The notes beneath the pieces are model-generated. The model was not told the DNA's origin and searched no databases. It was given only the letters and a program-made list of their open reading frames with translations. A stretch of 64,000 bases of DNA, taken from positions 1,815,501 through 1,879,500 of the forward strand of contig NC_014484.1 in NCBI RefSeq assembly GCF_000147075.1, in the 5' to 3' direction. The stretch comes from Spirochaeta thermophila DSM 6192. GTDB lineage: Bacteria; Spirochaetota; Spirochaetia; Winmispirales; Winmispiraceae. Of the stretch, positions 1 to 64,000 are shown in pieces (position 1 is the first letter of the stretch; each line of letters opens with the position of its first letter). The position numbers and the translations under genes were made by a program.

Positions 1-536
<536 letters not shown>

Positions 537-559
537 GGTGAGCAGCGAACCACGCGGAA

Positions 560-586
560 GGGAGCACGCGGAGTGCTCCCTTTTTC
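560..586 (+). terminator. Intrinsic terminator of ilvC
   Basis: Perfect 8-bp stem GGGAGCAC/GTGCTCCC (560-567 with 573-580), loop GCGGA, followed directly by TTTTTC. It lies 24 bases after the ilvC stop. Confidence 0.9.
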
Positions 587-615
587 TTGTCTTTTTGCTC
601 CAAGAGGAGTACCAT
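587..615 (+). promoter_or_regulatory. Sigma-70 type promoter for the exported protein at 645
   Basis: TTGTCT (587-592), 17-base spacer, TACCAT (610-615). Predicted start near 622 gives a leader of about 23 bases ending in AAGGAGG. Confidence 0.6.
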
Positions 616-644
616 GGAGGGGATTCCCCCCATAAGGAGGCGTC

Positions 645-1073
645 GTGAAACGAACGATACTGCTCCCTGCCCTCCTCTTCGCCCTCTCGGTGGCACTCCC
701 GGCTGAAGACCTCACCGGCACTTGGAGATTGCAGACCCAGGTCATCCAGGTCATCCGCAATGGCCAGGTACTCGGCTTCGCCGACCCCGAGCAGGAGCGG
801 TCGATCTCGCGTATACAGATCTCGGGAGACAGCGCGATCATCGTCTTCGGGGAGACATCCTTCTCCTGCGCCTTCAGGCAGGAGGGGCGGTACCTCCTCT
901 TCCGGCTCCCCGGACAGGAGGCCAACATCGTCATCACCGTCATCCCCTTGAGGAGCGGGGGCTACAAGTTCAGCTACTGCCTCGCCCCTCCGAGGGAGGG
1001 CACTCCCGTCTCGGGCGCAGGGAGCTCCACCCTCATCAACTTCATAGGGAACATGGTGGAAGAAGGCTCCTGA
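645..1073 (+). CDS. Small exported protein of unknown function
   Basis: Function not recognised. The 142-residue product begins with a clear Sec signal peptide (basic MKRT, hydrophobic core to about residue 19, cleavage likely after ALPAE). The mature part is beta-rich with DLTGTWRLQTQ near its N terminus, like small lipocalin-type or META-type periplasmic domains, and ends without a membrane anchor. GTG start chosen because AAGGAGG lies 6 bases upstream. It has its own promoter and is convergent with the VOC gene, only 4 bases separating the two stop codons. Confidence 0.75.
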   Translation: MKRTILLPALLFALSVALPAEDLTGTWRLQTQVIQVIRNGQVLGFADPEQERSISRIQISGDSAIIVFGETSFSCAFRQEGRYLLFRLPGQEANIVITVIPLRSGGYKFSYCLAPPREGTPVSGAGSSTLINFIGNMVEEGS

Positions 1074-1077
1074 GAGA

Positions 1078-1524
1078 CTAGAAGTTTTCCAGAAGCTCCA
1101 GCATCACCCCGAGGAGGGAGCGGGTGTCCATGTAGGCATAGCGCCCTCCCGGGTAGTCCCCCTGTTGCACGAGGGGAAAGCCGAGCGCCTCGATCCGTCG
1201 GGCCCTCTCCGGAAGGTCTTTCACGTACACCCCAAGGTGGTGAAGCCCCTCCCCTTCCTCGTCGAGGAACTCGCGCCAGATACTCGGGTGTTCGTCGGGT
1301 TCTATGAGCTCGACAGTGACCTGACCTGCCGGAATGAAGGCGAGGCGCGCCCTCGCGGGCGTGGGCCTTCCCCGGTAGAGCGTGTGGGCCTCTTCCTGCG
1401 GCCCGGTGATCACGGGCTCGGGAGGGTCCGCTCCCAGGAGCGCGGCCCACGCACGTGCGCTCTTCTCGATGTCGCGCACGATGAACGCCACCTGGGCGAT
1501 CTCGAACGTATCGAATATGCTCAT
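1078..1524 (-). CDS. VOC (glyoxalase/bleomycin resistance) family protein
   Basis: 148 residues with the paired beta-alpha-beta-beta-beta vicinal-oxygen-chelate fold: first half FDTFEIAQVAFIVRDIEKSA, second half GLHHLGVYVKDLPERA with metal-type His/Glu positions (QVAFIV, VELIEP, HHLGVYV, MLELLE). The arrangement resembles methylmalonyl-CoA epimerase and lactoylglutathione lyase, but the substrate cannot be told. The ATG overlaps the TGA of the upstream DUF4349 gene (ATGA) and has its own AGGAGG, so translation is coupled. Last gene of the histidine kinase operon. Confidence 0.8.
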   Translation of the reverse strand: MSIFDTFEIAQVAFIVRDIEKSARAWAALLGADPPEPVITGPQEEAHTLYRGRPTPARARLAFIPAGQVTVELIEPDEHPSIWREFLDEEGEGLHHLGVYVKDLPERARRIEALGFPLVQQGDYPGGRYAYMDTRSLLGVMLELLENF

Positions 1525-2384
1525 GCATCCCTCCTTCCTCGTTTCCCCTCGGGGGACAGCGCGCCGAACACCCTCCGAAGCACCCCCACCTTCCCGAGGA
1601 GGAGCCAGTAGAGAAAGGCGAGGACGCCGATCCCGGGGATGCCGAAGACCACCAGTCCTATGAGCACGAGGAGAAGACCGTAGAGGAAACGAACGAATCC
1701 CACCCACAGGCTCCCCAAGCCCTCCTTAAGCGAAGGATACGAAGGAGGCGCCTTTTCCGGAGGAAGGGTGAAGGTGAAGAGGATACGTGAGAACGAGATG
1801 TCCTGTTCCAGCCTCCGTTTCTGTCCCTCCATCTGTTCGATCTCGGTTCGTACCCGTGAGATCGCCTCCTCCACCTTGAGGATATCCTCCAGGGTCCTCG
1901 CCTCACCGAGGTACCCTCTGTAGCGTTCCTCGAGGAGATACGCGTTCTTGAGTCGGGTCTCCAGGTCGTAGTAGCGTTCGGTCACGTCGATCACCCGCTG
2001 GCTCGAGCTCAGCACCCGTCCCCACTCCCCCGCCCGCTCCATCGCCTCCCCGAACCGCCCCTCCGGGACCCTCGCCTCCACCTGCGCTCCACTCTCCCAC
2101 CGCTCCACCCTCGCCACGTACCCGCCCCAACCCTCCACCATCTCCCTCACCACCCCCACCGCCGCACCCACATCCCCCACCTCCAGCTCCACCTCCCCTT
2201 CCCGCACCAGCTTCCGCTCCACCCCCACCACATCCCCCGCTCCCTCCACCCCCGACGCCGCCATCTTCGCCGGCGCCGCCTCCGCAAACCCCAGCGCCCG
2301 CACCTCCTCCTTCCCCCGCCCCCCGCACCCCGCCAGCACCCCCACCATCACGACCAGAACCACCATCCTCTTCATACCCTTCAT
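1521..2384 (-). CDS. DUF4349 lipoprotein
   Basis: Predicted lipoprotein of 287 residues: signal peptide with lipobox VLAGC. The middle carries the DUF4349 region (REGEVELEVGDV, then SSSQRVIDVTERYYDLETRL), a coiled coil (ILKVEEAISRVRTEIEQMEG) and one C-terminal membrane span (FLYGLLLVLIGLVVFGIPG). Role unknown; the layout suggests an envelope-anchored protein with its helical middle outside the inner membrane. Start chosen at the ATG of MKGMKRM; two in-frame ATGs at 2375 and 2366 also precede the lipobox. The 5' half lies in an extreme C-rich (plus strand) patch, so Val is GTG and Gly is GGG almost throughout, while the 3' half returns to mixed codons. Confidence 0.8.
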   Translation of the reverse strand: MKGMKRMVVLVVMVGVLAGCGGRGKEEVRALGFAEAAPAKMAASGVEGAGDVVGVERKLVREGEVELEVGDVGAAVGVVREMVEGWGGYVARVERWESGAQVEARVPEGRFGEAMERAGEWGRVLSSSQRVIDVTERYYDLETRLKNAYLLEERYRGYLGEARTLEDILKVEEAISRVRTEIEQMEGQKRRLEQDISFSRILFTFTLPPEKAPPSYPSLKEGLGSLWVGFVRFLYGLLLVLIGLVVFGIPGIGVLAFLYWLLLGKVGVLRRVFGALSPEGKRGRRDA

Positions 2385-2429
2385 CCTACTACACCCCCAC
2401 CCGGAACACAAGCCCGCCCACCCCGCCCC

Positions 2430-3137
2430 CTACCCCCACCACCCCGCACCCTCCGCCACCCTCCCCACCGCCACGTGACACGCCACCTCGGCCCGCAGCA
2501 TCCGCGGCCCCAGCGACAACCGCACGAACCCCTCCTCCGCCAGCACCCGCCGCTCCTCCTCGGTCCACCCCCGTTCTGGCCCCACCGCCACCACATACCG
2601 CCCGGCCCTCGCCACCCGCCCCCCCTCACCCACCGCCTCATCGCACACATAGCGCACCCCCTCCCCGCACACCCCCACCCCCTCCTCCAACGACCGCACC
2701 CGGACCACCTCCGGCACCCGCGTCGTCACCCCCTGCTCTGCACCCTCGACGAGACACCGCTCCCACTCCCCCCCCTTCCACAGCGTGCTCTCCAGGTACG
2801 ACCGCTCCGAGAGCCGGGCAGGAAAGACCACCACCCGCTCCACCCCAAGCGCGGCAAGATCCCGCAGGAGCCTCCTCCCCACGATCGGCCGCACCGCCGC
2901 CACCAGGAGCACAAGCGGCAACGGCGGAGGAGGATCCCGATCGAACCTGCACGAGAGCCGCACCTCATCCCGCCCCACCTCCTCCACACGACCCTCCCCC
3001 ATCCTCCCGCCGAGCACCCCCACCCGCACCACATCCCCCCTCCGCACCCGCAACACCGAGACGAGGTGCGCATACCTCCTATCGCCCCGCACGAGCCTCG
3101 TGCAGTCCTCACCCGGAAGGAACACCACCAGGTTCAC
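2430..3137 (-). CDS. rsmE: 16S rRNA (uracil1498-N3)-methyltransferase
   Basis: SPOUT-class methyltransferase that methylates U1498 of 16S rRNA. Recognised by the N-terminal PUA-like segment (YAHLVSVLRVRRGDVVRVG) and the C-terminal SAM-binding knot VGPERGWTEEE and SLGPRMLRAEVA, at 235 residues, the usual family length. GTG start chosen because it is the first start after the TetR stop and matches the family N terminus; a GAGGTAGGTG sequence precedes it. It lies 5 bases behind the TetR gene in the same operon. Codon use is strongly G-biased on the coding strand. Confidence 0.88.
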   Translation of the reverse strand: MNLVVFLPGEDCTRLVRGDRRYAHLVSVLRVRRGDVVRVGVLGGRMGEGRVEEVGRDEVRLSCRFDRDPPPPLPLVLLVAAVRPIVGRRLLRDLAALGVERVVVFPARLSERSYLESTLWKGGEWERCLVEGAEQGVTTRVPEVVRVRSLEEGVGVCGEGVRYVCDEAVGEGGRVARAGRYVVAVGPERGWTEEERRVLAEEGFVRLSLGPRMLRAEVACHVAVGRVAEGAGWWG

Positions 3138-3142
3138 GCCAC

Positions 3143-3694
3143 CTACCTCGTGAGAAACTCCGAGATCTCCCGCAAAAAGAGAGGTCGCACCCCCACCAGC
3201 TTCTCGAGCAGGAGCCCGTCGATCACCGCCATGAGCACCGCAGCCCTCACCTCCACATCCTCCCGCTCGCCCAGAAGCTGCTCGAGCCCCGCCCGGAGGA
3301 TCTGGCGCCACCTCCCGTACTCCTGGAGGAACCTGCGACGCAGGATCTCGTTTCCCCCGATCGCATCCTGGAGCAGGTAGAGGTGCACCGGACCCCTCGT
3401 ATTCCCCCTGAGCAGGAGGTTGAGCACCACGTGGAGGATCTCCTGCGGCGAGGACTCGTCCTTCGCCTTCGCCACCCAGTCGAGGATCTCCTCGGTGATG
3501 TAGCGTATGTGCCGCTCGGTGAGATCGAAGATGAGATCGCTCTTCGAGGCATAGTAGTAGTAGAGCGTCCCCTTGCTCATCCCCAGCTCCTTCGCGATAT
3601 CCGCCAGACTCGTGTTCGCCACACCCTTCCTGCGGATGACCCGTACCGCTGCGTTGAGGATCCTGTCCTTGCTGTACTTTGCGCTCTTACCCAT
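3143..3694 (-). CDS. TetR/AcrR family transcriptional regulator
   Basis: DNA-binding repressor-type protein of 183 residues. The N-terminal helix-turn-helix is typical: RILNAAVRVIRRKGVANTSL, then IAKELGMSKGTLYYYYASKS. The C-terminal ligand domain (60-180) is not assignable to a ligand. Its ATG lies inside the 3' end of the histidine kinase gene (8-base overlap), so it is co-transcribed with the kinase and could regulate the operon or an unlinked target. No operator is obvious. Confidence 0.92.
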   Translation of the reverse strand: MGKSAKYSKDRILNAAVRVIRRKGVANTSLADIAKELGMSKGTLYYYYASKSDLIFDLTERHIRYITEEILDWVAKAKDESSPQEILHVVLNLLLRGNTRGPVHLYLLQDAIGGNEILRRRFLQEYGRWRQILRAGLEQLLGEREDVEVRAAVLMAVIDGLLLEKLVGVRPLFLREISEFLTR

Positions 3695-6600
3695 GGGATC
3701 TTCCGTCCTCCTGCTCTGAAAGAATCATGTCAGGGCCTCTCCCGAGAAGCTCACCCAGGATCCCGAGCTCCTCGTCCAGCTCACGCGCGAGGCGCCTCGC
3801 CTCCTCCACGGCACCCCTGCTCGCCGCCCCTTCGAGCCGTCTCGCGAGCGAAGCGGCCCTCACCCCGCCCACGTTCCCGCACACCCCCTTCAGGCTGTGG
3901 GCGAGTCTCGAAAGCGCAACCCACTCCTCCCCCTCCAGTGCAGCCGAAAGGGAAGACCGCTTCTCCGCGAGGTCCCTGAGGAATACCTCCCAGAACTCGC
4001 GAAGCAGTTCCCTGCTTCCCCCCATCCTGAGGAGCGAACCCTCCACGTCGAGGTGGGGGAGATCCTCCTCGGAAAGATCCTGCACCGGAGGGAAGACCTC
4101 CTCCCCCCTTCCGGCGACCCGGCCGAGGGCCCGATCGAGATCTTCTATCCCCACCGGCTTGAGGACCACCCCGTTCATACCCACCTCATCCACCCGATCC
4201 CGGATCTCTCCCACCGCGTGCGCCGTGAGGGCGAACACGGGCACCACCCTCGCACGCTCACCCGCCTCCCCGGCCCGGATCCTCCTCGCACACTCGAACC
4301 CGTCCATACCCGGCATCTCCACATCCATGAACACCGCATCCACCTCCTCCCGTCCGAGCAAGTCGAGCGCCTCCCTTCCGCTCCCGGCCACGAGCACGCG
4401 ATGCCCCAGATGCTCCAGGAGCCGCCTCGCCACCAGGGCGTTCACCCGATTGTCTTCCACCACGAGCACCCTCATCGCGCGGGAGGCGCGCGACACCTGC
4501 CCCTTTGCCGGCGGAGCGGCTTCCCCCTCCGCCTCCTCCAGGACGATCCTGCACACGAAAGTGCTGCCCCGGCCCACCTCGCTCGAGACCACGATGGTCC
4601 CGCCCATCATCTCGGCGAGCTGGCGCGAGATGCTCAGACCCAGGCCCGTGCCGCCGTACCTGCGCGTGATCGAAGAGTCGGCCTGGGTGAAGGGCTCGAA
4701 GATCCTCTCGAGTTTCTCCGGCGGGATCCCGATGCCGGTGTCCTCCACCACCAGCTCCACCTCCCAGTCGCGATCGTACATGCGGTGCCCCGTCACCGAG
4801 AGGGTCACCCCCCCCTCCTCGGTGAACTTGAGGGCATTGCTCAGGAGATTGATGAGGATCTGACGTATCCTCACCGGGTCACCGTTCACCACGGGGGGAA
4901 GGCCCTCCGAGAGGCGGAGTTCGAAGGAAAGCCCCTTGGTCTCGGCCTGAGGCCTGAACATCTCCCAGGTGTGTCTCACCAGATCCGGGAACCGCAAGGG
5001 GATGCGCTCCAGTTCGATCCTTCCGGCCTCGATCCTCGAGAGATCCAGTATGTCGTTGATGAGGGCGAGCAAGGTGCCCGCAGAATCCTTGATGATGGCG
5101 AGCCCCTCCTCCACCTCGGGGGACACGCGGGAGAGGAGCAGGAGATCGCTCATCCCTGTGATCGCATTGAGAGGAGTCCGTATCTCGTGGCTCATGCTCG
5201 CGAGGAAGGCGCTCTTCGCGCGGCTCGCCTCCTCGGCCTGGCGACGCGCATCCTCCAGGCGGCGCAACGCATCCTTGTAGGAGGTGATGTCCCTCGTGAC
5301 CACCGCCACGTGGGTGATCCTGTCCCCTTCCCTGTAGGGATTGTAGGACACCTCGAGGTCGCGCTCCCCGAGGAGCCCGAAGACGAACCGGTCCTCCACC
5401 ACCACCCGCTCTCCCTCGAAGGCCCGCCGGATATAGGGCAGGATCTTTCCCCTGAAGGTCTCTTCGCCCCACAGGTCCGCCACCCGGCGTCCCACGAAGT
5501 CCTCCCGTCCCCTGCCGTGCGCCTTGCAGAAGGCGTCATTGACCGCCTCGTAACGAAAGTCGCTGCTTATGAGGGACATGAAGTCTGCAGAGGCGTTCAC
5601 CATGAACTTGTAGCGCTCGAGCCCTTCAGTCGCCCTCCGCTCCGCCGTCACATCCTCAAGGAGCACCACCACCCCCCTGATCACTCCCTCGTCGTCGAGA
5701 TGAGGGGTAGCGACCATCGAGAAGATCCGTTCCCCCTCCTCCGTGTGCCTCCGCACCTCCCTTCGCTGCGTCTTCCCCGACGCAAAGACCGGGGGAAGGG
5801 GGCACTCCTCACAGGGGAGCACGGGCCCCTTGCAGATCTCCACACACCGCACCCCCTCCTTTCCCCAGGGGATCCCGGGGAACCACTCTTCCATCCTGCG
5901 GTTCCAGGCACGTACCACGTACTCCCGGTTGATGAGCATCACCCCCACCGTGATGTTCTCGAGCACATTGCGGTACTGGCGTTCACGAAGGGCGAGGGTG
6001 TTCACCGCCTCCCGCTCCGCCGTGATATCCGAGAGGTGGAAGAGGGTGCCCTTCCGCCGGCCGAGGGCATCGGTGATCCAGGTGGCATGCACCTCGAAGA
6101 GCGTGGAACCCACCTGTATCTCGAACCGCTCCATGTGCGCCCTGAGGGAGAGGGGGAAGAGGCCTCCGGGAAAGAGCACATCGATCTCCTTCCCTCTCAC
6201 CTCCTGCGAGGCGTGCCCCACCAGGCGTTCGCACGCCTTGTTGATGAAGCGGATCCTGTCCGTGGCATCGAGGACGATCACCGGATCCGGCATGGCGTCG
6301 AAGATGAGCTCCCGCGCCGCGGGAAGGACGTCCACCCGCGCATCGTGGGCGAGGGCAGAGAGGAACACCATGCACCCGAAGGAGAGCCCCAAGAGGTACC
6401 AGAGGATGAAGACCTCAGGGAGCATGATGAAGGGGAAGCCCAGGGGGGCTGCGGCGAGGAGGGGGCTGTAGGCACGGAAGAACCACCCGTACCGCTCGTA
6501 ACGAAAGAAGACCACGGCGAGAGAGTAGAGGATCATGATCCCCCCCGAGACATAGGAGAACCACCGGGGGGAGAAGCTCTCGGGATCCCACACCCACAGG

Positions 6601-6923
6601 GGGGCCACCCCCATGAGCACCCCGCCGAGGAGGAAGACCCCCACGGGGAAGATCCTCACCCAGAAGAGGATACGCCCCCTGAACCCCGCCGCCCCCGTGG
6701 CCACCAGGAACCAGGAGAAGGGGAGGAGGAAGAGGGGATGGTACCAGATGAGCCGGACATTGGGATCGTCCACGAAGACCGTATGCCCCATCACATAGAG
6801 AAGGGCGGTGAAGAACAAGGTGAAGGTGTAGAGCAGGATCCACCTCCTCAGGGGAACCTCGAGGAAGAGGGAGAAGAGGAAGAGGAAGAAACTGAAGAAG
6901 AGGAGGACCCACTCCAACGCCAT
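3687..6923 (-). CDS. Hybrid sensor histidine kinase (7TM, PAS x3, HisKA, HATPase, REC, Hpt)
   Basis: Membrane sensor of 1078 residues with a complete internal phosphorelay. Order: about seven N-terminal membrane helices (1-230), three PAS-like domains (roughly 205-330, 320-430, 440-550; the second includes CVEICKGPVLPCEECPLP, a Cys-rich insert), HisKA with phospho-acceptor His579 in SMSHEIRTPLNAI, HATPase (NLLSNALKFT, DTGIGIP, GTGLGLS), receiver with Asp867 in MDVEMPGMDG, and Hpt with His1009 in LAHSLKG. The output partner is not encoded nearby. First gene of a five-gene operon. No Shine-Dalgarno site precedes the ATG, and a promoter sits directly upstream (leaderless). Confidence 0.95.
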   Translation of the reverse strand: MALEWVLLFFSFFLFLFSLFLEVPLRRWILLYTFTLFFTALLYVMGHTVFVDDPNVRLIWYHPLFLLPFSWFLVATGAAGFRGRILFWVRIFPVGVFLLGGVLMGVAPLWVWDPESFSPRWFSYVSGGIMILYSLAVVFFRYERYGWFFRAYSPLLAAAPLGFPFIMLPEVFILWYLLGLSFGCMVFLSALAHDARVDVLPAARELIFDAMPDPVIVLDATDRIRFINKACERLVGHASQEVRGKEIDVLFPGGLFPLSLRAHMERFEIQVGSTLFEVHATWITDALGRRKGTLFHLSDITAEREAVNTLALRERQYRNVLENITVGVMLINREYVVRAWNRRMEEWFPGIPWGKEGVRCVEICKGPVLPCEECPLPPVFASGKTQRREVRRHTEEGERIFSMVATPHLDDEGVIRGVVVLLEDVTAERRATEGLERYKFMVNASADFMSLISSDFRYEAVNDAFCKAHGRGREDFVGRRVADLWGEETFRGKILPYIRRAFEGERVVVEDRFVFGLLGERDLEVSYNPYREGDRITHVAVVTRDITSYKDALRRLEDARRQAEEASRAKSAFLASMSHEIRTPLNAITGMSDLLLLSRVSPEVEEGLAIIKDSAGTLLALINDILDLSRIEAGRIELERIPLRFPDLVRHTWEMFRPQAETKGLSFELRLSEGLPPVVNGDPVRIRQILINLLSNALKFTEEGGVTLSVTGHRMYDRDWEVELVVEDTGIGIPPEKLERIFEPFTQADSSITRRYGGTGLGLSISRQLAEMMGGTIVVSSEVGRGSTFVCRIVLEEAEGEAAPPAKGQVSRASRAMRVLVVEDNRVNALVARRLLEHLGHRVLVAGSGREALDLLGREEVDAVFMDVEMPGMDGFECARRIRAGEAGERARVVPVFALTAHAVGEIRDRVDEVGMNGVVLKPVGIEDLDRALGRVAGRGEEVFPPVQDLSEEDLPHLDVEGSLLRMGGSRELLREFWEVFLRDLAEKRSSLSAALEGEEWVALSRLAHSLKGVCGNVGGVRAASLARRLEGAASRGAVEEARRLARELDEELGILGELLGRGPDMILSEQEDGRSHG

Positions 6924-6929
6924 AGACTA

Positions 6930-6958
6930 AGGATATACGACAACACCGGTTTTCTCAA
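6930..6958 (-). promoter_or_regulatory. Leaderless-type promoter of the histidine kinase operon
   Basis: On the minus strand TTGAGA (6953-6958), 17 bases, TATCCT (6930-6935), then 6 bases to the ATG. Predicted transcription start is the A of the start codon. Confidence 0.6.
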
Positions 6959-6989
6959 CAAGAAAGCCGCGCCCCCCGGTGGAAGACAC

Positions 6990-7017
6990 AAAAAGAGAGG
7001 CCCGGACGGGCCTCTCT
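6990..7017 (-). terminator. Terminator after the tRNA-Thr/tRNA-Tyr pair
   Basis: Reading minus strand: AGAGAGGCCCG, short loop, GGCCTCTCT followed by TTTTTG. It sits 4 bases after the tRNA-Tyr 3' end. Confidence 0.85.
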
Positions 7018-7020
7018 CGG

Positions 7021-7103
7021 TGGGGAGAGAAGGATTCGAACCTTCGAAGGCAAACGCCAGCAGATTTACAGTCTGCCCCCTTTGACCGCTCGGGAATCTC
7101 CCC
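7021..7103 (-). tRNA. tRNA-Tyr (anticodon GUA)
   Basis: Class II tRNA of 83 nt: acceptor GGGGAGA/TCTCCCC, anticodon loop CTGTAAATC with GTA, long variable arm, T-arm GGTTCGAATCC. CCA is not encoded. It is transcribed with tRNA-Thr from the promoter at 7209-7237. Confidence 0.96.
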
Positions 7104-7117
7104 ACATACTTTTCAGG

Positions 7118-7190
7118 AGCCAACTGTCGGATTCGAACCGACGACCCCGAGATTACAAGTCACGTGCTCTACCAGCTGAGCTAAGTTGGC
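7118..7190 (-). tRNA. tRNA-Thr (anticodon UGU)
   Basis: 73-nt class I tRNA: acceptor GCCAACT/AGTTGGC, D-arm AGCTCAGCTGGTAGAGC, anticodon loop with TGT, T-arm GGTTCGAATCC. CCA not encoded. Located 14 bases upstream of tRNA-Tyr in the same transcript. Confidence 0.96.
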
Positions 7191-7208
7191 TCGCTTTACG
7201 CGTCCATG

Positions 7209-7237
7209 TATATACTCGAAAATCATCCCCCTGTCAA
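7209..7237 (-). promoter_or_regulatory. Strong tRNA operon promoter
   Basis: Consensus TTGACA (7232-7237), 17-base spacer, TATATA (7209-7214). The -35 overlaps the last codons of the steroid-reductase-like gene, so tRNA transcription is independent of that operon. Confidence 0.85.
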
Positions 7238-7971
7238 GGCCCTATCACGGGGATGAGGGCCTTCCGATCCGCAGGATAGTCCGGGAAGTGCTCTCGGTAC
7301 CACCTGTGGTGTGAGAGGGCCCGGGGGACGAGGTTGGCACACGTCCAGAGTGCGAAGGAGACCCCTGCGAGCGACCAGGTGGCGAGGGCCCACCCCGTCC
7401 ACTCGAGGATCTCGCCGAAGTAGTTGGGACACGAGACCCACCGGAAGAGCCACCCCTGGGGGATACGGTAGCTCCCCTCCCCTTCGCTTCTGAGGGCCCT
7501 GAGCCGTGCATCGGAGACCACGTGCATCACAAACCCCGAGAGGAAGAGGCACACTCCCAGGAGAAAACGGGGATCCGAGACCCACGAGGAGGCATAGTCC
7601 TTCACGAAGAGAAGCGAGTAGGTGTTGAACCCACTGTTGGCGAGGTTGAAGGCGAGGGCCATCCCCACCACGGAGAAAGGCACGTCCTTGCGTGCCCTGA
7701 TGAGGAGGGGGAAGAGGAGGCTCCGATAGGCATAGTGAAAGATCCAGAGCCCCAGGAAAAAGGCGGCCACCCCTTCCGCCCTTCTCCACAGAAGCCCGGA
7801 GAGCGGGATGATGAGGGAAGGGAGTTCCATCACCATCCACGCCATCCGGGCATTGAGCGGTGTTCCCCACCCCTGCCGCACGTATCTGCCGTAGGGAGCT
7901 GTCACCCTTGAGAGCAGAATCCACACCGCCACGGCGAGGGCCATCCAGACAAGGACGAGACGCTCATACAT
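7234..7971 (-). CDS. Steroid 5-alpha-reductase-like membrane protein (DUF1295/methyltransferase-like fold)
   Basis: Integral membrane protein of 245 residues, about six or seven helices. The C-terminal signature SCPNYFGEILEWTGWALA, followed by a terminal HHRWYREHFPDYP, is that of the 3-oxo-5-alpha-steroid 4-dehydrogenase C-terminal family, NADPH-dependent reductases of enone lipids. A bacterium without sterols probably uses it on another polyprenoid or fatty substrate; that is inference. Start ATG at 7971 overlaps the upstream epimerase by 8 bases. Last gene of the purU operon. Confidence 0.8.
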   Translation of the reverse strand: MYERLVLVWMALAVAVWILLSRVTAPYGRYVRQGWGTPLNARMAWMVMELPSLIIPLSGLLWRRAEGVAAFFLGLWIFHYAYRSLLFPLLIRARKDVPFSVVGMALAFNLANSGFNTYSLLFVKDYASSWVSDPRFLLGVCLFLSGFVMHVVSDARLRALRSEGEGSYRIPQGWLFRWVSCPNYFGEILEWTGWALATWSLAGVSFALWTCANLVPRALSHHRWYREHFPDYPADRKALIPVIGP

Positions 7972-8941
7972 AGCCGTACTCCTTGAACCATCGATAGGTA
8001 TCCTCGAGAGTCTCCTCGAGCGGACGGGCCACGTAGCCCAATCGTCGATGCGCCCTCTCGGACGAGACCGGAGTCCGCCAGGAGAGAGCCCTGATCGCCT
8101 CTGCAGTGAAGAGCGGCTCACCGGGCAGGAGAGGCAGGAGGATCCCACCGAGACCCGCTCCGATCCGCGCAAGTCCCGGCGGCACCACCACCCGAGGCGC
8201 CCTCACGCCGGCCACTCCACACCACGCACGGGCGAGCTCCGCCACCTTCACATATCTGCCCGACAGCACGTACCGCTCCCCCCTCCGCCCCCGCTCCAAC
8301 GCCGCCACCACCCCCTCCGCCACATCCCGCACGTCCACCCAGTCGAAGCCCCCCTCCACCAGCGCCGGCACCCTCCCCCGCGTGAGCGCAATGAAGAACC
8401 TCCCCATGCGGGACGGCTTGTAGTCCTTCGGGCCTATGATCCCCGTGGGGCAGACCGCCACCACATCCTGCCCCCGCGCCGCCGCCTCCGCCGCCACCCT
8501 GAGCCCCTCCGCCTTGCTCCTGTCGTACACCGACCCCTCCCCGTCGACCAGGGGCGCCTTCTCGTCCACCACCTCTCCGCACTCCCTGAAGGCGTGGATC
8601 GAGCTCACGTGCACCACCCTCCACACACCCACCCGCGCCGCCGCATTCAGCACATTCCGCACCCCTTCCACGTTCACCCGCCATACCAAACCGCCATGCC
8701 CCCCCGATATCGACACATAGGCGGCGCAGTGCACGACCGCATCCGCCCCCTCGAAGGCCCGCTCCAGGCTCCCCCTCTCGAGCACCTCCGCCTCCACCAC
8801 CTCACACCCACACCCCTCCACCGCACGCCTGTCCCGCCGCACCACCGCCCGCACCCGGTACCCCCTCCTCAGCAGCACCTCCACGACGTTCCCACCCAGG
8901 TGCCCCCCCGCCCCCGTGACCGCGACGAGCCCCCCTCTCAC
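7964..8941 (-). CDS. NAD(P)-dependent epimerase/dehydratase (extended SDR)
   Basis: 325 residues, extended short-chain dehydrogenase. Rossmann motif TGAGGHLG near residue 10, HCAAYVS, active-site VSSIHAF with YDRSKAEG (YxxxK), and substrate-side CPTGIIGPKDY. The overall pattern resembles dihydroflavonol-reductase/3-beta-HSD-like enzymes. Pairing with the following steroid-reductase-like gene suggests two steps on a lipid or terpenoid. The GTG start overlaps the CYTH stop (GTGA). The coding strand is extremely G-rich. Confidence 0.85.
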   Translation of the reverse strand: MRGGLVAVTGAGGHLGGNVVEVLLRRGYRVRAVVRRDRRAVEGCGCEVVEAEVLERGSLERAFEGADAVVHCAAYVSISGGHGGLVWRVNVEGVRNVLNAAARVGVWRVVHVSSIHAFRECGEVVDEKAPLVDGEGSVYDRSKAEGLRVAAEAAARGQDVVAVCPTGIIGPKDYKPSRMGRFFIALTRGRVPALVEGGFDWVDVRDVAEGVVAALERGRRGERYVLSGRYVKVAELARAWCGVAGVRAPRVVVPPGLARIGAGLGGILLPLLPGEPLFTAEAIRALSWRTPVSSERAHRRLGYVARPLEETLEDTYRWFKEYGYV

Positions 8942-9471
8942 CCCTCCACCTCCGAACGCCCGCAGAGGAGCTGAAGGTAGGTCCTCGCCTCCACCGCATC
9001 CTTAAGCCCCCACCGCGCAAGCTCATCCTGCACCCGCCTCACCGCATCCTCCTCGTTCACCGCACCCACCGCCTCCACCTCCAGGAACCACCCCAGCCCC
9101 CCCACCTCACACAACTCCACCACCACCCCCTCCCCCCGGAACCGCCACCCCTGCTTCACCTTCCGCACCAGGAACGAACACCCGAGGTAATCGAGAAGCG
9201 CCCTCAGTGCCGCCGCATCCTCCACCCCGAACTCCACCTCCTCGTTCCGCTCCACCCCCGCTTCAATCCGCTTCACCTTGAAGGCGCACGTCCACCGCTC
9301 CCCCTCCCTCCGCAGGCGTACATGACGAGGCCGCACCCCCTCCACCGGAGGACCCGTGTAGTACTCGTCCTCCTTTCTGAAGGCCTCGCCCCCACCGTAG
9401 GCGGCCTCCAGCCGACCCCTCAGGGCCACGGGATCCTCCACCCACGCCTTCACCTCGATCTCCCGTGCCAC
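8938..9471 (-). CDS. CYTH-domain protein (CyaB/thiamine-triphosphatase-like)
   Basis: 177 residues, CYTH triphosphate-tunnel fold. The diagnostic ExExK is at the N terminus (REIEVKAWV), then DEYYTGPP, LRRE, FKVKRIE and ELCEVGGLGWFLEVE complete the acidic/basic strand pattern. Family members are class IV adenylyl cyclases or triphosphatases; which one applies cannot be told. GTG start with AGGAGG 6 bases upstream. It lies 8 bases behind purU and overlaps the epimerase. Confidence 0.88.
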   Translation of the reverse strand: MAREIEVKAWVEDPVALRGRLEAAYGGGEAFRKEDEYYTGPPVEGVRPRHVRLRREGERWTCAFKVKRIEAGVERNEEVEFGVEDAAALRALLDYLGCSFLVRKVKQGWRFRGEGVVVELCEVGGLGWFLEVEAVGAVNEEDAVRRVQDELARWGLKDAVEARTYLQLLCGRSEVEG

Positions 9472-9479
9472 GGCCCCTC

Positions 9480-10343
9480 CTAGTCGAAGATCACCGTCCG
9501 GTTCCTGAAGACCAGGATCCGATGATCGATGTGGAGCTTGAGCGCCCGCGAGAGCACCAGCTTCTCCACATCCTTCCCCTTCTGCATGAGATCCCTCACG
9601 GTATCCCGGTGGCTCACCCGCACCACGTCCTGCTCGATGATCGGCCCCTCATCCAGATCCTCGGTCACGTAGTGGCTCGTCGCCCCGATGATCTTCACCC
9701 CCCGCTCGTACGCCTGGTGGTACGGCCTGGCCCCTGCAAAGGCCGGGAGGAAGCTGTGGTGTATGTTGATGATCCGGTTCCGAAACTCGTTCACGAACCG
9801 GGGAGAGAGGATCTGCATGTACCGTGCGAGCACCACCAGATCCACCCCGTGCTCCTTGAGGAGGGCGATCTCCTTCTCCTCCACCTCCTCCTTGGTCTCC
9901 CTGTTCACGGGGAAATAATAGAAGGGAACCCCGAAGTACTCGGCGATCGGCCGCGTGGTCTCGTGGTTGCTCAGGATCATCACGATATCCGCATCGATCT
10001 CCCCCTCCTTGTGCCGCAGGAGCACGTCGTAGAGGCAATGATCCTGCTTCGAGACGAAGATCGCCATCCGGGTCCGCCTGTCCGAGAACTCGATCCGCCA
10101 GTCCATCCGGTACTTGATGGCGATAGGCTCGAAAGCCTGGGTGATCTTCTCCCGTGGAAGGGCGAAGTCCGAGATGTCCCACTCCACCCTCATGAAAAAG
10201 GTGTTGGTCTCGGGATCGTTGTGCTGGTGGGACTGGAGGATGTTCCCCCCGTAGGTGAAGATGAAGTGTGAGACCTCTGCGACGATCCCCTTGGTGTCGG
10301 GACAGGAAAAGAGGAGTATTGCGCTCGGAGGATGTTGTTTCAT
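9480..10343 (-). CDS. purU: Formyltetrahydrofolate deformylase
   Basis: Hydrolyses 10-formyl-THF to THF and formate, balancing one-carbon pools and feeding PurT-type purine synthesis. 287 residues: N-terminal ACT-like domain (ILLFSCPDTKGIVAEVSHFI), then formyltransferase fold with the catalytic Asn/His/Asp set (ILSNHETTRPIAEYF, INIHHSFLPAF, TEDLDEGPIIEQD). ATG chosen because the N-terminal ACT domain starts there. It is the first gene of a four-gene operon. The promoter is 6 bases upstream, giving a predicted leaderless message. Confidence 0.95.
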   Translation of the reverse strand: MKQHPPSAILLFSCPDTKGIVAEVSHFIFTYGGNILQSHQHNDPETNTFFMRVEWDISDFALPREKITQAFEPIAIKYRMDWRIEFSDRRTRMAIFVSKQDHCLYDVLLRHKEGEIDADIVMILSNHETTRPIAEYFGVPFYYFPVNRETKEEVEEKEIALLKEHGVDLVVLARYMQILSPRFVNEFRNRIINIHHSFLPAFAGARPYHQAYERGVKIIGATSHYVTEDLDEGPIIEQDVVRVSHRDTVRDLMQKGKDVEKLVLSRALKLHIDHRILVFRNRTVIFD

Positions 10344-10349
10344 GGCCTG

Positions 10350-10378
10350 ATTATAGAAGGCGGAAGGGCACGAAGCAA
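10350..10378 (-). promoter_or_regulatory. Leaderless-type promoter of purU
   Basis: TTGCTT (10373-10378), 17 bases, perfect TATAAT (10350-10355), 6 bases, ATG. The clearest case of a -10 box placed so that transcription should start on the start codon. Confidence 0.75.
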
Positions 10379-10393
10379 GCCCCACCTTCTCTC

Positions 10394-10422
10394 TGGACAC
10401 CATCCCCTCCATCCCCTAGTAT
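10394..10422 (+). promoter_or_regulatory. Leaderless-type promoter of the carbonic-anhydrase-like/crcB operon
   Basis: TGGACA (10394-10399), 17 bases, TAGTAT (10417-10422), 6 bases, ATG. No Shine-Dalgarno site is present. Confidence 0.7.
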
Positions 10423-10428
10423 GGCCCC

Positions 10429-10806
10429 ATGAGCCAGTGGATATGTCTGCTCACCTGCATGGACGGACGGATCCAGCGACCGGTCCTGGAGTTCCTCCTC
10501 GAACGGCACCCCGGGGCCTTCATCGACACCATCACCGAGCCGGGCATGGACGGCCTTCTCGCCACCCATCGGCTGGAAGAGATCCCCGGCCTCCTCCGGA
10601 AGCTGGAGATCTCGTTCGAGGTCCACGGCGCGCGTGCCGTCTACGTGGCGGGCCACACCGACTGCGCCGGCAACCCGGTGGACGATGCGGTCCACCTCGC
10701 CCACATCCGTAGGGGCATCCATCTCCTCACGGAGCACTTCCCCGGTATCCCTGTCCGCGGCCTGTGGGTGGGACCTACATGGAAGGTCGCCTCCGTGGAG
10801 GCATAG
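10429..10806 (+). CDS. Mini beta-carbonic-anhydrase-like protein
   Basis: 125 residues, much shorter than ordinary beta-carbonic anhydrases (about 200). It keeps both zinc-site motifs of that family: CxDxR as CMDGR near residue 10, and HxxC in GHTDCAGNPV near residue 80. Such short CA-like proteins are known as a separate group, and activity is not assured. It is translated first in an operon with crcB (1-base gap) and a DUF190 gene, so a role linked to anion handling is possible. The other reading, a regulator or metal-binding protein, cannot be excluded. Confidence 0.75.
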   Translation: MSQWICLLTCMDGRIQRPVLEFLLERHPGAFIDTITEPGMDGLLATHRLEEIPGLLRKLEISFEVHGARAVYVAGHTDCAGNPVDDAVHLAHIRRGIHLLTEHFPGIPVRGLWVGPTWKVASVEA

Positions 10807-10807
10807 G

Positions 10808-11209
10808 ATGCATCTTGCCCTCATCGTCGCGGTCGCAATAGGCGGGGCAGGGGGCGCGGTCTCCCGCTTCCTCCTCTCCTCCCTCATCTCGACTCAGAGC
10901 GGCGGGACCTTCCCCTGGGGCACCGTGGTGGTGAACCTCATGGGGAGCTTCCTCCTCGCCTTCGTGATGGGACTCTCGGAGCGCCTCTCCCTCTCTCCCG
11001 CGACCAGGTCGTTCATCACCGTGGGATTCCTGGGCGCCTTCACCACCTTCTCCACACTCACCTACGAGACCCTTACCCTCCTACGCGAGGGCGACTACCT
11101 CCCCGCCCTGCTCTACAGCGGTGGACAGCTCCTCTGCGGCCTCATCGCCGCAGCGGCGGGCTTCCTCGCAGCCCGCATCGTGTGGTACGCTCTCTCCGGA
11201 CGGATATGA
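10808..11209 (+). CDS. crcB: Fluoride channel/exporter CrcB (Fluc)
   Basis: 133 residues, four membrane helices, dimeric dual-topology fluoride channel in the inner membrane. Family motifs visible: GGAGGAVSRFL near the start, WGTVVVNLMGSFLLAF, and GFLGAFTTFSTLTYET with the conserved Phe/Thr track. Starts 1 base after the upstream stop, GGAGG within the end of the preceding gene. No fluoride riboswitch is visible, because the transcript is predicted to begin at the first start codon of the operon. Confidence 0.95.
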   Translation: MHLALIVAVAIGGAGGAVSRFLLSSLISTQSGGTFPWGTVVVNLMGSFLLAFVMGLSERLSLSPATRSFITVGFLGAFTTFSTLTYETLTLLREGDYLPALLYSGGQLLCGLIAAAAGFLAARIVWYALSGRI

Positions 11210-11219
11210 GGAGGTACCG

Positions 11220-11534
11220 ATGAAGGCCGTACGCCTGCGCATCTACACATCAGAGGACGAGAAGATAGGCCACCTCCCCCTCTACGAGGCCGTGGCCGAA
11301 CAGGCGCGCACCCTGGGGCTCGCAGGCCTCACCGTGTTCAGGGGGATATTCGGCTTCGGGAGGGACAGACACATCCACACCGTGAAGGTCCTCTCCCTCT
11401 CTGAGAACCTCCCGGTGGTCCTCGAGCTCATCGACACCAGGGAACGCATCGAGGCCCTCCTCCCCTTCCTCGACACACACCTCAGGAACGGGATCTACAC
11501 CCTGGAGGAGGTGGAGCTCCACATACCGCAGTAG
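11220..11534 (+). CDS. DUF190 family protein
   Basis: 104 residues, compact alpha/beta protein of the DUF190 family, recognised by LRIYTSEDEKIGHLPLYEAV, AGLTVFRGIFGFG and LPVVLELID. These proteins are regularly encoded next to crcB and have a PII-like or ferredoxin-like fold; function unproven. Preceded by GAGGAGG and 10 bases after crcB. Last gene of the fluoride operon. Confidence 0.88.
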   Translation: MKAVRLRIYTSEDEKIGHLPLYEAVAEQARTLGLAGLTVFRGIFGFGRDRHIHTVKVLSLSENLPVVLELIDTRERIEALLPFLDTHLRNGIYTLEEVELHIPQ

Positions 11535-11621
11535 AGGAAAGGGCTGAAGCGCCTTCCGGATCCCCGCGGCCCCGGCACACCACCGCGGTATCTCGAAGGC
11601 CGTTCCATCACACGGTGTGCA

Positions 11622-11652
11622 CGAAAGAGGGGAGGCTCCGAGGCCTCCCCTC
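11622..11652 (-). terminator. Hairpin terminator after the OmpA-type gene
   Basis: Perfect 10-bp stem GAGGGGAGGC/GCCTCCCCTC (11627-11636, 11643-11652), loop 6. On the minus strand it is followed by TTTCGTG, a weak U tract. It may also end the DUF190 transcript. The rest of 11535-11671 shows nothing else. Confidence 0.65.
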
Positions 11653-11671
11653 GCACACCCGCATCATCCGA

Positions 11672-14152
11672 TCAGTTGCCGGACTTCTCCTTCAGGAGGA
11701 ACTCCACCCTCCGGTTCACCCACCGCTTCTTGAGATCGCTGAAGGGCACGATGGGCCGAGAGCCCCCATAGCCCACGATGGAGAGCCGCGAGGGATCCAC
11801 CCCCCTGGAGATGAGGGCCTTTCGCACTGCCTCGGCCCTCGCACGGGAGAGCGGGATAAGGACCTCCTGGTGCTCTATCTTCGCCCGCTCGGGATCGAAC
11901 CAGAGGAGGGATACCGCATGGCCTTCGAGCTGCACGGTATACTGCGGGAACTTCTTGAGCATCGCGGCCACCTCGTCGAGGGTGCGGAGATTCTCCTCAC
12001 GGATCTCAGGCGGCACCTTGTCGGTGTAGTCAGCGGTGAAGGGCGCAAAGTGGATGTCGGGCACGCTGATGTAGGCTCCGCCGTCCTTGATCACCACGTA
12101 CACGTCGGTCACCACCAGGGCCGAGGCCTTCGCCACGTTGCCGCCGAGATCCGTAACTGTGAAGACCACGGGATACTCGTGGGCCTGTTCCGCCAGGTCG
12201 CCCGACTCGAAGAAGCCGTCCCATACGATCTGGGCCGGAGGCTCCCCTCCTCCCGAGAAAGTTTGCCTCCGATCCTTGTTGGTGATCATCAGCTCCCACG
12301 ACTCGATACCCGCCTCGTCCCTCACCTCGGGGATGAAGGCCACCACCTCATCCCTTCCGTCGCCGTCGGGCGAGAATGGGACGGGCTCGGCACTCACGGA
12401 CACCTCAGGGGGCACGGTGTCCACCCACACCGAAAGGGGGGGACTCTCGAGTACGGTTCCCTTCTCGCCGTACGTCACAGAGGCCACGATCTCATATCGT
12501 CCGTCGGGCACCTCCATGGTGAGGAGCCGCTCCGTGGAGATGGTGAAGGGAATGACGATGCCTTCCACTCCGAGCATCTCCTGATCGACCACATAGCGCT
12601 CGCCCTGAGGCGTGGTGATGGTGATGACCAGCCGGTTCACGGGAAGCCCTTCATCGCCGGTCACCGTGATCTCGAGCGAATCCCTCACCCCGTCGCCGTT
12701 GGGAGAAAAGCCGGGATGGTCCACCGCGAGCCCTATCTGAGGCAGGGCGTAGCTCACCGCGATCTCGTTTACCTCGGCCATCCCCAGGTTCCCAGCCTCA
12801 TCCCTGGCATAGACGCGATAGGTGTAGAGACCTTCCGGGACCTTCTTGCCGGTCTCATCCGTACCGTCCCATACGAAGTCACCCAGACCGCCTTCCCAGG
12901 TGCGTGTGAGTACGAGCTGCCCCTGAGGTGAACGGACTTCCGATGTCCAGACCACATCCTTGTCGGGTGAGGTCTGCTCCACGACGAACACATCCTGGAA
13001 CCCGTCGTCGTTGGGAGAGAGCTTCCTGGGCCCGTACTGGAGGAGCGCTACCGGAGGCTGGGTATCGATCACTACCGGCACCTCGGTCACCGCGACAGTT
13101 CCCGAGAGATACTCGGTCTCCAGGCGCAGGGTATACTCGCCGTCGGGCAGCACGGTATCGTCGAACCGGCCGTTGAACACGTAGGTAGTGGGAAGCTCGA
13201 ACGAACTCACCGAAGCGAGGACCCTGCCATCCGCATCCCTCACCTCGCCACGCACCCCCACGATCTGACCCGGCGACCTGTCCACCAGGGTGATCACACA
13301 GAAATCCTGTACATCGTCCGCATTGGGAGAGATGTGATCGGGCTCGGCCTTCACCACCACCTGCTTGGGCGCGGCATCGACCACCACAGGCCCCGCCTTC
13401 GTGGAGAAAGCGTTCCCCGCCCTGTCGGTGGAGGAGAGCACGTAGTAGTACTCCCCGTCGGGGATGATCGTGCCGTCTGAGAGCTTCCCGTTCCAGAAGA
13501 TGGAAGCGGGCGCACCGTTCTCGAGCACGTAGCGGAACACCTCGGTACCATCCTCCCTCTGGACGCTCATGATCCACTGCTCCTCGGTGCTACCCGACTG
13601 CTCCACCACGATGGTGTCCTTGCTCCCGTCTCCGTTCGGGGAAAAGATGGGTTCGGGGATCCGCACCTGTGCGGAGGGAGGGGTATTGTCCACCACGACG
13701 GAAATGGAGGAGGTGGAGGTCTGTCCCAGGTGGTCGGTCACGGTCAGCGAGCACGTGTACGAGCCTTCCGGCACGGCGCGCCCCTCGGCATCGGTCCCGC
13801 TCCACTCGACAGAGGAGGGGATCTCCACCGAAGGCCGTTTCTTGAGCCCCAGCGAGATGAGGAGATTGCTAAAGAAACCGGGTTTCGGCAGGGGCTCGCT
13901 CTGTGCGGTGAAGACCACCTTCCCCCCCTCGTCCTGGATCACGATCCTGTAATCCTGGATCGAGGTATTCGCCGTCACGGAGAGGGGAATGACGATCGAG
14001 TCCTGCACCCCGGGAGAGGCCCCGGGGGAGATATACACCGCATCCTCCTCTCCGAGCGAGACGACAGGAGGTCCTTCTTCCTTCTTCCCCCCTGCGAACA
14101 GCAGTGCGGGGAGAAGGACGAGCATTGCGACAACGGTCCAGCATCGTTTCAT
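11672..14152 (-). CDS. Surface/periplasmic protein with repeated Ig-like domains and a C-terminal OmpA domain
   Basis: 826 residues. Signal peptide to about residue 20 (ALLFAGGKKEE). The body consists of at least six tandem Ig/FlgD-like units, each opening with a calcium-type loop: IFSPNGDGSKD, HISPNADDVQD, KLSPNDDGFQD, GFSPNGDGVRD, PFSPDGDGRDE, and each carrying W(D/N)G and YTYRVYARDEAGN-type strands. The last 130 residues are an OmpA-like peptidoglycan-binding domain (VQLEGHAV, LSRARAEAVRKAL, VGYGGSRPIV, NRRVEF). Likely links the outer envelope to peptidoglycan. Single gene with its own promoter, AAGGGGG Shine-Dalgarno and terminator. Confidence 0.88.
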   Translation of the reverse strand: MKRCWTVVAMLVLLPALLFAGGKKEEGPPVVSLGEEDAVYISPGASPGVQDSIVIPLSVTANTSIQDYRIVIQDEGGKVVFTAQSEPLPKPGFFSNLLISLGLKKRPSVEIPSSVEWSGTDAEGRAVPEGSYTCSLTVTDHLGQTSTSSISVVVDNTPPSAQVRIPEPIFSPNGDGSKDTIVVEQSGSTEEQWIMSVQREDGTEVFRYVLENGAPASIFWNGKLSDGTIIPDGEYYYVLSSTDRAGNAFSTKAGPVVVDAAPKQVVVKAEPDHISPNADDVQDFCVITLVDRSPGQIVGVRGEVRDADGRVLASVSSFELPTTYVFNGRFDDTVLPDGEYTLRLETEYLSGTVAVTEVPVVIDTQPPVALLQYGPRKLSPNDDGFQDVFVVEQTSPDKDVVWTSEVRSPQGQLVLTRTWEGGLGDFVWDGTDETGKKVPEGLYTYRVYARDEAGNLGMAEVNEIAVSYALPQIGLAVDHPGFSPNGDGVRDSLEITVTGDEGLPVNRLVITITTPQGERYVVDQEMLGVEGIVIPFTISTERLLTMEVPDGRYEIVASVTYGEKGTVLESPPLSVWVDTVPPEVSVSAEPVPFSPDGDGRDEVVAFIPEVRDEAGIESWELMITNKDRRQTFSGGGEPPAQIVWDGFFESGDLAEQAHEYPVVFTVTDLGGNVAKASALVVTDVYVVIKDGGAYISVPDIHFAPFTADYTDKVPPEIREENLRTLDEVAAMLKKFPQYTVQLEGHAVSLLWFDPERAKIEHQEVLIPLSRARAEAVRKALISRGVDPSRLSIVGYGGSRPIVPFSDLKKRWVNRRVEFLLKEKSGN

Positions 14153-14172
14153 CTATGTCCCCCTTCCGACAC

Positions 14173-14202
14173 AGTATACCCCCTCATGCCGGGTTTGTAC
14201 AA
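14173..14202 (-). promoter_or_regulatory. Promoter of the OmpA-type gene
   Basis: TTGTAC (14197-14202), 18 bases, TATACT (14173-14178), then about 20 bases including AAGGGGG before the ATG: a conventional leader, in contrast to the leaderless genes nearby. Confidence 0.65.
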
Positions 14203-14277
14203 CTATATTCCGCTTCCAGATCACCTCTGCCCCATGATACACGACCGGCATCCGTCTCCTCCTGCTTCACGTCCCCC

Positions 14278-14306
14278 TTGCCTGCCGATCCCTCCTCCCG
14301 TAGAGT
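14278..14306 (+). promoter_or_regulatory. Leaderless-type promoter of the glycosyltransferase
   Basis: TTGCCT (14278-14283), 17 bases, TAGAGT (14301-14306), 7 bases, ATG. No Shine-Dalgarno site. Confidence 0.55.
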
Positions 14307-14313
14307 ATGGCGC

Positions 14314-15858
14314 ATGAGGATCGGGATCGTGCACTACCACCTCAGACCCGGGGGGGTCACCTCGGTCATCACCGACGGGGTACGGGGCCTTCTCACCCAC
14401 TGGGAGGACGTCTCCATCCGTCTCATTACGGGCTCACGCGAGGACACCGACAGGGTGCTCCGATCCATCGGTGCAGCCTCCGACTCGCGGGTGGAGGTGA
14501 GGGTGCATCCCCAGGTGGGCTACCACGACCAGGACGCCCCTCTTCCCGACGCGACCCGCATAGAGGAGATACGACGTATCCTCACCACCGAGGCGGGCGA
14601 GTGCGACCTCCTCTGGGTGCACAACTACCACCTGGGCAAGAACCCGGCCTTCACCGAGGCCCTCCTCCGCACCATCGACGACCTCCCCTCCCGTCGTTTC
14701 CTCCTTCACATCCACGACTTCCCGGAGAGCGGTCGCTACCAGAACCTCGCATCCCTCCACCTGGTGACCCGCTCCCCCCTCTACCCCACCGGCCCCAACG
14801 TCCGCTACGCCCTCATCAACCGGCGCGACCTGCGCATCCTCAGGGAAGCCGGCATCCCGGCCGACCGCCTCTTCCTGCTGGAGAACCCCTACCACCCCCT
14901 TCCCCCGCCCACACTCACCGACCCCCGCCCGGTCCTCCTCACGCGCCTCGCCCCCCACCTCTCCCCCGCCACCCCCCTCCACCTCTCCCCCATCCGCACC
15001 ATACGCAGGAAGAACGTCCTGGAAGGGGCCCTCCTCTCCCGCCTCCTCTCGCCCGACGCCCTCTACGCCGTCTCCCTCCCCGGCACCTCGCAGCAGGAGA
15101 CGGCCTACTCCGAACTCGTGGAAGCCTGTTACCGCGAAGGCCTCATACGGGGCCTCTTCCCCCTCGGGCCCCTTGCCGAGCAGGTAGGCCTCCCCTTTCC
15201 GACCACCCTCCACGCCGCCGACCTCCTCGTGAGCTCCTCGGTCCAGGAAGGCTTCGGATACCTCTTCATCCAGGCCCTCGACGTGGGCAAACCCCTCCTC
15301 GCCCGCAGACTCGACATCCTGGAAGGCTTCGAGGAGATCTTCACCGACTACCCCGCCTTCCTTTACTCCGACGTCCGCATCCCCGCATCCCTCGTGGACA
15401 CACACCTCATCCCCATCCCCGAACTCGCCGAGGCCTACCGTCGCAAGCTCCGCACCATCACCCCCCTCCTCCCCCCCTCGCTGGGGGAGTCCCTCGACGC
15501 GCAGCTCAGGGAGGAGTTCGAATCCTCTGCCATCGACTTCTCCTACCTCCCCGTACCCGCCCAGAAGGCCCTCCTCCACCTCATCACCGAGACGCCCCAC
15601 ACCCTGGAATCGATCCGCACCGCCAACGCCACCCTCCTCGAACAAGCCGCCGAGACCCTCACCCGCCCCCTCCCCCCCGACACCCGGGACCGTCTCGCCC
15701 GATTTTCACTCGAAGCCCACCTCGTGACCCTCGCCCGAATACTCGAGAGCTACACCCTCCCCGCAACCCCCGATCCTCCCCATCCGGAGGGCATCCCCGA
15801 TCAGGTGCTCCACGCCTTTGCACGCAAGGAATACCTCAGGCTCCTCTACGATTTCTGA
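14314..15858 (+). CDS. GT-B fold glycosyltransferase
   Basis: 514 residues, soluble GT4-like glycosyltransferase. The N terminus MRIGIVHYHLRPGGVTSV is the usual GT-B opening with glycine loop, and the nucleotide-sugar site SSSVQEGFGYLFIQAL carries the paired Glu (Ex7E). Donor and acceptor unknown. A C-terminal extension of roughly 100 residues after the GT-B fold (from LREEFESSAIDF) is not recognised. ATG chosen at the GT-B strand; the region upstream holds a promoter and no Shine-Dalgarno site. Parts (about 14,890-15,010 and 15,440-15,780) are C-rich. Single gene. Confidence 0.82.
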   Translation: MRIGIVHYHLRPGGVTSVITDGVRGLLTHWEDVSIRLITGSREDTDRVLRSIGAASDSRVEVRVHPQVGYHDQDAPLPDATRIEEIRRILTTEAGECDLLWVHNYHLGKNPAFTEALLRTIDDLPSRRFLLHIHDFPESGRYQNLASLHLVTRSPLYPTGPNVRYALINRRDLRILREAGIPADRLFLLENPYHPLPPPTLTDPRPVLLTRLAPHLSPATPLHLSPIRTIRRKNVLEGALLSRLLSPDALYAVSLPGTSQQETAYSELVEACYREGLIRGLFPLGPLAEQVGLPFPTTLHAADLLVSSSVQEGFGYLFIQALDVGKPLLARRLDILEGFEEIFTDYPAFLYSDVRIPASLVDTHLIPIPELAEAYRRKLRTITPLLPPSLGESLDAQLREEFESSAIDFSYLPVPAQKALLHLITETPHTLESIRTANATLLEQAAETLTRPLPPDTRDRLARFSLEAHLVTLARILESYTLPATPDPPHPEGIPDQVLHAFARKEYLRLLYDF

Positions 15859-15965
15859 GCCCACCCGTCCCCGGGAACCTCCCTGCCGCAGGCTTCCCCT
15901 CACAAAAAAGAGATAAAATTTTCCTCAATGGCACTCCCTCCTCCCCGCTTTTTCCTTCCTTGCAC

Positions 15966-15994
15966 TTGCAATCCCCCCTGAATAAGGCTATAGT
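15966..15994 (+). promoter_or_regulatory. Promoter of the PFOR gene
   Basis: TTGCAA (15966-15971), 17 bases, TATAGT (15989-15994). A leader of about 30 bases ends in AGAGGTTGAATC before the ATG. Confidence 0.8.
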
Positions 15995-16030
15995 GGAGGT
16001 AATCCAATCCCATACAAAAGAGGTTGAATC

Positions 16031-19000
16031 ATGGCCGATACGAAGCGCATGATCACCATTGATGGGAACACCGCAGCGGCATACGTTGCGCACGCCACCA
16101 ATGAGGTGATCGCTATCTATCCCATCACACCCTCTTCCCCCATGGGCGAGCTCTCCGACGCCTACTCCGCCGCGGGGAAGAAGAACATCTGGGGGACGGT
16201 CCCCACCGTGGTGGAGATGCAGTCCGAGGCCGGAGCCGCGGGTGCGGTCCACGGCGCCCTCACCACCGGGGCCCTCACCACCACCTTCACCGCCTCCCAG
16301 GGCCTGCTCCTCATGATCCCCAACATGTTCAAGATCGCGGGCGAGCTCACTCCCACGGTCTTCCACATCGCCGCCCGGTCGGTCGCCTGTCAGGCCCTCT
16401 CCATCTTCGGAGACCACTCCGACGTGATGGCGGCCAGGTCCACCGGCTTCGCCATGCTCGCCTCCAACAACGTGCAGGAGGTGATGGACTTCGCCCTCAT
16501 CGCCCAGGCCGCCAGTCTCGAGTCACGCATCCCCTTCCTGCACTTCTTCGACGGATTCCGCGTCTCCCACGAGATCCAGAAGGTCGAGGAGATCCCCTAC
16601 GATGTGATGAAGGAGATGCTCCCCCAGGAGCTCATCGCCGCGCACCGGGCGAGGGCCCTCGACCCCGAACATCCCACCCTCAAGGGCACCAGTCAGAACC
16701 CTGACGTCTTCTTCACGGCCCGGGAGACGGTGAACAAGTACTACCAGGCCACACCCGCCGTCGTCCAGAAGGTGATGGATACGTTCGCGCGGCTCACCGG
16801 CAGGCAGTACCACCTCTTCGACTACGTGGGAGCACCCGACGCCGAGCGGGTGGTCGTGCTCATGGGCTCCGGCGCCGACACCATGGAGGAGACGGTCGAG
16901 TACCTCGTGGCACGCGGAGAGAAGGTGGGAGTCCTCAAGGTACGCCTCTTCAGGCCCTTCGACGCCCAGGCCTTCGTCGACGCCCTGCCCGCCACGGTGA
17001 AGGCCATCGCCGTGCTCGATCGCACCAAGGAGCCTGGTTCCATCGGCGAACCCCTTTACGAGGACGTGCGCACCGCCATCGGCGAGGTGATGGGATCGGG
17101 GAACTCCAAGTTCTCCACCTACCCCGTGGTGGTCGGCGGACGCTACGGCCTGGGCTCCAAGGAGTTCACCCCCGCCATGTGCAAGGCCGTCCTCGACAAC
17201 CTCAAGGAGAAGCAGCCCAAGAACCACTTCACCGTGGGGATCAAGGACGACGTCACCTTCACGAGCCTCGACTGGGACCCCTCCTTCTCCACCGAGGACG
17301 ACGAGACCTTCCGGGCGATCTTCTACGGCCTCGGCTCGGACGGCACCGTGGGAGCCAACAAGAACAGCATCAAGATCATCGGTGAGAGCACCGACAACTA
17401 CGCCCAGGGCTACTTCGTGTACGACTCCAAGAAGGCCGGAACCGTGACGGTCTCACACCTCAGGTTCGGGAAGAAACCCATCAAGGGCGCCTACCTCATC
17501 TCCGACGCCCACTTCCTCGCCTGCCACAAGTTCAGCTTCCTCGAGAAGTACGACATGCTCGGCAAGCTCAGGAAGGGCGGCACCTTCCTCCTCGCATCCC
17601 CCTACGGCAAGGACGAGGTGTGGGCTCACCTCCCGGCCGAGGTACAGAAGCAGATCATCGACAAGGAAGCGAAGTTCTACGTCATCAATGCCCACAAGAT
17701 CGCGGAAGAGGTGGGCATGCCCGGCAGGATCAACGTGATCATGCAGACCGCCTTCTTCAAGATCGCCGGCATCCTCCCCGAGCAGCAGGCCATCCAGCTC
17801 ATCAAGGAGTCCATCGTCAAGACCTACGGCAAGAAAGGGAAAGATGTTGTCGACAAGAACCTCAAGGCCGTGGATCGGGCTCTCGAGGCCCTCGAAGAGG
17901 TGCAGTATCCGAAGCAGGTGACGAGCACCATCCACATGAAGCCACCGGTGCCGGAGCATGCCCCCCCGTTCGTGAAAGAGGTGCTCGGCGAGATCATCGC
18001 AGGGCGGGGCGACGACCTGCCGGTGTCGAAGCTCCCGGACGATGGCACCTATCCCACCGGCACCACCAAGTACGAGAAGCGCAACATCGCCGAGAAGGTG
18101 CCCGTATGGGATCCGGACGTGTGTATCCAGTGCGGTGATTGTTCGGCGGTCTGCCCCCATGCGGTCATCCGGCTCAAGGTCTACGAGGAGAAACACCTCG
18201 AAGGGGCGCCGGCCGGCTTCAAGTTCACCGATGCAAAGGGCAAGGACTTCGCCGGTCTCAAGTTCACCATCCAGATCTCTCCCGAAGACTGCACCGGGTG
18301 CGGCGCATGTGTGAACATCTGCCCGGCCTACAAGAAGGACGAGCAGGGCAACAAGACCGACCGCAAGGCCATCAACATGGAGGACTACACCGAGGAGATC
18401 CGGGAGAAGGAGATGAAGAACTGGGAGTTCTTCCTCACCCTTCCCTATCCCGACAGGACTAACCTCAACGTGGCCACCACCAAGGGATCCCAGCTCCTCG
18501 AGCCCCTCTTCGAGTTCTCGGGCGCATGCGCCGGATGTGGTGAGACCCCCTACGTGAAGCTCCTCACCCAGCTCTTCGGGGACAGGACCGTGATCGCGAA
18601 CGCCACGGGGTGTTCCTCCATCTACGGCGGGAACCTCCCCACCACACCCTACACCACCCGTGCGGACGGGCGGGGGCCGGCATGGTCGAACTCCCTGTTC
18701 GAAGATGCGGCCGAGTTCGGTTACGGGATGCGCCTCACCGCGGAGAAGCTCATGGAATACGGCAAGGAGCTGATCGCCCGCATGCTCGCGGACAAGGCCG
18801 ACGTCTCCCCTGAACTCCTCGACCGCCTCCTCCAGAACCCGCAGCGCTCGTATGAAGAGGTGGAGCGCCAGCGTGCCGACGTGGCCGCCCTCAAGGATGC
18901 CCTCAAGAAGAGCACCCACCCTGTGGCGAAGGATCTCCTCGCAGTGGCGGACTACCTCGTGCGGAAGTCCGTCTGGATCCTCGGCGGCGACGGATGGGCC

Positions 19001-19618
19001 TACGACATCGGCTACGGCGGGCTCGATCACGTCCTCGCCTCGGGCCGCGACGTGAACGTCCTCGTGCTCGACACCGAAGTCTACTCCAACACCGGCGGTC
19101 AGATGTCCAAGGCCACGCCGCTCGGCGCCATCGCCAAGTTCGCCGCAGGCGGCAAGCCCATCCGCAAGAAAGACCTCGGCCTCATGGCCATGAGCTACGG
19201 CTACGTCTACGTGGCCCGGGTCGCCATGGGCTACAACCGCATCCAGACCATCAAGGCCTTCCTTGAGGCCGAGGCATACCCCGGTCCCTCCATCATCATC
19301 GCCTACAGCCACTGTGTGGCCCACGGCATCGACATGGCCAAGGGTATGGATCAGCAGAAGGCCGCGGTCCAGAGCGGCATGTGGCCCCTCTACCGCTACA
19401 ACCCGCTCCTCTCCGAAGAGGGCAAGAACCCGCTCGTCCTCGACTCCAGGGAACCCAACCTCCCTGTCGAGGAGTATCTCTACAAGGAGATCCGGTTCCG
19501 GGCCCTCAAGGAGATGAACCCGGAGAAGGCGAGCGCCTTCCTCGAAGAGGCGAAGAAGAACGTGCAGCAGCAGTACCGTTTCTACAAACACCTGGCGGAC
19601 ATGCCGGTGGAAGGCTGA
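16031..19618 (+). CDS. nifJ: Pyruvate:ferredoxin (flavodoxin) oxidoreductase, single-chain
   Basis: 1195-residue homodimer-type PFOR: pyruvate + CoA + oxidised ferredoxin to acetyl-CoA + CO2 + reduced ferredoxin, the central step of anaerobic sugar fermentation. Domains in order: pyrimidine-binding (IAIYPITPSSPMGELSD), transketolase-C-like, gamma domain, two 4Fe-4S clusters (CIQCGDCSAVCPH and CTGCGACVNICP, about residues 700-770), then the TPP domain with the proximal cluster Cys in CAGCGETPY, GGDGWAYDIGYGG and the magnesium loop DTEVYSNTGGQ. Full length. Codon use is highly regular (C-ending), as for a strongly expressed gene. Single gene with own promoter and terminator. Confidence 0.97.
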   Translation: MADTKRMITIDGNTAAAYVAHATNEVIAIYPITPSSPMGELSDAYSAAGKKNIWGTVPTVVEMQSEAGAAGAVHGALTTGALTTTFTASQGLLLMIPNMFKIAGELTPTVFHIAARSVACQALSIFGDHSDVMAARSTGFAMLASNNVQEVMDFALIAQAASLESRIPFLHFFDGFRVSHEIQKVEEIPYDVMKEMLPQELIAAHRARALDPEHPTLKGTSQNPDVFFTARETVNKYYQATPAVVQKVMDTFARLTGRQYHLFDYVGAPDAERVVVLMGSGADTMEETVEYLVARGEKVGVLKVRLFRPFDAQAFVDALPATVKAIAVLDRTKEPGSIGEPLYEDVRTAIGEVMGSGNSKFSTYPVVVGGRYGLGSKEFTPAMCKAVLDNLKEKQPKNHFTVGIKDDVTFTSLDWDPSFSTEDDETFRAIFYGLGSDGTVGANKNSIKIIGESTDNYAQGYFVYDSKKAGTVTVSHLRFGKKPIKGAYLISDAHFLACHKFSFLEKYDMLGKLRKGGTFLLASPYGKDEVWAHLPAEVQKQIIDKEAKFYVINAHKIAEEVGMPGRINVIMQTAFFKIAGILPEQQAIQLIKESIVKTYGKKGKDVVDKNLKAVDRALEALEEVQYPKQVTSTIHMKPPVPEHAPPFVKEVLGEIIAGRGDDLPVSKLPDDGTYPTGTTKYEKRNIAEKVPVWDPDVCIQCGDCSAVCPHAVIRLKVYEEKHLEGAPAGFKFTDAKGKDFAGLKFTIQISPEDCTGCGACVNICPAYKKDEQGNKTDRKAINMEDYTEEIREKEMKNWEFFLTLPYPDRTNLNVATTKGSQLLEPLFEFSGACAGCGETPYVKLLTQLFGDRTVIANATGCSSIYGGNLPTTPYTTRADGRGPAWSNSLFEDAAEFGYGMRLTAEKLMEYGKELIARMLADKADVSPELLDRLLQNPQRSYEEVERQRADVAALKDALKKSTHPVAKDLLAVADYLVRKSVWILGGDGWAYDIGYGGLDHVLASGRDVNVLVLDTEVYSNTGGQMSKATPLGAIAKFAAGGKPIRKKDLGLMAMSYGYVYVARVAMGYNRIQTIKAFLEAEAYPGPSIIIAYSHCVAHGIDMAKGMDQQKAAVQSGMWPLYRYNPLLSEEGKNPLVLDSREPNLPVEEYLYKEIRFRALKEMNPEKASAFLEEAKKNVQQQYRFYKHLADMPVEG

Positions 19619-19638
19619 CACCTCCAGGGAGACCCATG

Positions 19639-19665
19639 AGCCCACCCCCCGGGGGTGGGCTTTTT
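19639..19665 (+). terminator. Terminator of the PFOR gene
   Basis: Stem AGCCCACCCCC/GGGGGTGGGCT (19639-19661) followed by TTTTT. Twenty bases after the stop. Confidence 0.9.
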
Positions 19666-19717
19666 CATGATTTCTGCTACACTGTGGAAAATGCATGTCA
19701 CACAAGGGAGGCGAGCG

Positions 19718-20236
19718 ATGGACTTCGTACCGGTCTCACTCGAACACCTTTCGTTCAACCCCTTCACCAGTACGGCCGAACGCTGGTTTCTCCTCACCGC
19801 AGGCAGCCGGGACACATGGAACACCATGACCTGCAGCTGGGGAACCTTCGGTACGCTCTGGCACAAGCCCGTCTGCATGGTCTTCGTCCGCCCCACGAGG
19901 TACACGCACCGCCTCATGGAAGAGAGCGAGACCTTCACCCTCTCCTTCCTCCCCGATGAGCACAGATCCATCCTCCAGTTCTGCGGGAGCCACTCCGGAC
20001 GGGACGTGGACAAGGCAGCGGCCACCGGTCTCGTACCGGTCGAGCTCTCCGCCGGCATCGGATTCGCCCAGGCCGATCTCGTCATCGAATGCAGGAAGCT
20101 CGCCCGCTGGCCCATGCTCCCCGAAGGATTCCTCGACGCCGAGGCCATCGAGGTGCTCTATCCCAAGAAGGACTACCATACCATCTACGTGGGAGAGATC
20201 CTGGAGATCTGGGAGAAGCGCGAGGAGGAGGGCTGA
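19718..20236 (+). CDS. Flavin reductase family protein
   Basis: 172 residues, FMN-binding split-barrel of the flavin-reductase/flavoredoxin type: NTMTCSWGTFGTLWHKPVCM (flavin phosphate strand), VRPTRYTHRLMEE, FTLSFL and SGRDVDKAAATGL. It could pass electrons in the ferredoxin-based metabolism next door. Start ATG 19718 chosen for GGAGG 6 bases upstream. An in-frame ATG at 19691 lies 7 bases after TACACT, the leaderless geometry, but without a clear -35. Confidence 0.82.
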   Translation: MDFVPVSLEHLSFNPFTSTAERWFLLTAGSRDTWNTMTCSWGTFGTLWHKPVCMVFVRPTRYTHRLMEESETFTLSFLPDEHRSILQFCGSHSGRDVDKAAATGLVPVELSAGIGFAQADLVIECRKLARWPMLPEGFLDAEAIEVLYPKKDYHTIYVGEILEIWEKREEEG

Positions 20237-20473
20237 GCCTCTCAAAAGGAGAAGGCCACCTCTCCGGAAGGCGGCCTTCTGTACCCGGAACACACGCCAT
20301 GCGGAGCAACGCTCCGCATGGTCTAAAGCAATATACGTGCCAAATCACAACACATTGTGCTGCAATGACTTGAATCCCATCCCCTCCTCACGACATGGGA
20401 ATATGGGTTGTAATGACACATTTCGGGCGGCTCCACCATGTCATTTTTACCCGCACTATGTTGCTGCTTACCC
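20237..20473. other. Intergenic stretch with two hairpins, no gene
   Basis: Contains an interrupted AGAAGGCC/GGCCTTCT stem (about 20,250-20,280), then a perfect 11-bp hairpin CCATGCGGAGC-AAC-GCTCCGCATGG (20297-20321) with no U tract after it, and CACAA-CACA-TTGTG (20346-20359). From 20,325 on it is AT-richer than its surroundings. No open frame with a start signal. Could hold a small RNA or processing site; unproven. Confidence 0.5.
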
Positions 20474-20502
20474 TGGTTTTTTTATCGGGGAGAGATTATA
20501 CT
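20474..20502 (+). promoter_or_regulatory. Probable promoter of the PilZ gene
   Basis: TGGTTT (20474-20479), 17 bases, TATACT (20497-20502); Shine-Dalgarno AGGAGG/GGAGG follows within 20 bases. Confidence 0.55.
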
Positions 20503-20522
20503 TCTAGGAGGTGGAGGTCACG

Positions 20523-20873
20523 ATGGGAGAACGGAGAAAAACCCCGCGTATACGCATCACCAAGGAGGTCACCGTCTCTCCGCTCGAGAGGGAGGTCTTC
20601 CTCGAGGTGAAGGCCCTCGACCTGGGTGAAGGCGGCATGCGTCTCTTGAGTCCGGAGGAGTTCCCCGTCGGAACCACCCTGTTCTTCACCATAGAGGTGG
20701 AAACCGACGACGGGATCGTGGATATCCAGGGAGAAGGGAACGTCATACACGTGAAGCCGGCCCCTGCCGGAGGATACGAGATAGGCCTCACCTTCTCCTA
20801 CCTGCCCGATCTGGAGAGGGAGAAGCTTCAGGAGCTCATGCTCCTCCAGCGATACAGCGCACCCTCCCCATAA
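20523..20873 (+). CDS. PilZ domain protein (c-di-GMP receptor type)
   Basis: 116 residues, one PilZ domain filling the protein. An N-terminal Arg cluster (GERRKTPRIRITKEV, RxxxR-like) and the second motif in the form DLGEGGMRLLS (canonical D/NxSxxG, here with Gly in place of Ser) place it in the family. Single-domain PilZ proteins transmit c-di-GMP signals to motility or secretion partners. ATG at 20523 chosen for GGAGG upstream; a GTG at 20511 is in frame. Followed 63 bases later by rpe on the same strand. Confidence 0.82.
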   Translation: MGERRKTPRIRITKEVTVSPLEREVFLEVKALDLGEGGMRLLSPEEFPVGTTLFFTIEVETDDGIVDIQGEGNVIHVKPAPAGGYEIGLTFSYLPDLEREKLQELMLLQRYSAPSP

Positions 20874-20936
20874 CCCTTTACACATCCTGCGAAATCTGGC
20901 ATAGGTTGACCGACCCCTGCGAGAGGAGTGCTCACG

Positions 20937-21584
20937 GTGTACAAACTGTCGGCTTCGATACTCAACGCCAACTTCGCCCGACTGGGAGACGAGATACGCG
21001 AGGTGGAGGACCTCATAGACGAGCTCCACCTCGATGTGATGGACGGACACTATGTCGACAACATCTCCTTCGGTCTTCCCGTCATAGGGACGCTGAGGAA
21101 GGAGTTCTCCTCCCTCGTCTTCGATACCCACCTCATGATCAGCCATCCCGAACGATACTGGGAGGAATTCATAGAGGCGGGGAGCGACATCCTCGTCTTC
21201 CACCTGGAGGCCACCACGAAGGCCTTCCTCATCCTCCAGCGCATCAAGGAGAAGGGGAGGCTGGCCGGCATCTCCCTCAACCCCGCCACCGATGTACGCC
21301 TCCTGGAGCCGGTGAAGGACATCCTCGACAGGGTACTCATCATGACCGTGGAGCCCGGGTTCGGAGGTCAGCGGTTCCTCACTCCCATGCTCAGAAAGAT
21401 CGAACGGGCACGGGAGCTCCTCGGCGACAGGGTCGACATAGAGGTGGACGGGGGTATCAACCCGACGACCATCGCCGAGGCCAGATCCGCAGGGGCCACC
21501 ACCTTCGTGGTGGGATCGTCGATCTTCCAGTCCGAGGACAAGCGGGGAGAGATCCTCCGTCTCCGCGAGGCCCTCGCCACCTGA
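20937..21584 (+). CDS. rpe: Ribulose-phosphate 3-epimerase
   Basis: 215 residues, TIM barrel, interconverts ribulose-5-P and xylulose-5-P in the pentose phosphate pathway. Signature motifs: LSASILNANFARLGDEI, HLDVMDGHYVDNISFG (metal His/Asp), MTVEPGFGGQRF, VDGGIN and GATTFVVGSSIF. GTG at 20937 chosen, 8 bases after AGGAG; the GTG at 20928 overlaps that Shine-Dalgarno. Convergent with rpiA, the stop codons touching (TGATCA). Confidence 0.96.
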   Translation: MYKLSASILNANFARLGDEIREVEDLIDELHLDVMDGHYVDNISFGLPVIGTLRKEFSSLVFDTHLMISHPERYWEEFIEAGSDILVFHLEATTKAFLILQRIKEKGRLAGISLNPATDVRLLEPVKDILDRVLIMTVEPGFGGQRFLTPMLRKIERARELLGDRVDIEVDGGINPTTIAEARSAGATTFVVGSSIFQSEDKRGEILRLREALAT

Positions 21585-22289
21585 TCATTCCCCGAGGGTA
21601 CGAACCTCTCCGGAAGGCAGCCCCACACAGACGGTGGGCCTGATCCGCGTGAAGAACCCGGTCTCGTACACTCCGGGGATGAGCCCGAGCCGTATCTCCA
21701 TCTCCTCGGGATCCACGGGGGCAGGGAATCGGACGTCCACCAGGAGGTTGCCGTTGTCGGTCACGACCGGCCCCTGTTTCCCTGATCCGTGTCGGATCGT
21801 CCACTCCGCGCCCAGCGCCTCGAGGGCCTTGAGCACACAGGCCCTCGCTTCGGGGACCACCTCCACAGGAATGGGAAACCCCGTACCGATGTGGGGTACG
21901 AGCTTGCACTCCTCCACCACCACCACGAACCTCCGGGCATTGTAGGCCACCAGCTTCTCCCTGAAGAGGGCGCCGCCGCCGCCCTTCACCAGGTGGAGGG
22001 TGGGATCCACCTCGTCGGCCCCGTCGATGGCGAGGTCCACTTCCCCCCCTATCTCGGGGTCGTTGAGGGACCTCACCGGGATACCGAGCCGGTGCGCCTC
22101 CATCTCGCTCGCGAAGCTCGTCGCAACCCCCACGATGCCCGAGAGACGCCCCTCCCTCATGTGCTCCCCTATCCTCCGTATCGCCCACACCGCGGTCGAG
22201 CCCGTACCCAGTCCTACTCTCATGCCATCCTTCACATGGGTGTCCACCGCGTGGAATGCCACACGACGCTTCATCTCTTCTCTATCCAC
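21585..22289 (-). CDS. rpiA: Ribose-5-phosphate isomerase A
   Basis: 234 residues. Isomerises ribose-5-P and ribulose-5-P, the partner step of the facing rpe gene. Motifs: VGLGTGSTAVWAI, ATSFASEMEAHRLGI, DLAIDGADEVDP, KGGGGALFREKLV, and VVDEC-like VVEECK with catalytic Glu. GTG start at 22289 chosen (GGAAGG upstream, family-length N terminus); ATG at 22274 is an alternative. A possible promoter TGGATG-17-TATACT lies upstream around 22,330. Confidence 0.96.
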   Translation of the reverse strand: MDREEMKRRVAFHAVDTHVKDGMRVGLGTGSTAVWAIRRIGEHMREGRLSGIVGVATSFASEMEAHRLGIPVRSLNDPEIGGEVDLAIDGADEVDPTLHLVKGGGGALFREKLVAYNARRFVVVVEECKLVPHIGTGFPIPVEVVPEARACVLKALEALGAEWTIRHGSGKQGPVVTDNGNLLVDVRFPAPVDPEEMEIRLGLIPGVYETGFFTRIRPTVCVGLPSGEVRTLGE

Positions 22290-22379
22290 GACCTTCCCCC
22301 GAGTGAAATCTCAGAAGGCAGTATACGGGAATCTTCCCACCCCATCCAGTCCCGATACCTCCAGAGAGAAACGCCTCGA

Positions 22380-22408
22380 TTGACAACTTCATGGGCTTCT
22401 TATAGTCT
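22380..22408 (+). promoter_or_regulatory. Promoter of metE
   Basis: Consensus TTGACA (22380-22385), 17 bases, TAGTCT (22403-22408). The remaining leader of about 38 bases with AAAGGAG is too short for a SAM or cobalamin riboswitch. Confidence 0.75.
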
Positions 22409-22452
22409 GACCCGGACAAAGAGTAAAGAGGCTCACGAGGAAAGGAGATGCC

Positions 22453-24720
22453 ATGGAGACACACGTCATAGGATTTCCCCGCATAGGTGCCCGCAGGGAA
22501 CTCAAGAAAGCAGTGGAGGCATACTGGAAAGGCGCTACAGACCGGTCTTCGCTCGAAGACACGGGAAAGCGGCTCATGGAATATGCATGGAAGACCCAGA
22601 AGGAGGCGGGACTCTCACTGGTGACAGTGGGTGACTTCTCGTACTACGACCATATCCTCGACATGGCCCTCGCGCTCTCCCTCATCCCCTCGCGATTCAA
22701 GAAAGAGGACTACCCCCACGACCTCGACCTCTCCTTCGCCCTCGCGCGGGGCGACAGGGAGCGCAACATCCCGGCCCTCGACATGACCAAGTGGTTCGAT
22801 ACCAACTACCACTACATCGTACCTGAACTGGAAGACTCCTCCTCGATCCGACTCGCGGAACACACCCGGATCGAGGAACAGGTGCATCTCGCCCGAAGTC
22901 TCGGCTACCGGGTGAAGGCCACCCTCCCCGGTCCCCTCACCTTCCTCTCCCTCGCCCGCGAGACCGGGGAGCGCCCCAGATGGTCCTTCGCCGACGAGGT
23001 GGGTAAGGCCTATGCGACGCTGCTCTCCCGTCTCGCCCCGCACTGCGAGTGGATACAGCTGGAGGAGCCGATCCTCGCCACCGACCTCTCCTCCCCCCAG
23101 AAGGAGGCATGGGCCTCGATCTACGCCCAGCTCTCCGACCACACGGAGAGGATCCTGGTGGCCTGCTACTTCGGGCCAGTGGGAGAGAACATCGAGCTCC
23201 TCCTCTCCTCCGGCGTACGGGGCATCCACCTCGACCTCACACGCGAGGGGGTCGAGGTCCTCTCCCGGATTCCCGAAGACAGGGTCGTCTCCCTCGGGGT
23301 GATAGACGGACGGAACGTCTGGCGGGCCGACCTGGAGGCGGCGGCCCGGATAGTCGAACCGCAGGTGGCCCGAAGAGGAGACGACAAGACGATGCTCTCC
23401 TCTTCGTGCTCGCTCCTCCATGTGCCCATCGACCTCGAGCTCGAGACAGCACTCCCCGAGTACATCAAGGAATGGCTCGCCTTCGCCGTGCAAAAGTGCA
23501 GGGAACTGAGTCTCCTCGCACGTTACCTCACGAACGGAGAGACAGGTCCGGAATGGGAGAGCTCACGAAAGGCAGCCGAGGCGAGGAGACGGCATCCCGA
23601 GGTCATGATCCCCCGCGTGAGGGAACGCGTGGCATCCGTCACAGGTACACAGCTTACCCGCTCCCTTCCCTTTGCCGATCGCAAGCCCCTCCAGCAGGAG
23701 AAGCTGGGCCTTCCACTCTTCCCCACCACCACCATCGGCTCCTTCCCCCAGACCCCCGAGATCCGCAAGGTGAGAGCCCGGTTCAAGAGGGGGGAGATCA
23801 CCCGGGAGGAGTACGAGACCTATATGGAGGGCGAGATAGAGAGGGTCATACGGGAACAGGAGGCCCTCGGCCTGGACGTCCTGGTGCACGGAGAGCCGGA
23901 ACGGAACGATATGGTGGAGTACTTCGCAGAACTCCTGCCGGGCTACTGCACCACGACCAATGGGTGGGTGCAGAGCTATGGGACTCGATGCGTGAAGCCC
24001 CCCATCATCTACGGCGACGTCCACCGCTCCGAGCCCATGACCATTCGGTGGATCACCTACGCCCAGTCGCTCACCTCCCGGCCGGTGAAAGGCATGCTCA
24101 CGGGGCCGGTCACCATGCTCAAGTGGAGTTTCGTCCGGGACGACATCCCCGCCCGGGACGTCGCGTTCCAGATCGCCCTCGCACTCAGGGACGAGGTGGC
24201 GGACCTCGAAGCTCAGGGCATAACCGTCATCCAGATAGACGAGCCCGCCATCAGGGAGGGGCTCCCCCTGAGAAGGACGCAGTGGGAGGAGTATCTCACC
24301 TGGGCCACCGACGCCTTCCGCCTCGCGAGCTCGGGGGCGGCCCCCGACACACAGATCCACACCCACATGTGTTACAGCGATTTCGAGGACATCATCGAGT
24401 GGATCGCCCGGCTCGACGCCGACGTCATCAGCATAGAGGCCTCGCGGAGCGACATGCAGCTCCTCGAGGCGTTCCACCGCTTCGACTACCCCAACGACAT
24501 CGGACCGGGTGTATACGACGTGCACAGTCCCAGGATCCCCGGCATCGAGGAGATGTACCGCCTCCTCAAGAAGGCCCTCGAGGTGATCGCCCCCGGGCAG
24601 CTCTGGGTGAACCCTGATTGCGGACTCAAGACCCGTGCCTGGGAGGAGGTGCGTCCCTCCCTCACCAACATGGTGGAAGCCGCTCGGAGACTCAGGAAGG
24701 AGTACGACGGGAGGAAATGA
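22453..24720 (+). CDS. metE: Cobalamin-independent methionine synthase
   Basis: 755 residues, transfers methyl from 5-methyl-THF-triglutamate to homocysteine. N-terminal barrel starts at THVIGFPRIGARRELKKAVE. The C-terminal catalytic barrel begins near residue 430 (TTTIGSFPQTPEIRKVRARF) and keeps the zinc ligands: His and Cys in HTHMCYSDF, Glu in VISIEASRSD, Cys in NPDCGLKTR. Full length, own promoter, AAAGGAG upstream of the ATG. No MetF or MetH is visible nearby. Confidence 0.97.
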   Translation: METHVIGFPRIGARRELKKAVEAYWKGATDRSSLEDTGKRLMEYAWKTQKEAGLSLVTVGDFSYYDHILDMALALSLIPSRFKKEDYPHDLDLSFALARGDRERNIPALDMTKWFDTNYHYIVPELEDSSSIRLAEHTRIEEQVHLARSLGYRVKATLPGPLTFLSLARETGERPRWSFADEVGKAYATLLSRLAPHCEWIQLEEPILATDLSSPQKEAWASIYAQLSDHTERILVACYFGPVGENIELLLSSGVRGIHLDLTREGVEVLSRIPEDRVVSLGVIDGRNVWRADLEAAARIVEPQVARRGDDKTMLSSSCSLLHVPIDLELETALPEYIKEWLAFAVQKCRELSLLARYLTNGETGPEWESSRKAAEARRRHPEVMIPRVRERVASVTGTQLTRSLPFADRKPLQQEKLGLPLFPTTTIGSFPQTPEIRKVRARFKRGEITREEYETYMEGEIERVIREQEALGLDVLVHGEPERNDMVEYFAELLPGYCTTTNGWVQSYGTRCVKPPIIYGDVHRSEPMTIRWITYAQSLTSRPVKGMLTGPVTMLKWSFVRDDIPARDVAFQIALALRDEVADLEAQGITVIQIDEPAIREGLPLRRTQWEEYLTWATDAFRLASSGAAPDTQIHTHMCYSDFEDIIEWIARLDADVISIEASRSDMQLLEAFHRFDYPNDIGPGVYDVHSPRIPGIEEMYRLLKKALEVIAPGQLWVNPDCGLKTRAWEEVRPSLTNMVEAARRLRKEYDGRK

Positions 24721-24730
24721 AAAACTTTCC

Positions 24731-24759
24731 TTGACAAATAACCCAAGCCCTTATATGGT
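24731..24759 (+). promoter_or_regulatory. Promoter of the DbpA-domain gene
   Basis: Consensus TTGACA (24731-24736), 17 bases, TATGGT (24754-24759). Leader about 26 bases with GAGGGA before the GTG. Confidence 0.8.
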
Positions 24760-24791
24760 AAAAGCATATACTCAACGGTGAGGGATTCCAA

Positions 24792-26270
24792 GTGGGACGA
24801 CAGACAAAGAGCACGCTGCAGAACGGTATCCCTGCGATCTTCCAGAATCCTGAGGTCGAGGCCCTTCTTGCGAAAGGGAAGGATGTGATCATCCAGGTGG
24901 AAGAGGGGGAATTCCCCTACCCCGCCTACTTCTTCAGAGGGTTCCCCAAGGTGGTGGAACGTGAAGGTCTCTACCTCACCCCCACGGAACAGCGCATCAT
25001 CGATCTCATCCGCGAGGCAGGGATGCACCCTGCCTCGCTTCCCGAGCTCCTCTTCCTGGGGGGCAGGACCACCCCGAGACGGGAGGCCCAGGCGCTGGCC
25101 TTCCCCTCCCACGCCGTCTGCTGTACCGCCACACGCCTCATAGACCATATACGGAGGGACAACCTCTCCCTCCAGCACATCAGGCGTGTCGTGATGGAAT
25201 ATCCGCAGGACGAAGAGACCGCGGAGATATTCAAGGCCGATGTGGAGTTCGTTCTCTCGAAGGTGCCTTCACACCCGCAGTGCATCGTCCTCGCCTCCGA
25301 CCCGCAACGTGCAGTCGCCGACCTCAAGGACGTCCTCTCCCATCCGCAGATCGTGCCCCTCTCCAGCTGGAAGAAGAGCCGAACCGAAAAGGCGTGGTTT
25401 CCCCTGGAGGCCCCCGACCGGATGGCCGAGGCCGTAGCCGACCTCATCCTGAGCCATGACCTCAAGAAGGTGATCTGCTACGTCCCCGACACGCTCACCG
25501 AGAAGCTGAGACGGACATTCATCAGGATGCACATCTCCTTCGCTTCCATACTCCGGGACTCCTCGCCCGGGTCAGAGGATCGCGCACTCAAGAAGTTCAA
25601 GACCCTCGACGCCGAGGTGCTCCTCCTGGAAGCCCCCCGCCCATTCCCCTCCCTCTACACGGCAAAGGCCGTCATCTTCGCCGGTATTCCGGGTCCGGAG
25701 ATCTTCCTCCAGGGGAAACGCTGTCTGAGCGAGCACATACCTCTCACACACCTGTTCCTCCTCGCCCCCCAGAGCGAGGAGGAGCGGATCCATGAGCTCG
25801 AAAGCCGGGTGGGCTCGATCGCACGGCGGGAACCTCCTGACGAGGAGGCCGTGGCGAGGGGATTCCTCGAGCGCGTCCTGGAATGCCTCGACAGGCAAAA
25901 CCCTCATGCCATCGAACCATACAGGAAGGCCTTCAGGAAGGCGGTGCCCTTCTTCCGCAGGGCGGACGTGGCCGCCTATCTCGTACGGAACATCCTTTCC
26001 GACTCTGCCCGGAGCCTCCTGCCCATGCAGGACATATTCTTCAGCATGGGGAAGAACCGCAAGATCTTTCCGGAAGATCTCAAGGAACTCGTGCTCTCGG
26101 TGGAGGGGCTCACCGAAGAGGACATCGGGGAGATCCGGGTGCTCGACAACTATTCCTTCGTGGAAGTGAGCGAGCCGTTCGCGGAGAAGGTCATCTCCAC
26201 CCTCAACGGTACGGACTTCAAGGGGAAACGGCTCACGGTCAACTACGGCAAACGGAGGAGTGGGAGGTGA
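24792..26270 (+). CDS. Degenerate DEAD-box helicase with DbpA RNA-binding domain (pseudo-helicase)
   Basis: 492 residues. The C-terminal 75 residues (LVLSVEGLTEEDIGEIRV to KGKRLTVNYGK) are a DbpA-type RRM-like domain that binds rRNA. The body still aligns by eye to a DEAD helicase core: LFLGGRTTPRREAQAL and HAVCCTATRLIDHIRRDNL match the GG/Ib region (TPGR is TATR). DEAD is replaced by MEYPQDEE, SAT by LAS, and the HRxGRxGR motif is missing around LQGKRCLSE. The Q motif and Walker A are absent because the N terminus is replaced. ATPase activity is therefore unlikely. A ribosome-assembly or rRNA-binding scaffold is the inferred role. GTG start with own promoter. Confidence 0.85.
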   Translation: MGRQTKSTLQNGIPAIFQNPEVEALLAKGKDVIIQVEEGEFPYPAYFFRGFPKVVEREGLYLTPTEQRIIDLIREAGMHPASLPELLFLGGRTTPRREAQALAFPSHAVCCTATRLIDHIRRDNLSLQHIRRVVMEYPQDEETAEIFKADVEFVLSKVPSHPQCIVLASDPQRAVADLKDVLSHPQIVPLSSWKKSRTEKAWFPLEAPDRMAEAVADLILSHDLKKVICYVPDTLTEKLRRTFIRMHISFASILRDSSPGSEDRALKKFKTLDAEVLLLEAPRPFPSLYTAKAVIFAGIPGPEIFLQGKRCLSEHIPLTHLFLLAPQSEEERIHELESRVGSIARREPPDEEAVARGFLERVLECLDRQNPHAIEPYRKAFRKAVPFFRRADVAAYLVRNILSDSARSLLPMQDIFFSMGKNRKIFPEDLKELVLSVEGLTEEDIGEIRVLDNYSFVEVSEPFAEKVISTLNGTDFKGKRLTVNYGKRRSGR

Positions 26271-27290
26271 TCACCCTCCCATGAGATAGTCCACGCCCAT
26301 GAGGATGAGAATCCCCTCGACCACCACGGAGAGCACGAGCGAGAGCGCCGCCAGGAGGAGGATGCCCCAGCCTTTCCACCACATCCTCGAGAGGCGGGCG
26401 TACCGGTGGATGGTGTAGCCGTGGAGCAGGGGATCGGCGGCCCCCGTCTCCACCTCCCTCACCTCCAAGACGAAGGAATCCCCCTCCTCTCTCACCCTGT
26501 AGCGTCTGTCGCCGACCTCCCATGACGTCCCTTCCTCGGGCCTCCTCCTGCACGCCTTCCATGGGAGGGTCGCCTGCTCATAGGTCACGAGCGCCTTCTT
26601 CCCCATCCTCCATAGCTTCCTGTGGAGGTAGTACCCGAACACGGCAGGAGGGAAGAAGACGGAGACAGGGAGGAACGCCGCGGTGAGGGAGAGGAGTCCC
26701 TCCAGATAGTGGGTCTGGATGGACACGCTGCCGAAGAGGAGCAGGAGCAGCATCCCCACCCCCATGAAAGGCACCGTGAGAGGGTTCCAGAACTCGTTCA
26801 CGCTCCGCGCGGAGGCGATGACCGAATGGACGAGGTGGTGGAGGGGTACACTGTAGAGTACGAGCACGGGTTCCGACTGGGGATCGAGGACGATCTTGCC
26901 GTTCTCCTCCCTCACCCTCCCCGCCAGGTAGACACTCGCCCCCGAAGGAAGGTGATGCACGTCCTCCGCATGGAGCACCTCCATCCCACCCAGGCGGGCC
27001 TCCTCGCTCCCGGGAAGGAGGTGCAGGAGTACACGCGAAAGATCCACCCAGACGAGGAGTCCGTTGCACCTGACCCACAGGTAGTGGTCACGGACCAGGG
27101 AATCCACCGTCCCGAGAAACCGCCACTTCCGCCCCGTCAGAGGTTTGCCGGGACTCCAGAGGGGAAAGAGGAGGGATCCGTAGAACCGTCTCCGCCAGCG
27201 GAACCACCGGTACCACTGGAAGACCCCTCCCCCGCCGGGAATGAGTATGTAGCAGAGGAGAAAGACCGCTGTGAGGATCGTCATGCTCAT
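26271..27290 (-). CDS. Membrane protein of unknown function
   Basis: 339 residues, not recognised. One N-terminal membrane span (ILTAVFLLCYILIPGGGG), a soluble part of about 130 residues resembling an OB or NfeD-like beta region (LLVWVDLSRVLL, GASVYLAGRVREENGKIVL), two central spans (MGVGMLLLLLFGSV, FLPVSVFFPPAVFGYYL), another soluble piece and a C-terminal span (ILLLAALSLVLSVVVEGILIL). Layout like E3-ligase-type or GIDE/NfeD-like proteins, low certainty. Divergent from the metallo-hydrolase gene. Its stop codon touches that of the DbpA-domain gene. ATG at 27284 is an alternative start. Confidence 0.65.
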   Translation of the reverse strand: MSMTILTAVFLLCYILIPGGGGVFQWYRWFRWRRRFYGSLLFPLWSPGKPLTGRKWRFLGTVDSLVRDHYLWVRCNGLLVWVDLSRVLLHLLPGSEEARLGGMEVLHAEDVHHLPSGASVYLAGRVREENGKIVLDPQSEPVLVLYSVPLHHLVHSVIASARSVNEFWNPLTVPFMGVGMLLLLLFGSVSIQTHYLEGLLSLTAAFLPVSVFFPPAVFGYYLHRKLWRMGKKALVTYEQATLPWKACRRRPEEGTSWEVGDRRYRVREEGDSFVLEVREVETGAADPLLHGYTIHRYARLSRMWWKGWGILLLAALSLVLSVVVEGILILMGVDYLMGG

Positions 27291-27293
27291 CTC

Positions 27294-27323
27294 TGGACCC
27301 AGCCCTCGGTTCCCTACTATGAT
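27294..27323 (+). promoter_or_regulatory. Leaderless-type promoter of the metallo-hydrolase
   Basis: TGGACC (27294-27299), 18 bases, TATGAT (27318-27323), 6 bases, ATG. No Shine-Dalgarno site. Confidence 0.55.
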
Positions 27324-27329
27324 CGCATC

Positions 27330-28007
27330 ATGGTGCAAAAGCTCGTGGTAGGTCAACTGGCGACCAACGCCTACGTGTACGTGTCCCAGGTCACGGGGAA
27401 GGCCCTCCTCATCGACCCCGGGGCGGATGCCCCACGGATCGTCGACTGGCTGGAAGACCTCGGGATCCTTCCCTCCGCCCTGCTGTGCACCCACGGACAC
27501 ATCGATCACGTGGGAGCCATCGGGCACCTGCTCGACCGCCTTCACCACGATCGGACCATCCCCGTCTTCCTCCACGAGGCCGATCTTCCCCTCCTCGAGG
27601 AAGCCTTCGACCTGCAGCGCGCCTGGCTCCACTCCGCCGGGATACCCACAGCCGATCTCGACCGCCCACCCGTCTCTTCGATCCGTCCCCTCACCGATGG
27701 GAAGGAACTCGACCCCTGGGGCCTTCGTCTCCTCCACACCCCCGGGCACAGCCCCGGCAGTATCTGCCTCTACGCCCCCGAGGAAGGGGTGCTCTTTTCA
27801 GGGGATACGCTCTTCCGGGAAGGGGTGGGAAGGACCGATCTTCCGGGAGGCTCGTGGGAGGCGCTGGAGAGGAGTATCGTCGAACGCCTCTATCCACTTG
27901 GCGACGGGATACGGGTCTATCCGGGGCACGGTCCGGAGACGACACTGGGCCACGAGAAGGGGTGGAACCCCTTCGTGCGGGAGGAGGGGCTCACGCCGAG
28001 AGGTTGA
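27330..28007 (+). CDS. MBL-fold metallo-hydrolase, glyoxalase-II-like
   Basis: 225 residues. Complete binuclear metal site: THGHIDHVGA (HxHxDH), HTPGHSPGS, FSGDTLF and YPGHGPETT. This pattern is that of small GloB-like hydrolases acting on thioesters or related substrates; the exact substrate is unknown. ATG directly after a -10 box. Its last 17 bases overlap the 3' end of the convergent gene at 27991. Confidence 0.88.
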   Translation: MVQKLVVGQLATNAYVYVSQVTGKALLIDPGADAPRIVDWLEDLGILPSALLCTHGHIDHVGAIGHLLDRLHHDRTIPVFLHEADLPLLEEAFDLQRAWLHSAGIPTADLDRPPVSSIRPLTDGKELDPWGLRLLHTPGHSPGSICLYAPEEGVLFSGDTLFREGVGRTDLPGGSWEALERSIVERLYPLGDGIRVYPGHGPETTLGHEKGWNPFVREEGLTPRG

Positions 28008-28395
28008 GGACGACCCCGGTGGTGAGTGTCTTGATACCCGGCGGTGGAACCGGGGCCTGCGAGTGGCTCACAGAGACGTCGTGGAGGCGCTCCTCCAGCG
28101 ACAGGATGAGATCGTCCACCTCTTCGGCGGAGAGATCCTCCTTGGTGACGGGAGACACCCCGTCGTGCCGCTGGGAAAGCTTTATGAACCGTTCGATGAG
28201 GAGATCGAGGACCTGAAGCTTGCTCACCGGGACGCCTTCGACCCCTCCGCTCGAGGGCACTCCGATCACATGCTGCAGGCGGAGCACCACGGGGCCCGGG
28301 AGGTCCACCGGTACGTACACGGGGAGCGATGCCCGACTGTTTCCCATGAACTCCATGTAGGAGATGGTCTCGTATCCCACGCGAGAGGCTATCAT
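27991..28395 (-). CDS. Conserved-looking protein of unknown function
   Basis: 134 residues, not recognised. No signal peptide or membrane span. The N-terminal third is beta-rich (SRASLPVYVPVDLPGPVVLR), the middle is a helical segment rich in Leu/Glu (VLDLLIERFIKLSQRH and EEVDDLILSLEERLHDV). Good Shine-Dalgarno (GGGAGGAACC) and a possible TTCAAG-16-GATAAT promoter support expression. Probably a cytoplasmic protein; its convergent partner is the metallo-hydrolase. Confidence 0.65.
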   Translation of the reverse strand: MIASRVGYETISYMEFMGNSRASLPVYVPVDLPGPVVLRLQHVIGVPSSGGVEGVPVSKLQVLDLLIERFIKLSQRHDGVSPVTKEDLSAEEVDDLILSLEERLHDVSVSHSQAPVPPPGIKTLTTGVVLNLSA

Positions 28396-28477
28396 GGTTC
28401 CTCCCTGCTCTTATTATCGGCAGAGGGGAACAGACTTGAATAGTTTTCTCCGAGAAACGCAAGAGACCCTCAGGCCT

Positions 28478-28837
28478 CTACAGTCGCTGCTTTCGCTCCA
28501 GTTCCTTCTGACAGTCCAGACAGTAGAGGGCGTAGGGGATGGCCTCGAGGCGCTCCCGTGGGATGGGCTTTCCGTCCTTGAGGCAGTAGCCGTACTTTCC
28601 GTTCTCTATGCGGGCAAGGGCCGCATCGATCTGGTTGAGTCGCCGCAACTCGTGGCCCTCGAGGGAATTGAGGATCCTCCTGTCCAGATCGTTCGCCGCG
28701 ATGTCCACCAGATCCTTTTCGTTTTCGTTCGAGATGAGCTCCTCGAGTTCCTCGTTCTCCTGTGCGAGATTCATGAGGATCTCCCTCTTCATCTCAAGGA
28801 GCTTCTCCTTCATCTGCTCAAGAAAGGCTCTATCCAC
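28478..28837 (-). CDS. DksA/TraR-family zinc-finger protein with altered Cys set
   Basis: 119 residues. Coiled-coil hairpin ([20 protein letters not shown] onward) then the DksA finger [20 protein letters not shown] and [12 protein letters not shown]. In the canonical finger the first pair is CxxC; here it is CLKD, so one zinc ligand is Asp or lost (CxxD...CxxC). Members bind the RNA polymerase secondary channel and modulate initiation with ppGpp. Acidic residues at the expected coiled-coil tip are not obvious. GTG start chosen, GGAGG 6 bases upstream. Divergent from infA. Confidence 0.85.
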
Positions 28838-28911
28838 CAAGGGCCTCCTCCAGTCTTTTTGGCGCCTTAAAGTGCAGGAAAAACCCCAAAATGTCAAGTG
28901 GAGCGCGGGAG

Positions 28912-28940
28912 TTGACAGCACTAAGTGCTTGCTATATAGT
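28912..28940 (+). promoter_or_regulatory. infA promoter with a palindrome in the spacer
   Basis: Consensus TTGACA (28912-28917), 17 bases, TATAGT (28935-28940). The spacer contains the 13-bp palindrome AGCACT-A-AGTGCT (28917-28929), a candidate operator. Confidence 0.85.
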
Positions 28941-28974
28941 AGGTTTAATTACAATTCCATCCAGAGGAGGCTCT

Positions 28975-29193
28975 GTGACCAAAGAAGATGCGATCGAAGT
29001 GGAGGGGATCGTCAGAGAGGCGTTGCCCAACACCATGTTTCGAGTGGAGCTCGAGAACGGACACCTGATTCTCGCCCATCTTTCGGGAAAGATGAGAAAG
29101 TATTTCATCCGAATCGTCCCCGGTGACAGGGTGAAAGTCGCCCTCTCACCTTATGACCTCACCCGCGGAAGGATCATCTACCGGGAACGCTGA
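28975..29193 (+). CDS. infA: Translation initiation factor IF-1
   Basis: 72 residues, one OB fold (S1-like), binds the ribosomal A site during initiation. Sequence is near-canonical: [63 protein letters not shown] start with AGAGGAGG four bases upstream. Stand-alone gene, not in a ribosomal protein operon. Its last 16 bases overlap the convergent Smr gene. Confidence 0.98.
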
Positions 29194-29624
29194 CGAAGGA
29201 ACGCCACCACGGCTCCAGCCCCGCCCCATCTGCGGGGGGCCGTCTCTATCCTGCCGACGAAGGGACACGACTCGAGCGTCCTGTACACCACTTTTTTGAG
29301 GACCGGCTCCCTTTCGGAATGGAGGCCCTTCCCGTGCACGACGAGGAGCACCCTGTACCCCTTCCCCCGGGCCTCTACGAGGAAGTCCTTGAGCCGCCTC
29401 TCTGCCTCTTCCCTCGTGAAACCGTGCAAATCGAGGACGGCCTGAGGCGTGGAAGGACGGTTACTCGAACGGGAGCCGGAGGCTCGCCCTTCCCCACCTT
29501 CCTTCTCCTTCACTACACGCTCGTCGGGGAGATAACGATCGAGGTACCTGTGCAGGAGGTCGCCTCCCCGCTTCCTCTCACGCTCTTCCCATTCCCTGAG
29601 GATATCGCCGAACGATTCCGCCAC
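29178..29624 (-). CDS. Smr-domain protein
   Basis: 148 residues: charged N-terminal 70 residues, then a stand-alone Smr domain with [29 protein letters not shown] and [10 protein letters not shown]. Smr domains nick or bind nucleic acids; recent work links stand-alone forms to ribosome rescue cleavage, though nothing here proves that. GTG start, GGGAGGTGATC upstream. Two bases behind batDE, so it is the last gene of the Bat operon. Confidence 0.88.
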
Positions 29625-29626
29625 GA

Positions 29627-31633
29627 TCACCTCCCGATGTACCACTGCAGCGCATCCCGTCTCACCCAGCCGCTCGTTCCCATCCCCGTGTGGACACGGA
29701 CATAGTCCTGATACCGGTAGTCGGTCCTCACCGCCGTACCCGCAGGACAGATCTGCAATCGACGCCCTTCCTCTTCGGGAACCGCCTGGAGAGGGGTCTC
29801 GGTCAGTACCACGGCCTGCGGCTCGCGCAAGACCACGGCCCGGTAAAAGACGTACCCTCCCGCCGCGATCGCAGCCGAGAGGGAGAGGAGCAGGGATATG
29901 AGGAGCACAGGAGCGCGCCACCGCATGTACGTGGCGAAGAGTAGACCCGACAGGGTGCATCCTGTCATCACGCCCAACCAGGGGATGCCGGGCGGAAACG
30001 CGGCGGGAAGCGCCGCCTGATATTGAAGGCCGATCTCCTCCTCCATACGAGAGAGGGCCTCCCGGAGGATGACGGCCATGGGCGCCTGCACGCATGCACG
30101 CCTCAGGTGATAGACGGCCCTCCCGTGCTCGCCGAGGGCATAGGCCGCCATGGCCGCGTCGTAGTGGATTCCCGGAGCCGGATCCGCTTCGGCCAGAGCC
30201 TCCTGGAAGGCCTCGTAGGCCTTGCCGTAGTCCTCTCGTGCGAGGAAGGCGAGCCCCTCCTGGAGTTTCTGCTCCGGAAGCGGGACATCGGGGGGGACGA
30301 GGAGTATCCACAGCAGGAGTCCAGCCCATAAGACGGTGCACACGGCCAGGGCGTACCCTCCGAGCCGCTTCCATGGAACGAGGAGGGAGAGCAGGGCCAA
30401 GCCCATGGGGATGAGGAGGAAGAGCACCCGCAGATCCTTCACGATCCACCTCCCCTGCAAGGACCGCACCTCCTCCAGGGAGAGGAAGGTGAGGGCCGGT
30501 GTGACGTTCTCCTCCCTCACCTCCACGGCGAGCGAGGTCCCCCCGGCGCTCCTCACCCCGTTCTGTCCGGGGGGGACATAGCGGAAAGGAGGGATGCGGA
30601 CGGTGAGCCTGCCCTCCTCGACGGCCCTGAACCAATAGGTACGCTGCCGCCATCCGCTGTAGCCCTCCGTCGACGCCCTGTACTCCTCGTCCTCCTCCTC
30701 GCGGACCAGGACGGCGAGATCCCCGGGATCAGGCTGGGGAAACGAGAGAAAGGGGAAGTTCCCCACCCCTTTCACGAGGAGCCGTACCCCGAAGAGTTCC
30801 CCCACCTGTACCGCGGAGACCGTACGGGTGGCATAGAACTCGAACCGCCCTACCCCATGGAGAGAAGAGGACTGGGGAAGCGGATCGACCCTCACCGTGA
30901 GGGCACCTCCGGACTCCTCCATTCCGCCCAGGATCACCGTCGCAGGGGGCAGCCTGATGGTCCCGGACTCGTAGGGGGTGATCATGAGGGTCTTCACCGG
31001 AACGTGGTACAGGGTGTGCGCCCCCATCGACTCCTCCTCCACAGGAGCGAGCACCGGCACCTCTTCCACGAAGGCCCCCCGGAGCTCGGGAATCTGCACA
31101 CGATCGGGAAGCACGATCCTGTCGAGATGACGGATGTAGAGGGTGACCGGCACGCTCTGGCGGGCGAGGACCCGCTCCGGGGCCTCCCACTCCACATCGT
31201 AGGCCACCTTGTCGATGTCCCCCCTGTAGGACACTTCTATGAGGAAGGGATCGGTCTGGTACACCTTCCCTCCCCGCCGCACCTGGAAGGGCCCCCATAT
31301 CCTCCTCCCGGATCGAACCCCCTGGAAGGTATAGCGGTACCTCAGCATGGGCTTCCCTTCCGGATCCTTCACGGGCTGTACGAGTGGTCCCACCAGAAGG
31401 GAGAGGATCTCCGGAACCGGCGGGGGGATCACCTCCACGGCCTCCCCTGGCGCATCGAGGGGGATGGAGAGATCGAGCGTGAGACGCTCGGTCCTCCTGA
31501 TGCGTGCCGCCGACACCTGTACGGTGGGTAGATCGGCCGAGGGTTCCTGGGCTCCTGCAGGGAACAACACGGCCAGGAGCACTACCAGTCCTGCCAGGTG
31601 CCTTCCGGCGGTGCGAACTCTCTGGCCTTCCAT
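29627..31633 (-). CDS. BatD-BatE fusion: oxygen-tolerance protein with TPR and SH3-like tail
   Basis: 668 residues. Signal peptide (VVLLAVLFPAGAQ), then BatD-type beta-domain repeats (VQVSAARIRRTERLTLDLSI, GAYTFQGVRSGRR-like YRYTFQGVRSGRRIWGP, VLARQSVPVTLYI) to about residue 400, two membrane spans, TPR repeats (KLQEGLAFLAREDYGKAYEA, GIHYDAAMAAYALGEHGRA) as in BatE, two more spans, and a C-terminal SH3-like segment (YQDYVRVHTGMGTSGWVRRD). In Bacteroides and Leptospira BatD and BatE are separate proteins of an envelope complex. Start ATG chosen for AAGGAG upstream; it lies 52 bases inside batC. Confidence 0.88.
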   Translation of the reverse strand: MEGQRVRTAGRHLAGLVVLLAVLFPAGAQEPSADLPTVQVSAARIRRTERLTLDLSIPLDAPGEAVEVIPPPVPEILSLLVGPLVQPVKDPEGKPMLRYRYTFQGVRSGRRIWGPFQVRRGGKVYQTDPFLIEVSYRGDIDKVAYDVEWEAPERVLARQSVPVTLYIRHLDRIVLPDRVQIPELRGAFVEEVPVLAPVEEESMGAHTLYHVPVKTLMITPYESGTIRLPPATVILGGMEESGGALTVRVDPLPQSSSLHGVGRFEFYATRTVSAVQVGELFGVRLLVKGVGNFPFLSFPQPDPGDLAVLVREEEDEEYRASTEGYSGWRQRTYWFRAVEEGRLTVRIPPFRYVPPGQNGVRSAGGTSLAVEVREENVTPALTFLSLEEVRSLQGRWIVKDLRVLFLLIPMGLALLSLLVPWKRLGGYALAVCTVLWAGLLLWILLVPPDVPLPEQKLQEGLAFLAREDYGKAYEAFQEALAEADPAPGIHYDAAMAAYALGEHGRAVYHLRRACVQAPMAVILREALSRMEEEIGLQYQAALPAAFPPGIPWLGVMTGCTLSGLLFATYMRWRAPVLLISLLLSLSAAIAAGGYVFYRAVVLREPQAVVLTETPLQAVPEEEGRRLQICPAGTAVRTDYRYQDYVRVHTGMGTSGWVRRDALQWYIGR

Positions 31634-32178
31634 CGCGCCTGCTCCTTCTTTCTGAGATAGTCGAGGAGGTAGATTCCCCTCTCCGGAGGCGCATCCCTCG
31701 TGCCCCCCTGCTCCGAGACCTGCGGGGCCGCGGAGAAGGCGGAGAGCTTGAGATACGCGAGCTCGAGGTTGACACGGACATCCCTGTCGTCCGGTTCGAG
31801 TCTGAGGGCCTGGAGAAAGTAGAGGTAGGCGTTCTGATACTCTCCGTGATCGTAGTAGTAGAGACCGAGATTGTAGAACGCAGAAAACCTCGTCTCAGGG
31901 TCCTTGGCCGATTCGGCCTGCTTCCACTTCGCAAATGCGGTCTCATCCCCCAGGGCATGGTACACAGTGCCGAGGTTGTAGGCGATGACGCTCCCCTCCT
32001 CTCCCTCCATGTCCGCAAAGGGAAGGTAGGCGACGAGCGCATCCTGGTAATGCCCCCGGGAATAGGCATAGGCGCCCTGGAGCATCTTCAGATGGAACGA
32101 GGCCTGTGTACATCCCGGGAGGAGGAACAGGACGAGGAAGAGCAGCAGCGGTATGCCCGCACGGATCGAACCCTTCAT
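31582..32178 (-). CDS. batC: BatC-type TPR lipoprotein
   Basis: 198 residues. Lipobox LLPGC, then tandem TPRs: GAYAYSRGHYQDALVAYLPF, VIAYNLGTVYHALGDE, FSAFYNLGLYYYDHGEYQNA, YFLQALRLEPDDRDVRVNLE. Predicted periplasmic lipoprotein scaffold of the Bat complex. ATG overlaps the batB stop (ATGA); GGGAGGTGG upstream. Confidence 0.86.
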   Translation of the reverse strand: MKGSIRAGIPLLLFLVLFLLPGCTQASFHLKMLQGAYAYSRGHYQDALVAYLPFADMEGEEGSVIAYNLGTVYHALGDETAFAKWKQAESAKDPETRFSAFYNLGLYYYDHGEYQNAYLYFLQALRLEPDDRDVRVNLELAYLKLSAFSAAPQVSEQGGTRDAPPERGIYLLDYLRKKEQARWKAREFAPPEGTWQDW

Positions 32179-33170
32179 GGCTCCACCTCCCATCGCCACC
32201 CTCTCACGAGGAGCATGAGGGAGAAGGCCAGGAAGGAGAGCCCCACGAACAGGGGATAGCGTCTTGCCGGGACGAGGCGTATCCCTTCCCGCTCCTCCCT
32301 CGCGATGGTTTCCTCAATGGTGGAGACCACGTGCTGGAAGGTCTGTCCCTCTGCATCCCTCACGGAGAAGAAGCGGCCACCCGTGATCTCCGCGATCCTC
32401 TTGAGGAGCGATGCATCGAGCCGCGAGATCACCGGTTCGCCCGAAGGCTTCTTGAGGACATCCTCTCCCTCGAGGGGAACGGGCCCCCCCGACTCGGTCC
32501 CTATTCCCACGGTGTGGACCGCAACCCCCAGATTCCGCGCCAGTTCCAGTACGGGACCGATCTCCCCCGTGAGGGCCTCTCCGTCCGAGAGGAGGATCAC
32601 CAGCCGCTGCCGGTTGCTCTGCTGGGGAAAGGCCTCCAGGGCCCGGGAGAGCCCGGATGCCACGTCGGTACCAGGCGACCTCAGGAGTACCGGAGTGAGG
32701 AGGCCTATCGCGTCCTCGAGCCCCAGAAGGTCAGGGGTAAGGGGGAGGAGGAGTTCTCCCTTCCCTTTGAAAGCCACCACTCCCCAGCGCGCTCCGGAGA
32801 TGCGCGAGACGAGCATGAGGGCGATCTCCTTGGCCACCTCCAATCGCGAAGGGGGCACATCGCGAACGAGCATGCTCCTCGAGATGTCGAAGAGGAGAAC
32901 GATATCCGCATTCCTTCTCTTCACCGTCTCCTGCTCCATACCCCAGAACGGTTCTGCATAGGCTACGAGAAGACCGGCAATCCCCAGAAGGAGGAAGACC
33001 TGGACGAGGAACTCCCTGACGAGGAAACGGGAGACCAGATGCTCCTTCCTGTCTCTCCCTTTGAGGAGCAGGAGTTCCTTCAGCCGCCGGTAGGAACACC
33101 ACACGAGAAAGAGGAGGACGGGCGCGAGCGCCAGCAGGAACCACAGACGAACCGGAAAGATGAACTTCAC
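32175..33170 (-). CDS. batB: BatB, von Willebrand factor A domain membrane protein
   Basis: 331 residues: two N-terminal spans (LWFLLALAPVLLFLVWCSY and QVFLLLGIAGLLVAYA), a VWA domain with intact MIDAS (DISRS; DGEALTG; conserved Thr in SPGTDVASGL), and a C-terminal span (PLFVGLSFLAFSLMLLV). The VWA faces the periplasm or outer side. GTG start with GGAGGTGTT; GTGA overlap with batA. Confidence 0.92.
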   Translation of the reverse strand: MKFIFPVRLWFLLALAPVLLFLVWCSYRRLKELLLLKGRDRKEHLVSRFLVREFLVQVFLLLGIAGLLVAYAEPFWGMEQETVKRRNADIVLLFDISRSMLVRDVPPSRLEVAKEIALMLVSRISGARWGVVAFKGKGELLLPLTPDLLGLEDAIGLLTPVLLRSPGTDVASGLSRALEAFPQQSNRQRLVILLSDGEALTGEIGPVLELARNLGVAVHTVGIGTESGGPVPLEGEDVLKKPSGEPVISRLDASLLKRIAEITGGRFFSVRDAEGQTFQHVVSTIEETIAREEREGIRLVPARRYPLFVGLSFLAFSLMLLVRGWRWEVEP

Positions 33171-34165
33171 AACACCTCCCCGAGCACCGCGTAGTGGAGG
33201 AGAAACCAGAGGGCTGCACACAGGAGGGCCATCCGGAGGAGACCGGCGTGAAGGGAGACGACACGCACCGCAAGCTGCCGCCGCACATCGGCCGTGGCCG
33301 TAGCCCCGATGTACTGGAAGATCCTGTGGAGCGAGGTGGGGGTGTACCCGGAGAAGAACTGTCCGCCCGATATCTCAGCTATCCTCCTCAGGGTCTCTTC
33401 GTCGTACCCTTCTTCGAGCACCCCTGCGTACCGGGTACCGGTGCTGGGGTCGATCACATCGAGGCTCACAGGGCGGTCGCTTCCCACCCCCACCGTGAAC
33501 AGGGGGATACCGAGCTCCCTGGCCATCTCAGCCGCCGTCTCGGGCAGGATCTCACCGGTGGTGTTCTTGCCGTCCGTGAGGATCACGACGGCCCTGAAGG
33601 ATGCGTTCACACGCGAGAGGTGGAGGAGCGATGTCCCCACGCCCATACCGAGGGCCGTACCGTCACCGAGGGAGAAGAGACGGACGGCTTCCAGCCTTTC
33701 CAGGAAATACTCCACATCGATCGTGGGGGGCACCTCCAGGAGCGCTTCCTTCCCGAACAGGACGAGTCCGACCGCCATGTGGGGATACGAACGCACGAAT
33801 CCCCTGATGACCTCACGGGCCACCTGGAACCGCTGCCTCCCCGGAATATCCATCGCACCCATGCTCGGGGAGACATCGAGGGCTATGACGATGGTGGGAG
33901 GATCCGAGACCACCACCTGTTCCCGTTCCACCAGGTAGGGGCCCGAGAGGATGAGCACCATCAGGGAAAGCATACCCCACAGGGCCGCATCCCGGAGGAG
34001 GGAGGCGATCCTGTACCACAGCGGCAGGCCGGGGGGGATGTCGGAACCCCAGAAGACGAAGGGGAAACGCACCGCGCTCCCACACCCCCTCCTCCTCATC
34101 CATACGAACAGGCACACGAGCACGACGAAGAGCCAGAGGGCGCCGGGACGATAAAAACCTATCAT
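33167..34165 (-). CDS. batA: BatA, von Willebrand factor A domain membrane protein
   Basis: 332 residues: two N-terminal spans (ALWLFVVLVCLFVW; ALWGMLSLMVLILSG), VWA with MIDAS DVSPS, GDGTALGMG and LTDGKNTTGE, and one C-terminal span. Paralogue of batB; the two probably form a heteromeric complex served by the MoxR ATPase. ATGA overlap with the upstream gene. Confidence 0.93.
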   Translation of the reverse strand: MIGFYRPGALWLFVVLVCLFVWMRRRGCGSAVRFPFVFWGSDIPPGLPLWYRIASLLRDAALWGMLSLMVLILSGPYLVEREQVVVSDPPTIVIALDVSPSMGAMDIPGRQRFQVAREVIRGFVRSYPHMAVGLVLFGKEALLEVPPTIDVEYFLERLEAVRLFSLGDGTALGMGVGTSLLHLSRVNASFRAVVILTDGKNTTGEILPETAAEMARELGIPLFTVGVGSDRPVSLDVIDPSTGTRYAGVLEEGYDEETLRRIAEISGGQFFSGYTPTSLHRIFQYIGATATADVRRQLAVRVVSLHAGLLRMALLCAALWFLLHYAVLGEVL

Positions 34166-35022
34166 GCACCCCCCTCCTTCTCCGCGGCCTTCCTGGAGAG
34201 GAGTGCCCTCACGACCTCCAGGGAGGCCTTCTCGTGCTCAGGCGAGACCCGTCGGCTCCCGAAGCGGACCCCGTCGGCCTCGCGGAATACCCCGTACACC
34301 TGCCGGGCGAACTGCTCGGAGAGCACCCCGGGGAGCACATCCATGAGCTCCCGGGTGGTGGCCGAAGCGAATCGTGCGCCGTGGAACCGCGAGAGGTATT
34401 TCCTCGCGATCTCGATCAGCCTCGTGTAGAACTCGTCCTGCGGGAGCCCGTGGTACTCCTCCTCCAGTCTCCCCAACTGACGGAGCAGACCCCTGAGGAA
34501 GAAGCGCTCCTCCACGAATCGGCACCATGCCCTCACGAAGCCGAACCCGTTCGAGAGGAAGAGGAAGACAAGGAGGAGGATCCCCAACCCCACACCGCCG
34601 AGGAGGGCGAGGAAGAGACGGGTCCCTCGGGGGAGGAGCGGGTCCTTGTAGGGGGCGGGTTGGGTGAACCCGCGCTCATAGTAGGAGGAGACCACCACCT
34701 CCTGCGGCTCCAGGGTGAATGCCCCGCAGGGAAGGGACGGGACGAGGTGACTCCCCGGCTGGAAACTCATGAAATAGAAGGAGATCTGCACCCCACCCCG
34801 GACAGGCTTGAGCTCGATATCCTCCACCACCCCCCATTCGAGGGTGGGGACCTCCGGTCGCACGAGATCCTGTACATCCACCCCTTCGACCACCACACGC
34901 ATCTCCACCCTGTCCCCCACGAAGAATTCCGAGGGGAGGAAGGTGACGCTCCGCACGCGGGGAGCCGCGTACACCGCGGCCGACGTCACTGCAAGGAGAA
35001 GGGCACAGACCGCCCGCCTCAC
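34162..35022 (-). CDS. Second BatD-like exported protein with DUF4381-type tail
   Basis: 286 residues. Signal peptide (AVCALLLAVTSAAVYAAP), BatD-like beta domain (VRSVTFLPSEFFVGDRVEM, then VRPEVPTLEW), one membrane span (LFLALLGGVGLGILLLVFLFL) and a helical cytoplasmic tail (EEYHGLPQDEFYTRLIEIAR, ATTRELMDVLPGVLSEQFAR) as in DUF4381-type proteins. Located where many bacteria have a small DUF4381 gene between DUF58 and batA; here it seems fused to a BatD-like ectodomain. GTG start, GTGA overlap with the DUF58 gene. Confidence 0.72.
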   Translation of the reverse strand: MRRAVCALLLAVTSAAVYAAPRVRSVTFLPSEFFVGDRVEMRVVVEGVDVQDLVRPEVPTLEWGVVEDIELKPVRGGVQISFYFMSFQPGSHLVPSLPCGAFTLEPQEVVVSSYYERGFTQPAPYKDPLLPRGTRLFLALLGGVGLGILLLVFLFLSNGFGFVRAWCRFVEERFFLRGLLRQLGRLEEEYHGLPQDEFYTRLIEIARKYLSRFHGARFASATTRELMDVLPGVLSEQFARQVYGVFREADGVRFGSRRVSPEHEKASLEVVRALLSRKAAEKEGGA

Positions 35023-35888
35023 CGACGCCTCCTCGAGAAAAAGCGTTTGAGCTGGACCACCGGATCCTCTGAGGTACTCATATCGAGGAGAGGGATCCTC
35101 CCACGCGCGCACTCCTCGGTGAGGAGGCGATCGAAGAATTCCCAATACCTGTGGTACCACCGGCGGAACTTCCCGCTCCGACCGAAGGCGGGGAGGACCG
35201 TGCCCGTCTCGGGGTCCAGGAGCTCCACGTACCCGGTGGGAGGGAAGTCCCTGTCGAGGACATCGCCGATCCTCACGAGGAAAAGATCGTGATGCGCACG
35301 GAGGAGGAGCAGATCGTCGAGGAAGCCCGCACTCCTGAAATCCGAGAGTACCACGCACATGCTCCGCCGTGGGAGCAGGTCGCGGGCCGTCCTGAGGGCC
35401 AGGGCGAGATCGGAGCCGCGTCCCCGAGGTCTCATGTCCCGGAACCTCCTGAGGAGGGCGAGCACGTGGGTCTTCCCCTTGCGAGGGAGGATGACGTCTT
35501 CCACCTCGTCGGTGAAAAAGAGCGCCCCCACCCTGTCGTTGTTCTCGAGGGTCACGAGAGAGAAGATGGAGAACAGGATCTCGAGATAGTCGAACTTGCT
35601 GTACTGGTTCGAGCCGAACCGCATGCTCCGGGACACATCCACCACGAGGAAGAGGACGAGCTCCCTCTCCTCACGGAAGACCTTGGTGTGCGGTTCTCCG
35701 AACCGGGAGGTCACGTTCCAATCGATGAGGCGCACATCGTCTCCGGGTACGTACGTCCGCACTTCCTGGAAGTCCATCCCCTGTCCCTTGAACACCGAAC
35801 GGTAGTTCCCCGCATACAGCCCTTCGAGGATGATGTCCGAGAAGAGGGAAAGCTGTCTGATCCTGGCCCGGAGTCGGAAAGGGTCCAT
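35019..35888 (-). CDS. DUF58 protein (MoxR partner)
   Basis: 289 residues. DUF58 signature FKGQGMDFQEVRTYVPGDDV, RLIDWNVTSRFGEPHTKVF, followed by a VWA-like half with DVSRSM and LSDFRS. DUF58 proteins are encoded directly after moxR throughout bacteria and are thought to be chaperoned by it. No signal peptide or membrane span. GAGAGGACGT Shine-Dalgarno, 8 bases after moxR. Confidence 0.93.
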   Translation of the reverse strand: MDPFRLRARIRQLSLFSDIILEGLYAGNYRSVFKGQGMDFQEVRTYVPGDDVRLIDWNVTSRFGEPHTKVFREERELVLFLVVDVSRSMRFGSNQYSKFDYLEILFSIFSLVTLENNDRVGALFFTDEVEDVILPRKGKTHVLALLRRFRDMRPRGRGSDLALALRTARDLLPRRSMCVVLSDFRSAGFLDDLLLLRAHHDLFLVRIGDVLDRDFPPTGYVELLDPETGTVLPAFGRSGKFRRWYHRYWEFFDRLLTEECARGRIPLLDMSTSEDPVVQLKRFFSRRRR

Positions 35889-35896
35889 ACGTCCTC

Positions 35897-36886
35897 TCAG
35901 GGTACCGGCACCTGTTCGAGAAGGGCCTCTATCACCCTCTCGGCGTCCATGTCCTCTGCCTCGGCCTCGTAGGAGAGGACGACCCTGTGACGGAGCACCG
36001 GATACGCCACGTCCTTTACATCCTCGGGGATGACGAATCCTCTCCCATCGAGGAGGGCCTTTATCTTCGCACACCGATAGAGGGCGATGGTGGCGCGCGG
36101 AGACGCGCCGAACTCGATGAACCGGGCGTACGAGGTCCTCGACTTCGAACGCTGTCGGGTGGCCGCCACGATGGAAACGATATACTCCTCTATGCGGGGA
36201 TCCACGAGCACGCTCTGCGCGATCTCCTGGAGTCGCTTGAGATCGGTCTTGAAGAGCACCTGCTTCACCTTCACGTCCTCTTCGATCCCCTTCCTCCTCA
36301 GGATCTCGAGCTCCTCCTGTGGGGAGGGATACCCTATGAGGATCTTGAGCAGAAACCTGTCGAGCTGCGCCTCGGGAAGGGGATAGGTCCCCTCCTGCTC
36401 GATGGGGTTCTGGGTGGCCAGGACGAAGAACGGATCCGGCAGCGCGTAGGAGGTATCACCTATGGTCACCTGCCGCTCCTGCATGGCCTCCAGAAGTGCC
36501 GACTGCACCTTGGCGGGCGCCCTGTTTATCTCATCGGCGAGCACGATGTTGGAGAACACAGGCCCCCTCCGCACCACGAACTCACCGGTCTGCTGCCGGT
36601 AGACCAGGGTACCCGTGAGGTCGGCGGGGAGCAAGTCGGGGGTGAACTGGATGCGCTTGAAGCTCGCATCGAGGATCCCCGCGAGCGTCTTCACGGCGAG
36701 CGTCTTGGCGAGGCCTGGAACACCTTCGAGGAGCACATGACCTCCTGCGAGGAGCCCCATCATGAGCCCCTCGAACATGGCCTCCTGGCCCACCACGACT
36801 CGGGAGAATTCCTCCCTGCACTTCGAGAGGAGCTCCTGAGCCCTCCCGACCTTGACCTCGAGATCGCTCTGGGATTCAGCCTTCAT
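35897..36886 (-). CDS. MoxR-family AAA+ ATPase
   Basis: 329 residues. Walker A EGVPGLAKT, Walker B VLADEINRAP, sensor 1 LATQNPIEQEG, sensor 2 region ASPRATIALYRCAK. Hexameric chaperone-type ATPase thought to assemble or activate VWA-domain proteins, here BatA and BatB. GGAAGG before the ATG. It follows argJ by 39 bases, with a small CCGCT-CGT-AGCGG hairpin over the argJ stop. Confidence 0.95.
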   Translation of the reverse strand: MKAESQSDLEVKVGRAQELLSKCREEFSRVVVGQEAMFEGLMMGLLAGGHVLLEGVPGLAKTLAVKTLAGILDASFKRIQFTPDLLPADLTGTLVYRQQTGEFVVRRGPVFSNIVLADEINRAPAKVQSALLEAMQERQVTIGDTSYALPDPFFVLATQNPIEQEGTYPLPEAQLDRFLLKILIGYPSPQEELEILRRKGIEEDVKVKQVLFKTDLKRLQEIAQSVLVDPRIEEYIVSIVAATRQRSKSRTSYARFIEFGASPRATIALYRCAKIKALLDGRGFVIPEDVKDVAYPVLRHRVVLSYEAEAEDMDAERVIEALLEQVPVP

Positions 36887-36925
36887 CTGGCCTTCCTTTC
36901 ATGCTGGAGAATTCCCTCGTATCCG

Positions 36926-38215
36926 CTACGAGCGGTAGTCCGCATTGATGTGGACATACTCCACGGTGAGATCGGAACCCAGCACCACCGCCCGGCCCTC
37001 GCCTTCCTCGTATTCCAGTCGCACGTCCACGAGTCCCTGGTGCGGAGGAAACACCTTGCCCGATGGTTCCATGGCGGTGGCCCTGAGATACGAGGATAAC
37101 AGAACTTCCTTCTCTCTATCAAGCAAAAACCGCCCCTTCTCGAACACCACCTGGTCGGCCATCCACACCCGCACCCCCTCGGGCCGCATCCCCACCCCCC
37201 TGCGCCCCAACCACGCCCCCGCAGCCGAGAGAACCCTCCCCACATTCGGATCGCACCCCGCAATCGCGGTCTTGAACAGCGGGGAGTTCACCACCGCCTT
37301 CCCCACCCCCCGCGCCACCTCATCGTCCCAGCCCCGCACCTCCACCCGCACCACGTGCCCCGTCCCCTCGCCGTTCCGCACCACCTGCTCCGCCAGGAAC
37401 CCGCACACCCGCTCCAGCGCCTCCCGGAACTCCCCCTCCCCCACACGCTCCCTCCGCGCCGTGGACACCAGGAACACGCTGTCGCTCGTACTCTGGTCGC
37501 CGTCCACCGAGATGCAGTTGAACGTCCTGTCGACCACCTCCCCCAGCGTCCCGTCCAGGACCTCCGGATCCACCTCCACATCGGTGAACAGGAACACGAG
37601 CATCGTCGCGAGGTGGGGCTCGATCATCCCCGCCCCCTTCGCCATCCCCCACAGCATCCCCTCCCCTACCGGCACCGCGCACAGCTTGGGGTACGCATCC
37701 GTGGTCATGATCGCCCGCGCGAGCGCCACCCCGTCCGCACTCCCCAACCCCGCCGCAAGCCTCCCCGCCTCCTCACACATCCGCTCCACCGGCAGCTCCC
37801 ACCCGATGATCCCGGTGGACGACGGCACGAGCAGCCCGGGATCGATCCCCACCGCCTCACCCACCCGCTCGCGCACTCGGAGCGCGTACTCCTCGCCGTG
37901 CGCAGTCCCCACGTTGGCGATACGGTTGTTGATCACGAACCCCTGGATCGGCCTCCCCTGCATCGCCCGCCCTATCCGCACCGGTACCCCCGGGAAGGCG
38001 CTCGACGTGAACCGCGCCGCCCACCGCACCGTCGGCTCATCCAGGACCACCAGGGAAAGATCCATGAGCAACTGCCTGTCCGGCCGCTCCACCGGAGCGA
38101 AACCGAACCGCACCGTGGAAGCCCGCACCCCCTCGGGCAGCTGCGCATACCTCCTGCAGAACCCCTCGTACTCCTCCTTCGACGAGAACACCAGATCACT
38201 CCACCATCGAGTCAT
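36926..38215 (-). CDS. argJ: Glutamate N-acetyltransferase/ornithine acetyltransferase ArgJ
   Basis: 429 residues. Transfers acetyl from N-acetylornithine to glutamate (arginine pathway, acetyl cycle); autocleaves before the nucleophile Thr204 in PHLATMLVFLF. Other family motifs: PSSTGIIGWELP, MTTDAYPK, KGAGMIEP, SVDGDQSTSDSVFL. The usual NAxTG segment reads ANVGTAHGEE. ATG chosen for GGGAGG upstream. Bases 37,140-38,200 are in a strong C-rich (plus strand) patch, while the last 70 codons have ordinary composition. Probably first gene before moxR. Confidence 0.94.
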   Translation of the reverse strand: MTRWWSDLVFSSKEEYEGFCRRYAQLPEGVRASTVRFGFAPVERPDRQLLMDLSLVVLDEPTVRWAARFTSSAFPGVPVRIGRAMQGRPIQGFVINNRIANVGTAHGEEYALRVRERVGEAVGIDPGLLVPSSTGIIGWELPVERMCEEAGRLAAGLGSADGVALARAIMTTDAYPKLCAVPVGEGMLWGMAKGAGMIEPHLATMLVFLFTDVEVDPEVLDGTLGEVVDRTFNCISVDGDQSTSDSVFLVSTARRERVGEGEFREALERVCGFLAEQVVRNGEGTGHVVRVEVRGWDDEVARGVGKAVVNSPLFKTAIAGCDPNVGRVLSAAGAWLGRRGVGMRPEGVRVWMADQVVFEKGRFLLDREKEVLLSSYLRATAMEPSGKVFPPHQGLVDVRLEYEEGEGRAVVLGSDLTVEYVHINADYRS

Positions 38216-38256
38216 GAGACCTCCCTTACGGTACAGGAGAAGAAACACCCCCATGC

Positions 38257-38285
38257 TACACAAAAGATCCACGATATTCTATACT
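38257..38285 (+). promoter_or_regulatory. Possible promoter of the PHP phosphatase gene
   Basis: TACACA (38257-38262), 17 bases, TATACT (38280-38285); leader about 37 bases ending AAGGAG. The -10 lies inside the palindrome at 38270-38293. Confidence 0.45.
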
Positions 38286-38293
38286 TTATCGTG
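38270..38293. promoter_or_regulatory. Candidate operator: inverted repeat between argJ and the PHP phosphatase
   Basis: CACGATA, 10 bases, TATCGTG: perfect 7-bp arms spaced about two helical turns centre to centre, in the divergent intergenic region. It does not match the classical ArgR box. Confidence 0.5.
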
Positions 38294-38328
38294 TAGTATC
38301 TCTGCAACGGCGGACCAAGGAGTCATTC

Positions 38329-39159
38329 GTGTACCACACCAACTACCACACCCACACCTCATTCTGCGACGGAAAAGGCAAGCCCGAAGACTACTTCAAG
38401 GCCGCAGAATCCCGGGGCCTCCTCGCCCTCGGCTTCTCGAGCCACGCCCCCCTCCCCTACAAGAACGACTGGACCATGAAGGAACGGGACCTCCCCGCCT
38501 ACAGGGAAGCCGTGGAAACCCTCAAACGGACGAGCGAGAAACTCGACATCTACCTCGGACTCGAGATAGACTACCTGCCCCCTCACCTCACCCCCGCGGA
38601 CGAGCGGTTCCAGCCCCTCGACTTCACCATCGGTGCGGTCCACGTAGTGGAAGACGCCGCCCGCCACACCTTCCATGAGATCGACGGCCACCCCAAGGAC
38701 TACAAGGCATGTATCGAGCTCTTCGGCGGCATACAACCCTTCGTGGAATGGTACTACCGCCAGGTGGCCCAGATGTGCCGCGAAACCCCGCCCACCATCG
38801 TGGCACACCTCGACCTCATCAAGAAGAACAACCAGCGCAACGAGTTCTTCACCGAAGAGGAACCCTGGTATCGGAACGCCGTCGCCTCGTGCCTCGACGT
38901 CATCGCCGAGGTGGGCTCCCTTCTCGAAGTGAACACGGGCGGCCTCGCCCGGAAATGCATCTCCACGATCTACCCCTCGCCGTGGATCCTCCGCCTCGCG
39001 CGGGAGCGGGATATCCCCCTGGTGCTCAGTTCCGACGCCCATGACCCCGCCCAGGTGGACTTCGCCTTCGACGAGGCAGTCGCCCTCATGAAAGAGGCGG
39101 GGTACACCAAGGTGTACGCCCTCCTGGGTGGGGAATGGATTGAGCGACCCCTCGAGTGA
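38329..39159 (+). CDS. PHP-family histidinol-phosphatase
   Basis: 276 residues, PHP metal-dependent phosphatase of the HisK type (last but one step of histidine synthesis). Metal ligands in NYHTHTSFCDG, GFSSHAPLP, LGLEIDYLP, IGAVHVV, VAHLDLIK and SSDAHDPAQVDFAF. Length and order of motifs fit histidinol phosphatase, but related PHP enzymes act on other phosphates. GTG start, AAGGAG 6 bases upstream. Confidence 0.88.
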   Translation: MYHTNYHTHTSFCDGKGKPEDYFKAAESRGLLALGFSSHAPLPYKNDWTMKERDLPAYREAVETLKRTSEKLDIYLGLEIDYLPPHLTPADERFQPLDFTIGAVHVVEDAARHTFHEIDGHPKDYKACIELFGGIQPFVEWYYRQVAQMCRETPPTIVAHLDLIKKNNQRNEFFTEEEPWYRNAVASCLDVIAEVGSLLEVNTGGLARKCISTIYPSPWILRLARERDIPLVLSSDAHDPAQVDFAFDEAVALMKEAGYTKVYALLGGEWIERPLE

Positions 39160-39222
39160 TGCTCCCCCAATGTAGAGAGAAAAAAAGCTGATTTTTTGCC
39201 CGGAATCCGTTACCTTATAGAT

Positions 39223-39822
39223 ATGACATCGCCGCTCAGGGTCTACCTCGTACGACACGCCGCCTGCAGCGCCCGAGGTTTCATCGGGATCACCGATCCC
39301 CCCCTTTCGGAAGAAGGGCTGCGCCAACGGGAGGCCCTCGCCCGGTTCTTCGCACCGCTTCGCCTCGAGGCGGTCTACACCAGCCCCCTCGCCCGGGCGC
39401 GGGCAACCGCAGAAGTCCTCGGCACACCGCAGGAGGTGGAAGCCTTGAGGGAAATCGACTTCGGCCAGTGGGAGGGGAAACTCCACGAGGAGATCCCCCG
39501 TGGACTCCTCGAGGCGTGGTACCAGAACCCCCACACCACCTCTCCCCCCGGCGGAGAGACCCTCGCCCGGCTCGCACAGCGGGTGCTCCCCGCCTTCAAG
39601 GAGATCGTCTCCCGACACGGTCCCGGTGAGCGCATCGCCCTGGTCTCCCACGGCGGCCCGCTCCGCACCATCGTGTGTTCAGTACTCGGTCTCCATCTCG
39701 CCTACCTCTGGCACTTCGACCTCGACCGGGCGAGCGTGAGCGCCGTGGACGTCTATCCCACAGGCTACACCTCACTCGCCTTCCTCAATCACACCTTTCA
39801 CCTGGAGGAACCAGCTCGATGA
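39223..39822 (+). CDS. Histidine phosphatase family protein (phosphoglycerate-mutase-like)
   Basis: 199 residues. Phosphohistidine motif YLVRHAACSARG (RHG replaced by RHA), YTSPLARARATAEVL, FGQWEGK and second catalytic His in ALVSHGGPLRTI. The family includes alpha-ribazole phosphatase (CobC) and 2,3-PGA phosphatases; no cobalamin genes are near. No Shine-Dalgarno; TACCTT lies 6 bases before the ATG (leaderless geometry), though no good -35 is seen. Coupled by ATGA to the next gene. Confidence 0.85.
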   Translation: MTSPLRVYLVRHAACSARGFIGITDPPLSEEGLRQREALARFFAPLRLEAVYTSPLARARATAEVLGTPQEVEALREIDFGQWEGKLHEEIPRGLLEAWYQNPHTTSPPGGETLARLAQRVLPAFKEIVSRHGPGERIALVSHGGPLRTIVCSVLGLHLAYLWHFDLDRASVSAVDVYPTGYTSLAFLNHTFHLEEPAR

Positions 39823-40685
39823 CCATTACCCCCCTCACCACCACTCCCCCTCCTCTCACCCGCACGGGGGAACTCGCCCTCCTCTTCCTCGGGACTGGGA
39901 CGGCCTTCTCGAAGAGGCTCTATCAGAACAACCTCCTGCTCGTGAAGAACGAGCAGCATCTCCTCGTGGACTGCGGTACGCGGGGAACCCAGGCCCTCCA
40001 CGAGCTCGGCCTCTCGGTCGGCGAGATACAGCACTACCTCTTCACCCACTCCCACGCCGACCACATAGGGGGGGCCGAGGAGATCATGCTGGTGAACCGC
40101 TACATGAAACGACGCAGGCCCCACCTGTACATCCCCCGCGCATATCAGCGGCTGCTCTGGAACGAGTCGCTCAAAGGGGGCTCCGCCTACAGCGAGCGAC
40201 ACCCCTTCAAGCCCCACCTCAACCTGGAAGACTTCTTCGTCATCCACACCCCCCGTCTCCTTTTCAAAAAGCCCAGGCCCATCTACCAGATCTGGGTGGG
40301 AGACATGGACATACTCCTCTACCGCACCATCCACATACCCGAACAGGCCCGCTCCTGGAAAGAGGCCGCATGGAGCACCGGGCTGCTCATCGACCGACGC
40401 ATCCTCTTCACCGGCGACACCCGCTTCGACCCGGAGATCATCACCTATTTCCACGAGCACTACCCGCTCGAGGTCATCTTCCACGACTGCCAGTTCTTCG
40501 ACGGAGGAGTCCACGCCTCGTTCGAGGAGCTCTGCACCCTTCCGGACGAGATAAAGGCCAAGACCTTTCTCATGCACTACGGCGACGACTGGGAGAGACA
40601 CCGATCCCGGGTGGAAGAGGCGGGATTCGCCGGCTTCGCCCGCGAACGCACCCTCTACCTGTTTCCGGCCGATCCGCCCAGATAG
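39819..40685 (+). CDS. MBL-fold hydrolase, RNase Z-like
   Basis: 288 residues. FLGTGTAFSKRLYQNNLLL and LVDCGTRGTQALHEL give the RNase Z/ElaC style opening; metal site THSHADHIGG, LFTGDTRF and LMHYGDDWE. The exosite arm of tRNase Z is not seen, so a phosphodiesterase or unrelated hydrolase is equally possible. ATGA overlap with the phosphatase gene implies a functional pair. Convergent with the DAG-kinase-like gene, 4 bases apart. Confidence 0.83.
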   Translation: MTITPLTTTPPPLTRTGELALLFLGTGTAFSKRLYQNNLLLVKNEQHLLVDCGTRGTQALHELGLSVGEIQHYLFTHSHADHIGGAEEIMLVNRYMKRRRPHLYIPRAYQRLLWNESLKGGSAYSERHPFKPHLNLEDFFVIHTPRLLFKKPRPIYQIWVGDMDILLYRTIHIPEQARSWKEAAWSTGLLIDRRILFTGDTRFDPEIITYFHEHYPLEVIFHDCQFFDGGVHASFEELCTLPDEIKAKTFLMHYGDDWERHRSRVEEAGFAGFARERTLYLFPADPPR

Positions 40686-40689
40686 CCCC

Positions 40690-41730
40690 TCAGGCGAGGA
40701 CGTAACAGCCCGCAGCGACCCGCTCGATGAGCAGGGGAAACTCCTCCTTTCCGAGCCACCACGCCTCTCCGTCGAGCTGCACCGGAAGCCGCACCCGGGA
40801 ACGGATCCGAACCCTCTCGGCAGAGAGGAGGCGCACCTCGGGCCGGCCGCCGTGTTCCCCCCGATAGAGCAGGTTCTTCACCTCGAGCCTCCTGAGAAGG
40901 GGGGCGTGCCGGATGAGACAGAGGTTCTCCCTCCCAGGGAGGATGGGCTTCCCGTTCCCGTACGTACGCCCTCCGGAACTACCGAACGCCATGATGAGAA
41001 AGAGGTCCTCGAGCACCACCCGCTCCCTGCCGCTCACCACCTCCACCTCCACGGGTCGTTGAGGCACCACGAGCTCGTAGAACAGGGTGGCCAGATCGCC
41101 CACCGTGCTGTACCAGGTTCCCGGCATGCGGCCACCCCACCTCGCCTTCACCCGGTTGACCACCAGTGAGACGAAGGCGTCTATCCCCACGCTCACCACA
41201 TTGGCGCCCCAGCGGGGGGAGGCGGACCGGGCCGTGGTACACGCATACACCGGCACCGGCTTCACCACGTGACTCGAGAGGATCCGCCGCACCCCCTCCT
41301 CGAGACTCCCCACATCGGCCCCATCGTTTCCGCTCCCCAAGGGCAGCCTGAGAAGCCAGACATCGTCACCCGCATGCTCCCACTCCTGCCGGATACCATG
41401 GAGCACCTCGTTGTGGGTACCGTCGCCGCCGCAGCTTATGATCAGGAGTCTCCCCCTCCTCCTCCGCACCGCCTTCCTGACCTGGAAGACCGCATGCCCC
41501 GGAAAGTGCGAATAGGCCGCCCGGCAGAATCGGGGCAGCGGACCCGGCCCGTCGGGAAGGGCCGCGAGGGCCCTCTCGAGGAGGGGAGCGAGGGCCGAAG
41601 GCCGTGCGAGTATCCCGCTCGCAGGGTTGAGGAGTATGAACACCTCCCATCCCGAGGAGAAGAGCCCCGATCGGGCCGCCGCACTCCCCAGGATGTCCAC
41701 CAGGAGGTGGTGAAGGGCATATCGACTCAT
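40690..41730 (-). CDS. Diacylglycerol-kinase-family lipid kinase
   Basis: 346 residues, DAGK catalytic (YegS/DgkB) fold. LLNPASGI opening, nucleotide motif SCGGDGTHNEVLHGI, LPLGSGND, then VVSVGIDAFVSL and the C-terminal half with FGSSGGRTYGNGKPI and VQLDGEAWW. Phosphorylates a lipid such as diacylglycerol or a sphingoid base. No Shine-Dalgarno; TATACT is 6 bases before the ATG. An N-terminal extension of about 30 residues precedes the fold. Confidence 0.87.
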   Translation of the reverse strand: MSRYALHHLLVDILGSAAARSGLFSSGWEVFILLNPASGILARPSALAPLLERALAALPDGPGPLPRFCRAAYSHFPGHAVFQVRKAVRRRRGRLLIISCGGDGTHNEVLHGIRQEWEHAGDDVWLLRLPLGSGNDGADVGSLEEGVRRILSSHVVKPVPVYACTTARSASPRWGANVVSVGIDAFVSLVVNRVKARWGGRMPGTWYSTVGDLATLFYELVVPQRPVEVEVVSGRERVVLEDLFLIMAFGSSGGRTYGNGKPILPGRENLCLIRHAPLLRRLEVKNLLYRGEHGGRPEVRLLSAERVRIRSRVRLPVQLDGEAWWLGKEEFPLLIERVAAGCYVLA

Positions 41731-41736
41731 ACGGCG

Positions 41737-41764
41737 AGTATACACGGAATCCCCGGAAATGCAA
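41737..41764 (-). promoter_or_regulatory. Leaderless-type promoter of the lipid kinase
   Basis: TTGCAT (41759-41764), 16 bases, TATACT (41737-41742), 6 bases, ATG. Confidence 0.6.
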
Positions 41765-41827
41765 GGAAAACCGTGCTAGACGCGGAGCGAGCAGGATGCT
41801 AGGCTTGGCGGGAGGAAAGGAGGTCCC

Positions 41828-42550
41828 ATGGCAGCACTCCTCACAGTCGACGGACTGAAGAAACGATTCGGGCGGGTGACGGCCCTCGACGGCCTCTCCT
41901 TCTCGATCGACAAGGGAGAGATCTACGCCCTCATAGGCCCCAACGGGGCAGGCAAGACCACCACCCTGCGGATCCTCTCCACCCTCCTCGTCCCGGACGA
42001 GGGAGGATTCACCATCGACGGTATCGACGGACTCGCACACCCCGACGAGGTACGCTCACGGATCAGCTACCTCGCCGAGGAGTCCCTCGCCTACAAACAC
42101 ATGACGGGCGAGGCCTACCTCCGATTCATGGCCGGCCTCTATGCCGACAGCATCACCCGGGAAGAGGAATTCTTCGCCCGTGGGTGCGAGCTCTCAGGTC
42201 TGGGTGAACGACTCAAGGACAAGATCTCCACCTACTCCAAGGGCATGACCCGCAAGCTCCTCATCGCCCGGGCGGTGATGATGAAACCCCTCCTCGCCAT
42301 CCTCGACGAGCCCACCTCAGGCCTCGACGTGGAGAACGCCGTCCAGGTGCGCACCCTCATCCGATCGCTCACCGAAGAGGGTATCACCGTGCTCCTCTCA
42401 TCCCACAACATGCTTGAGGTGGAGTTCCTCGCCCGACGGGTGGGGATCATCCATGGGGGACGACTCCTCGCAGAGGGTACACCGCAGGAACTGAAAGCAC
42501 GGTCAGGCGCAGAGAACCTGGAACAGGTCTTCATGGAGGTGACCCGATGA
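41828..42550 (+). CDS. ABC transporter ATP-binding protein (NatA/ABC-2 type)
   Basis: 240 residues. Walker A GPNGAGKTTT, Q-loop region ISYLAEESLAY (Gln replaced by Glu), signature YSKGMTRKL (degenerate LSGGQ, usual for ABC-2 exporters), Walker B LLAILDEPTSGLD, H-loop SSHNM. Pairs with the following permease. AGGAGGTCCC upstream; possible promoter TAGACG-17-TAGGCT near 41,782-41,810. Confidence 0.93.
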   Translation: MAALLTVDGLKKRFGRVTALDGLSFSIDKGEIYALIGPNGAGKTTTLRILSTLLVPDEGGFTIDGIDGLAHPDEVRSRISYLAEESLAYKHMTGEAYLRFMAGLYADSITREEEFFARGCELSGLGERLKDKISTYSKGMTRKLLIARAVMMKPLLAILDEPTSGLDVENAVQVRTLIRSLTEEGITVLLSSHNMLEVEFLARRVGIIHGGRLLAEGTPQELKARSGAENLEQVFMEVTR

Positions 42551-43863
42551 GAAAGTTTGCGATTCTCCTCAAGAAAGAGATCCAGGGCCTCATCACCCCG
42601 CAGGTGATACTCTCCGTAGTGATCATGGTCATAGTGTTCGTCATGCTCGGTGGTATCCTCAAGGACCAGTTCGCAAAGATGAGCGAAGAGGCACACGACC
42701 TCAGGCTCGCACAACTCCCCTCCCGCCCCATCACCACCACCGGAGGGCTCATCGCCTACCTCAACGAGCAGGGCATCCCTGCCTTTGAGGAAGACGACTT
42801 CAGCCCCAGGATCTTCGAAAACCCGGAGGCACCTCCCCGTGTCCTCGTCTTCCCCTCGGATTTCGTGGAACACCTCCTCTCCCCGGAAGGGGAGTCACCT
42901 GAGATCACCCTCTACCTCTCCCTTCGCAACACCGCGGGCATCCTCCAGATCACCCGACTCGTCCCGCCGGAATCGTTCCGGACATTCCTCATGGAAGCCC
43001 TCCGGAGCGTCATCCTCACCGGCGGCGGGGGTGAGCAGTCCCCCCTCCTCGAACGGTACCTGGAACCGGCACGCCTCCGTGAGAAGGTCGTCTATAACGG
43101 GAGAATCGCCGCGGTCTCGCCCGACGTCCTCATAGGCTACCTCATCAACCAGAACACCATCCTCGTGCTCCTCCTCTTCATGGTGAGCCTCTTCGGCGCC
43201 CAGTTCGTGGCCACCTCCATCGCGACCGAGAAGGAGAGCAAGACCCTCGAGACCCTCCTCTCCCTCCCCGTACCCCGGAGCTACATCGCCATCAGCAAGA
43301 TGGCCGCTGCAGGAATCATGGCCCTCCTCATGGTGGTCATCTACCTCGCGGGATTCACCTACTACCTCGACTCCTTCCAGGGACTCCAGACCAGCGCCTC
43401 CGCGGCCCAGGGCTCTCCGGACGCCCTCTCCGTGACCCTCGCCCTCCAGCACCTTGGGCTGGTCCTTCCCCCCTGGGACGAGCTGCTCAGGGGCCTGAGC
43501 TACCTCCTCTCGCTCCTCAACGTGCTCGGCATTGCCCTCATCCTGGGACTCTTCGCCGAGGACATCCGCGGCGTCCAGGTGGTCGTCACCCCCATCATGC
43601 TCGTGCTCCTCGCCCTCTACCTCCTCACCCTCTTCCTCGACGTGCTCTCGCTCCCCCTCCTCGCCCGCCTTGCCCTCTACCTCTTCCCCTTCACACACGC
43701 CTTCATCTCCACCTCGCTCCTCCTCGCCGACGACTACCTCGCAGTGGGCCTGGGCCTCGGCTACCAGACCCTCACCTTCGTGCTCATCTTCCTCCTCACC
43801 CTGCGGATCTTCCACACCGACCGCGTCCTCACCCTCAAGCTCCCGCGCCTGAAGCGTCGGTAG
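42547..43863 (+). CDS. ABC-2 type permease (NatB-like)
   Basis: 438 residues. One N-terminal span (QVILSVVIMVIVFVMLGGIL), a large external loop of about 150 residues, then five spans starting with NTILVLLLFMVSLFGAQFVA and the ABC-2 motif ATEKESKTLETLLSLPVPR. Exports an unknown substrate with the preceding ATPase; ATGA overlap. The substrate cannot be read from sequence. Confidence 0.9.
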   Translation: MRKFAILLKKEIQGLITPQVILSVVIMVIVFVMLGGILKDQFAKMSEEAHDLRLAQLPSRPITTTGGLIAYLNEQGIPAFEEDDFSPRIFENPEAPPRVLVFPSDFVEHLLSPEGESPEITLYLSLRNTAGILQITRLVPPESFRTFLMEALRSVILTGGGGEQSPLLERYLEPARLREKVVYNGRIAAVSPDVLIGYLINQNTILVLLLFMVSLFGAQFVATSIATEKESKTLETLLSLPVPRSYIAISKMAAAGIMALLMVVIYLAGFTYYLDSFQGLQTSASAAQGSPDALSVTLALQHLGLVLPPWDELLRGLSYLLSLLNVLGIALILGLFAEDIRGVQVVVTPIMLVLLALYLLTLFLDVLSLPLLARLALYLFPFTHAFISTSLLLADDYLAVGLGLGYQTLTFVLIFLLTLRIFHTDRVLTLKLPRLKRR

Positions 43864-43865
43864 CC

Positions 43866-44600
43866 ATGGCCGACAGGCGGCACCACAGGTTCGAGAACCC
43901 GCTCGAACTCCTCAGGAGGCGGGACCTCCTCCTCCCCGGCGGGGCCGAGCCCTGCCCCTACCTGGAGGGCCGCACCTGGGCCACCGAGGGCCTCGTCGCC
44001 TCGGTCATGGACGGCTCCCTCTACGAAGCCCTCCTCCCCTACGGCCTCCGCCGGAGCGGATCGTACTTCTACCGCAACGTGTGTCCGGGCTGCACGGCCT
44101 GCATCCCCCTCCGGGTGGATGCCACCCGCTTCCGTCCCTCCAAATCGCAGCGCCGCGTCCTCAAGAAGAACCGTGACGTACGCATCATCGTAGGCACCCC
44201 CAACTTCGACCCCGAGGTCTACCTCCTCTACCGCACGTACGTCTCCCGGTGGCACAAGCGCCCTGCCCCCGACGAGGAGGAGTTCCGCCACTTCCTCTGC
44301 ATAAGCCCGGTGGAGACCCACCTCATGCGCTACTACGTGGAGGACCGGCTCGTGGGGGCGGGGTGGGTCGACATCCTTCCCCACGGGATAAGCAGCGTGT
44401 ACTTCGCCTTCCACCCGGACGAACGCGCCCGCTCCCTCGGCACCTTCTCCATCATGAAAGAGATCGAGTACGCCCGACTCCTGGATAAACGCTGGCTCTA
44501 CCTCGGCTTCTATGTCGCAGAGAGCCGCAAGATGAACTACAAGGCACGCTTCAGACCCCACCAGCTCGCCCTCGACGGCAGGTGGATCCCGAACGAGTGA
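43866..44600 (+). CDS. bpt: Aspartate/glutamate leucyltransferase (N-degron, Ate1-like)
   Basis: 244 residues. Transfers Leu from Leu-tRNA to N-terminal Asp/Glu of proteins, marking them for ClpS/ClpAP. Family motifs: EPCPYLEGR, FYRNVCPGCTACIPLRV (Cys cluster), RRVLKKNRDV, HGISSVYFAFHPDERARSLG and YLGFYVAESRKMNYKARF. Two bases after the permease stop, so co-transcribed with the ABC exporter, an unusual pairing. Confidence 0.93.
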   Translation: MADRRHHRFENPLELLRRRDLLLPGGAEPCPYLEGRTWATEGLVASVMDGSLYEALLPYGLRRSGSYFYRNVCPGCTACIPLRVDATRFRPSKSQRRVLKKNRDVRIIVGTPNFDPEVYLLYRTYVSRWHKRPAPDEEEFRHFLCISPVETHLMRYYVEDRLVGAGWVDILPHGISSVYFAFHPDERARSLGTFSIMKEIEYARLLDKRWLYLGFYVAESRKMNYKARFRPHQLALDGRWIPNE

Positions 44601-44684
44601 CTCCTTACCGAAATTTCACCCCCTCCTCATACACCCCTAACCGCCGCATCTCATCCTCGGGACGAGCCGCAGAGGAGGTGAACG

Positions 44685-44961
44685 ATGCACACCGGCGCGC
44701 AGGCACAGGAGTCCACCGCCCGGAGAGGCCCCTCCCTCTCACCCGTTGCCGACACCCGCATCCTCATGCGCGACCGAGCAGCACAACCCCGAGGGGGCCA
44801 CCTTTTCCTACGACCGCATCACGCGTGCCGTGGATGCGTGGGACGGGAACGACATTCGCACCCTCAAGGACCTCATCCTCCACGAACACCTCGCCTTCAG
44901 GGACAGCCACCCGCAGGAAGACGACATCACGTTCTTCCTGCTTACGATATATCCCCCCTAA
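44685..44961 (+). pseudogene. Internally deleted SpoIIE/PP2C-type phosphatase remnant
   Basis: A perfect GAGGAGGTGAACG precedes an ATG at 44685, but that frame soon loses sense. In the +1 frame from about 44,767 the C-terminal end of a SpoIIE-type phosphatase is readable: TEQHNPEGATFSYDRITRAV, then HPQEDDITFFLLTIY before TAA at 44959-44961. The DD-T metal motif survives while the catalytic core is missing. Reads as a start region joined to about 65 terminal codons after a deletion and frameshift. The terminator of the old gene is still present at 45011. Confidence 0.7.
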
Positions 44962-45010
44962 AAGGAGGAAGGGCATTCGCCCTCACCAAGGAGGTACGAG
45001 AGAAAAAGCC

Positions 45011-45042
45011 ACACCCCTCCGCAGGGAGGGGTGTACGTTTTT
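45011..45042 (+). terminator. Intrinsic terminator upstream of the HEPN/MNT pair
   Basis: Stem ACACCCCTCC/GGAGGGGTGT (45011-45020, 45025-45034), loop GCAG, followed by ACGTTTTT. Confidence 0.85.
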
Positions 45043-45059
45043 GCCGCACGGATCTCTCA

Positions 45060-45088
45060 TTGCAGCATCCTCATACTCCTGATAGGAT
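45060..45088 (+). promoter_or_regulatory. Leaderless-type promoter of the MNT/HEPN operon
   Basis: TTGCAG (45060-45065), 17 bases, TAGGAT (45083-45088), 6 bases, ATG. Confidence 0.65.
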
Positions 45089-45094
45089 ACATAT

Positions 45095-45460
45095 ATGAGT
45101 ATTACTCATCGAGGCAAGGATATGGGAGAACAAGTTGCCAAAGAAACCATACGTACCGCGAAGGCCGTGATCGAAGAAGAAGTTGAAAAGGCGGGCTTTC
45201 ATGTGGCACGTATTCTTCTTTTTGGCTCACGGGCCCGAGGAGATAGCACTGCACACAGCGACTGGGATTTCTACGTGGTGGTCGATACACCGATCGATTT
45301 TCCCACGAAACGGCGTGTAGCCGGCAGCATACAAATGAGACTCGCAGAGCAGCACATCTTCTGTGATATCATCATCCAGAGCCGGGAGGCGTTTGCTCAC
45401 CTCAGCCGTTCAAAGAACACCGTTTCTTACCTAGCCCGCACCGAAGGGATCAGGATATGA
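45095..45460 (+). CDS. MNT-type nucleotidyltransferase antitoxin
   Basis: 121 residues. Minimal nucleotidyltransferase with LLFGSRARGDSTAHSDWDFY (GSxRxGxxxxxSDxD) and a later acidic strand FCDIII. In MNT/HEPN modules this protein neutralises the HEPN RNase, in characterised cases by AMPylating it. ATGA overlap with the HEPN gene. AT-richer and with different codon use (ATA, AAA, GAA) from its neighbours, which suggests transfer. A second ATG at 45122 is possible; 45095 is favoured by promoter geometry. Confidence 0.92.
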   Translation: MSITHRGKDMGEQVAKETIRTAKAVIEEEVEKAGFHVARILLFGSRARGDSTAHSDWDFYVVVDTPIDFPTKRRVAGSIQMRLAEQHIFCDIIIQSREAFAHLSRSKNTVSYLARTEGIRI

Positions 45461-45840
45461 ACGAGCAGGTGGAGAAATGGCTTCTCAAAGCAGAGCACGA
45501 CCTCATCGTGGCGAGAAACGAGACTAAGATAGAGGGGGCTCCTACCGATGTAATATGCTTTCACTGTCAACAGGCAGTGGAAAAGTATCTCAAAGCATTT
45601 CTCACCCACCATCAGGTCGATATGCGCAGAACCCATAACATTGCAGAACTTCTCACTCTCTGTATCGAGAGGGATAGAGACTTTGAAGAATTAAAAAAGC
45701 GCCGTATCTACGAGCTCACCATCTACGCGGTACAGGTCCGCTATCCCGATGACTTCTACATCCCCTCGCCTGAAGAGACTGCAGAGGCACTCACAATGGC
45801 TGAATACACCCGGGCGTTTGTGATGAGGAAGCTCTCGTAG
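45457..45840 (+). CDS. HEPN-domain toxin (probable RNase)
   Basis: 127 residues, all-helical HEPN domain: EKWLLKAEHDLIVARNETK, CFHCQQAVEKYLKAFLTHHQ, RRTHNIAELLTLC, and a C-terminal YTRAFVMRKL helix. HEPN toxins are metal-independent RNases using an Rx4-6H motif; here the basic/His site is around RRTHN and the strict spacing is not met, so the subtype (HEPN of COG2250 style) should be kept open. Same low-GC composition as its partner. Confidence 0.9.
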   Translation: MNEQVEKWLLKAEHDLIVARNETKIEGAPTDVICFHCQQAVEKYLKAFLTHHQVDMRRTHNIAELLTLCIERDRDFEELKKRRIYELTIYAVQVRYPDDFYIPSPEETAEALTMAEYTRAFVMRKLS

Positions 45841-45873
45841 CACGCACCTTCGAAGGGAAACACCATGCTCCTT

Positions 45874-45906
45874 AAAAAAACACACCCCTCGGTCCCGAGG
45901 GGTGTG
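45874..45906 (-). terminator. Terminator of tRNA-Gly
   Basis: Stem CACACCCCTCGG/CCGAGGGGTGTG (45881-45892, 45895-45906) followed on the minus strand by TTTTTTT. Confidence 0.9.
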
Positions 45907-45913
45907 TGCTTCG

Positions 45914-45985
45914 AGCGAGCGAGGGGAATCGAACCCCCATCACCAGCTTGGGAAGCTGGGGTAATAGCCATTATACGACGCTCGC
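45914..45985 (-). tRNA. tRNA-Gly (anticodon CCC)
   Basis: 72 nt: acceptor GCGAGCG/CGCTCGC, anticodon stem CCAGC/GCTGG with loop TTCCCAA (anticodon CCC), T-loop TTCGATT. CCA not encoded. Own promoter and terminator. Confidence 0.96.
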
Positions 45986-45998
45986 CTGTGTGGAATCT

Positions 45999-46027
45999 AT
46001 AATAGCGAAAACCATCCTCTTTGGCAA
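45999..46027 (-). promoter_or_regulatory. tRNA-Gly promoter
   Basis: TTGCCA (46022-46027), 17 bases, TATTAT (45999-46004), tRNA 5' end 13 bases further. Confidence 0.8.
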
Positions 46028-46241
46028 GAGCTTTTTCACGCAGGCACTGTCTAAGGAGGAACAGCGCGTCGGAACGCGCGAGGATCATCTTTTCCCGAAT
46101 GCACGTCCTACCCCATCCGGCAGATGACCCCAAACCCCCCTCCCCCAGTCCCTTCTGACAGGTCGGTTTTTCTCACAGGGGAAGGGGTTAGGGCACTAGG
46201 CGGCGGGGTGGGGTGGATGAGGAGGGGCCTGGTGGGGTAGG
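46028..46241. other. Intergenic region, no gene seen
   Basis: No frame with start signals and no convincing hairpin-plus-U terminator. From about 46,190 on the plus strand turns G-rich, the beginning of the G-rich patch that continues through the next gene. Confidence 0.5.
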
Positions 46242-47357
46242 ATGGGGCCCGGTATGGAGCGCTATGTCCTCAAGGTAGAGAAGCTCATTCCCGGTGGGAT
46301 GGGGTTGTGTCGGCATGAGGGGCGGGTGGTGATGGTGCCGGATGTGGTGGATGGGGAGGTGGTGGAGGTGGAGGTGGTCGCGCGGCACAGCGACTACGAC
46401 GAGGGGGTGCTGGTGGGGGTGAGGGAGGGGGCGGCGGCGCGGGTGGCTCCGAGGTGCGGGTACTACGGGGTGTGCGGGGGGTGCGTGCTCCAGCACGTGG
46501 CGTACGAGCACCAGGTGGCGGTAAAGCGGGGATGGCTGGAGGAGCACCTGCGACGTGAGGGGGTGAGGGAGGTGCCGGGGTGCGAGGTGTACGAAGGGCC
46601 GGCGTATGGGTACCGCAGCAGGTTCCAGGTCCACATAGAGGGGGGCAGGGCGGGGTTCCTGAGGCGGGATCTGACGCACCTGGCGGTGGAGGGGTGCGAG
46701 GTAGCCCACCCGGCGTGCGCGCCGATCTTCACGCGGCGGTACAACGGCAGGGCGCGGAAGCTGGGGTTCCTGGGGTGGGAGGGGCGGCTGTGGGGCGGGG
46801 AGGAGCCGGAGGAGTTCAGGGTGGAGGTGGGGGGATATGTGTTCTTCGGAAGGACGGACCTGTTCTTCCAGAGCAATCTGTTCGTGCTGGAGAGGCTGCT
46901 CGAGTGGGTGGAGGGGGTGGTGTCGGCAGGGGACGGGGGGGAGGCGTGGGACCTGTACGCGGGGGTCGGGGTGTTCTCGCAGGTGCTGGCGCGGAGGGGG
47001 TGGCGGCCGCGGCTGGTGGAGAGCGCGGTGGCGGCGCTGGGGTATGCGGAGCGGGGGCTGGGGGGAGGGGCGGCGTACGTGGGGGTGTCGGCGGAGCGGT
47101 TCCTGAGGGGGTATCGCGGGGGGGTGCCGGGAGTGGTGGTGGCCGATCCGCCGAGGAGCGGGTTCTCGCGCACGGTGCGGGGCTTCTTCGAGGCGCAGAG
47201 GGTCCCGCTGTTGGTCTACATCTCGTGCAATGCTGCCACCTTCGCCCGAGACGTGGCGCATCTTATGCGGGCCGGGTACCGACTCGCACGCCTCGCCTTC
47301 TTCGACTTCTATCCCCAGACCCCGCATATGGAGGTGGCAGGGGTGCTTCACACATGA
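46242..47357 (+). CDS. 23S rRNA/tRNA (uracil-5) methyltransferase, TrmA/RlmD family
   Basis: 371 residues. TRAM domain (YVLKVEKLIPGGMGLCRHEG), Fe-S cysteines CGYYGVCGGCVLQH, SAM site WDLYAGVGVFS, and catalytic YISCNAATFARD with the nucleophilic Cys. Family members make m5U in 23S rRNA (RlmC/RlmD) or tRNA; which one is unclear. Start uncertain: ATG 46242 or 46254. Composition is extraordinary: G-rich codons (GTG, GGG, GAG, GCG) up to about 47,200, then an abrupt return to mixed codons for the last 50 residues. Confidence 0.88.
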   Translation: MGPGMERYVLKVEKLIPGGMGLCRHEGRVVMVPDVVDGEVVEVEVVARHSDYDEGVLVGVREGAAARVAPRCGYYGVCGGCVLQHVAYEHQVAVKRGWLEEHLRREGVREVPGCEVYEGPAYGYRSRFQVHIEGGRAGFLRRDLTHLAVEGCEVAHPACAPIFTRRYNGRARKLGFLGWEGRLWGGEEPEEFRVEVGGYVFFGRTDLFFQSNLFVLERLLEWVEGVVSAGDGGEAWDLYAGVGVFSQVLARRGWRPRLVESAVAALGYAERGLGGGAAYVGVSAERFLRGYRGGVPGVVVADPPRSGFSRTVRGFFEAQRVPLLVYISCNAATFARDVAHLMRAGYRLARLAFFDFYPQTPHMEVAGVLHT

Positions 47358-47393
47358 GCACAGAACTCTCGATGTGAGGAGGTCGAATCACCC

Positions 47394-47422
47394 TTGAATT
47401 CCTACCCACTGTGCGCTATATT
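47394..47422 (+). promoter_or_regulatory. Promoter of the lipoprotein at 47477
   Basis: TTGAAT (47394-47399), 17 bases, TATATT (47417-47422). Leader about 48 bases ending GGGAGGGATCACC. Confidence 0.75.
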
Positions 47423-47476
47423 GAAGTATAGAGGAGAGCGTGTCTCCATATCATCTTCCGGACGGGAGGGATCACC

Positions 47477-48127
47477 ATGAAAGCAAGAGAGGTTGCAGGA
47501 GTACTCGTTGCGGCGTCTTTGCTTCTCTCTGTGTTCTTCACCGGATGTGACACTGGTGCAGCTGACACTGGTGCAGCAGGAGAGATACCTTTGCTCGGCG
47601 GCTGGAAGATTATCAGCGTAGAAAAAACCTACCCATCCCAGGAAACAATCGTGCTCCCGATTGATGTGTTTGCGGACCTAGGGAATGACGATGCTGACGG
47701 GGACGGCTGGATCGATGTGGATATAGATAGCGACGGTGAGGAAGAAGAGTGCTGGGCCTATATGTACGTACGCATCAGCGAGACCAGTATGGACCTGTAC
47801 TACGAGTTCAGCGGGGACGACCCTGGTGCCTCCATGTTCGATTCGACTCCCTGGAAAGACATCGGAGTAAGCGGCTTCGGTATGTACCGCTCTCTTGCAG
47901 AGAGCGGAGAGGTCGACGAAATCGCGGAAGACAGTATGCGGGTGAGTTTCGAAGGCGGATGGTTAGAAATGGGGTACACTGTTGAAGGCGATGAGGCAAC
48001 GGTAGAGGTTACCGTCTACGACGAGCAAGGCGAAGTTCAAGAACGGCAGACCGTGACTGCACAGCGCGCCAGTCAGGAGGAACTCGAGGAGATGGAAAAC
48101 GCTCCCGATTTCTCGGGATTATTATGA
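47477..48127 (+). CDS. Lipoprotein with Asp-rich, calcium-loop-like segment
   Basis: 216 residues, function unknown. Lipobox FFTGC at about residue 24, followed by a tandem duplication DTGAADTGAAG (DNA repeat GACACTGGTGCAGC twice). Residues about 70-92 form an Asp-rich loop, NDDADGDGWIDVDIDSDG, resembling thrombospondin-type-3 or EF-hand-like calcium loops. The rest is beta-rich and acidic, with a Glu-rich C terminus. Lower GC than its neighbours. Single gene with own promoter. Confidence 0.78.
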   Translation: MKAREVAGVLVAASLLLSVFFTGCDTGAADTGAAGEIPLLGGWKIISVEKTYPSQETIVLPIDVFADLGNDDADGDGWIDVDIDSDGEEEECWAYMYVRISETSMDLYYEFSGDDPGASMFDSTPWKDIGVSGFGMYRSLAESGEVDEIAEDSMRVSFEGGWLEMGYTVEGDEATVEVTVYDEQGEVQERQTVTAQRASQEELEEMENAPDFSGLL

Positions 48128-48182
48128 TACGAAAAACGGTCGAAGAACTGGAATCTCCTGCCAGGCTGAGGGCCCGGCATGC

Positions 48183-48584
48183 TCAGGTCTCTCTCCTCAA
48201 GGAGAGATCCCCTACGATCTTGTAGACCTCCCCGTCTTTCACCACTTTGAAGTGACGATCCGGGAAGGCCTCGTCGAGAAGCCGCTGGAGATGGGAGAGG
48301 GCATCCCGGAGGATCTGCTCGCGCAAGGCGGGGTCCACGTGGGAGAGGGTGGCGATCCGCAGGTCGACTACGTATCCCTTGCCGTACCGGGTCCCAAATC
48401 CGGGTGAGAAGCTCGCCCCTATGGAGAAGAGGCCGTCCTGATCCTTGCTCGAGGTGGCACCGCGTGGCGGCCGCACCGGGTGCAGGGGATACAGGCCCTC
48501 ATACCGCTCCTCGAGGTAGTCGTCTACCCTGTCGAAGAGCTCCTTGAGCTTCCTCTCGAATGCCACCAGGTAGGGATGTTCCAC
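48183..48584 (-). CDS. Small protein of unknown function
   Basis: 133 residues, not recognised; no signal peptide or membrane span. N-terminal helix (VAFERKLKELFDRVDDYLEE), middle SIGASFSPGFGTRYGKGYVVDLRIATL, then helix (LREQILRDALSHLQRLLDEA) and a final beta hairpin. GTG start with GGGAGGGTGAG upstream. Third gene of an operon with two envelope proteins. Confidence 0.68.
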   Translation of the reverse strand: MEHPYLVAFERKLKELFDRVDDYLEERYEGLYPLHPVRPPRGATSSKDQDGLFSIGASFSPGFGTRYGKGYVVDLRIATLSHVDPALREQILRDALSHLQRLLDEAFPDRHFKVVKDGEVYKIVGDLSLRRET

Positions 48585-48597
48585 CTCACCCTCCCGG

Positions 48598-49224
48598 TTA
48601 CCAGCTCACCTTCCATGTAGTGGGGGCCTTGTTCTGGACGATATCGGAGACGGTGAGCACGAGGCGGGCGGTACGGGCATCCACCTGCTCGCCCGGCTCC
48701 CACGAGGAGAGGCGCGCAGGGACCCTCACCTGCCACGAGACCGTGTACTCCCCGAAAAAGGCCTCGATAAAGGCGCGGGTATCCTCGTCGAACTCCGCCT
48801 CCTCAGGGGTGTAGAGGGTGATGATGAGGCTGTTCCCCTCGCGGCGTACCCCCTGACCGCCGCGTGCGAGCCATGCATCGAGGGCCTCCACCGAAGAGAA
48901 GCCGAGTTCCATCCTGACGATGATGTGTTCGTCGGTCTCCTCCGCGTTGTACGAGCGCAACGTGAGGCCGGGATGCTCTTCGAGGTCCTGCTCGATGGCC
49001 TCCCGGGAGAGGGGAACCGGGAGGAGAGGATCGGGATGCTCGAAGTCCGGAGGCTCCTCCATGGTCTCGGTCTCGATGAGGGCCCTCGGTATGGTGTAGG
49101 TGATGCCACACACGCCGCTCCCGTCCCGATCGAGCGAGAGGTTCACCTCCTCGGATATGCATGAGGTGAAGAGAAGAAGTCCCAGGGTGAGAAGGGGTAA
49201 GAGCCTCTTGCCTCGAGATCCCAT
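48598..49224 (-). CDS. Lipoprotein of unknown function
   Basis: 208 residues. Lipobox LFTSC near residue 21, then SEEVNLSLDRDGSGVCGITY and a mixed alpha/beta ectodomain with VRMELGFSSVEALDAWLA and two final strands. The opening resembles small periplasmic proteins with a DUF3153/LppM-like pattern, weakly. AAGGAG 6 bases before the ATG. Middle gene of a three-gene operon. Confidence 0.75.
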   Translation of the reverse strand: MGSRGKRLLPLLTLGLLLFTSCISEEVNLSLDRDGSGVCGITYTIPRALIETETMEEPPDFEHPDPLLPVPLSREAIEQDLEEHPGLTLRSYNAEETDEHIIVRMELGFSSVEALDAWLARGGQGVRREGNSLIITLYTPEEAEFDEDTRAFIEAFFGEYTVSWQVRVPARLSSWEPGEQVDARTARLVLTVSDIVQNKAPTTWKVSW

Positions 49225-49249
49225 GGCATCTCCTTTCCATGTATTCCGG

Positions 49250-49477
49250 CTATTCCGGCGCATTCTGCGTGATGTCCTCCTGATCGGGTGTCACCTTGCC
49301 CGGCGTGGGGGCGGGCTTTTCCTCGAACTCCGGGAGCTTTCCCCGTATCACCTTGGAATGTCGGTTCACCGCGGCCAGGTAGAGGATGATGAGGAACCCC
49401 ACGAAGAAGACCGCGGTCATGAGGAGTACTTCCCAGCGCGTGAAGACACGCAGGTAGAGGAGGAACTCCCGCACCAT
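49250..49477 (-). CDS. Single-span small membrane protein
   Basis: 75 residues: basic N terminus, one span (VLLMTAVFFVGFLIILYLAA), charged Pro-rich tail (LPEFEEKPAPTPGK). Function unknown. First gene of the operon with the two downstream genes; no Shine-Dalgarno and a -10 box 6 bases before the ATG. Confidence 0.75.
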   Translation of the reverse strand: MVREFLLYLRVFTRWEVLLMTAVFFVGFLIILYLAAVNRHSKVIRGKLPEFEEKPAPTPGKVTPDQEDITQNAPE

Positions 49478-49483
49478 ACCCCG

Positions 49484-49513
49484 ATACTACCCCCACCCAC
49501 CTCCCCCGCTCAA
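49484..49513 (-). promoter_or_regulatory. Leaderless-type promoter of the small membrane protein operon
   Basis: TTGAGC (49508-49513), 18 bases, TAGTAT (49484-49489), 6 bases, ATG. The -35 overlaps the mutS2 stop codon. Confidence 0.55.
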
Positions 49514-51843
49514 CCCCCCTCCCCCTGCTTCAGCCACACGAGCGTCCGCCCGAATCCGCCCTGTTCGGGCGGGGCGAACTGGAACCGCTCCACATGAGGG
49601 TGCGCCCGCAGGAGGTCCTGCACCCCCTTCTGGAGCACCCCCGTCCCCGTGCCGTGCACCACACTCACCTCCCGCATCCCCGCCAGCACCGCCCGGTCGA
49701 GCCACTCCTCCACCACCCGCCGCGCCTCCTCCAGCCGTATCCCCCGCACATCCAGCACCACCGGCACCCCGCCCACCGTCTCCCGCTCCACCACCACCTC
49801 CGGCCCCCTCGCCCCCCGCCCCTCGTCCACCGGCACGAGCTCCTCACCATCCACCACCACCCGCATGGTGGGAAACTGCACCACCCACTTACCCCGCTTC
49901 TCCTCCACCACCACCCCCTCCGCACGCGTCCTCACGTGCCGCACCCGCATCCCCGGCTCGATCCGCACCCTCCGCCCCCTGCGGCCCTTCACCCGCTCCA
50001 CCTCCGCCTCCTCACGCCCCACCCGCTCCTCCACCCGCGCCACCACCTCCCTCGCCCGCCGCTCCGCCTCGCGCCTCCCCTCCCGCACCTCCCGCACCGC
50101 CTCCTCCACCCGCCTCCGCGCCTCCCTGAGAAACTCCCGCAGATCCCTCACCCCTTCACGCCTCAACTCCGCCTCCCACCGCTCACACGCCTCCTCCCGC
50201 TCCCTCAGTGCCCGCTCACGAGCCTCCACCTCCCTCTCACGCCGCGCACACTCCTCCTCCCGCCACGCAAGCTCCTGCTCCCGGGTGAGCAGGTTGCGGA
50301 TGAGCACCGACACCTCCTGCCCGCGCCCCGAAAGGTACTCCTCCGCCCGCCTGCACACCCCCTCCGGCACCCCCATCCGCCGCGCGATCGCCAGGGCATA
50401 GCTCGCCCCCGGCACCCCCGGCGTGATCGTGTAGAGGGGCCTGAGACTCTCCTCGTCGAAGTTCACACTCGCGTTCATCACCCCCGGCGTGGCGTACGCA
50501 TACGCCTTGAGCGCCGCCTGATGCGTCGTCACCAGCACCCACGCCCCCCGCTGCCGCAGCTCCTCCAGCACCGCCACGGAGAGCGCACCCCCCTCCTCCG
50601 GATCCGTCCCAGAACCCAGCTCATCGAGGAGCACGAGCGAACGCGCATCCGCCTGATCCAGCACCTCCGCCACTCGCTTCATGTAGGCCGAGAACGTGGA
50701 CAGCTCGCTCTGGAGCGACTGCTCGTCGCCCAGCACCACCAGCACCCGCTCGTACACGGGAAGCACCGTCCCCTCCTCGGCCGGCACCTCCATACCGAAC
50801 TGGTGCATGAGCACCGCGAGCCCCAACGTCTTGAGGAAGACCGTCTTTCCCCCCGCATTCGCCCCCGAGAGCACGCACACCCTCACCCCCTCCTCATAGG
50901 CAAAGTCCACCGGCACCGCCTTCTCCCCCAGGAGCGGATGCCGCAGCTTCCTCCCCACCGGCCGATCCCCCCGCGCAGGAGCCACACACCGATGCACCGC
51001 ACCGTAGCGCGCCTTGGCGTACGCCGCATCGAGCACCCCCAGCACCCCCCGGGCGTACTCCACCTCGGCCCACCTGGCCCGTACCCGCTGAGAAAGCTGC
51101 CCCAACAGCCGGTCCACCACCTCCTGGTAGCGGTTCTGCTCCTGGACGAGCAGGTTGTTCTGCTCCACAATCTCGAACGGCTCGATATAGGCCGTAGCCC
51201 CGCTGGACGACACCTCATGCACAATACCCCGCACCCTGCCTCTGAAATTGATATTCACGGGCAGCACCGTGCGCCCCTCGCGCTGGGTGGGAACCGCGGC
51301 CCTGAAGACTCCCTCAAAGGCCGGATCGTGCAGGTAACGGTAGGCGATGCGCTCGATCTCCTCTTGAATCGCGCGGATCCGCTGCCGAATCTGCCTGAGC
51401 TCGGGCACCTGCTCCTCCCTGATCTCGGGCGGAAAGGCAATGTAGCGCGAGAGGAGCTCGTACTCGGCCGAGAAATCGGGCAACGCGGCCGCAGGACCGC
51501 TGAGCGGGGGAAGGTCGGCCTCCACGAGCGAGGCGCGCAGACGCATGAGCGCCTCGAACCACAACATGTAGGCACACAGATCTTCCAGGGAAAGCCGTGC
51601 TCCCTCGGTCTTGAGCAGACCCTGCAGTGCCCCGATATCGGGAAACGAGGGAGGAAGCTCCACGCCCCGGGCGATGAGGGTGCGCCACGCCCCCACCCGC
51701 GCAAGCTCCTCCTCGATAAGACGGGGATCGGTGAAAAACCCCTGCTCCCCGAGTCTTCGCCGCCCCTCCTCACTCAAGGCATACGAAGCGACCTCTTCCA
51801 GGATGAGAGGAAACTCAAGCCGCTCAACCGACCGCGCATCCAT
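49510..51843 (-). CDS. mutS2: MutS2 endonuclease/ribosome-splitting ATPase
   Basis: 777 residues. MutS2 lacks the mismatch-recognition domain and acts in anti-recombination or in splitting collided ribosomes. Order: helical clamp core, ABC ATPase with SGANAGGKTVFLKTLGL, LLDELGSGTDPEEGGAL and TTHQAALKAYAY, a long coiled coil (about 520-620, very Arg/Glu rich), KOW-like segment (IEPGMRVRHV), and C-terminal Smr domain (LDVRGIRLEEARRVV, VVHGTGTGVLQKGV). Codon composition changes inside the gene: the 5' 600 bases ordinary, the rest extremely G-rich on the coding strand. No Shine-Dalgarno; TACCAT 6 bases before the ATG. Confidence 0.95.
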   Translation of the reverse strand: MDARSVERLEFPLILEEVASYALSEEGRRRLGEQGFFTDPRLIEEELARVGAWRTLIARGVELPPSFPDIGALQGLLKTEGARLSLEDLCAYMLWFEALMRLRASLVEADLPPLSGPAAALPDFSAEYELLSRYIAFPPEIREEQVPELRQIRQRIRAIQEEIERIAYRYLHDPAFEGVFRAAVPTQREGRTVLPVNINFRGRVRGIVHEVSSSGATAYIEPFEIVEQNNLLVQEQNRYQEVVDRLLGQLSQRVRARWAEVEYARGVLGVLDAAYAKARYGAVHRCVAPARGDRPVGRKLRHPLLGEKAVPVDFAYEEGVRVCVLSGANAGGKTVFLKTLGLAVLMHQFGMEVPAEEGTVLPVYERVLVVLGDEQSLQSELSTFSAYMKRVAEVLDQADARSLVLLDELGSGTDPEEGGALSVAVLEELRQRGAWVLVTTHQAALKAYAYATPGVMNASVNFDEESLRPLYTITPGVPGASYALAIARRMGVPEGVCRRAEEYLSGRGQEVSVLIRNLLTREQELAWREEECARREREVEARERALREREEACERWEAELRREGVRDLREFLREARRRVEEAVREVREGRREAERRAREVVARVEERVGREEAEVERVKGRRGRRVRIEPGMRVRHVRTRAEGVVVEEKRGKWVVQFPTMRVVVDGEELVPVDEGRGARGPEVVVERETVGGVPVVLDVRGIRLEEARRVVEEWLDRAVLAGMREVSVVHGTGTGVLQKGVQDLLRAHPHVERFQFAPPEQGGFGRTLVWLKQGEGG

Positions 51844-51849
51844 GCCCCC

Positions 51850-51878
51850 ATGGTACGGCAACACGCCCCCTTCCGCAA
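51850..51878 (-). promoter_or_regulatory. Leaderless-type promoter of mutS2
   Basis: TTGCGG (51873-51878), 17 bases, TACCAT (51850-51855), 6 bases, ATG. Confidence 0.55.
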
Positions 51879-51898
51879 CACCCACCCCCGCACAAACA

Positions 51899-51922
51899 CA
51901 CCGGGAGGACGCCCTCCCGGTG
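51899..51922 (-). terminator. Hairpin after the small coupled frame at 51925
   Basis: Perfect 10-bp stem CACCGGGAGG/CCTCCCGGTG with 4-base loop, followed on the minus strand by TGTTTGTG, a weak U tract. It separates the murI-rsgA transcript from the mutS2 promoter. Confidence 0.6.
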
Positions 51923-51924
51923 CC

Positions 51925-52122
51925 TTACAGCGACACACCGGTGGAGAGCTTGATCCCCCACGACTCGAAGTACTCGACGTTATACGTGTCGGCTGAGAAG
52001 CGGAAGAGAAGATTGTGCGTGAGGGGGACGAAGATGCCCAGCTCCAGCCCCCACGGCCACATCGCCGGCACCTGTTCCTCCATGCGGTCGAATCCCTCAA
52101 GGGAAGAGGAAGGCCCCCTCAC
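51925..52122 (-). CDS. Small frame coupled to the GIY-YIG gene; possible outer-membrane-protein fragment
   Basis: 65 codons. The GTG overlaps the TGA of the upstream gene (GTGA), as in real operon pairs here, and a terminator hairpin follows. The product WGLELGIFVPLTHNLLFRFS with a terminal GIKLSTGVSL looks like the last two or three strands of a beta barrel, without a signal peptide, so it may be a gene remnant. Uncertain. Confidence 0.4.
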   Translation of the reverse strand: MRGPSSSLEGFDRMEEQVPAMWPWGLELGIFVPLTHNLLFRFSADTYNVEYFESWGIKLSTGVSL

Positions 52123-52592
52123 TCACCTTCGCAGGAAAGGTCCTGCCATCTCACCATGCCGTGGGGAAGCTCCCGGTTGAGCGGCGGGACCTCGCCGAAG
52201 CGCCTGAAGTAGCACTTGAGGAGGCGCTCCTCCTCGCGCTTGGCCTCGGAGGGAGTGGAGAGGCCCGCATACGAGTACTGGAGCGCCCACTCACCCTCCT
52301 CGATGCGGCGGGCAAAGGCCTCCACGTTCCTCATAAGGAAGAAGGCGAGCTTTCCCTCGGCGTGTCGCGCCCTCCTTCGGCGCATGGCCTCGTGAAACCT
52401 GAGGAGCCGACGCCGGATGCTCCTCGCCCTCCCTATGTGGAGGATCCCCTCCTCGTCGGTGGCGAGGAAGCGGGGAATGGGGACAGGCCGTCCGGCCCCA
52501 TCCACCAGACGGAGACAGTAGACCGAAGGGGTGTCGGGAAGCCGGTGGGACGGGATCTCATCCACAGGTCTCCATGTGTGCCATGCGAGCAT
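52119..52592 (-). CDS. GIY-YIG nuclease-like protein
   Basis: 157 residues. A GIY-YIG-like core is suggested by PSVYCLRLVDGAGRP and LHIGRARSIRRRLLRFHEAM (the YIG half as HIG), followed by WALQYSYAGLSTPSEAKREEERLL with a Glu that could close the active site. The first half is YC rather than GIY, so nuclease activity is uncertain. ATG start without a clear Shine-Dalgarno. Lies 82 bases after rsgA, probably the same transcript. Confidence 0.65.
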   Translation of the reverse strand: MLAWHTWRPVDEIPSHRLPDTPSVYCLRLVDGAGRPVPIPRFLATDEEGILHIGRARSIRRRLLRFHEAMRRRRARHAEGKLAFFLMRNVEAFARRIEEGEWALQYSYAGLSTPSEAKREEERLLKCYFRRFGEVPPLNRELPHGMVRWQDLSCEGE

Positions 52593-52674
52593 CGCGGGCC
52601 TCTCCTCGACGAAGTATCCGACGGCAGTCCGTAGCGCGCTCTCTCATGGGAGGGCGCGGCCGGAATCCTGCCTC

Positions 52675-53607
52675 TCACCCGTACTCCTCCTGCTCGAGGA
52701 GCTCGAGCTCCTCCCGCAGCCTGAGGTAGCTCTCGTAGCGCTCGGGGTCGATGCGGCCTTTCATCACCGCCTCTTTCACCGCGCAGTCGGGCTCGTCCAT
52801 GTGCTGGCACGAGGGATAGGCGCACTCCTTGGCATAGGGCTCGAACTCGCGGAAGCACCACCCCACATCACGGGAGGAGGTCCCGTAGGGCACGAACTCC
52901 CGCACCCCGGGGGTATCGATCACCTCGAAGCCCCGGGCATGGAAGAGGCGTGAGTAGTTGGTGACGTGGGAGCCACGGTTGTACTTGCGCGAGATCTCCC
53001 CCACACGCTGGCCTGCGCCGGGCACGAGGGTGTTGAGGAGCGACGACTTGCCCACCCCCGATTGCCCCACGAGCACCACGGTCTTCCCCTGAAAGAACTC
53101 CACCAGGGCGGGGATCCCCTCGCCGGTCTTCACCGAGATCATGCGCACGTGGTAGCCGATCTCGGTGTAGAGGGAGAGACGGCGTTCCACGTGTGGGGGG
53201 ACGCCCAGGTCCTTCTTGTTGAGGAGCACGAGGGCCTCGCACCCTTCGGTGAGCTCGGCCGCCACGAGGACCCGGTCGATGAAGCGCGGCCTGAAGGGCG
53301 GCTGGTCGGGGCTCATAAGGCAGACGAGGAAATCGAGGTTGGCCGCGAGGGTCTGGGGGGCCTTTCGCTTGAGGTTGTAGCGGAGAAAGGCGTTCTTCCG
53401 TTCGAGCCTGCGCTCGATGGAGCCCTTGTGCTCCTCGATGGGGTTTTCCTCGAACTCCACCCGGTCGCCGGGAGCGAGGGGGTTGTAGTCTCCTACGGCA
53501 TCCTCGAGGACTTTTCCTTTTATACGGCACTCGTAGAGGGCGCCCGTGCCTTCCTCCTCTACGGTGAAGATGTTGTTGATGCCCATGAGCACCAGGCCTC
53601 TTCTCAT
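52675..53607 (-). CDS. rsgA: Ribosome small subunit-dependent GTPase RsgA
   Basis: 310 residues. Circularly permuted GTPase of 30S maturation: OB fold, then LNKKDL (G4) ahead of GQSGVGKSSLLNTLVPG (G1) and DTPGVREF (G3), and the C-terminal zinc site CAYPSCQHMDEPDC. ATG overlaps the murI stop (ATGA), GGAGGTGTG upstream. An operon with murI and a zinc-ribbon gene. Confidence 0.96.
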   Translation of the reverse strand: MRRGLVLMGINNIFTVEEEGTGALYECRIKGKVLEDAVGDYNPLAPGDRVEFEENPIEEHKGSIERRLERKNAFLRYNLKRKAPQTLAANLDFLVCLMSPDQPPFRPRFIDRVLVAAELTEGCEALVLLNKKDLGVPPHVERRLSLYTEIGYHVRMISVKTGEGIPALVEFFQGKTVVLVGQSGVGKSSLLNTLVPGAGQRVGEISRKYNRGSHVTNYSRLFHARGFEVIDTPGVREFVPYGTSSRDVGWCFREFEPYAKECAYPSCQHMDEPDCAVKEAVMKGRIDPERYESYLRLREELELLEQEEYG

Positions 53608-54464
53608 TCGAGCACACCTCCAAAGGAGACTCCGTAGTGCCGGGTGAACCTGACATACCGACCCTCGGGAGGGGTCCGCCCGGTGAGGTAGAACGAGGCT
53701 GTAGAGGGGCCCCTCCTCCCACAGGGGAGGTACGAGAGGAGGTGGACGAGCCTGCGGCCCACTCCTTCCCGGGAGTCTATCACCTGCACGTGCTCCCCTG
53801 CGAGGGAGCGGATCTGGGCCTCGAGGAACACGAAGTGGGTGCAGCCGAGCACGATGGTGTCGGCGCCCTGGGCCACACAGCGCTCCACCGCCTCCCGGAC
53901 TGCGGTGCGGCGTTCCTCCTCTGCGGCATCGATGAAGCGGTGTTCCACGAACTCCACGATGTGCGGGGAAGGGACCTTCACCACCCGCGCGCCGTTCGCA
54001 TAGGCGGCGATGAGCTCGTCGGTGTAGAAATCCCTCAGGGTCCGCTCGGTGGCAAGAAGGCCTACGACGCCCGTACGGGTGAGGGAGGCGGCGGGCTTGA
54101 TGGCGGGCACCACGCCCACGAAGGGGATCTCGTACCGGGCACGCAGGGCGGGCAGCCCCACCACCGAGGCGGTGTTGCAGGCGAGCACCACGAGCTTCGG
54201 CCTGAACCGGCGAAGCAGATCGGCCACCAGGTCCACCAGGATGGCCTCGAGCTCTTCGTGGGATCTGGGACCGTAGGGGAAGTGGGCCCTGTCGGCGACA
54301 TAGACGAACTCCTCGCCCTCGATGTGCTCGAGGGCCCACAGGAGGTAGGGGATACCGCCTATCCCAGAATCCAGAAAGAGCACCGGCCGGCACGAGTCAT
54401 CCAAAGAGGTCTTCAAGCGCTTTGCGAGCTCTTCTTCGTTCCTCCGCGTTCCTGTCTCCTGCAT
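53604..54464 (-). CDS. murI: Glutamate racemase
   Basis: 286 residues. Makes D-glutamate for peptidoglycan. Both catalytic cysteines are visible in VLACNTASVVGLPAL and IVLGCTHFVFLEAQI; the N-terminal glycine loop is LFLDSGIGGIPYLLWAL. ATG at 54464 chosen for GGAAGAGGACC upstream; it starts 68 bases inside the preceding zinc-ribbon gene. A TTG at 54404 would give a shorter protein closer to the family N terminus. Confidence 0.93.
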   Translation of the reverse strand: MQETGTRRNEEELAKRLKTSLDDSCRPVLFLDSGIGGIPYLLWALEHIEGEEFVYVADRAHFPYGPRSHEELEAILVDLVADLLRRFRPKLVVLACNTASVVGLPALRARYEIPFVGVVPAIKPAASLTRTGVVGLLATERTLRDFYTDELIAAYANGARVVKVPSPHIVEFVEHRFIDAAEEERRTAVREAVERCVAQGADTIVLGCTHFVFLEAQIRSLAGEHVQVIDSREGVGRRLVHLLSYLPCGRRGPSTASFYLTGRTPPEGRYVRFTRHYGVSFGGVLE

Positions 54465-54678
54465 GGTCCTCTTCCGTCGGTGTGAAGTAGTCGCAGAAAT
54501 TGGCCCTGTCCTTCTCGGCGACCCGTTCGGGGATGGTCTCCCTGCACTCCCAGTGGGCGTTGGGATCGTAGAATCTGCAGTTGAGGCAGACCCGTGCCTC
54601 CTTGCCACAGGAGGGGCAGAGCGTGGAACGGTACACCTTCTCCACCTCGATGGGCGCCCCGCAGGCATAGCATCTCAT
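54397..54678 (-). CDS. Small multi-zinc-ribbon protein
   Basis: 93 residues with four Cys pairs or singles: CYACG, CPSCG, CLNC, then WECRE and FCDYF. The pattern suggests one or two zinc ribbons. It ends with a charged helix (RRRARKALEDLFG). Function unknown; probably nucleic-acid or protein binding. No Shine-Dalgarno; TAGAAT lies 7 bases before the ATG, with a poor -35. Its 3' end overlaps murI by 68 bases. Confidence 0.85.
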   Translation of the reverse strand: MRCYACGAPIEVEKVYRSTLCPSCGKEARVCLNCRFYDPNAHWECRETIPERVAEKDRANFCDYFTPTEEDHAGDRNAEERRRARKALEDLFG

Positions 54679-54692
54679 GGTGTATATTCTAA

Positions 54693-54721
54693 TTGTAAAA
54701 TCCACGGAAATAAAGTATCCT
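54693..54721 (+). promoter_or_regulatory. Leaderless-type promoter of the pentapeptide gene
   Basis: TTGTAA (54693-54698), 17 bases, TATCCT (54716-54721), 6 bases, ATG. The -35 is next to the -10 of the divergent zinc-ribbon gene (54686-54691). Confidence 0.65.
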
Positions 54722-54727
54722 GTGCAC

Positions 54728-55336
54728 ATGTTCGTCCCTACGCCGTGTGCACATGAGGGATGTCCGGGTTTTGCCGTCTCGGGGTACGATCGGTGTTTCT
54801 CCCATCTTACGGCCGATGAACAGGAGGCGTTCGCCTCCCGGATACGTGAGATGCTCACCCGGCAGGAGCGGATCACCGATCTCTCGCTCTCGGGCATGGA
54901 CCTTTCGGGGCTTCCGCTCTCGGGGAAGCGGCTATATGCCTGCAATCTCTCCGGATGTCGTCTCTCGAACACCAGGGTGGAGAAGCTCCTGCTCAGACTC
55001 TGTTTCCTGGACGGGAGTGTCTTCGAGGGGGTGACATTCACCGGCCTGGATACGAACTTCTGCAGTTTTGCGGGGTCGCGTGTGGTGGGGTGTACAGTGG
55101 AGGAGTCGGATGTGCTCACCTCGAATTTCAACGGCAGTATCTTCGAGGAGAGCGAGTTCAAAAGCTGCGATCTCTACCACTCCCGCTTCATGCTGAGCTC
55201 GCTCAGGAAGGTCCGTTTCTACGACTGCAACCTGAAGCGTACGTACTTTATCGGGGCTCTGTTGGAGGAGGTGACGTTCCCCTACTCCAACGACGAGGAT
55301 GCCTACTTCGCGCCGAAGGAGGAGACGCCGCTGTGA
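54728..55336 (+). CDS. Pentapeptide-repeat protein with N-terminal Cys/His knuckle
   Basis: 202 residues. N terminus CAHEGCPGF followed by CFSHL looks like a small zinc knuckle (CxxxxC...CxxH). From about residue 55 on, pentapeptide repeats (A/S/C-N/D-L/F-x-x) are continuous: LSGMDLSGLPLSGKRLYACN, SNFNGSIFEESEFKSCDLYH, building a right-handed quadrilateral helix. Function unknown. GTGA overlap with the next gene. Confidence 0.85.
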   Translation: MFVPTPCAHEGCPGFAVSGYDRCFSHLTADEQEAFASRIREMLTRQERITDLSLSGMDLSGLPLSGKRLYACNLSGCRLSNTRVEKLLLRLCFLDGSVFEGVTFTGLDTNFCSFAGSRVVGCTVEESDVLTSNFNGSIFEESEFKSCDLYHSRFMLSSLRKVRFYDCNLKRTYFIGALLEEVTFPYSNDEDAYFAPKEETPL

Positions 55337-55926
55337 AGGTCTTCGCCCACTTCTCGCTCCCGGGGTTCTCCAACACGTACCTGGTGGGTCCCGAGGAAGG
55401 GGGGGATGCGATCCTGGTGGATCCGGGGTGTTTCGACGAGTACCTCCTCAACCTGGTGGAGGATCACGGCTACTACGTGCGGCACGTGCTGGTCACCCAC
55501 GGCCACCGGAACCATTTCCAGGGGATCAAGACGATTCTCAGGATCTACGACGCCACGGTCTACGCGAATACGCCTCACCTCGATGGGGTGTTGTGCGAGA
55601 TGGTGCACGAGGGGCGGCGGCTCGATCTGGGGTGGGTGGAGGTGAGGGTGCTCTCCCTTCCCGGCCACTCGCGGGACTCGGTGGCGTATGTGGTGGGGCC
55701 GTACGTGTTCACGGGCGATGCCCTCACCTCGGGGAAGGTGGGAAGTCCGGTGAATCCTCAGGGGAAGGCGCTCCTCATCGCCTACCTCAATCAGAAGCTG
55801 CTCGCGCTTCCGGGACACTACATCATCTTTCCGGGGCACGGGCCTCCCACCACGGTGCGGACCGAGGCGGCGTTCAACGTGGATCTCCGTCTGACGCCCG
55901 GGCGAGGGCCCGGAGTATCTGTTTGA
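55333..55926 (+). CDS. MBL-fold protein with Asn in the metal motif
   Basis: 197 residues, GloB-like. Expected metal ligands are present in LPGHSRDSV, FTGDALTSG and FPGHGPPTT, but the first motif is THGHRNHFQG, that is HxHxNH instead of HxHxDH. The second metal site may be weak or lost. GTG start overlapping the pentapeptide stop (GTGA). Its 3' end overlaps rluD by 53 bases tail to tail, inside a G-rich patch. Confidence 0.85.
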   Translation: MKVFAHFSLPGFSNTYLVGPEEGGDAILVDPGCFDEYLLNLVEDHGYYVRHVLVTHGHRNHFQGIKTILRIYDATVYANTPHLDGVLCEMVHEGRRLDLGWVEVRVLSLPGHSRDSVAYVVGPYVFTGDALTSGKVGSPVNPQGKALLIAYLNQKLLALPGHYIIFPGHGPPTTVRTEAAFNVDLRLTPGRGPGVSV

Positions 55927-56833
55927 ACCGCCGGGGGAGCGGGGCCCTGAAGGTGAGGAGGCCCCTCCCGGGGATGCGGATGGTGAGGAGATAGGCGTGG
56001 AGCATGAGGGTGGCGTCGGGGAAGCGGGTGTCGGGGCGGGCGTAGAGGGGGTCTCCGAGGATGGGGCACCCAAGCGCGGCGGTGTGGACGCGGAGCTGGT
56101 GGGTGCGGCCGGTGGTGGGGTAGAGGGCGACGAAGGAGTGGGTGCCGAAGGCGGCGAGGAGGCGGTAGCGGGTGTGGGAGTACTTGCCCCGGTCCGGTGT
56201 CGAGAGGAGGGTGAACTTCTTGCGGTGCACGGGGTGACGGGCGAGGTGACCTTCGATGTCTCCTTCCCGGGCAGGGGGGGTGCCTTTGAGTACGGCGAGG
56301 TAGAGTTTCTTCGTCTCTTTTTCCTTGAACTGTGCGGCGAGGAAGTGGTGGGTGGCGGGGTCTTTGGCCACCACGAGGACGCCCGAGGTGTCTTTGTCGA
56401 GGCGGTGGACGATGCCGATGCGCATGCGTTCCTCGTCATCGAGCTCCTCCGAGGTGGCGCGGGCGGCGAGTTCGTGTGAGTAGTGGAGGAGGCCGTGGAC
56501 GAGGGTGCCGGTGGGGTTGCCCGCCCCGGGGTGTACGACGAGGCCCTGGGGTTTGTCGATGACGAGGCAGTGCGGGTCTTCGTAGAGGATGGTGAAGGGG
56601 ACGGGTTCGGGGGTGAGATCGGGTGGGGCTTCGGGGAGGAGGGTGCCGGCGATGCGGGCGCCGGCGTGGACGCGCTGGGAGGGTTTGGCGGGCCGGCCGT
56701 CGAGGGCAAGATCGGCGATGCGCTGCTTGACCTGGCTGCGGGTGATGCCGAGGAGTTCGGCGAGGGCCTGGTCGAGACGGAGTCCGTCGAGGTGGGGGGG
56801 GACGTGGAGGGAGAAGGGGGTGGGGTCAGTCAT
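55874..56833 (-). CDS. RluA/RluD-family rRNA pseudouridine synthase
   Basis: 319 residues. N-terminal S4 domain (LRLDQALAELLGITRSQVKQ), catalytic GIVHRLDKDTSGVLVVAK with the Asp nucleophile, and TGRTHQLRVHTAALGCPILG. RluD-like; the exact uridine is not readable. ATG at 56833 (56839 also possible), overlapping the preceding stop. The coding strand here is C-rich (CCC, ACC, GCC), the opposite of other skewed genes, because the plus strand is the G-rich one. Confidence 0.92.
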   Translation of the reverse strand: MTDPTPFSLHVPPHLDGLRLDQALAELLGITRSQVKQRIADLALDGRPAKPSQRVHAGARIAGTLLPEAPPDLTPEPVPFTILYEDPHCLVIDKPQGLVVHPGAGNPTGTLVHGLLHYSHELAARATSEELDDEERMRIGIVHRLDKDTSGVLVVAKDPATHHFLAAQFKEKETKKLYLAVLKGTPPAREGDIEGHLARHPVHRKKFTLLSTPDRGKYSHTRYRLLAAFGTHSFVALYPTTGRTHQLRVHTAALGCPILGDPLYARPDTRFPDATLMLHAYLLTIRIPGRGLLTFRAPLPRRFKQILRALARASDGDPR

Positions 56834-57332
56834 GGGCATCCCCGGGGGTGGGGTAGGTGGCGAAGGGGGAGGGTGCGGCGTGAAGGGGGGCGGGCCGGAG
56901 GGGAAGGAGGGGCTGAGAGGCCTGGGGGGCGGGGGTGGGGGCCGGGGCGGCGGGCCGGGAGGAGCGGCGGCGAGCCACGATGAGGGCGTCGATGAAGGCG
57001 GCCGCGAGCGAGATGCCGCCGGCGATGAGGTAGATGCGGAGGTGCTCCTCGTCGGAGAGTGGCTCGCCGCCGGGCTGAGTAAAGGGGGCGGGGGCGTAGC
57101 GGGGATCCCAGTCGTGGGTGGCGTAGCGGTAGAGGGAGTACCCGAGGTTGGTGAACAAGAGGGCAAAGGGGAAGATGCCCAGTGAGATGATCTCGAACCG
57201 GCGGATGGTGTGCGCCCAGGTGGGGAACTCCTCGGGCCGGTAGGGTTCGTAGGGCGGGGGGGTGGCCTCGGGGGAGAGGGGGGTGAGGGGGAGGGCGAGG
57301 AGGACGAGGAGGGAGGTGAGGCGGGCTCTCAC
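56826..57332 (-). CDS. Membrane-associated protein of unknown function
   Basis: 168 residues. Signal-peptide-like N terminus (LTSLLVLLALPLTPLS), then two hydrophobic segments (FEIISLGIFPFALLFTNLGY and IYLIAGGISLAAAFIDALIV) and a Pro/Ala-rich tail of about 45 residues. Function not recognised; the FEIISLG-Y pattern recurs in small spirochaetal membrane proteins, from memory. GTG start overlapping yggS (GTGA). Confidence 0.7.
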   Translation of the reverse strand: MRARLTSLLVLLALPLTPLSPEATPPPYEPYRPEEFPTWAHTIRRFEIISLGIFPFALLFTNLGYSLYRYATHDWDPRYAPAPFTQPGGEPLSDEEHLRIYLIAGGISLAAAFIDALIVARRRSSRPAAPAPTPAPQASQPLLPLRPAPLHAAPSPFATYPTPGDAHD

Positions 57333-58021
57333 GGGGCACGCTCCCCGAAGAGCACCGTACCCAGGCGGAGGATGGTGCTCCCCTCCTCGATCGCGATGGG
57401 ATAGTCGTTGCTCATGCCCATGGAGAGTTCGGCGAGGGGGAGCGAGGGGAAGGCCTTCTGCATACGAGAGGCCAGCTCGCGCAGCCCCCCGAACACGGCC
57501 CGGATCACCCTCTCGTCGTCGGTGTAGGGCGCCATGGTCATGAAGCCCCGCGGCTCGAGGGCGGGACTTGCGGCGAGGCGCTCGAGGGCCTGGCCCACCT
57601 CTTCCTCGGTGCGGAACCCATACTTGGTCTCCTCCCCTGAGATGTTCACCTCGACGAGCACAGGGAGCCTTCCTCCCCGATCCCCCCACGCCTTCTCCAG
57701 GGCCTCGATGAGGGGGATGCGATCGACCGAGTGGATGCAGGAGAAGAGCTCCACCGCCTTCCTGGCCTTGTTGCGCTGGAGGTGGCCGATGAGGTGGAGC
57801 TCGGCATCGGGGGGAAAGGCCTCTCGCTTGGAGGCGGCCTCCTGGAGTCTGTTCTCGCCGAAGAGTCTGATGCCCGCACGGTAGGCGTCTGCAATCGCCT
57901 CAGGGCCGTGGAGCTTGGTGACGGCCATCACCCGCACCTCCTCCGGCCGCCTCCCCGCTTTCACGCACCGTTCCCTCACCTCATCGAGGATGCGTCGTAT
58001 GTGTTCCTCCCGCTCCCTCAT
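57329..58021 (-). CDS. yggS: PLP homeostasis protein (YggS/YBL036C family)
   Basis: 230 residues, PLP-binding barrel without decarboxylase domain. Lys in VMAVTKLHGPEAI binds PLP; FGENRLQEAASKREAF, LHLIGHLQRNKARK, SVDRIPLIEAL and LSMGMSNDYPIAIEEGSTILR complete the signature. Divergent from pdxST, the PLP synthase genes, so the intergenic 58,022-58,154 serves two B6 functions. TATAAC lies 9 bases before the ATG. Confidence 0.95.
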   Translation of the reverse strand: MREREEHIRRILDEVRERCVKAGRRPEEVRVMAVTKLHGPEAIADAYRAGIRLFGENRLQEAASKREAFPPDAELHLIGHLQRNKARKAVELFSCIHSVDRIPLIEALEKAWGDRGGRLPVLVEVNISGEETKYGFRTEEEVGQALERLAASPALEPRGFMTMAPYTDDERVIRAVFGGLRELASRMQKAFPSLPLAELSMGMSNDYPIAIEEGSTILRLGTVLFGERAP

Positions 58022-58093
58022 CTCCTACTGGTTATAGCACAAGGACAACGATGAGAAAAGGCCGCCGCCGGCCCTCAGGCCCTTTGTCTTACC

Positions 58094-58123
58094 TTGACGC
58101 TCAGGGATCGAATGGCATATTGT
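58094..58123 (+). promoter_or_regulatory. Promoter of pdxST-ispH
   Basis: TTGACG (58094-58099), 18 bases, TATTGT (58118-58123); leader about 25 bases with GAGAGGGAAGG. Confidence 0.65.
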
Positions 58124-58154
58124 TTTCCATGATACCATCCGGAGAGGGAAGGCT

Positions 58155-59060
58155 ATGAGCGAGAAGCTGTGGTCCGAACGTCAGACTGCGACCTGGCGCA
58201 CCAAGGTGGGGCTCGCCGAGATGCTCAAAGGCGGGGTCATCATGGATGTGGTGACGCCGGAGCAGGCGCGTATCGCGGAGGATGCAGGAGCTGCCGCGGT
58301 GATGGCGCTCGAGAGGGTGCCTGCAGATATCCGCGCCCACGGTGGGGTGGCGCGCATGTCCGATCCCGAGATCATCATCCGGATCCAGGAGGCGGTCTCC
58401 ATCCCGGTGATGGCGAAGTGCCGCATAGGGCACTTCGTCGAGGCACAGATCCTGGAGGCCCTGGGGGTCGACTTCATCGACGAGAGCGAGGTGCTCACCC
58501 CTGCGGACGAGGAGCATCACATCTGGAAGCACGATTTCAAGGTGCCGTTCGTGTGTGGGTGCCGCGATCTGGGCGAGGCCCTCAGGCGGATAGGCGAGGG
58601 TGCGGCCATGATCCGCACCAAGGGAGAGGCCGGCACGGGCGACGTGGTGGAGGCGGTTCGACACATGCGCGCGGTGATGAACGGGATACGCAGGCTCACC
58701 ACCTTGAGCGACGAACAGCTCATGACCGAAGCGAAGCGCCTGGGTGCTCCGTTCGACCTGCTGCACGAGGTAGCGAAGACCGGCAAGCTCCCGGTACCCA
58801 ACTTCTCCGCAGGAGGCATCGCCACCCCGGCCGATGCCGCGCTCATGATGCAGCTCGGGGCCGAGGCGGTCTTCGTGGGGTCCGGGATCTTCAAGTCGGA
58901 GAATCCAGCCAAACGGGCCAAGGCCATCGTGGAGGCCGTCACCTACTACAACGACCCGAAGAAGCTCGCCGAGATCTCCCGGGGGTTGGGCGAGCCCATG
59001 CACGGGATCGAGGTGCGCACCATCGAAGAGGGCAGACAGCTCGCCCACCGAGGCTGGTGA
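58155..59060 (+). CDS. pdxS: Pyridoxal 5'-phosphate synthase, PdxS subunit
   Basis: 301 residues. Condenses ribose-5-P (or ribulose-5-P), glyceraldehyde-3-P and ammonia into PLP. Near-canonical sequence: [51 protein letters not shown] with Schiff-base Lys88, [10 protein letters not shown] with Lys156, [31 protein letters not shown]. Three bases before pdxT. The rpiA/rpe products at 21 kb supply its pentose. Confidence 0.98.
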
Positions 59061-59063
59061 GGA

Positions 59064-59651
59064 ATGAGGGTAGGGATACTGGGACTGCAGGGCGACTTCG
59101 CCCTGCATCAGCGTATGCTCGCCTCCTTGGGAGTGGAGACGAGGATCGTCCGCTCGATGGAAGACCTCGAAGGCTGCGCCTCGCTGGTGATACCCGGCGG
59201 TGAGAGCACCACCATGGGGGGGCTCCTCGTCCGTTTCGGCATGCTCGAGGCCCTCTCGGCCCGCATAAGGGAGGGCCTTCCCGTGTTCGGGACCTGCGCG
59301 GGCGCCATCCTCCTCGCCCGAGAGATCATAGGGTATCCCGACCAGCCCCGCCTTGGGGTGCTCGAGATCTCCATCGAACGCAACGCCTACGGCAGGCAGA
59401 AGGAGAGCTTCGAGACCGACGTGCTCATCCCCTCCCTCAGGGAGCAGCCCTATCGGGCGGTCTTCATCAGGGCGCCCATCATCCGCGCGGTGGGACCCGG
59501 CGTCGAGGTGCTCGCCTGGTTCGAAGACCTTCCCATCCTGGTGCGCCGGGGGCACATCCTGGCCGCCACCTTCCACCCGGAACTCACCGACGATCCGTGC
59601 ATCCACCGGTACTTCCTTGAACAAGTGGCCTCGCGGCTCACGGTCCGGTGA
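59064..59651 (+). CDS. pdxT: Pyridoxal 5'-phosphate synthase, PdxT glutaminase
   Basis: 195 residues. Class I glutaminase giving ammonia to PdxS. Catalytic triad Cys78 in FGTCAGAILLA and the His/Glu of TFHPELTDD; oxyanion region PGGESTTMGGL. Coupled to pdxS (3-base gap). Confidence 0.97.
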   Translation: MRVGILGLQGDFALHQRMLASLGVETRIVRSMEDLEGCASLVIPGGESTTMGGLLVRFGMLEALSARIREGLPVFGTCAGAILLAREIIGYPDQPRLGVLEISIERNAYGRQKESFETDVLIPSLREQPYRAVFIRAPIIRAVGPGVEVLAWFEDLPILVRRGHILAATFHPELTDDPCIHRYFLEQVASRLTVR

Positions 59652-59663
59652 CGAGGAGTTCTC

Positions 59664-60569
59664 ATGGAGATACTCGCCCCCCGATTTTCGGGATTCTGCC
59701 CGGGCGTGAAGAAGGCGGAAGATGCACTCCTTGCCCTCCGCAACGGCACGGATGAACCGCTCTACGTCCTCGGCGAGCTCATCCACAACCACCACTTCAT
59801 CGAGGAACTCGAACGACGGCGCATCCATACCGTCTCACGTATAGAGGACATCCCCGAGGGGGCCCATGTGGTCATCAGGACACACGGCATCCCACGGGAG
59901 GTGGAGGAGCGCCTCAGGGAACGATTCCGTGTCACCGACCTCACCTGCTTCAAGGTCAAGGCCCTCCAGAAGGTCATCCTCGACCATGACCGAGCCGGAT
60001 ACGCCGTACTCATAAGCGGCAAGAGGAAACATCCGGAAGTACAGGGACTCGTGAGCTACGCCCGGAAGGTGTGGGTGCTGGAGACGAACGAGGAGATCGA
60101 GTCGTTCTTTCGAGAGGTGAAGGAAGACCCCTCCCACCCCCTCCACCCCCCGCAGCCCGTGCTCCTCGTCTCCCAGACCACCGCCCCCCACTCCCTCTTC
60201 GAGGCCCTCACCACCGCAGCCCGCACCCACCTCCCCCGTCACACCCTCGCCGTCCACAACTCCATCTGCCCCATCACCACCCACAGGGAAGAAGCCGCCC
60301 TCGCACTCCAGGACCAGGTGGACCTCACCCTCGTCATAGGCGATCCCTCATCCTCCAACGCCGCCAAGCTCTACGAGCGGCTCAAGGCGCACAACCCCGC
60401 CACCTGGTTCATCACCTCGGTGGACGACCTTCCGGCCCTCCACCCCCACCTCCGCCGGGCCACCCGCATCCAACTCGTCTCCTCCTCCTCCACCCCCCCC
60501 AGCCAGGAAGCAGCCATCCGCACCCACCTCCTCACCCACTACGACACTACGCCCTCCTCCTCAGATTGA
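59664..60569 (+). CDS. ispH: 4-hydroxy-3-methylbut-2-enyl diphosphate reductase
   Basis: 301 residues. Last step of the MEP isoprenoid pathway, producing IPP and DMAPP. The three cluster cysteines are Cys12 (GFCPGVKKAE), Cys95 (LTCFKVKA) and Cys202 (NSICPITTHR); other motifs are LGELIHNHHFIEEL, RTHGIPREVEER and GDPSSSNAAKLYE. Twelve bases after pdxT. Its 3' end overlaps the convergent prenyl synthase gene by 23 bases. Codons become C-extreme from about base 60,120. Confidence 0.95.
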   Translation: MEILAPRFSGFCPGVKKAEDALLALRNGTDEPLYVLGELIHNHHFIEELERRRIHTVSRIEDIPEGAHVVIRTHGIPREVEERLRERFRVTDLTCFKVKALQKVILDHDRAGYAVLISGKRKHPEVQGLVSYARKVWVLETNEEIESFFREVKEDPSHPLHPPQPVLLVSQTTAPHSLFEALTTAARTHLPRHTLAVHNSICPITTHREEAALALQDQVDLTLVIGDPSSSNAAKLYERLKAHNPATWFITSVDDLPALHPHLRRATRIQLVSSSSTPPSQEAAIRTHLLTHYDTTPSSSD

Positions 60570-61620
60570 ACGCCGCGAGCTCCTCGATCAACCTCCTCCC
60601 CTCCTCCCCCACCCCCAGCCCCGCCACCCGCTCCTCCACCCGCCGCACATACCCCTCCACCAGGCGCCCCACCTCCTCCCGCACCCCCCGCTCCTCCACC
60701 ATCCTCCGCACCCATCCGAGCTCCTCCTCCCCCACCTCCCCTCCCCACACCCCATCCAAACGCCGCCGCTCCTCCCCCTCAAGCCGCTCCCGCAGGAGCA
60801 CCCAGAACACCGTCCGCTTCCCCTCCCGCACATCGCTCCCCGCAGGCTTCCCGATCTCCTCCTCGCTCCCGAACAACCCCAGCTCATCGTCCCGTATCTG
60901 GAACACCACCCCCAGAAGCTCCCCCACCTCCTCAAGCGCCCCCCGCACCCCCTCGTCCGCCCCCGCGAGCAGCGCCCCCAGCGAGAGCGGCACCGAGAAG
61001 GTGTAGCGCCCCGTCTTGTAGCGGTACACCCGCAGCACATCCTCCAGCCGCACCCCCTCACCCGCCGCCCCGTACCACACATCGTCCATCTGCGCCACCC
61101 CCACCCGTGCGTACTCCTCGGCCACGCACCGGAGGAGCGCATCCCGCATCGCCTCCCCCCTCCCCACCCCGGCGAGCAACCCGAACCCCAGGAAGAACGC
61201 CACATCCCCCACACACACCGCGAGCGCCTCCCCCACCCTCCGCGCCTCACGCACCCCCTCCTCACCCGCCCGCCCCTCGTACTGCGCGAACATCGAAGGC
61301 CCCCCACGCCGGACCCGATCCCTGTCCATCACATCATCGTGCACCAGGAGCCCCGACTGGAACAGCTCCAGCGCCGCCCCCACCCGGGCGCACCACTCCT
61401 CCGGCGCCCCACCACACACCCCCGCCCCTGCCCACACGAGCGCACCCCGCACCAGCTTCCCCCTCCGCGCAAACCCGAAGAGCCGGCCCACCGCATCCTC
61501 CCCCCAGCGCCCCGTCCCGGACACCACACGCCGCGCCATCTCCTCACCTTCCTCCAGCACCCCCTCTATCGCCCCCCTCGCCCGGGCGTACAGATCCTGC
61601 CACAGCGACACATCTCCCAT
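60547..61620 (-). CDS. Polyprenyl (geranylgeranyl/octaprenyl-type) diphosphate synthase
   Basis: 357 residues. First Asp-rich motif LLVHDDVMDRDRVRRGGPSM, chain-length region before it, YKTGRYTF, and second motif FQIRDDELGLFG (DDxxD reduced to DDxxG). Uses the IPP/DMAPP made by the facing ispH; product length unknown. ATG at 61620 chosen for GGAGGTGTGC. Almost the whole gene is extremely G-rich on the coding strand. Confidence 0.92.
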   Translation of the reverse strand: MGDVSLWQDLYARARGAIEGVLEEGEEMARRVVSGTGRWGEDAVGRLFGFARRGKLVRGALVWAGAGVCGGAPEEWCARVGAALELFQSGLLVHDDVMDRDRVRRGGPSMFAQYEGRAGEEGVREARRVGEALAVCVGDVAFFLGFGLLAGVGRGEAMRDALLRCVAEEYARVGVAQMDDVWYGAAGEGVRLEDVLRVYRYKTGRYTFSVPLSLGALLAGADEGVRGALEEVGELLGVVFQIRDDELGLFGSEEEIGKPAGSDVREGKRTVFWVLLRERLEGEERRRLDGVWGGEVGEEELGWVRRMVEERGVREEVGRLVEGYVRRVEERVAGLGVGEEGRRLIEELAAFNLRRRA

Positions 61621-61639
61621 GCACACCTCCAGGTTCAGC

Positions 61640-61668
61640 ATACTACGGATCGCCTCCCCTTTATGCAA
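61640..61668 (-). promoter_or_regulatory. Promoter of the polyprenyl synthase
   Basis: TTGCAT (61663-61668), 17 bases, TAGTAT (61640-61645); leader about 13 bases with GGAGG. Confidence 0.7.
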
Positions 61669-61685
61669 GGACCGCATTCATCCCG

Positions 61686-61714
61686 TTTATCCCCTTCTCG
61701 ACACATGCTATACT
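61686..61714 (+). promoter_or_regulatory. Promoter of the FKBP gene
   Basis: TTTATC (61686-61691), 17 bases, TATACT (61709-61714); leader with GGGAGGTCAC. Confidence 0.55.
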
Positions 61715-61739
61715 GCCGATGAGAGAGAAGGGAGGTCAC

Positions 61740-62324
61740 ATGAACAGGCGCACACTCACCCTCGCGGCCCTCGTCGTCCTCATCGGCACCGGCTGTCGCA
61801 CCACCACACCCGAGAGCCCCGACACACCCCCGGAACCCACCTACCGCGTGGAAACCGGCATGCTCGTCCAGCTCGCCTACACCGGGACCCTCCCCGACGG
61901 CACCCAGTTCGCCCACGCCCCCGAAACAGCCCCCCTCACCGTCATCATCGGGAGAGGTATGCTCATCCCCGGCCTGGAGGAGGGCATCATGGGGATGGTC
62001 GCAGGCCAGGAGCGTACCGTGGTCGTCCCACCCGGGAAAGGCTACGGATCCCGGCACGAGAAAGCCGTCCAGACATTCTCGTGGGACGAACTCCCCGAGA
62101 TGGACCGGACGACACTCAGGAAAGGGGCCCTCATCGCCGTCAACACGAAACAAGGCATCGTCCCCGCCACCGTGGTCTCGGTTTCCGACGAGGGCCTCAC
62201 CCTCGACTTCAACCACCCCCTCGCAGGAAAGACCCTCATCTTCAACGTCCACATCCTCACCGTCCGCCCCCCCTCCCCGGAAGAGGAACGCATACTCACG
62301 CCGTTCACCATCCAAACGCCTTGA
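61740..62324 (+). CDS. FKBP-type (SlyD-like) peptidyl-prolyl isomerase lipoprotein
   Basis: 194 residues. Lipobox LIGTGC, then FKBP with the SlyD-style pattern: MLVQLAYTGTLPDGTQFAHA, IIGRGMLIPGLEEGIMGM, VVVPPGKGYGSRHEKAV and a C-terminal barrel half (DFNHPLAGKTLIFNVHIL). The insert-in-flap arrangement fits SlyD, but the lipoprotein signal places it at an envelope face. Overlaps the convergent DUF401 gene by 20 bases. Confidence 0.9.
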   Translation: MNRRTLTLAALVVLIGTGCRTTTPESPDTPPEPTYRVETGMLVQLAYTGTLPDGTQFAHAPETAPLTVIIGRGMLIPGLEEGIMGMVAGQERTVVVPPGKGYGSRHEKAVQTFSWDELPEMDRTTLRKGALIAVNTKQGIVPATVVSVSDEGLTLDFNHPLAGKTLIFNVHILTVRPPSPEEERILTPFTIQTP

Positions 62325-63600
62325 GGACGAAGAAATAACCACCCGCGCCCGCGGCGATCACGACAAGCGGCACGGCGAGCAACCGCATATTCCGGAAGAG
62401 GTGCGACTCGAAGTACTCACTGCTCACCACGAAGCACACGTGGAGGGGCGAGAGCATCATTCCGATGTACCCCGCCACGTAGGCGAGCATCACGTACGGC
62501 CCCACCCGCTCAACCCCCATACCTGAGAGGAGCCCCATCACCACCGGGAAGCTCACCCCCACGAACCCCACGGCGATCCCCAGGACCAACCCCGCGATGA
62601 ACGGAAGGAACACCAGGACGACCACCGGGGGAATCCCCGCCCCCGAGAGCGACCCGGCGATCCGCTCGGCCAAGGTCCCCCCGTCCGAGGGAAACTCGAA
62701 CAGGAAACCGTAGACCCTGATGAGCATCACCAGAAGCACGAGACTCCACAACCGCTTCCCGAAGAACACCCCCCGCACCTTCCCGCCCGGGATATCCGTC
62801 CTCACGAGGAGCACCGCGATCGCCGACCACACCCCCAGCGCCAACCACAGATACCGTCCTCCCCTCACCCCGGGGAACAGGACGCTCCCGAGGACATACA
62901 CCCCCAACACGATCCCGATCTCGAGGAACGGCGCCCGGAGCCCATCCCCAGCCCCCGCATCCTCTTCCTCCCCCCGCCCTCCCCCCGCACGGGTCACCGC
63001 CCTCAGGTAGACCACATATCCCACCACCAGGGCGAGTACCATGAAGACCGCGTGGTTTCTCATGAACGAAAGCGTACTCATCCCGGAGAGCTCCACGGCG
63101 AGGAGCACACCGGGATAGAGCGGCAGCCAGTACTCCCAGAGATGCCTGAACCAGTAGTTCACCACCGCACGCTGGGCACCGGAGAGCCTCTCCGACCTGT
63201 CCGCACGGGCGACCATGGGCGCAGAGAAGATGGCCCCTCCCGGCATGGGCAGCAACCCCACCAGAGCGGGAAAGACCGCGAGGCTCCAAGGATACCGCAC
63301 GCGTCTCTCCACGATCCGAACCACGGAATCCACGAGCCCCGCTTCTTTCAATAGAGACGAAAGGGCCATCACCCCTATGATGACGAGGAAGAAGAAGAGC
63401 ATCGGGAGCGTGAAGGCCCTCCCCGGCAGGAACGAGAGGAAGAAATCGGCAATCGGTATGCCGTAGAACAGTATCATACCCGCCATGCCCACCAAAATGG
63501 AGATCGTAATATTTTTTAGAAACAGGTAGGCGATGACGATGAGCGAAAAAACAACCAATAGCACGAGAAGGTCGGAAATCTGCACAAAAAAAGTCATCAT
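62305..63600 (-). CDS. DUF401 family membrane transporter
   Basis: 431 residues, about 11-12 membrane helices, DUF401 (TIGR00529-type) within the ion-transporter superfamily. Signature loops: VGLLPMPGGAIFSAPMV and the late IAVGFVGVSFPVVMGLLSG with SPLHVCFVVSSEYF. Substrate unknown, probably a carboxylate. ATG at 63600 or 63597; GAGGAG just upstream. Divergent from ilvB. Confidence 0.87.
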   Translation of the reverse strand: MMTFFVQISDLLVLLVVFSLIVIAYLFLKNITISILVGMAGMILFYGIPIADFFLSFLPGRAFTLPMLFFFLVIIGVMALSSLLKEAGLVDSVVRIVERRVRYPWSLAVFPALVGLLPMPGGAIFSAPMVARADRSERLSGAQRAVVNYWFRHLWEYWLPLYPGVLLAVELSGMSTLSFMRNHAVFMVLALVVGYVVYLRAVTRAGGGRGEEEDAGAGDGLRAPFLEIGIVLGVYVLGSVLFPGVRGGRYLWLALGVWSAIAVLLVRTDIPGGKVRGVFFGKRLWSLVLLVMLIRVYGFLFEFPSDGGTLAERIAGSLSGAGIPPVVVLVFLPFIAGLVLGIAVGFVGVSFPVVMGLLSGMGVERVGPYVMLAYVAGYIGMMLSPLHVCFVVSSEYFESHLFRNMRLLAVPLVVIAAGAGGYFFVLKAFGW

Positions 63601-63614
63601 ATTCTCCTCTTTTC

Positions 63615-63643
63615 TTGACACACAACCAAATCGGGTATATTCT
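63615..63643 (+). promoter_or_regulatory. Promoter of ilvB
   Basis: Consensus TTGACA (63615-63620), 17 bases, TATTCT (63638-63643). A leader of about 29 bases with AAAGGA leaves no room for an attenuator. Confidence 0.8.
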
Positions 63644-63678
63644 GTAATCTATATCATACCGGAGCAAAGGACAAGCAT

Positions 63679-64000
63679 ATGACAGGTCAACAGAAAAAGG
63701 GAGCAGAAGTCGTCATCGACCTCATCCATCGACACGGAGTGGAATACATCTTCGGCATCCCCGGCGGAGCCGCCATTCCACTCTACGACGCCCTGGTCGA
63801 CTCCGGCATCAAGTTCATCCTCACCCGTCACGAACAAGGAGCCACCCACATGGCGGACGGGTATGCCAGGGCGAGCGGCAAAGCGGCGGTGGTACTGGTC
63901 ACCTCCGGTCCCGGGGCCACCAACACCGTCACCGGCATCTTCACCGCCTACATGGACTCCTCTCCAGTCGTCGTCATCACCGGGCAGCAGACGCGCAACA
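63679..64000 (+). CDS. ilvB: Acetolactate synthase large subunit, N-terminal part (runs off window)
   Basis: 107 codons visible. TPP-enzyme N-terminal domain: [52 protein letters not shown] (catalytic Glu), [14 protein letters not shown] and [11 protein letters not shown]. First step of branched-chain amino acid synthesis; its product is the substrate of the ilvC enzyme at the other end of the window. Own strong promoter. Confidence 0.95.

Follow-up and report, generated by a model that had tools for sequence, protein, structure and literature searches.

Promoters abutting the start codon suggest a minority of leaderless genes in Spirochaeta thermophila

The question raised by this locus is whether some spirochaete genes are transcribed from the first base of their start codon. 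In the window, by which we mean the whole 64-kb stretch of Spirochaeta thermophila DNA analysed here, an earlier note had described ten gene starts preceded by a TANNNT hexamer at an almost constant distance. This description proved accurate when all coordinates were re-read: the hexamer ends 6 bases before the ATG at nine starts and 7 bases before it in the gene called glycosyltransferase. A −35-like element of the TTG/TGG type was likewise found at all ten sites, at a spacing of 16–18 bases.

The best explanation, and in our opinion a very probable one, is that a minority of genes in this organism is leaderless, due to sigma70-type promoters abutting the ATG. Such promoters would be of the ordinary kind (TTGNNN, about 17 bases, TANNNT), with the −10 element ending 6–7 bases before the ATG. 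Since RNA polymerase usually initiates transcription 6–8 bases past the −10 element, we infer from the position of the promoter that the RNA would have the A of AUG as its first base and would lack a leader. Translation would begin on the 5′-terminal AUG, presumably through the 70S ribosome. Most other genes depend on Shine-Dalgarno (SD) sites; the 16S 3′ sequence terminates in GGATCACCTCC, a normal anti-SD end. Judged by sequence, leaderless initiation appears well supported.

Ten promoter-start sites in the window

On the minus strand, the histidine kinase gene (6921–6958, ATG 6923) has TATCCT and TTGAGA as its −10 and −35 elements, purU (10341–10378, ATG 10343) TATAAT and TTGCTT, and mutS2 (51841–51878, ATG 51843) TACCAT and TTGCGG, each pair at a spacing of 17 bases, while for the lipid (DAGK-type) kinase gene (41728–41764, ATG 41730) these are TATACT and TTGCAT, 16 bases apart. 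The frame of the histidine kinase is closed 3 bases 5′ of its ATG. The fifth minus-strand site precedes a small (membrane) protein gene (49475–49513, ATG 49477; TAGTAT, TTGAGC, spacing 18).

On the plus strand, the putative carbonic anhydrase gene (Pro_CA_2; 10394–10431, ATG 10429) is preceded by TAGTAT and TGGACA, and its frame is open from 9 bases 5′ of the ATG. The "glycosyltransferase" (14278–14316, ATG 14314; TAGAGT, TTGCCT) owes its name to the first reading, and no Pfam match was found for its protein. The pentapeptide-repeat protein gene (54693–54730, ATG 54728) has TATCCT and TTGTAA. In these three cases the spacing is 17 bases; it is 18 bases for the MBL-fold hydrolase gene, the metallo-hydrolase of the first reading (27294–27332, ATG 27330; TATGAT, TGGACC). 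The nucleotidyltransferase (MNT-type) gene (45060–45097, ATG 45095; TAGGAT and TTGCAG, spacing 17, the latter element assigned by eye) is ambiguous, because AGGA lies within its −10 hexamer at SD distance, and at +27 there is a further, SD-led ATG. The earlier statement that SD sites are lacking thus applies to nine of the ten starts, where neither GGAG, GAGG nor AGGA occurs, MNT being the exception. It had also been stated that all ten are first genes of their transcripts; this is uncertain for the small protein gene, as 32 bases separate its start from mutS2, which precedes it on the same strand.

Genome-wide excess and rival explanations

A sharp TANNNT peak at 6–7 bases had been set beforehand as a test, and it was found in a sample of 864 kb of the same genome (about 35%) containing 862 in-frame candidate ATGs. 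Gene starts were taken from our own simple gene caller rather than from the annotation, operons were defined by strand and gap only, and GGAG, GAGG or AGGA within the tested upstream window was counted as an SD motif. TANNNT preceded 37 of the 862 ATGs at distance 6 and 19 at distance 7, against 7.6 expected at each distance from 300 dinucleotide shuffles (sd 2.9 and 2.7; highest counts 20 and 16); other distances averaged 9.4. Out-of-frame ATGs gave 2 matches at distance 6 in one frame (mean 3.3) and 6 in the other (mean 1.7), so that the second of these classes shows a small excess too. The −35 elements matched better when TANNNT stood at distance 6 than when it stood elsewhere (p = 1.4e-4), and admitting weaker −10 hexamers, with 2 of the 3 key bases, brought no gain at distance 6–7. 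Most genes with the signature are indeed first genes (48 of 384, versus 6 of 291 operon-internal ones). The excess amounts to 38 of 686 genes and 34 of 384 first genes, i.e. an estimated leaderless share of about 5.5% and 8.9%, respectively. This is modest, and ten per 64 kb overstates the genome-wide share, since the window is richer in the signature than the rest of the sample.

It is conceivable, albeit unlikely, that some genes are transcribed from a few bases 5′ of the ATG and bear ultra-short leaders. In relatives of the MBL-fold hydrolase, TANNNT mostly ends about 9–11 bases before the ATG, which would place the transcript start about 3 bases upstream of the ATG. The gene from the window has a second candidate −10 element, TACTAT, ending 9 bases 5′ of the ATG, which also fits such a leader; from this comparison, the metallo-hydrolase leader may be 0–3 bases long. 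However, the genomic peak sits at 6 and 7, and the counts at 8, 9 and 10 (12, 12 and 11) are near the mean of 9.5. The base preceding the ATG also agrees with a start on the A, being a pyrimidine in 50 of 56 matches at distance 6–7, compared to 178 of 263 SD-led ATG starts (p = 0.0005) and 37 of 57 matches at control distances (p = 0.0019). The comparison with SD-led starts was not significant in any of four other genomes tested (p 0.07–0.5).

Less probable still is that these genes have leaders and true SD-led starts further downstream, with a fortuitous in-frame ATG near the promoter. Besides the ATG at +27 in MNT, SD-led in-frame alternatives are offered by GTG codons at +15 in the glycosyltransferase gene and, upstream, at −57 in purU. 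No such alternative exists within 120 bases at the other seven sites, among them those of the histidine kinase, carbonic anhydrase, lipid kinase and pentapeptide-repeat genes, and, counted from the ATG, the Pfam domain starts early in the carbonic anhydrase (residue 4), the MBL-fold hydrolase (residue 8) and PurU (residue 9). Moreover, a chance ATG would not be expected to peak at one distance, to be restricted to ATG and to be free of SD sites. GTG and TTG starts gave no peak at distances 6 and 7 (8 and 8 versus 7.1, and 2 and 2 versus 1.6), and an SD motif was absent from 51 of the 56 matches (present in 5, versus 375 of 679 called starts).

That a loose motif was simply picked by eye among chance matches is hardly credible: chance would account for about 9 of the 37–38 genome-wide distance-6 matches, and hence perhaps for one or two of the ten, and the window is richer in the signature than the rest of the genome (10 of 62 versus 45 of 617 called genes, p = 0.02, post hoc, a set in which MNT and the metallo-hydrolase are uncalled, purU is misplaced and three other genes are counted), but the distance-6/7 counts exceed both the shuffles and the other distances, and the excess over shuffles rules out chance for the ten sites as a whole.

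Conservation in relatives and spread across Spirochaetia

In strain G001, nine of the ten sites were found in the 100-kb stretch compared, with the −10 element unchanged in all nine; at about 95% identity between the strains in this region, such agreement is weak support. No match was obtained for the site of the histidine kinase, which probably lies outside the stretch compared. For mutS2, both the −10 element and the spacing are unchanged in an aligned stretch of 82.8% identity. The peak in the G001 gene sample was weaker (8 and 9 at distances 6 and 7 versus 5.1; 2.1% of 312 genes). In G002, a genome of the same family with 38% GC, TANNNT at 6–7 is kept in three of four testable orthologues (purU, lipid kinase and MBL-fold hydrolase; chance 4e-4 from G002's own rate). 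The purU layout is common to both (locus L230), that of the lipid kinase is similar, with TATAGT at 7 (L290), and the mutS2 orthologue bears GGAG in place of the −10 signature. The G002 gene sample gave no excess (3 and 5 versus 7.1); its whole-genome pattern count did (75 versus 38).

Across 30 purU loci, 7 have the signature, 17 only an SD site and 6 neither. The signature occurs at some candidate start in 6 of 16 lipid kinase loci, several of these starts being weakly placed. A leaderless mutS2 in relatives was rejected, as only 2 of 18 loci, both of this genus, have the signature. No relative of the carbonic anhydrase gene was found in five of six genomes searched.

The MBL-fold hydrolase gene has a conserved block, 'A...TANC ATG ... 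GTAGG', at its start. We considered a leader or RNA element and rejected it, since most of the block fits an extended −10 element of the divergent gene on the other strand; no reading frame is open throughout it in all orthologues. The exact pattern matched in 3 of 247 genomes, S. thermophila not among them, in a draw where families showing the block are hardly represented, and the match in G196 may be due to chance.

In a whole-genome count, the same excess was present in 39 of 69 Spirochaetia genomes and in none of 16 of the Borrelia-like family, which suggests that it extends across the class; S. thermophila itself (50 versus 24, p = 0.0017) fell narrowly below the threshold of that count. 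One joint reading, which we regard as possible though somewhat short of an even chance, is that leaderless promoters are old and class-wide in Spirochaetia, were lost from the Borrelia-like family or submerged there, and that genes switch between leaderless and SD-led starts. According to the same reading, the start codon and first codons of the MBL-fold hydrolase gene would also be held at the nucleotide level, because the divergent neighbour has an extended −10 element overlapping the ATG; a translation start and two opposing promoters would thus share the same 30 bases.

Comparison with known leaderless systems

The pattern is real, and similar ones have been described before in bacteria, among them spirochaetes. 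The earlier opinion that it is unexpected in a spirochaete does not hold: of 18 Spirochaetes genomes surveyed, 6 were predicted to contain leaderless genes, at 1.8–6.9% (mean 3.9%; PMC3160421), and dRNA-seq of Leptospira interrogans, where leaderless transcripts were reported to be common, placed the transcript start at the translation start in 184 genes at 30 °C and in 170 genes at 37 °C (PMC5243855). Our literature search found nothing joining Spirochaeta thermophila with leaderless genes, or Treponema with leaderless genes and transcription start. The present results add a moderately leaderless, high-GC spirochaete to the known pattern, and provide a cheap genome-wide count that suggests its presence across the class. 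Gene starts in such genomes need a leaderless model, or else they will be misplaced; our own gene caller put the purU start in the wrong place and left two of the ten genes (MNT and metallo-hydrolase) uncalled. Treponema bins in which the excess was seen would make direct tests worthwhile.

L. interrogans belongs to the same phylum but to a different class, and its starts were mapped experimentally (PMC5243855), whereas ours are predicted from DNA. The TA-led genes of Zheng et al. 2011 (PMC3160421) likewise carry TANNNT, its first T lying about 12 bases before the start, and constitute a minority share; that study used whole RefSeq annotations of 2010, as opposed to a 35% sample here of one genome, which may be one of those 18. 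Deinococcus-Thermus and Actinobacteria likewise combine high GC with the bare TANNNT pattern (PMC3160421), but their leaderless genes average 39.4% and 19.2%, respectively, in comparison to about 5.5% estimated for S. thermophila.

Ten starts in the window and their counterparts in the genome

The genome of S. thermophila forms one contig of 2,472,645 bases (GC 62-64%), and its 16S rRNA ends at the 3' side in GGATCACCTCC, a normal anti-Shine-Dalgarno tail. The earlier note had proposed that ten genes in the window are leaderless, a -10-like TANNNT hexamer ending 6 (once 7) bases before the ATG. All ten hexamers were found as claimed, and -35-like elements were present at a spacing of 16-18 bases, although that of the nucleotidyltransferase gene (MNT, ATG 45095) had to be judged by eye. 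Pfam backs eight of the ten proteins, whereas the searches with the presumed glycosyltransferase and with the small protein, whose gene lies 32 bases downstream of mutS2, returned no match. The MNT hexamer could serve equally as a Shine-Dalgarno (SD) site, and SD-led alternative starts exist for purU and the glycosyltransferase gene. The start codons of the divergent purU and putative carbonic anhydrase genes (10343-10429) are 85 bases apart, a gap filled by a back-to-back pair of leaderless-type promoters. The original list also lacks three candidate starts, at 2375 (minus strand), 19691 and 39223 (both plus strand), each with TANNNT at distance 6 or 7.

A sharp peak at 6-7 bases, which the earlier note had put forward as the test of its claim, was indeed observed. 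In 864 kb (40 stretches of 20 kb and the window), a home-made Markov gene finder called 750 genes; among the 862 in-frame ATGs at most 60 bases from the called starts, TANNNT ended 6 bases upstream in 37 and 7 bases upstream in 19. Dinucleotide shuffling, repeated 300 times, gave 7.6 expected at each of the two distances (maxima 20 and 16), and the adjacent distances 4, 5, 8 and 9 yielded 13, 7, 12 and 12 matches. Out-of-frame ATGs had 2 and 6 matches at distance 6 in the two frames (means 3.3 and 1.7), thus a small excess in one of them. Counted per gene, the excess at both distances amounted to 38 of 686 genes (5.5%) and, among first genes, to 34 of 384 (8.9%). GTG and TTG starts in this sample showed no such excess, and weaker -10 matches added nothing to it.

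Several independent features set these matches apart. An SD motif was present at 5 of the 56 matches, against 375 of the 679 starts called (24% when the position was shifted), and -35 elements were better at the matches (p = 1.4e-4). The signature preceded 48 of 384 first genes versus 6 of 291 operon-internal ones. In bacterial start sites, a transcript start on A favours a preceding pyrimidine; this was found directly 5' of the ATG in 50 of 56 matches, versus 178 of 263 SD-led starts (p = 0.0005) and 37 of 57 control-distance matches (p = 0.0019). Against SD-led starts, the difference did not reach significance in the closely related strain G001 or in genomes G155, G013 and G021 (p = 0.071, 0.069, 0.49 and 0.51, respectively).

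Distribution among spirochaetes

Gene-level excess was 2.1% of the 312 genes sampled in G001, about 17% of 54 in G155, 4.4% of 148 in G013 and 4.3% of 148 in G021; none was seen among 166 genes of G002, a same-family genome of 38% GC, or 179 of the low-GC genome G020. The share in G155 (sample L107-L116) was the highest seen, in a small sample; its whole-genome count was 241 versus 59. In G013 (L117-L126), three GTG genes had the hexamer at distance 6 and four at 7, versus a mean of 0.9, and these starts may be leaderless as well as ATG ones. Four of the ten window genes could be compared with G002, where purU, the lipid kinase and the metallo-hydrolase keep TANNNT at 6-7 bases (chance about 4e-4 at the genome's own rate) and mutS2 has GGAG in its place; no relative of the carbonic anhydrase occurs in G002. 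Of 30 purU loci across the class, 7 carry the signature and 17 others SD alone, so genes move between the leaderless and the SD state over evolutionary time.

Occurrences of TTG-N20-TANNNT-N6-ATG in 247 Spirochaetota genomes were set against those of an N9 control, an excess being scored where the count at distance 6 exceeded that at 9 with p < 0.001. Such an excess was seen in 39 of 69 genomes of the window's class (totals 4888 versus 2283) and in 13 of 178 of other classes. G001 (49 versus 22) passed, as did G002 (75 versus 38), unlike its gene sample; S. thermophila itself, with 50 versus 24 (p = 0.0017), did not reach the threshold. Further counts were 93 versus 28 in Spirochaetales Spiro_07, 102 versus 51 and 88 versus 20 in two Treponema sp. 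bins, and 43 versus 27 (p = 0.036) in Spirochaetaceae bin59. Nineteen non-spirochaete genomes, mostly Firmicutes, gave 925 versus 828, none with p < 0.01. In family f19, which looks Borreliaceae-like from its sampled member G020 (917-kb contig, 29% GC), none of 16 genomes passed (416 versus 455). The count uses a single control distance and a single fixed promoter spacing, and because the background is high where genomes are rich in AT, a missing excess in those says little. A leaderless habit that is ancient and shared by the whole class, with a loss in the Borrelia-like family, would agree with these counts, which fall short of proving it.

The metallo-hydrolase start and the divergent gene

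A conserved block (27322-27352, plus strand) covers the start codon of the MBL-fold metallo-hydrolase gene and those of its orthologues (L260-L287, L319, L321, L331). In an alignment of 25 orthologues (near-duplicates removed, three added), the upstream bases were near-fixed: A(-8) in 22, T(-4) in 22, A(-3) in 24 and C(-1) in 23; none of the starts listed has an SD site. Codon 7 was GTA in 21 of 22 valine cases (5.2 expected), the best of 91 columns, with p = 7e-14, a value too small, since the orthologues share ancestry and include near-identical copies.

Divergent to this gene in the class, with its start mostly 25-70 bases upstream, lies a gene for an uncharacterised membrane protein. The copy in the window (26271-27290, minus strand) is a homologue by BLASTP (24% identity, E = 2e-16) without a match in Pfam or NCBIfam. 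A longer version of its reading frame (start 27749 or 27737), overrunning the metallo-hydrolase gene, is probably over-extended. On the opposite strand the fixed bases read TGnTAnnnT, overlapping the ATG; they would suit the divergent gene as an extended -10, which would account for most of the upstream conservation. The S. thermophila copy deviates from this motif, and the extended -10 reading leaves the GTA at codon 7 without explanation.

Relation to known leaderless genes

Judged from sequence, the leaderless class of S. thermophila appears both real and ordinary. The earlier note recognised it correctly by eye and overstated how new it is. By the figures available from one survey, leaderless genes, marked by TANNNT about 12 bases upstream, occur in 207 of 953 bacterial genomes, including 6 of 18 Spirochaetes at a mean of 3.9% (range 1.8-6.9) (PMC3160421), so the 5.5% found here falls within the range known for the phylum. 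In Leptospira interrogans, according to the transcript data cited from PMC5243855, 184 genes at 30 C have coinciding transcript and translation starts, and about 440 have leaders shorter than 10 bases; those starts were mapped, whereas the ones described here were read from the DNA.

Follow-up and report, generated by a model that had tools for sequence, protein, structure and literature searches.

The window, a stretch of 64,000 nucleotides of the Spirochaeta thermophila DSM 6192 genome, carries downstream of metE, whose end lies at 24720, a gene for a protein in which two RecA-like domains, a three-helix domain and a DbpA-type RNA-binding domain (RBD) follow one another (Table 1). The initial annotation had placed an open reading frame with a DbpA domain here, and its coordinates proved right: DbpA (PF03880) is the only Pfam domain assigned to the protein (residues 415-483, E 9e-19, above the curated cut-off). 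A strong consensus promoter had also been described and taken as a sign that the gene is used. The sequence is as described and is the sole match within 2.2 kb, where shuffled sequence would give 0.3, but a promoter-like site proves no expression, and we regard it as a conserved promoter-like sequence from which the gene may be expressed.

Table 1. Features of the putative pseudohelicase gene and its neighbourhood (positions in the window)
Feature	Position	Strand	Basis or remark
Promoter-like sequence, sigma-70-like, TTGACA-17-TATGGT	24731..24759	+	10/12 consensus bases; identical in congener G041
Likely ribosome-binding site, GAGGG	24780..24784	+	7 bases upstream of the GTG start; sequence reading
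Putative pseudohelicase gene	24792..26270	+	492 aa, GTG start, stop included
RecA1-like domain, residues 12-193	24825..25370	+	AlphaFold2, Foldseek; family profile against the PDB
Degenerate Walker A, residues 36-43, VEEGEFPY for AQTGTGKT	24897..24920	+	motif alignment
Motif Ib and next helix, residues 112-124, TATRLIDHIRRDN	25125..25163	+	family alignment
Degenerate motif II, residues 134-139, VMEYPQ for VLDEAD	25191..25208	+	motif alignment
Retained F..D..F...K block, residues 147-157	25230..25262	+	family alignment
RecA2-like domain, residues 194-348, without motif V or VI	25371..25835	+	model; motif alignment; conservation
Three-helix domain, residues 349-403	25836..26000	+	predicted helices; start aligned to CshA
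DbpA-type RBD, residues 412-488	26025..26255	+	Pfam; aligned to YxiN RBD 2g0c
Convergent neighbour, about 339 aa, without Pfam match	26271..27290	-	syntenic across Spirochaetia; context
MBL-fold hydrolase, second syntenic neighbour	27330..28007	+	Lactamase_B 1e-28; context
DksA/TraR zinc-finger protein, third syntenic neighbour	28478..28921	-	context
Translation initiation factor IF-1, fourth syntenic neighbour	28891..29193	+	true start probably further in; context

Helicase homology, predicted fold and catalytic motifs

Taken alone, the window protein shows weak helicase similarity: NCBIfam returned DbpA (2e-17) and CshA (1e-7), with 62.9 bits for the DbpA equivalog, which misses its cut-off of 524 bits, and phmmer against the PDB found CshA at 1e-9. 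Neither DEAD nor Helicase_C of Pfam matched the protein itself, so that of the three domains for which the initial annotation had proposed an HMM search only DbpA was recovered. The profile of its relatives matched CshA in the PDB at 1.4e-37 (best), DeaD at 3e-30 and DbpA at 5e-27, while 36 of the 57 family members matched Pfam DEAD unaided (best 3e-26) and seven matched Helicase_C. Given the CshA match of the profile and the 36 members with a DEAD match, helicase homology is beyond chance and can be regarded as secure.

An AlphaFold2 model of the window protein, built with the 57 family sequences, contains two RecA-like domains, the three-helix domain (351-402) and the RBD, with a mean pLDDT of 90.2 and a pTM of 0.73, and Foldseek matched it in the PDB to DbpA (7pmq, 7e-22, best), CshA (5e-19) and Hera (1e-16). 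The structure prediction therefore contains both RecA-like folds that had been expected, in agreement with the earlier claim that the helicase fold is retained. We read the low global TM-scores (about 0.31, with an rmsd near 22) as a sign that the domains are arranged differently or that their arrangement is uncertain, and the domain geometry of the model is not for interpretation.

In the model, the three-helix domain takes the position of the dimerization domain of Hera and CshA, the alignment to CshA being partial. The order of core, putative dimerization domain and C-terminal tail is the same as in helicases of this type, from which the window protein differs in being without Walker A, DEAD, SAT, V and VI. 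Its RBD belongs to the same Pfam family as that of DbpA and YxiN, but unlike these the protein appears catalytically dead, has an extra helical domain and carries Ser436 for Lys427. The DbpA domain that had been described is present, but a three-helix domain separates it from the core, an arrangement known from proteins of the Hera/CshA type, and the window protein is therefore no plain DbpA.

Compared with nine intact spirochaete helicases, the protein has, besides the remnants of Walker A and motif II, PTEQR for PTREL at motif Ia, TATR for TPGR at motif Ib and ASD for SAT at motif III, and motif V and motif VI, the latter with the arginine finger, are absent. The alignment thereby bears out the claimed losses of Walker A, DEAD, SAT and the arginine-finger motif, as well as the retention of the GG region (LGGRT), and TATRLIDHIRR is likewise still present. 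The Q motif had been listed as lost too, but its final Q aligns (PAIFQ), so this loss is less clear-cut than the others.

The same losses, as the initial annotation had anticipated for orthologues, were found in every relative examined: of 57 examined family members with remaining helicase sequence, not one is an intact helicase, and the DEAD box is present in 0/26 relatives with two RecA domains. Since several relatives retain the GKT of Walker A and the full-length L145 has a near-canonical P-loop (SISGEGKT), the nucleotide motifs have decayed to unequal degrees, and some members may still bind ATP. In relatives with one RecA domain (e.g., L162 and L166), motif II reads VVDEPE or VIDEPD, with the D-E pair kept and Walker A and RecA2 gone.

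In DEAD-box proteins, motif Ib and the subsequent helix face the RNA. In this family the block has the consensus R-x-IDH[IL]RR, and its I, D, H and both R (H119 and I117 included) are invariant in 24 full-length relatives, in which the F..D..F...K block is also retained (F147 in 23/24, D150 in 24/24, F153 in 21/24 and K157 in 23/24). Between these 24 proteins, all of them dead, pairwise identity averages 0.49 for the Ib block, 0.48 for the RBD and 0.42 for the helical domain, and it is 0.22 for the N-terminal RecA1 and 0.15 for RecA2, the least conserved part. A near-invariant Ib block beside decayed nucleotide motifs suggests that an RNA contact has been retained without ATP.

Against its orthologue in the congener G041 (96% identical), the window gene has a dN/dS of 0.11, with 12 synonymous and no non-synonymous changes in the RBD and values of 0.19 and 0.11 for the RecA domains; it is maintained by purifying selection and not in decay. 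As a yardstick metE was unhelpful, being too conserved, with few changes (dS 0.03, dN/dS 0.43). Judged from sequence and model, the gene would encode a pseudohelicase, with the fold kept, the catalytic motifs lost and the gene retained by selection. The proposed passage from a helicase to an RNA-binding protein without ATP motifs finds support in the predicted RecA folds, the absent motifs, the purifying selection and the losses in orthologues.

Distribution and domain loss across Spirochaetia

A profile of the tail matched 330 of 391 Spirochaetia genomes and 112 of 128 genera, and a few of the matches may be true helicases with the same RBD. It had no match in one family (f4), whose genomes measure about 1-1.8 Mb. 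On genome contigs, a single-sequence scan found no relatives and an alignment-based scan found 234, of which 80 were kept. The orthologues fall into a form with two dead RecA domains and the tail (489-555 aa), one with a single dead RecA domain and the tail (about 340-440 aa) and a short one of the tail alone (about 150-310 aa), in a sample that includes many metagenome assemblies and mechanically chosen start codons. An intermediate, L162, is predicted (pLDDT 81) to have a complete RecA1, with TM-scores of up to 0.81 to solved RecA1 domains, and no RecA2.

All three forms share a neighbourhood in which the gene is followed by the convergent gene, the MBL-fold gene, the DksA-like gene and IF-1. 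For 62 named loci the downstream sequence extended over 2.5 kb or more, and 51 of these had the first or second neighbour in the same orientation (16/19 for the two-RecA, 16/19 for the one-RecA and 19/24 for the short form). In a search for an intact helicase at the syntenic locus, the neighbour genes lay beside none of 65 helicase loci, a weak negative, as most of these had flanks of only 1.5 kb. The conserved neighbourhood in the window also includes a run resembling a Bat operon (BatD-like, TPR and two VWA-domain genes; 29627-34165, minus strand).

A tree built from the tail by a quick search over 129 columns, with some long branches, groups the three forms in one clade (SH-aLRT 98) that excludes the active helicases (92). 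Passing between the forms takes at least 12 changes on this tree; with only well-supported branches counted, at least five changes to the short state and at least three to the one-RecA state are required. Loss of RecA2, or of both RecA domains, is repeated independently at one locus, and the tail is always kept. Other classes of the phylum have short proteins of 163-169 aa in which the DbpA RBD stands alone (L069-L074), encoded next to a methyltransferase-fold gene; in this quick tree they are sister to the Spirochaetia family.

A tail-only member of 228 aa, 32% identical, lies near the map end of a 1.14-Mb genome (G049, L223:5745-6431, minus strand). In Treponema pallidum, TPANIC_1029, a 'DbpA RNA binding domain protein', is among the highly expressed genes (PMC8525777). 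It is very probably a tail-only orthologue, probably the counterpart of the 228-aa member, and differs from the window protein in having neither RecA domain.

DEAD-box proteins of the source genome

The source genome (G000), that of a thermophile and a single contig of 2,472,645 bp with 99.99% completeness, has one DbpA domain, that of the window protein. Its eight strongest DEAD matches appear to be Mfd, RecG, PriA, Cas3, HrpA (DEAH), DinG, UvrB and one further DEAD-box protein, and one extra Helicase_C match appears XPB-like. This further DEAD-box protein, of 439 aa, is the second degenerate one of the genome and is encoded outside the window (C1:1539455-1540771, minus strand; loci L007/L118/L224). 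It has DAQYLHARVA at Walker A, PIHEL, VPRT for TPGR, DETH for DEAD (DEAH in the congener), SSA for SAT, TSESTSRNLHV and YRIRFLEE, and is without the arginine finger; its dN/dS against the congener is 0.18, and its relatives in other Spirochaetia, about 30% identical, have intact motifs.

An intact-helicase query retrieved just the two degenerate proteins from the source genome and G041, and just the first of them from G138 (E about 1e-12), while it reached E-values under 1e-86 in the other Spirochaetia tested with few exceptions (G182, G070 and, with a weak, fragmentary match, G134). By these sequence comparisons, one genus would carry a pair of DEAD-box pseudohelicases and lack a competent DEAD-box RNA helicase, HrpA remaining, and the cell of the source organism apparently manages without a functional one. 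The suggestion that the window protein regulates a true DbpA was therefore rejected for the source organism, whose genome encodes neither a second DbpA domain nor an intact DEAD-box RNA helicase.

RNA target, possible role and alternatives

The DbpA-type RBDs of YxiN and Hera bind fragments of 23S rRNA (PMC3695512), which makes an rRNA address plausible for the window protein, in which the guanine-binding IGxI turn is conserved. Hera, whose tail is related, binds GGGPyr stretches, is thought to be non-specific to ribosomes, and does not read the hairpin-92 loop (PMC3695512), and the window protein has Ser436 where YxiN contacts a base through Lys427; hairpin-92 specificity is thus not to be assumed, and the RNA could be other than 23S rRNA.

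On balance, we consider it fairly probable that the protein, derived from an ancient dead helicase, binds RNA as a scaffold or chaperone, independently of ATP and perhaps as a dimer, possibly in 50S assembly. Its ancestor would have been a DEAD-box RNA helicase of the CshA/DeaD/DbpA group, with core, helical domain and RBD, in which catalysis was lost long ago. The RBD would act as the address, tethering the protein to structured RNA, most plausibly the 23S rRNA of assembling 50S subunits, the helical domain may pair copies of the protein, as in Hera (PMC3695512), and the conserved Ib face of the surviving RecA1 could provide a second, nucleotide-free RNA contact. In the source genome, the pseudohelicase would act without a catalytically intact DEAD-box partner. 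The RecA remnants may add little, as many lineages are without them. A wider claim, which we advance only tentatively, is that of a class-wide ancient pseudohelicase from which RecA was removed stepwise, whose Ib face and RBD would form a nucleotide-independent clamp for ribosome assembly, and which, with the second pseudohelicase, would have replaced the DEAD-box catalysis of one genus.

That many lineages have a tail-only orthologue at this locus, that RecA was lost several times and that RecA2 is poorly conserved is also consistent with an alternative that we regard as possible but rather doubtful, in which the RBD tail would be the whole functional unit, an RRM-like binder or chaperone of many RNAs (mRNA, sRNA), and the RecA remnants would be inert and headed for deletion; Hera-type RBDs do bind general single-stranded G-rich stretches (PMC3695512). 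However, where RecA1 survives, the Ib block matches the RBD in conservation, and both RecA domains are under purifying selection between the congeners, which argues that they are not inert there. A role as partner or regulator of active DEAD-box helicases, through pairing by the helical domain or competition for an RNA site, would suit most other Spirochaetia tested, in which intact DEAD-box helicases, some with a similar tail, accompany the family member; it is nevertheless improbable, since G000, G041 and G138 have no intact DEAD-box helicase and yet the gene is under selection, and HrpA, although present, differs in architecture.

It is more improbable still that the protein is a diverged but active NTPase with non-canonical motifs. 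The GKT of some relatives, the P-loop of L145 and the D-E at motif II (VVDEPE) in many one-RecA forms would favor such an activity, but the window protein has lost all five motifs from Walker A to VI listed above, the DEAD box is missing from all 26 two-RecA members, and forms with one RecA domain are without the second half of the active site. The missing catalytic motifs and the truncations in relatives might also be taken for those of a decaying pseudogene, a reading that is scarcely credible and was rejected on the dN/dS of the gene and the RBD free of non-synonymous change; moreover, the frame is open, the promoter-like site is identical in the congener, and the family extends to 112/128 genera.

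Only two pseudohelicases had been proposed according to a 2022 paper, Deinococcus PriA and the eukaryotic Utp25 (PMC9539457). Utp25/Def is a DEAD-box pseudohelicase of the SSU processome, with vestigial motifs and a function in ribosome assembly (PMC9539457). The window protein resembles it in its DEAD-box fold and vestigial motifs, but the role at the ribosome is shown for Utp25 and proposed here, and Utp25, unlike the window family, belongs to the eukaryotic 40S pathway, has no DbpA RBD and comes with no reported domain-wise dismantling series. Deinococcus PriA is bacterial like the window protein, has lost its ATPase and still binds nucleic acid (PMC9539457), but it is a DNA replication-restart protein and not of the DEAD-box type. 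In the open-access literature, where Utp25 and a Treponema annotation were all that came up, we found no published bacterial DEAD-box pseudohelicase family, nor the family described here.

With orthologues of the two-RecA, one-RecA and tail-only forms at a single locus, this class-wide family of bacterial RNA pseudohelicases would make up a natural deletion series in which the ATP-free functions of DEAD-box proteins may be studied. The findings also point to a bacterial genus in which all DEAD-box proteins would be catalytically dead, and for the treponemes they supply a working hypothesis on an RNA-binding protein that is highly expressed and still uncharacterised.
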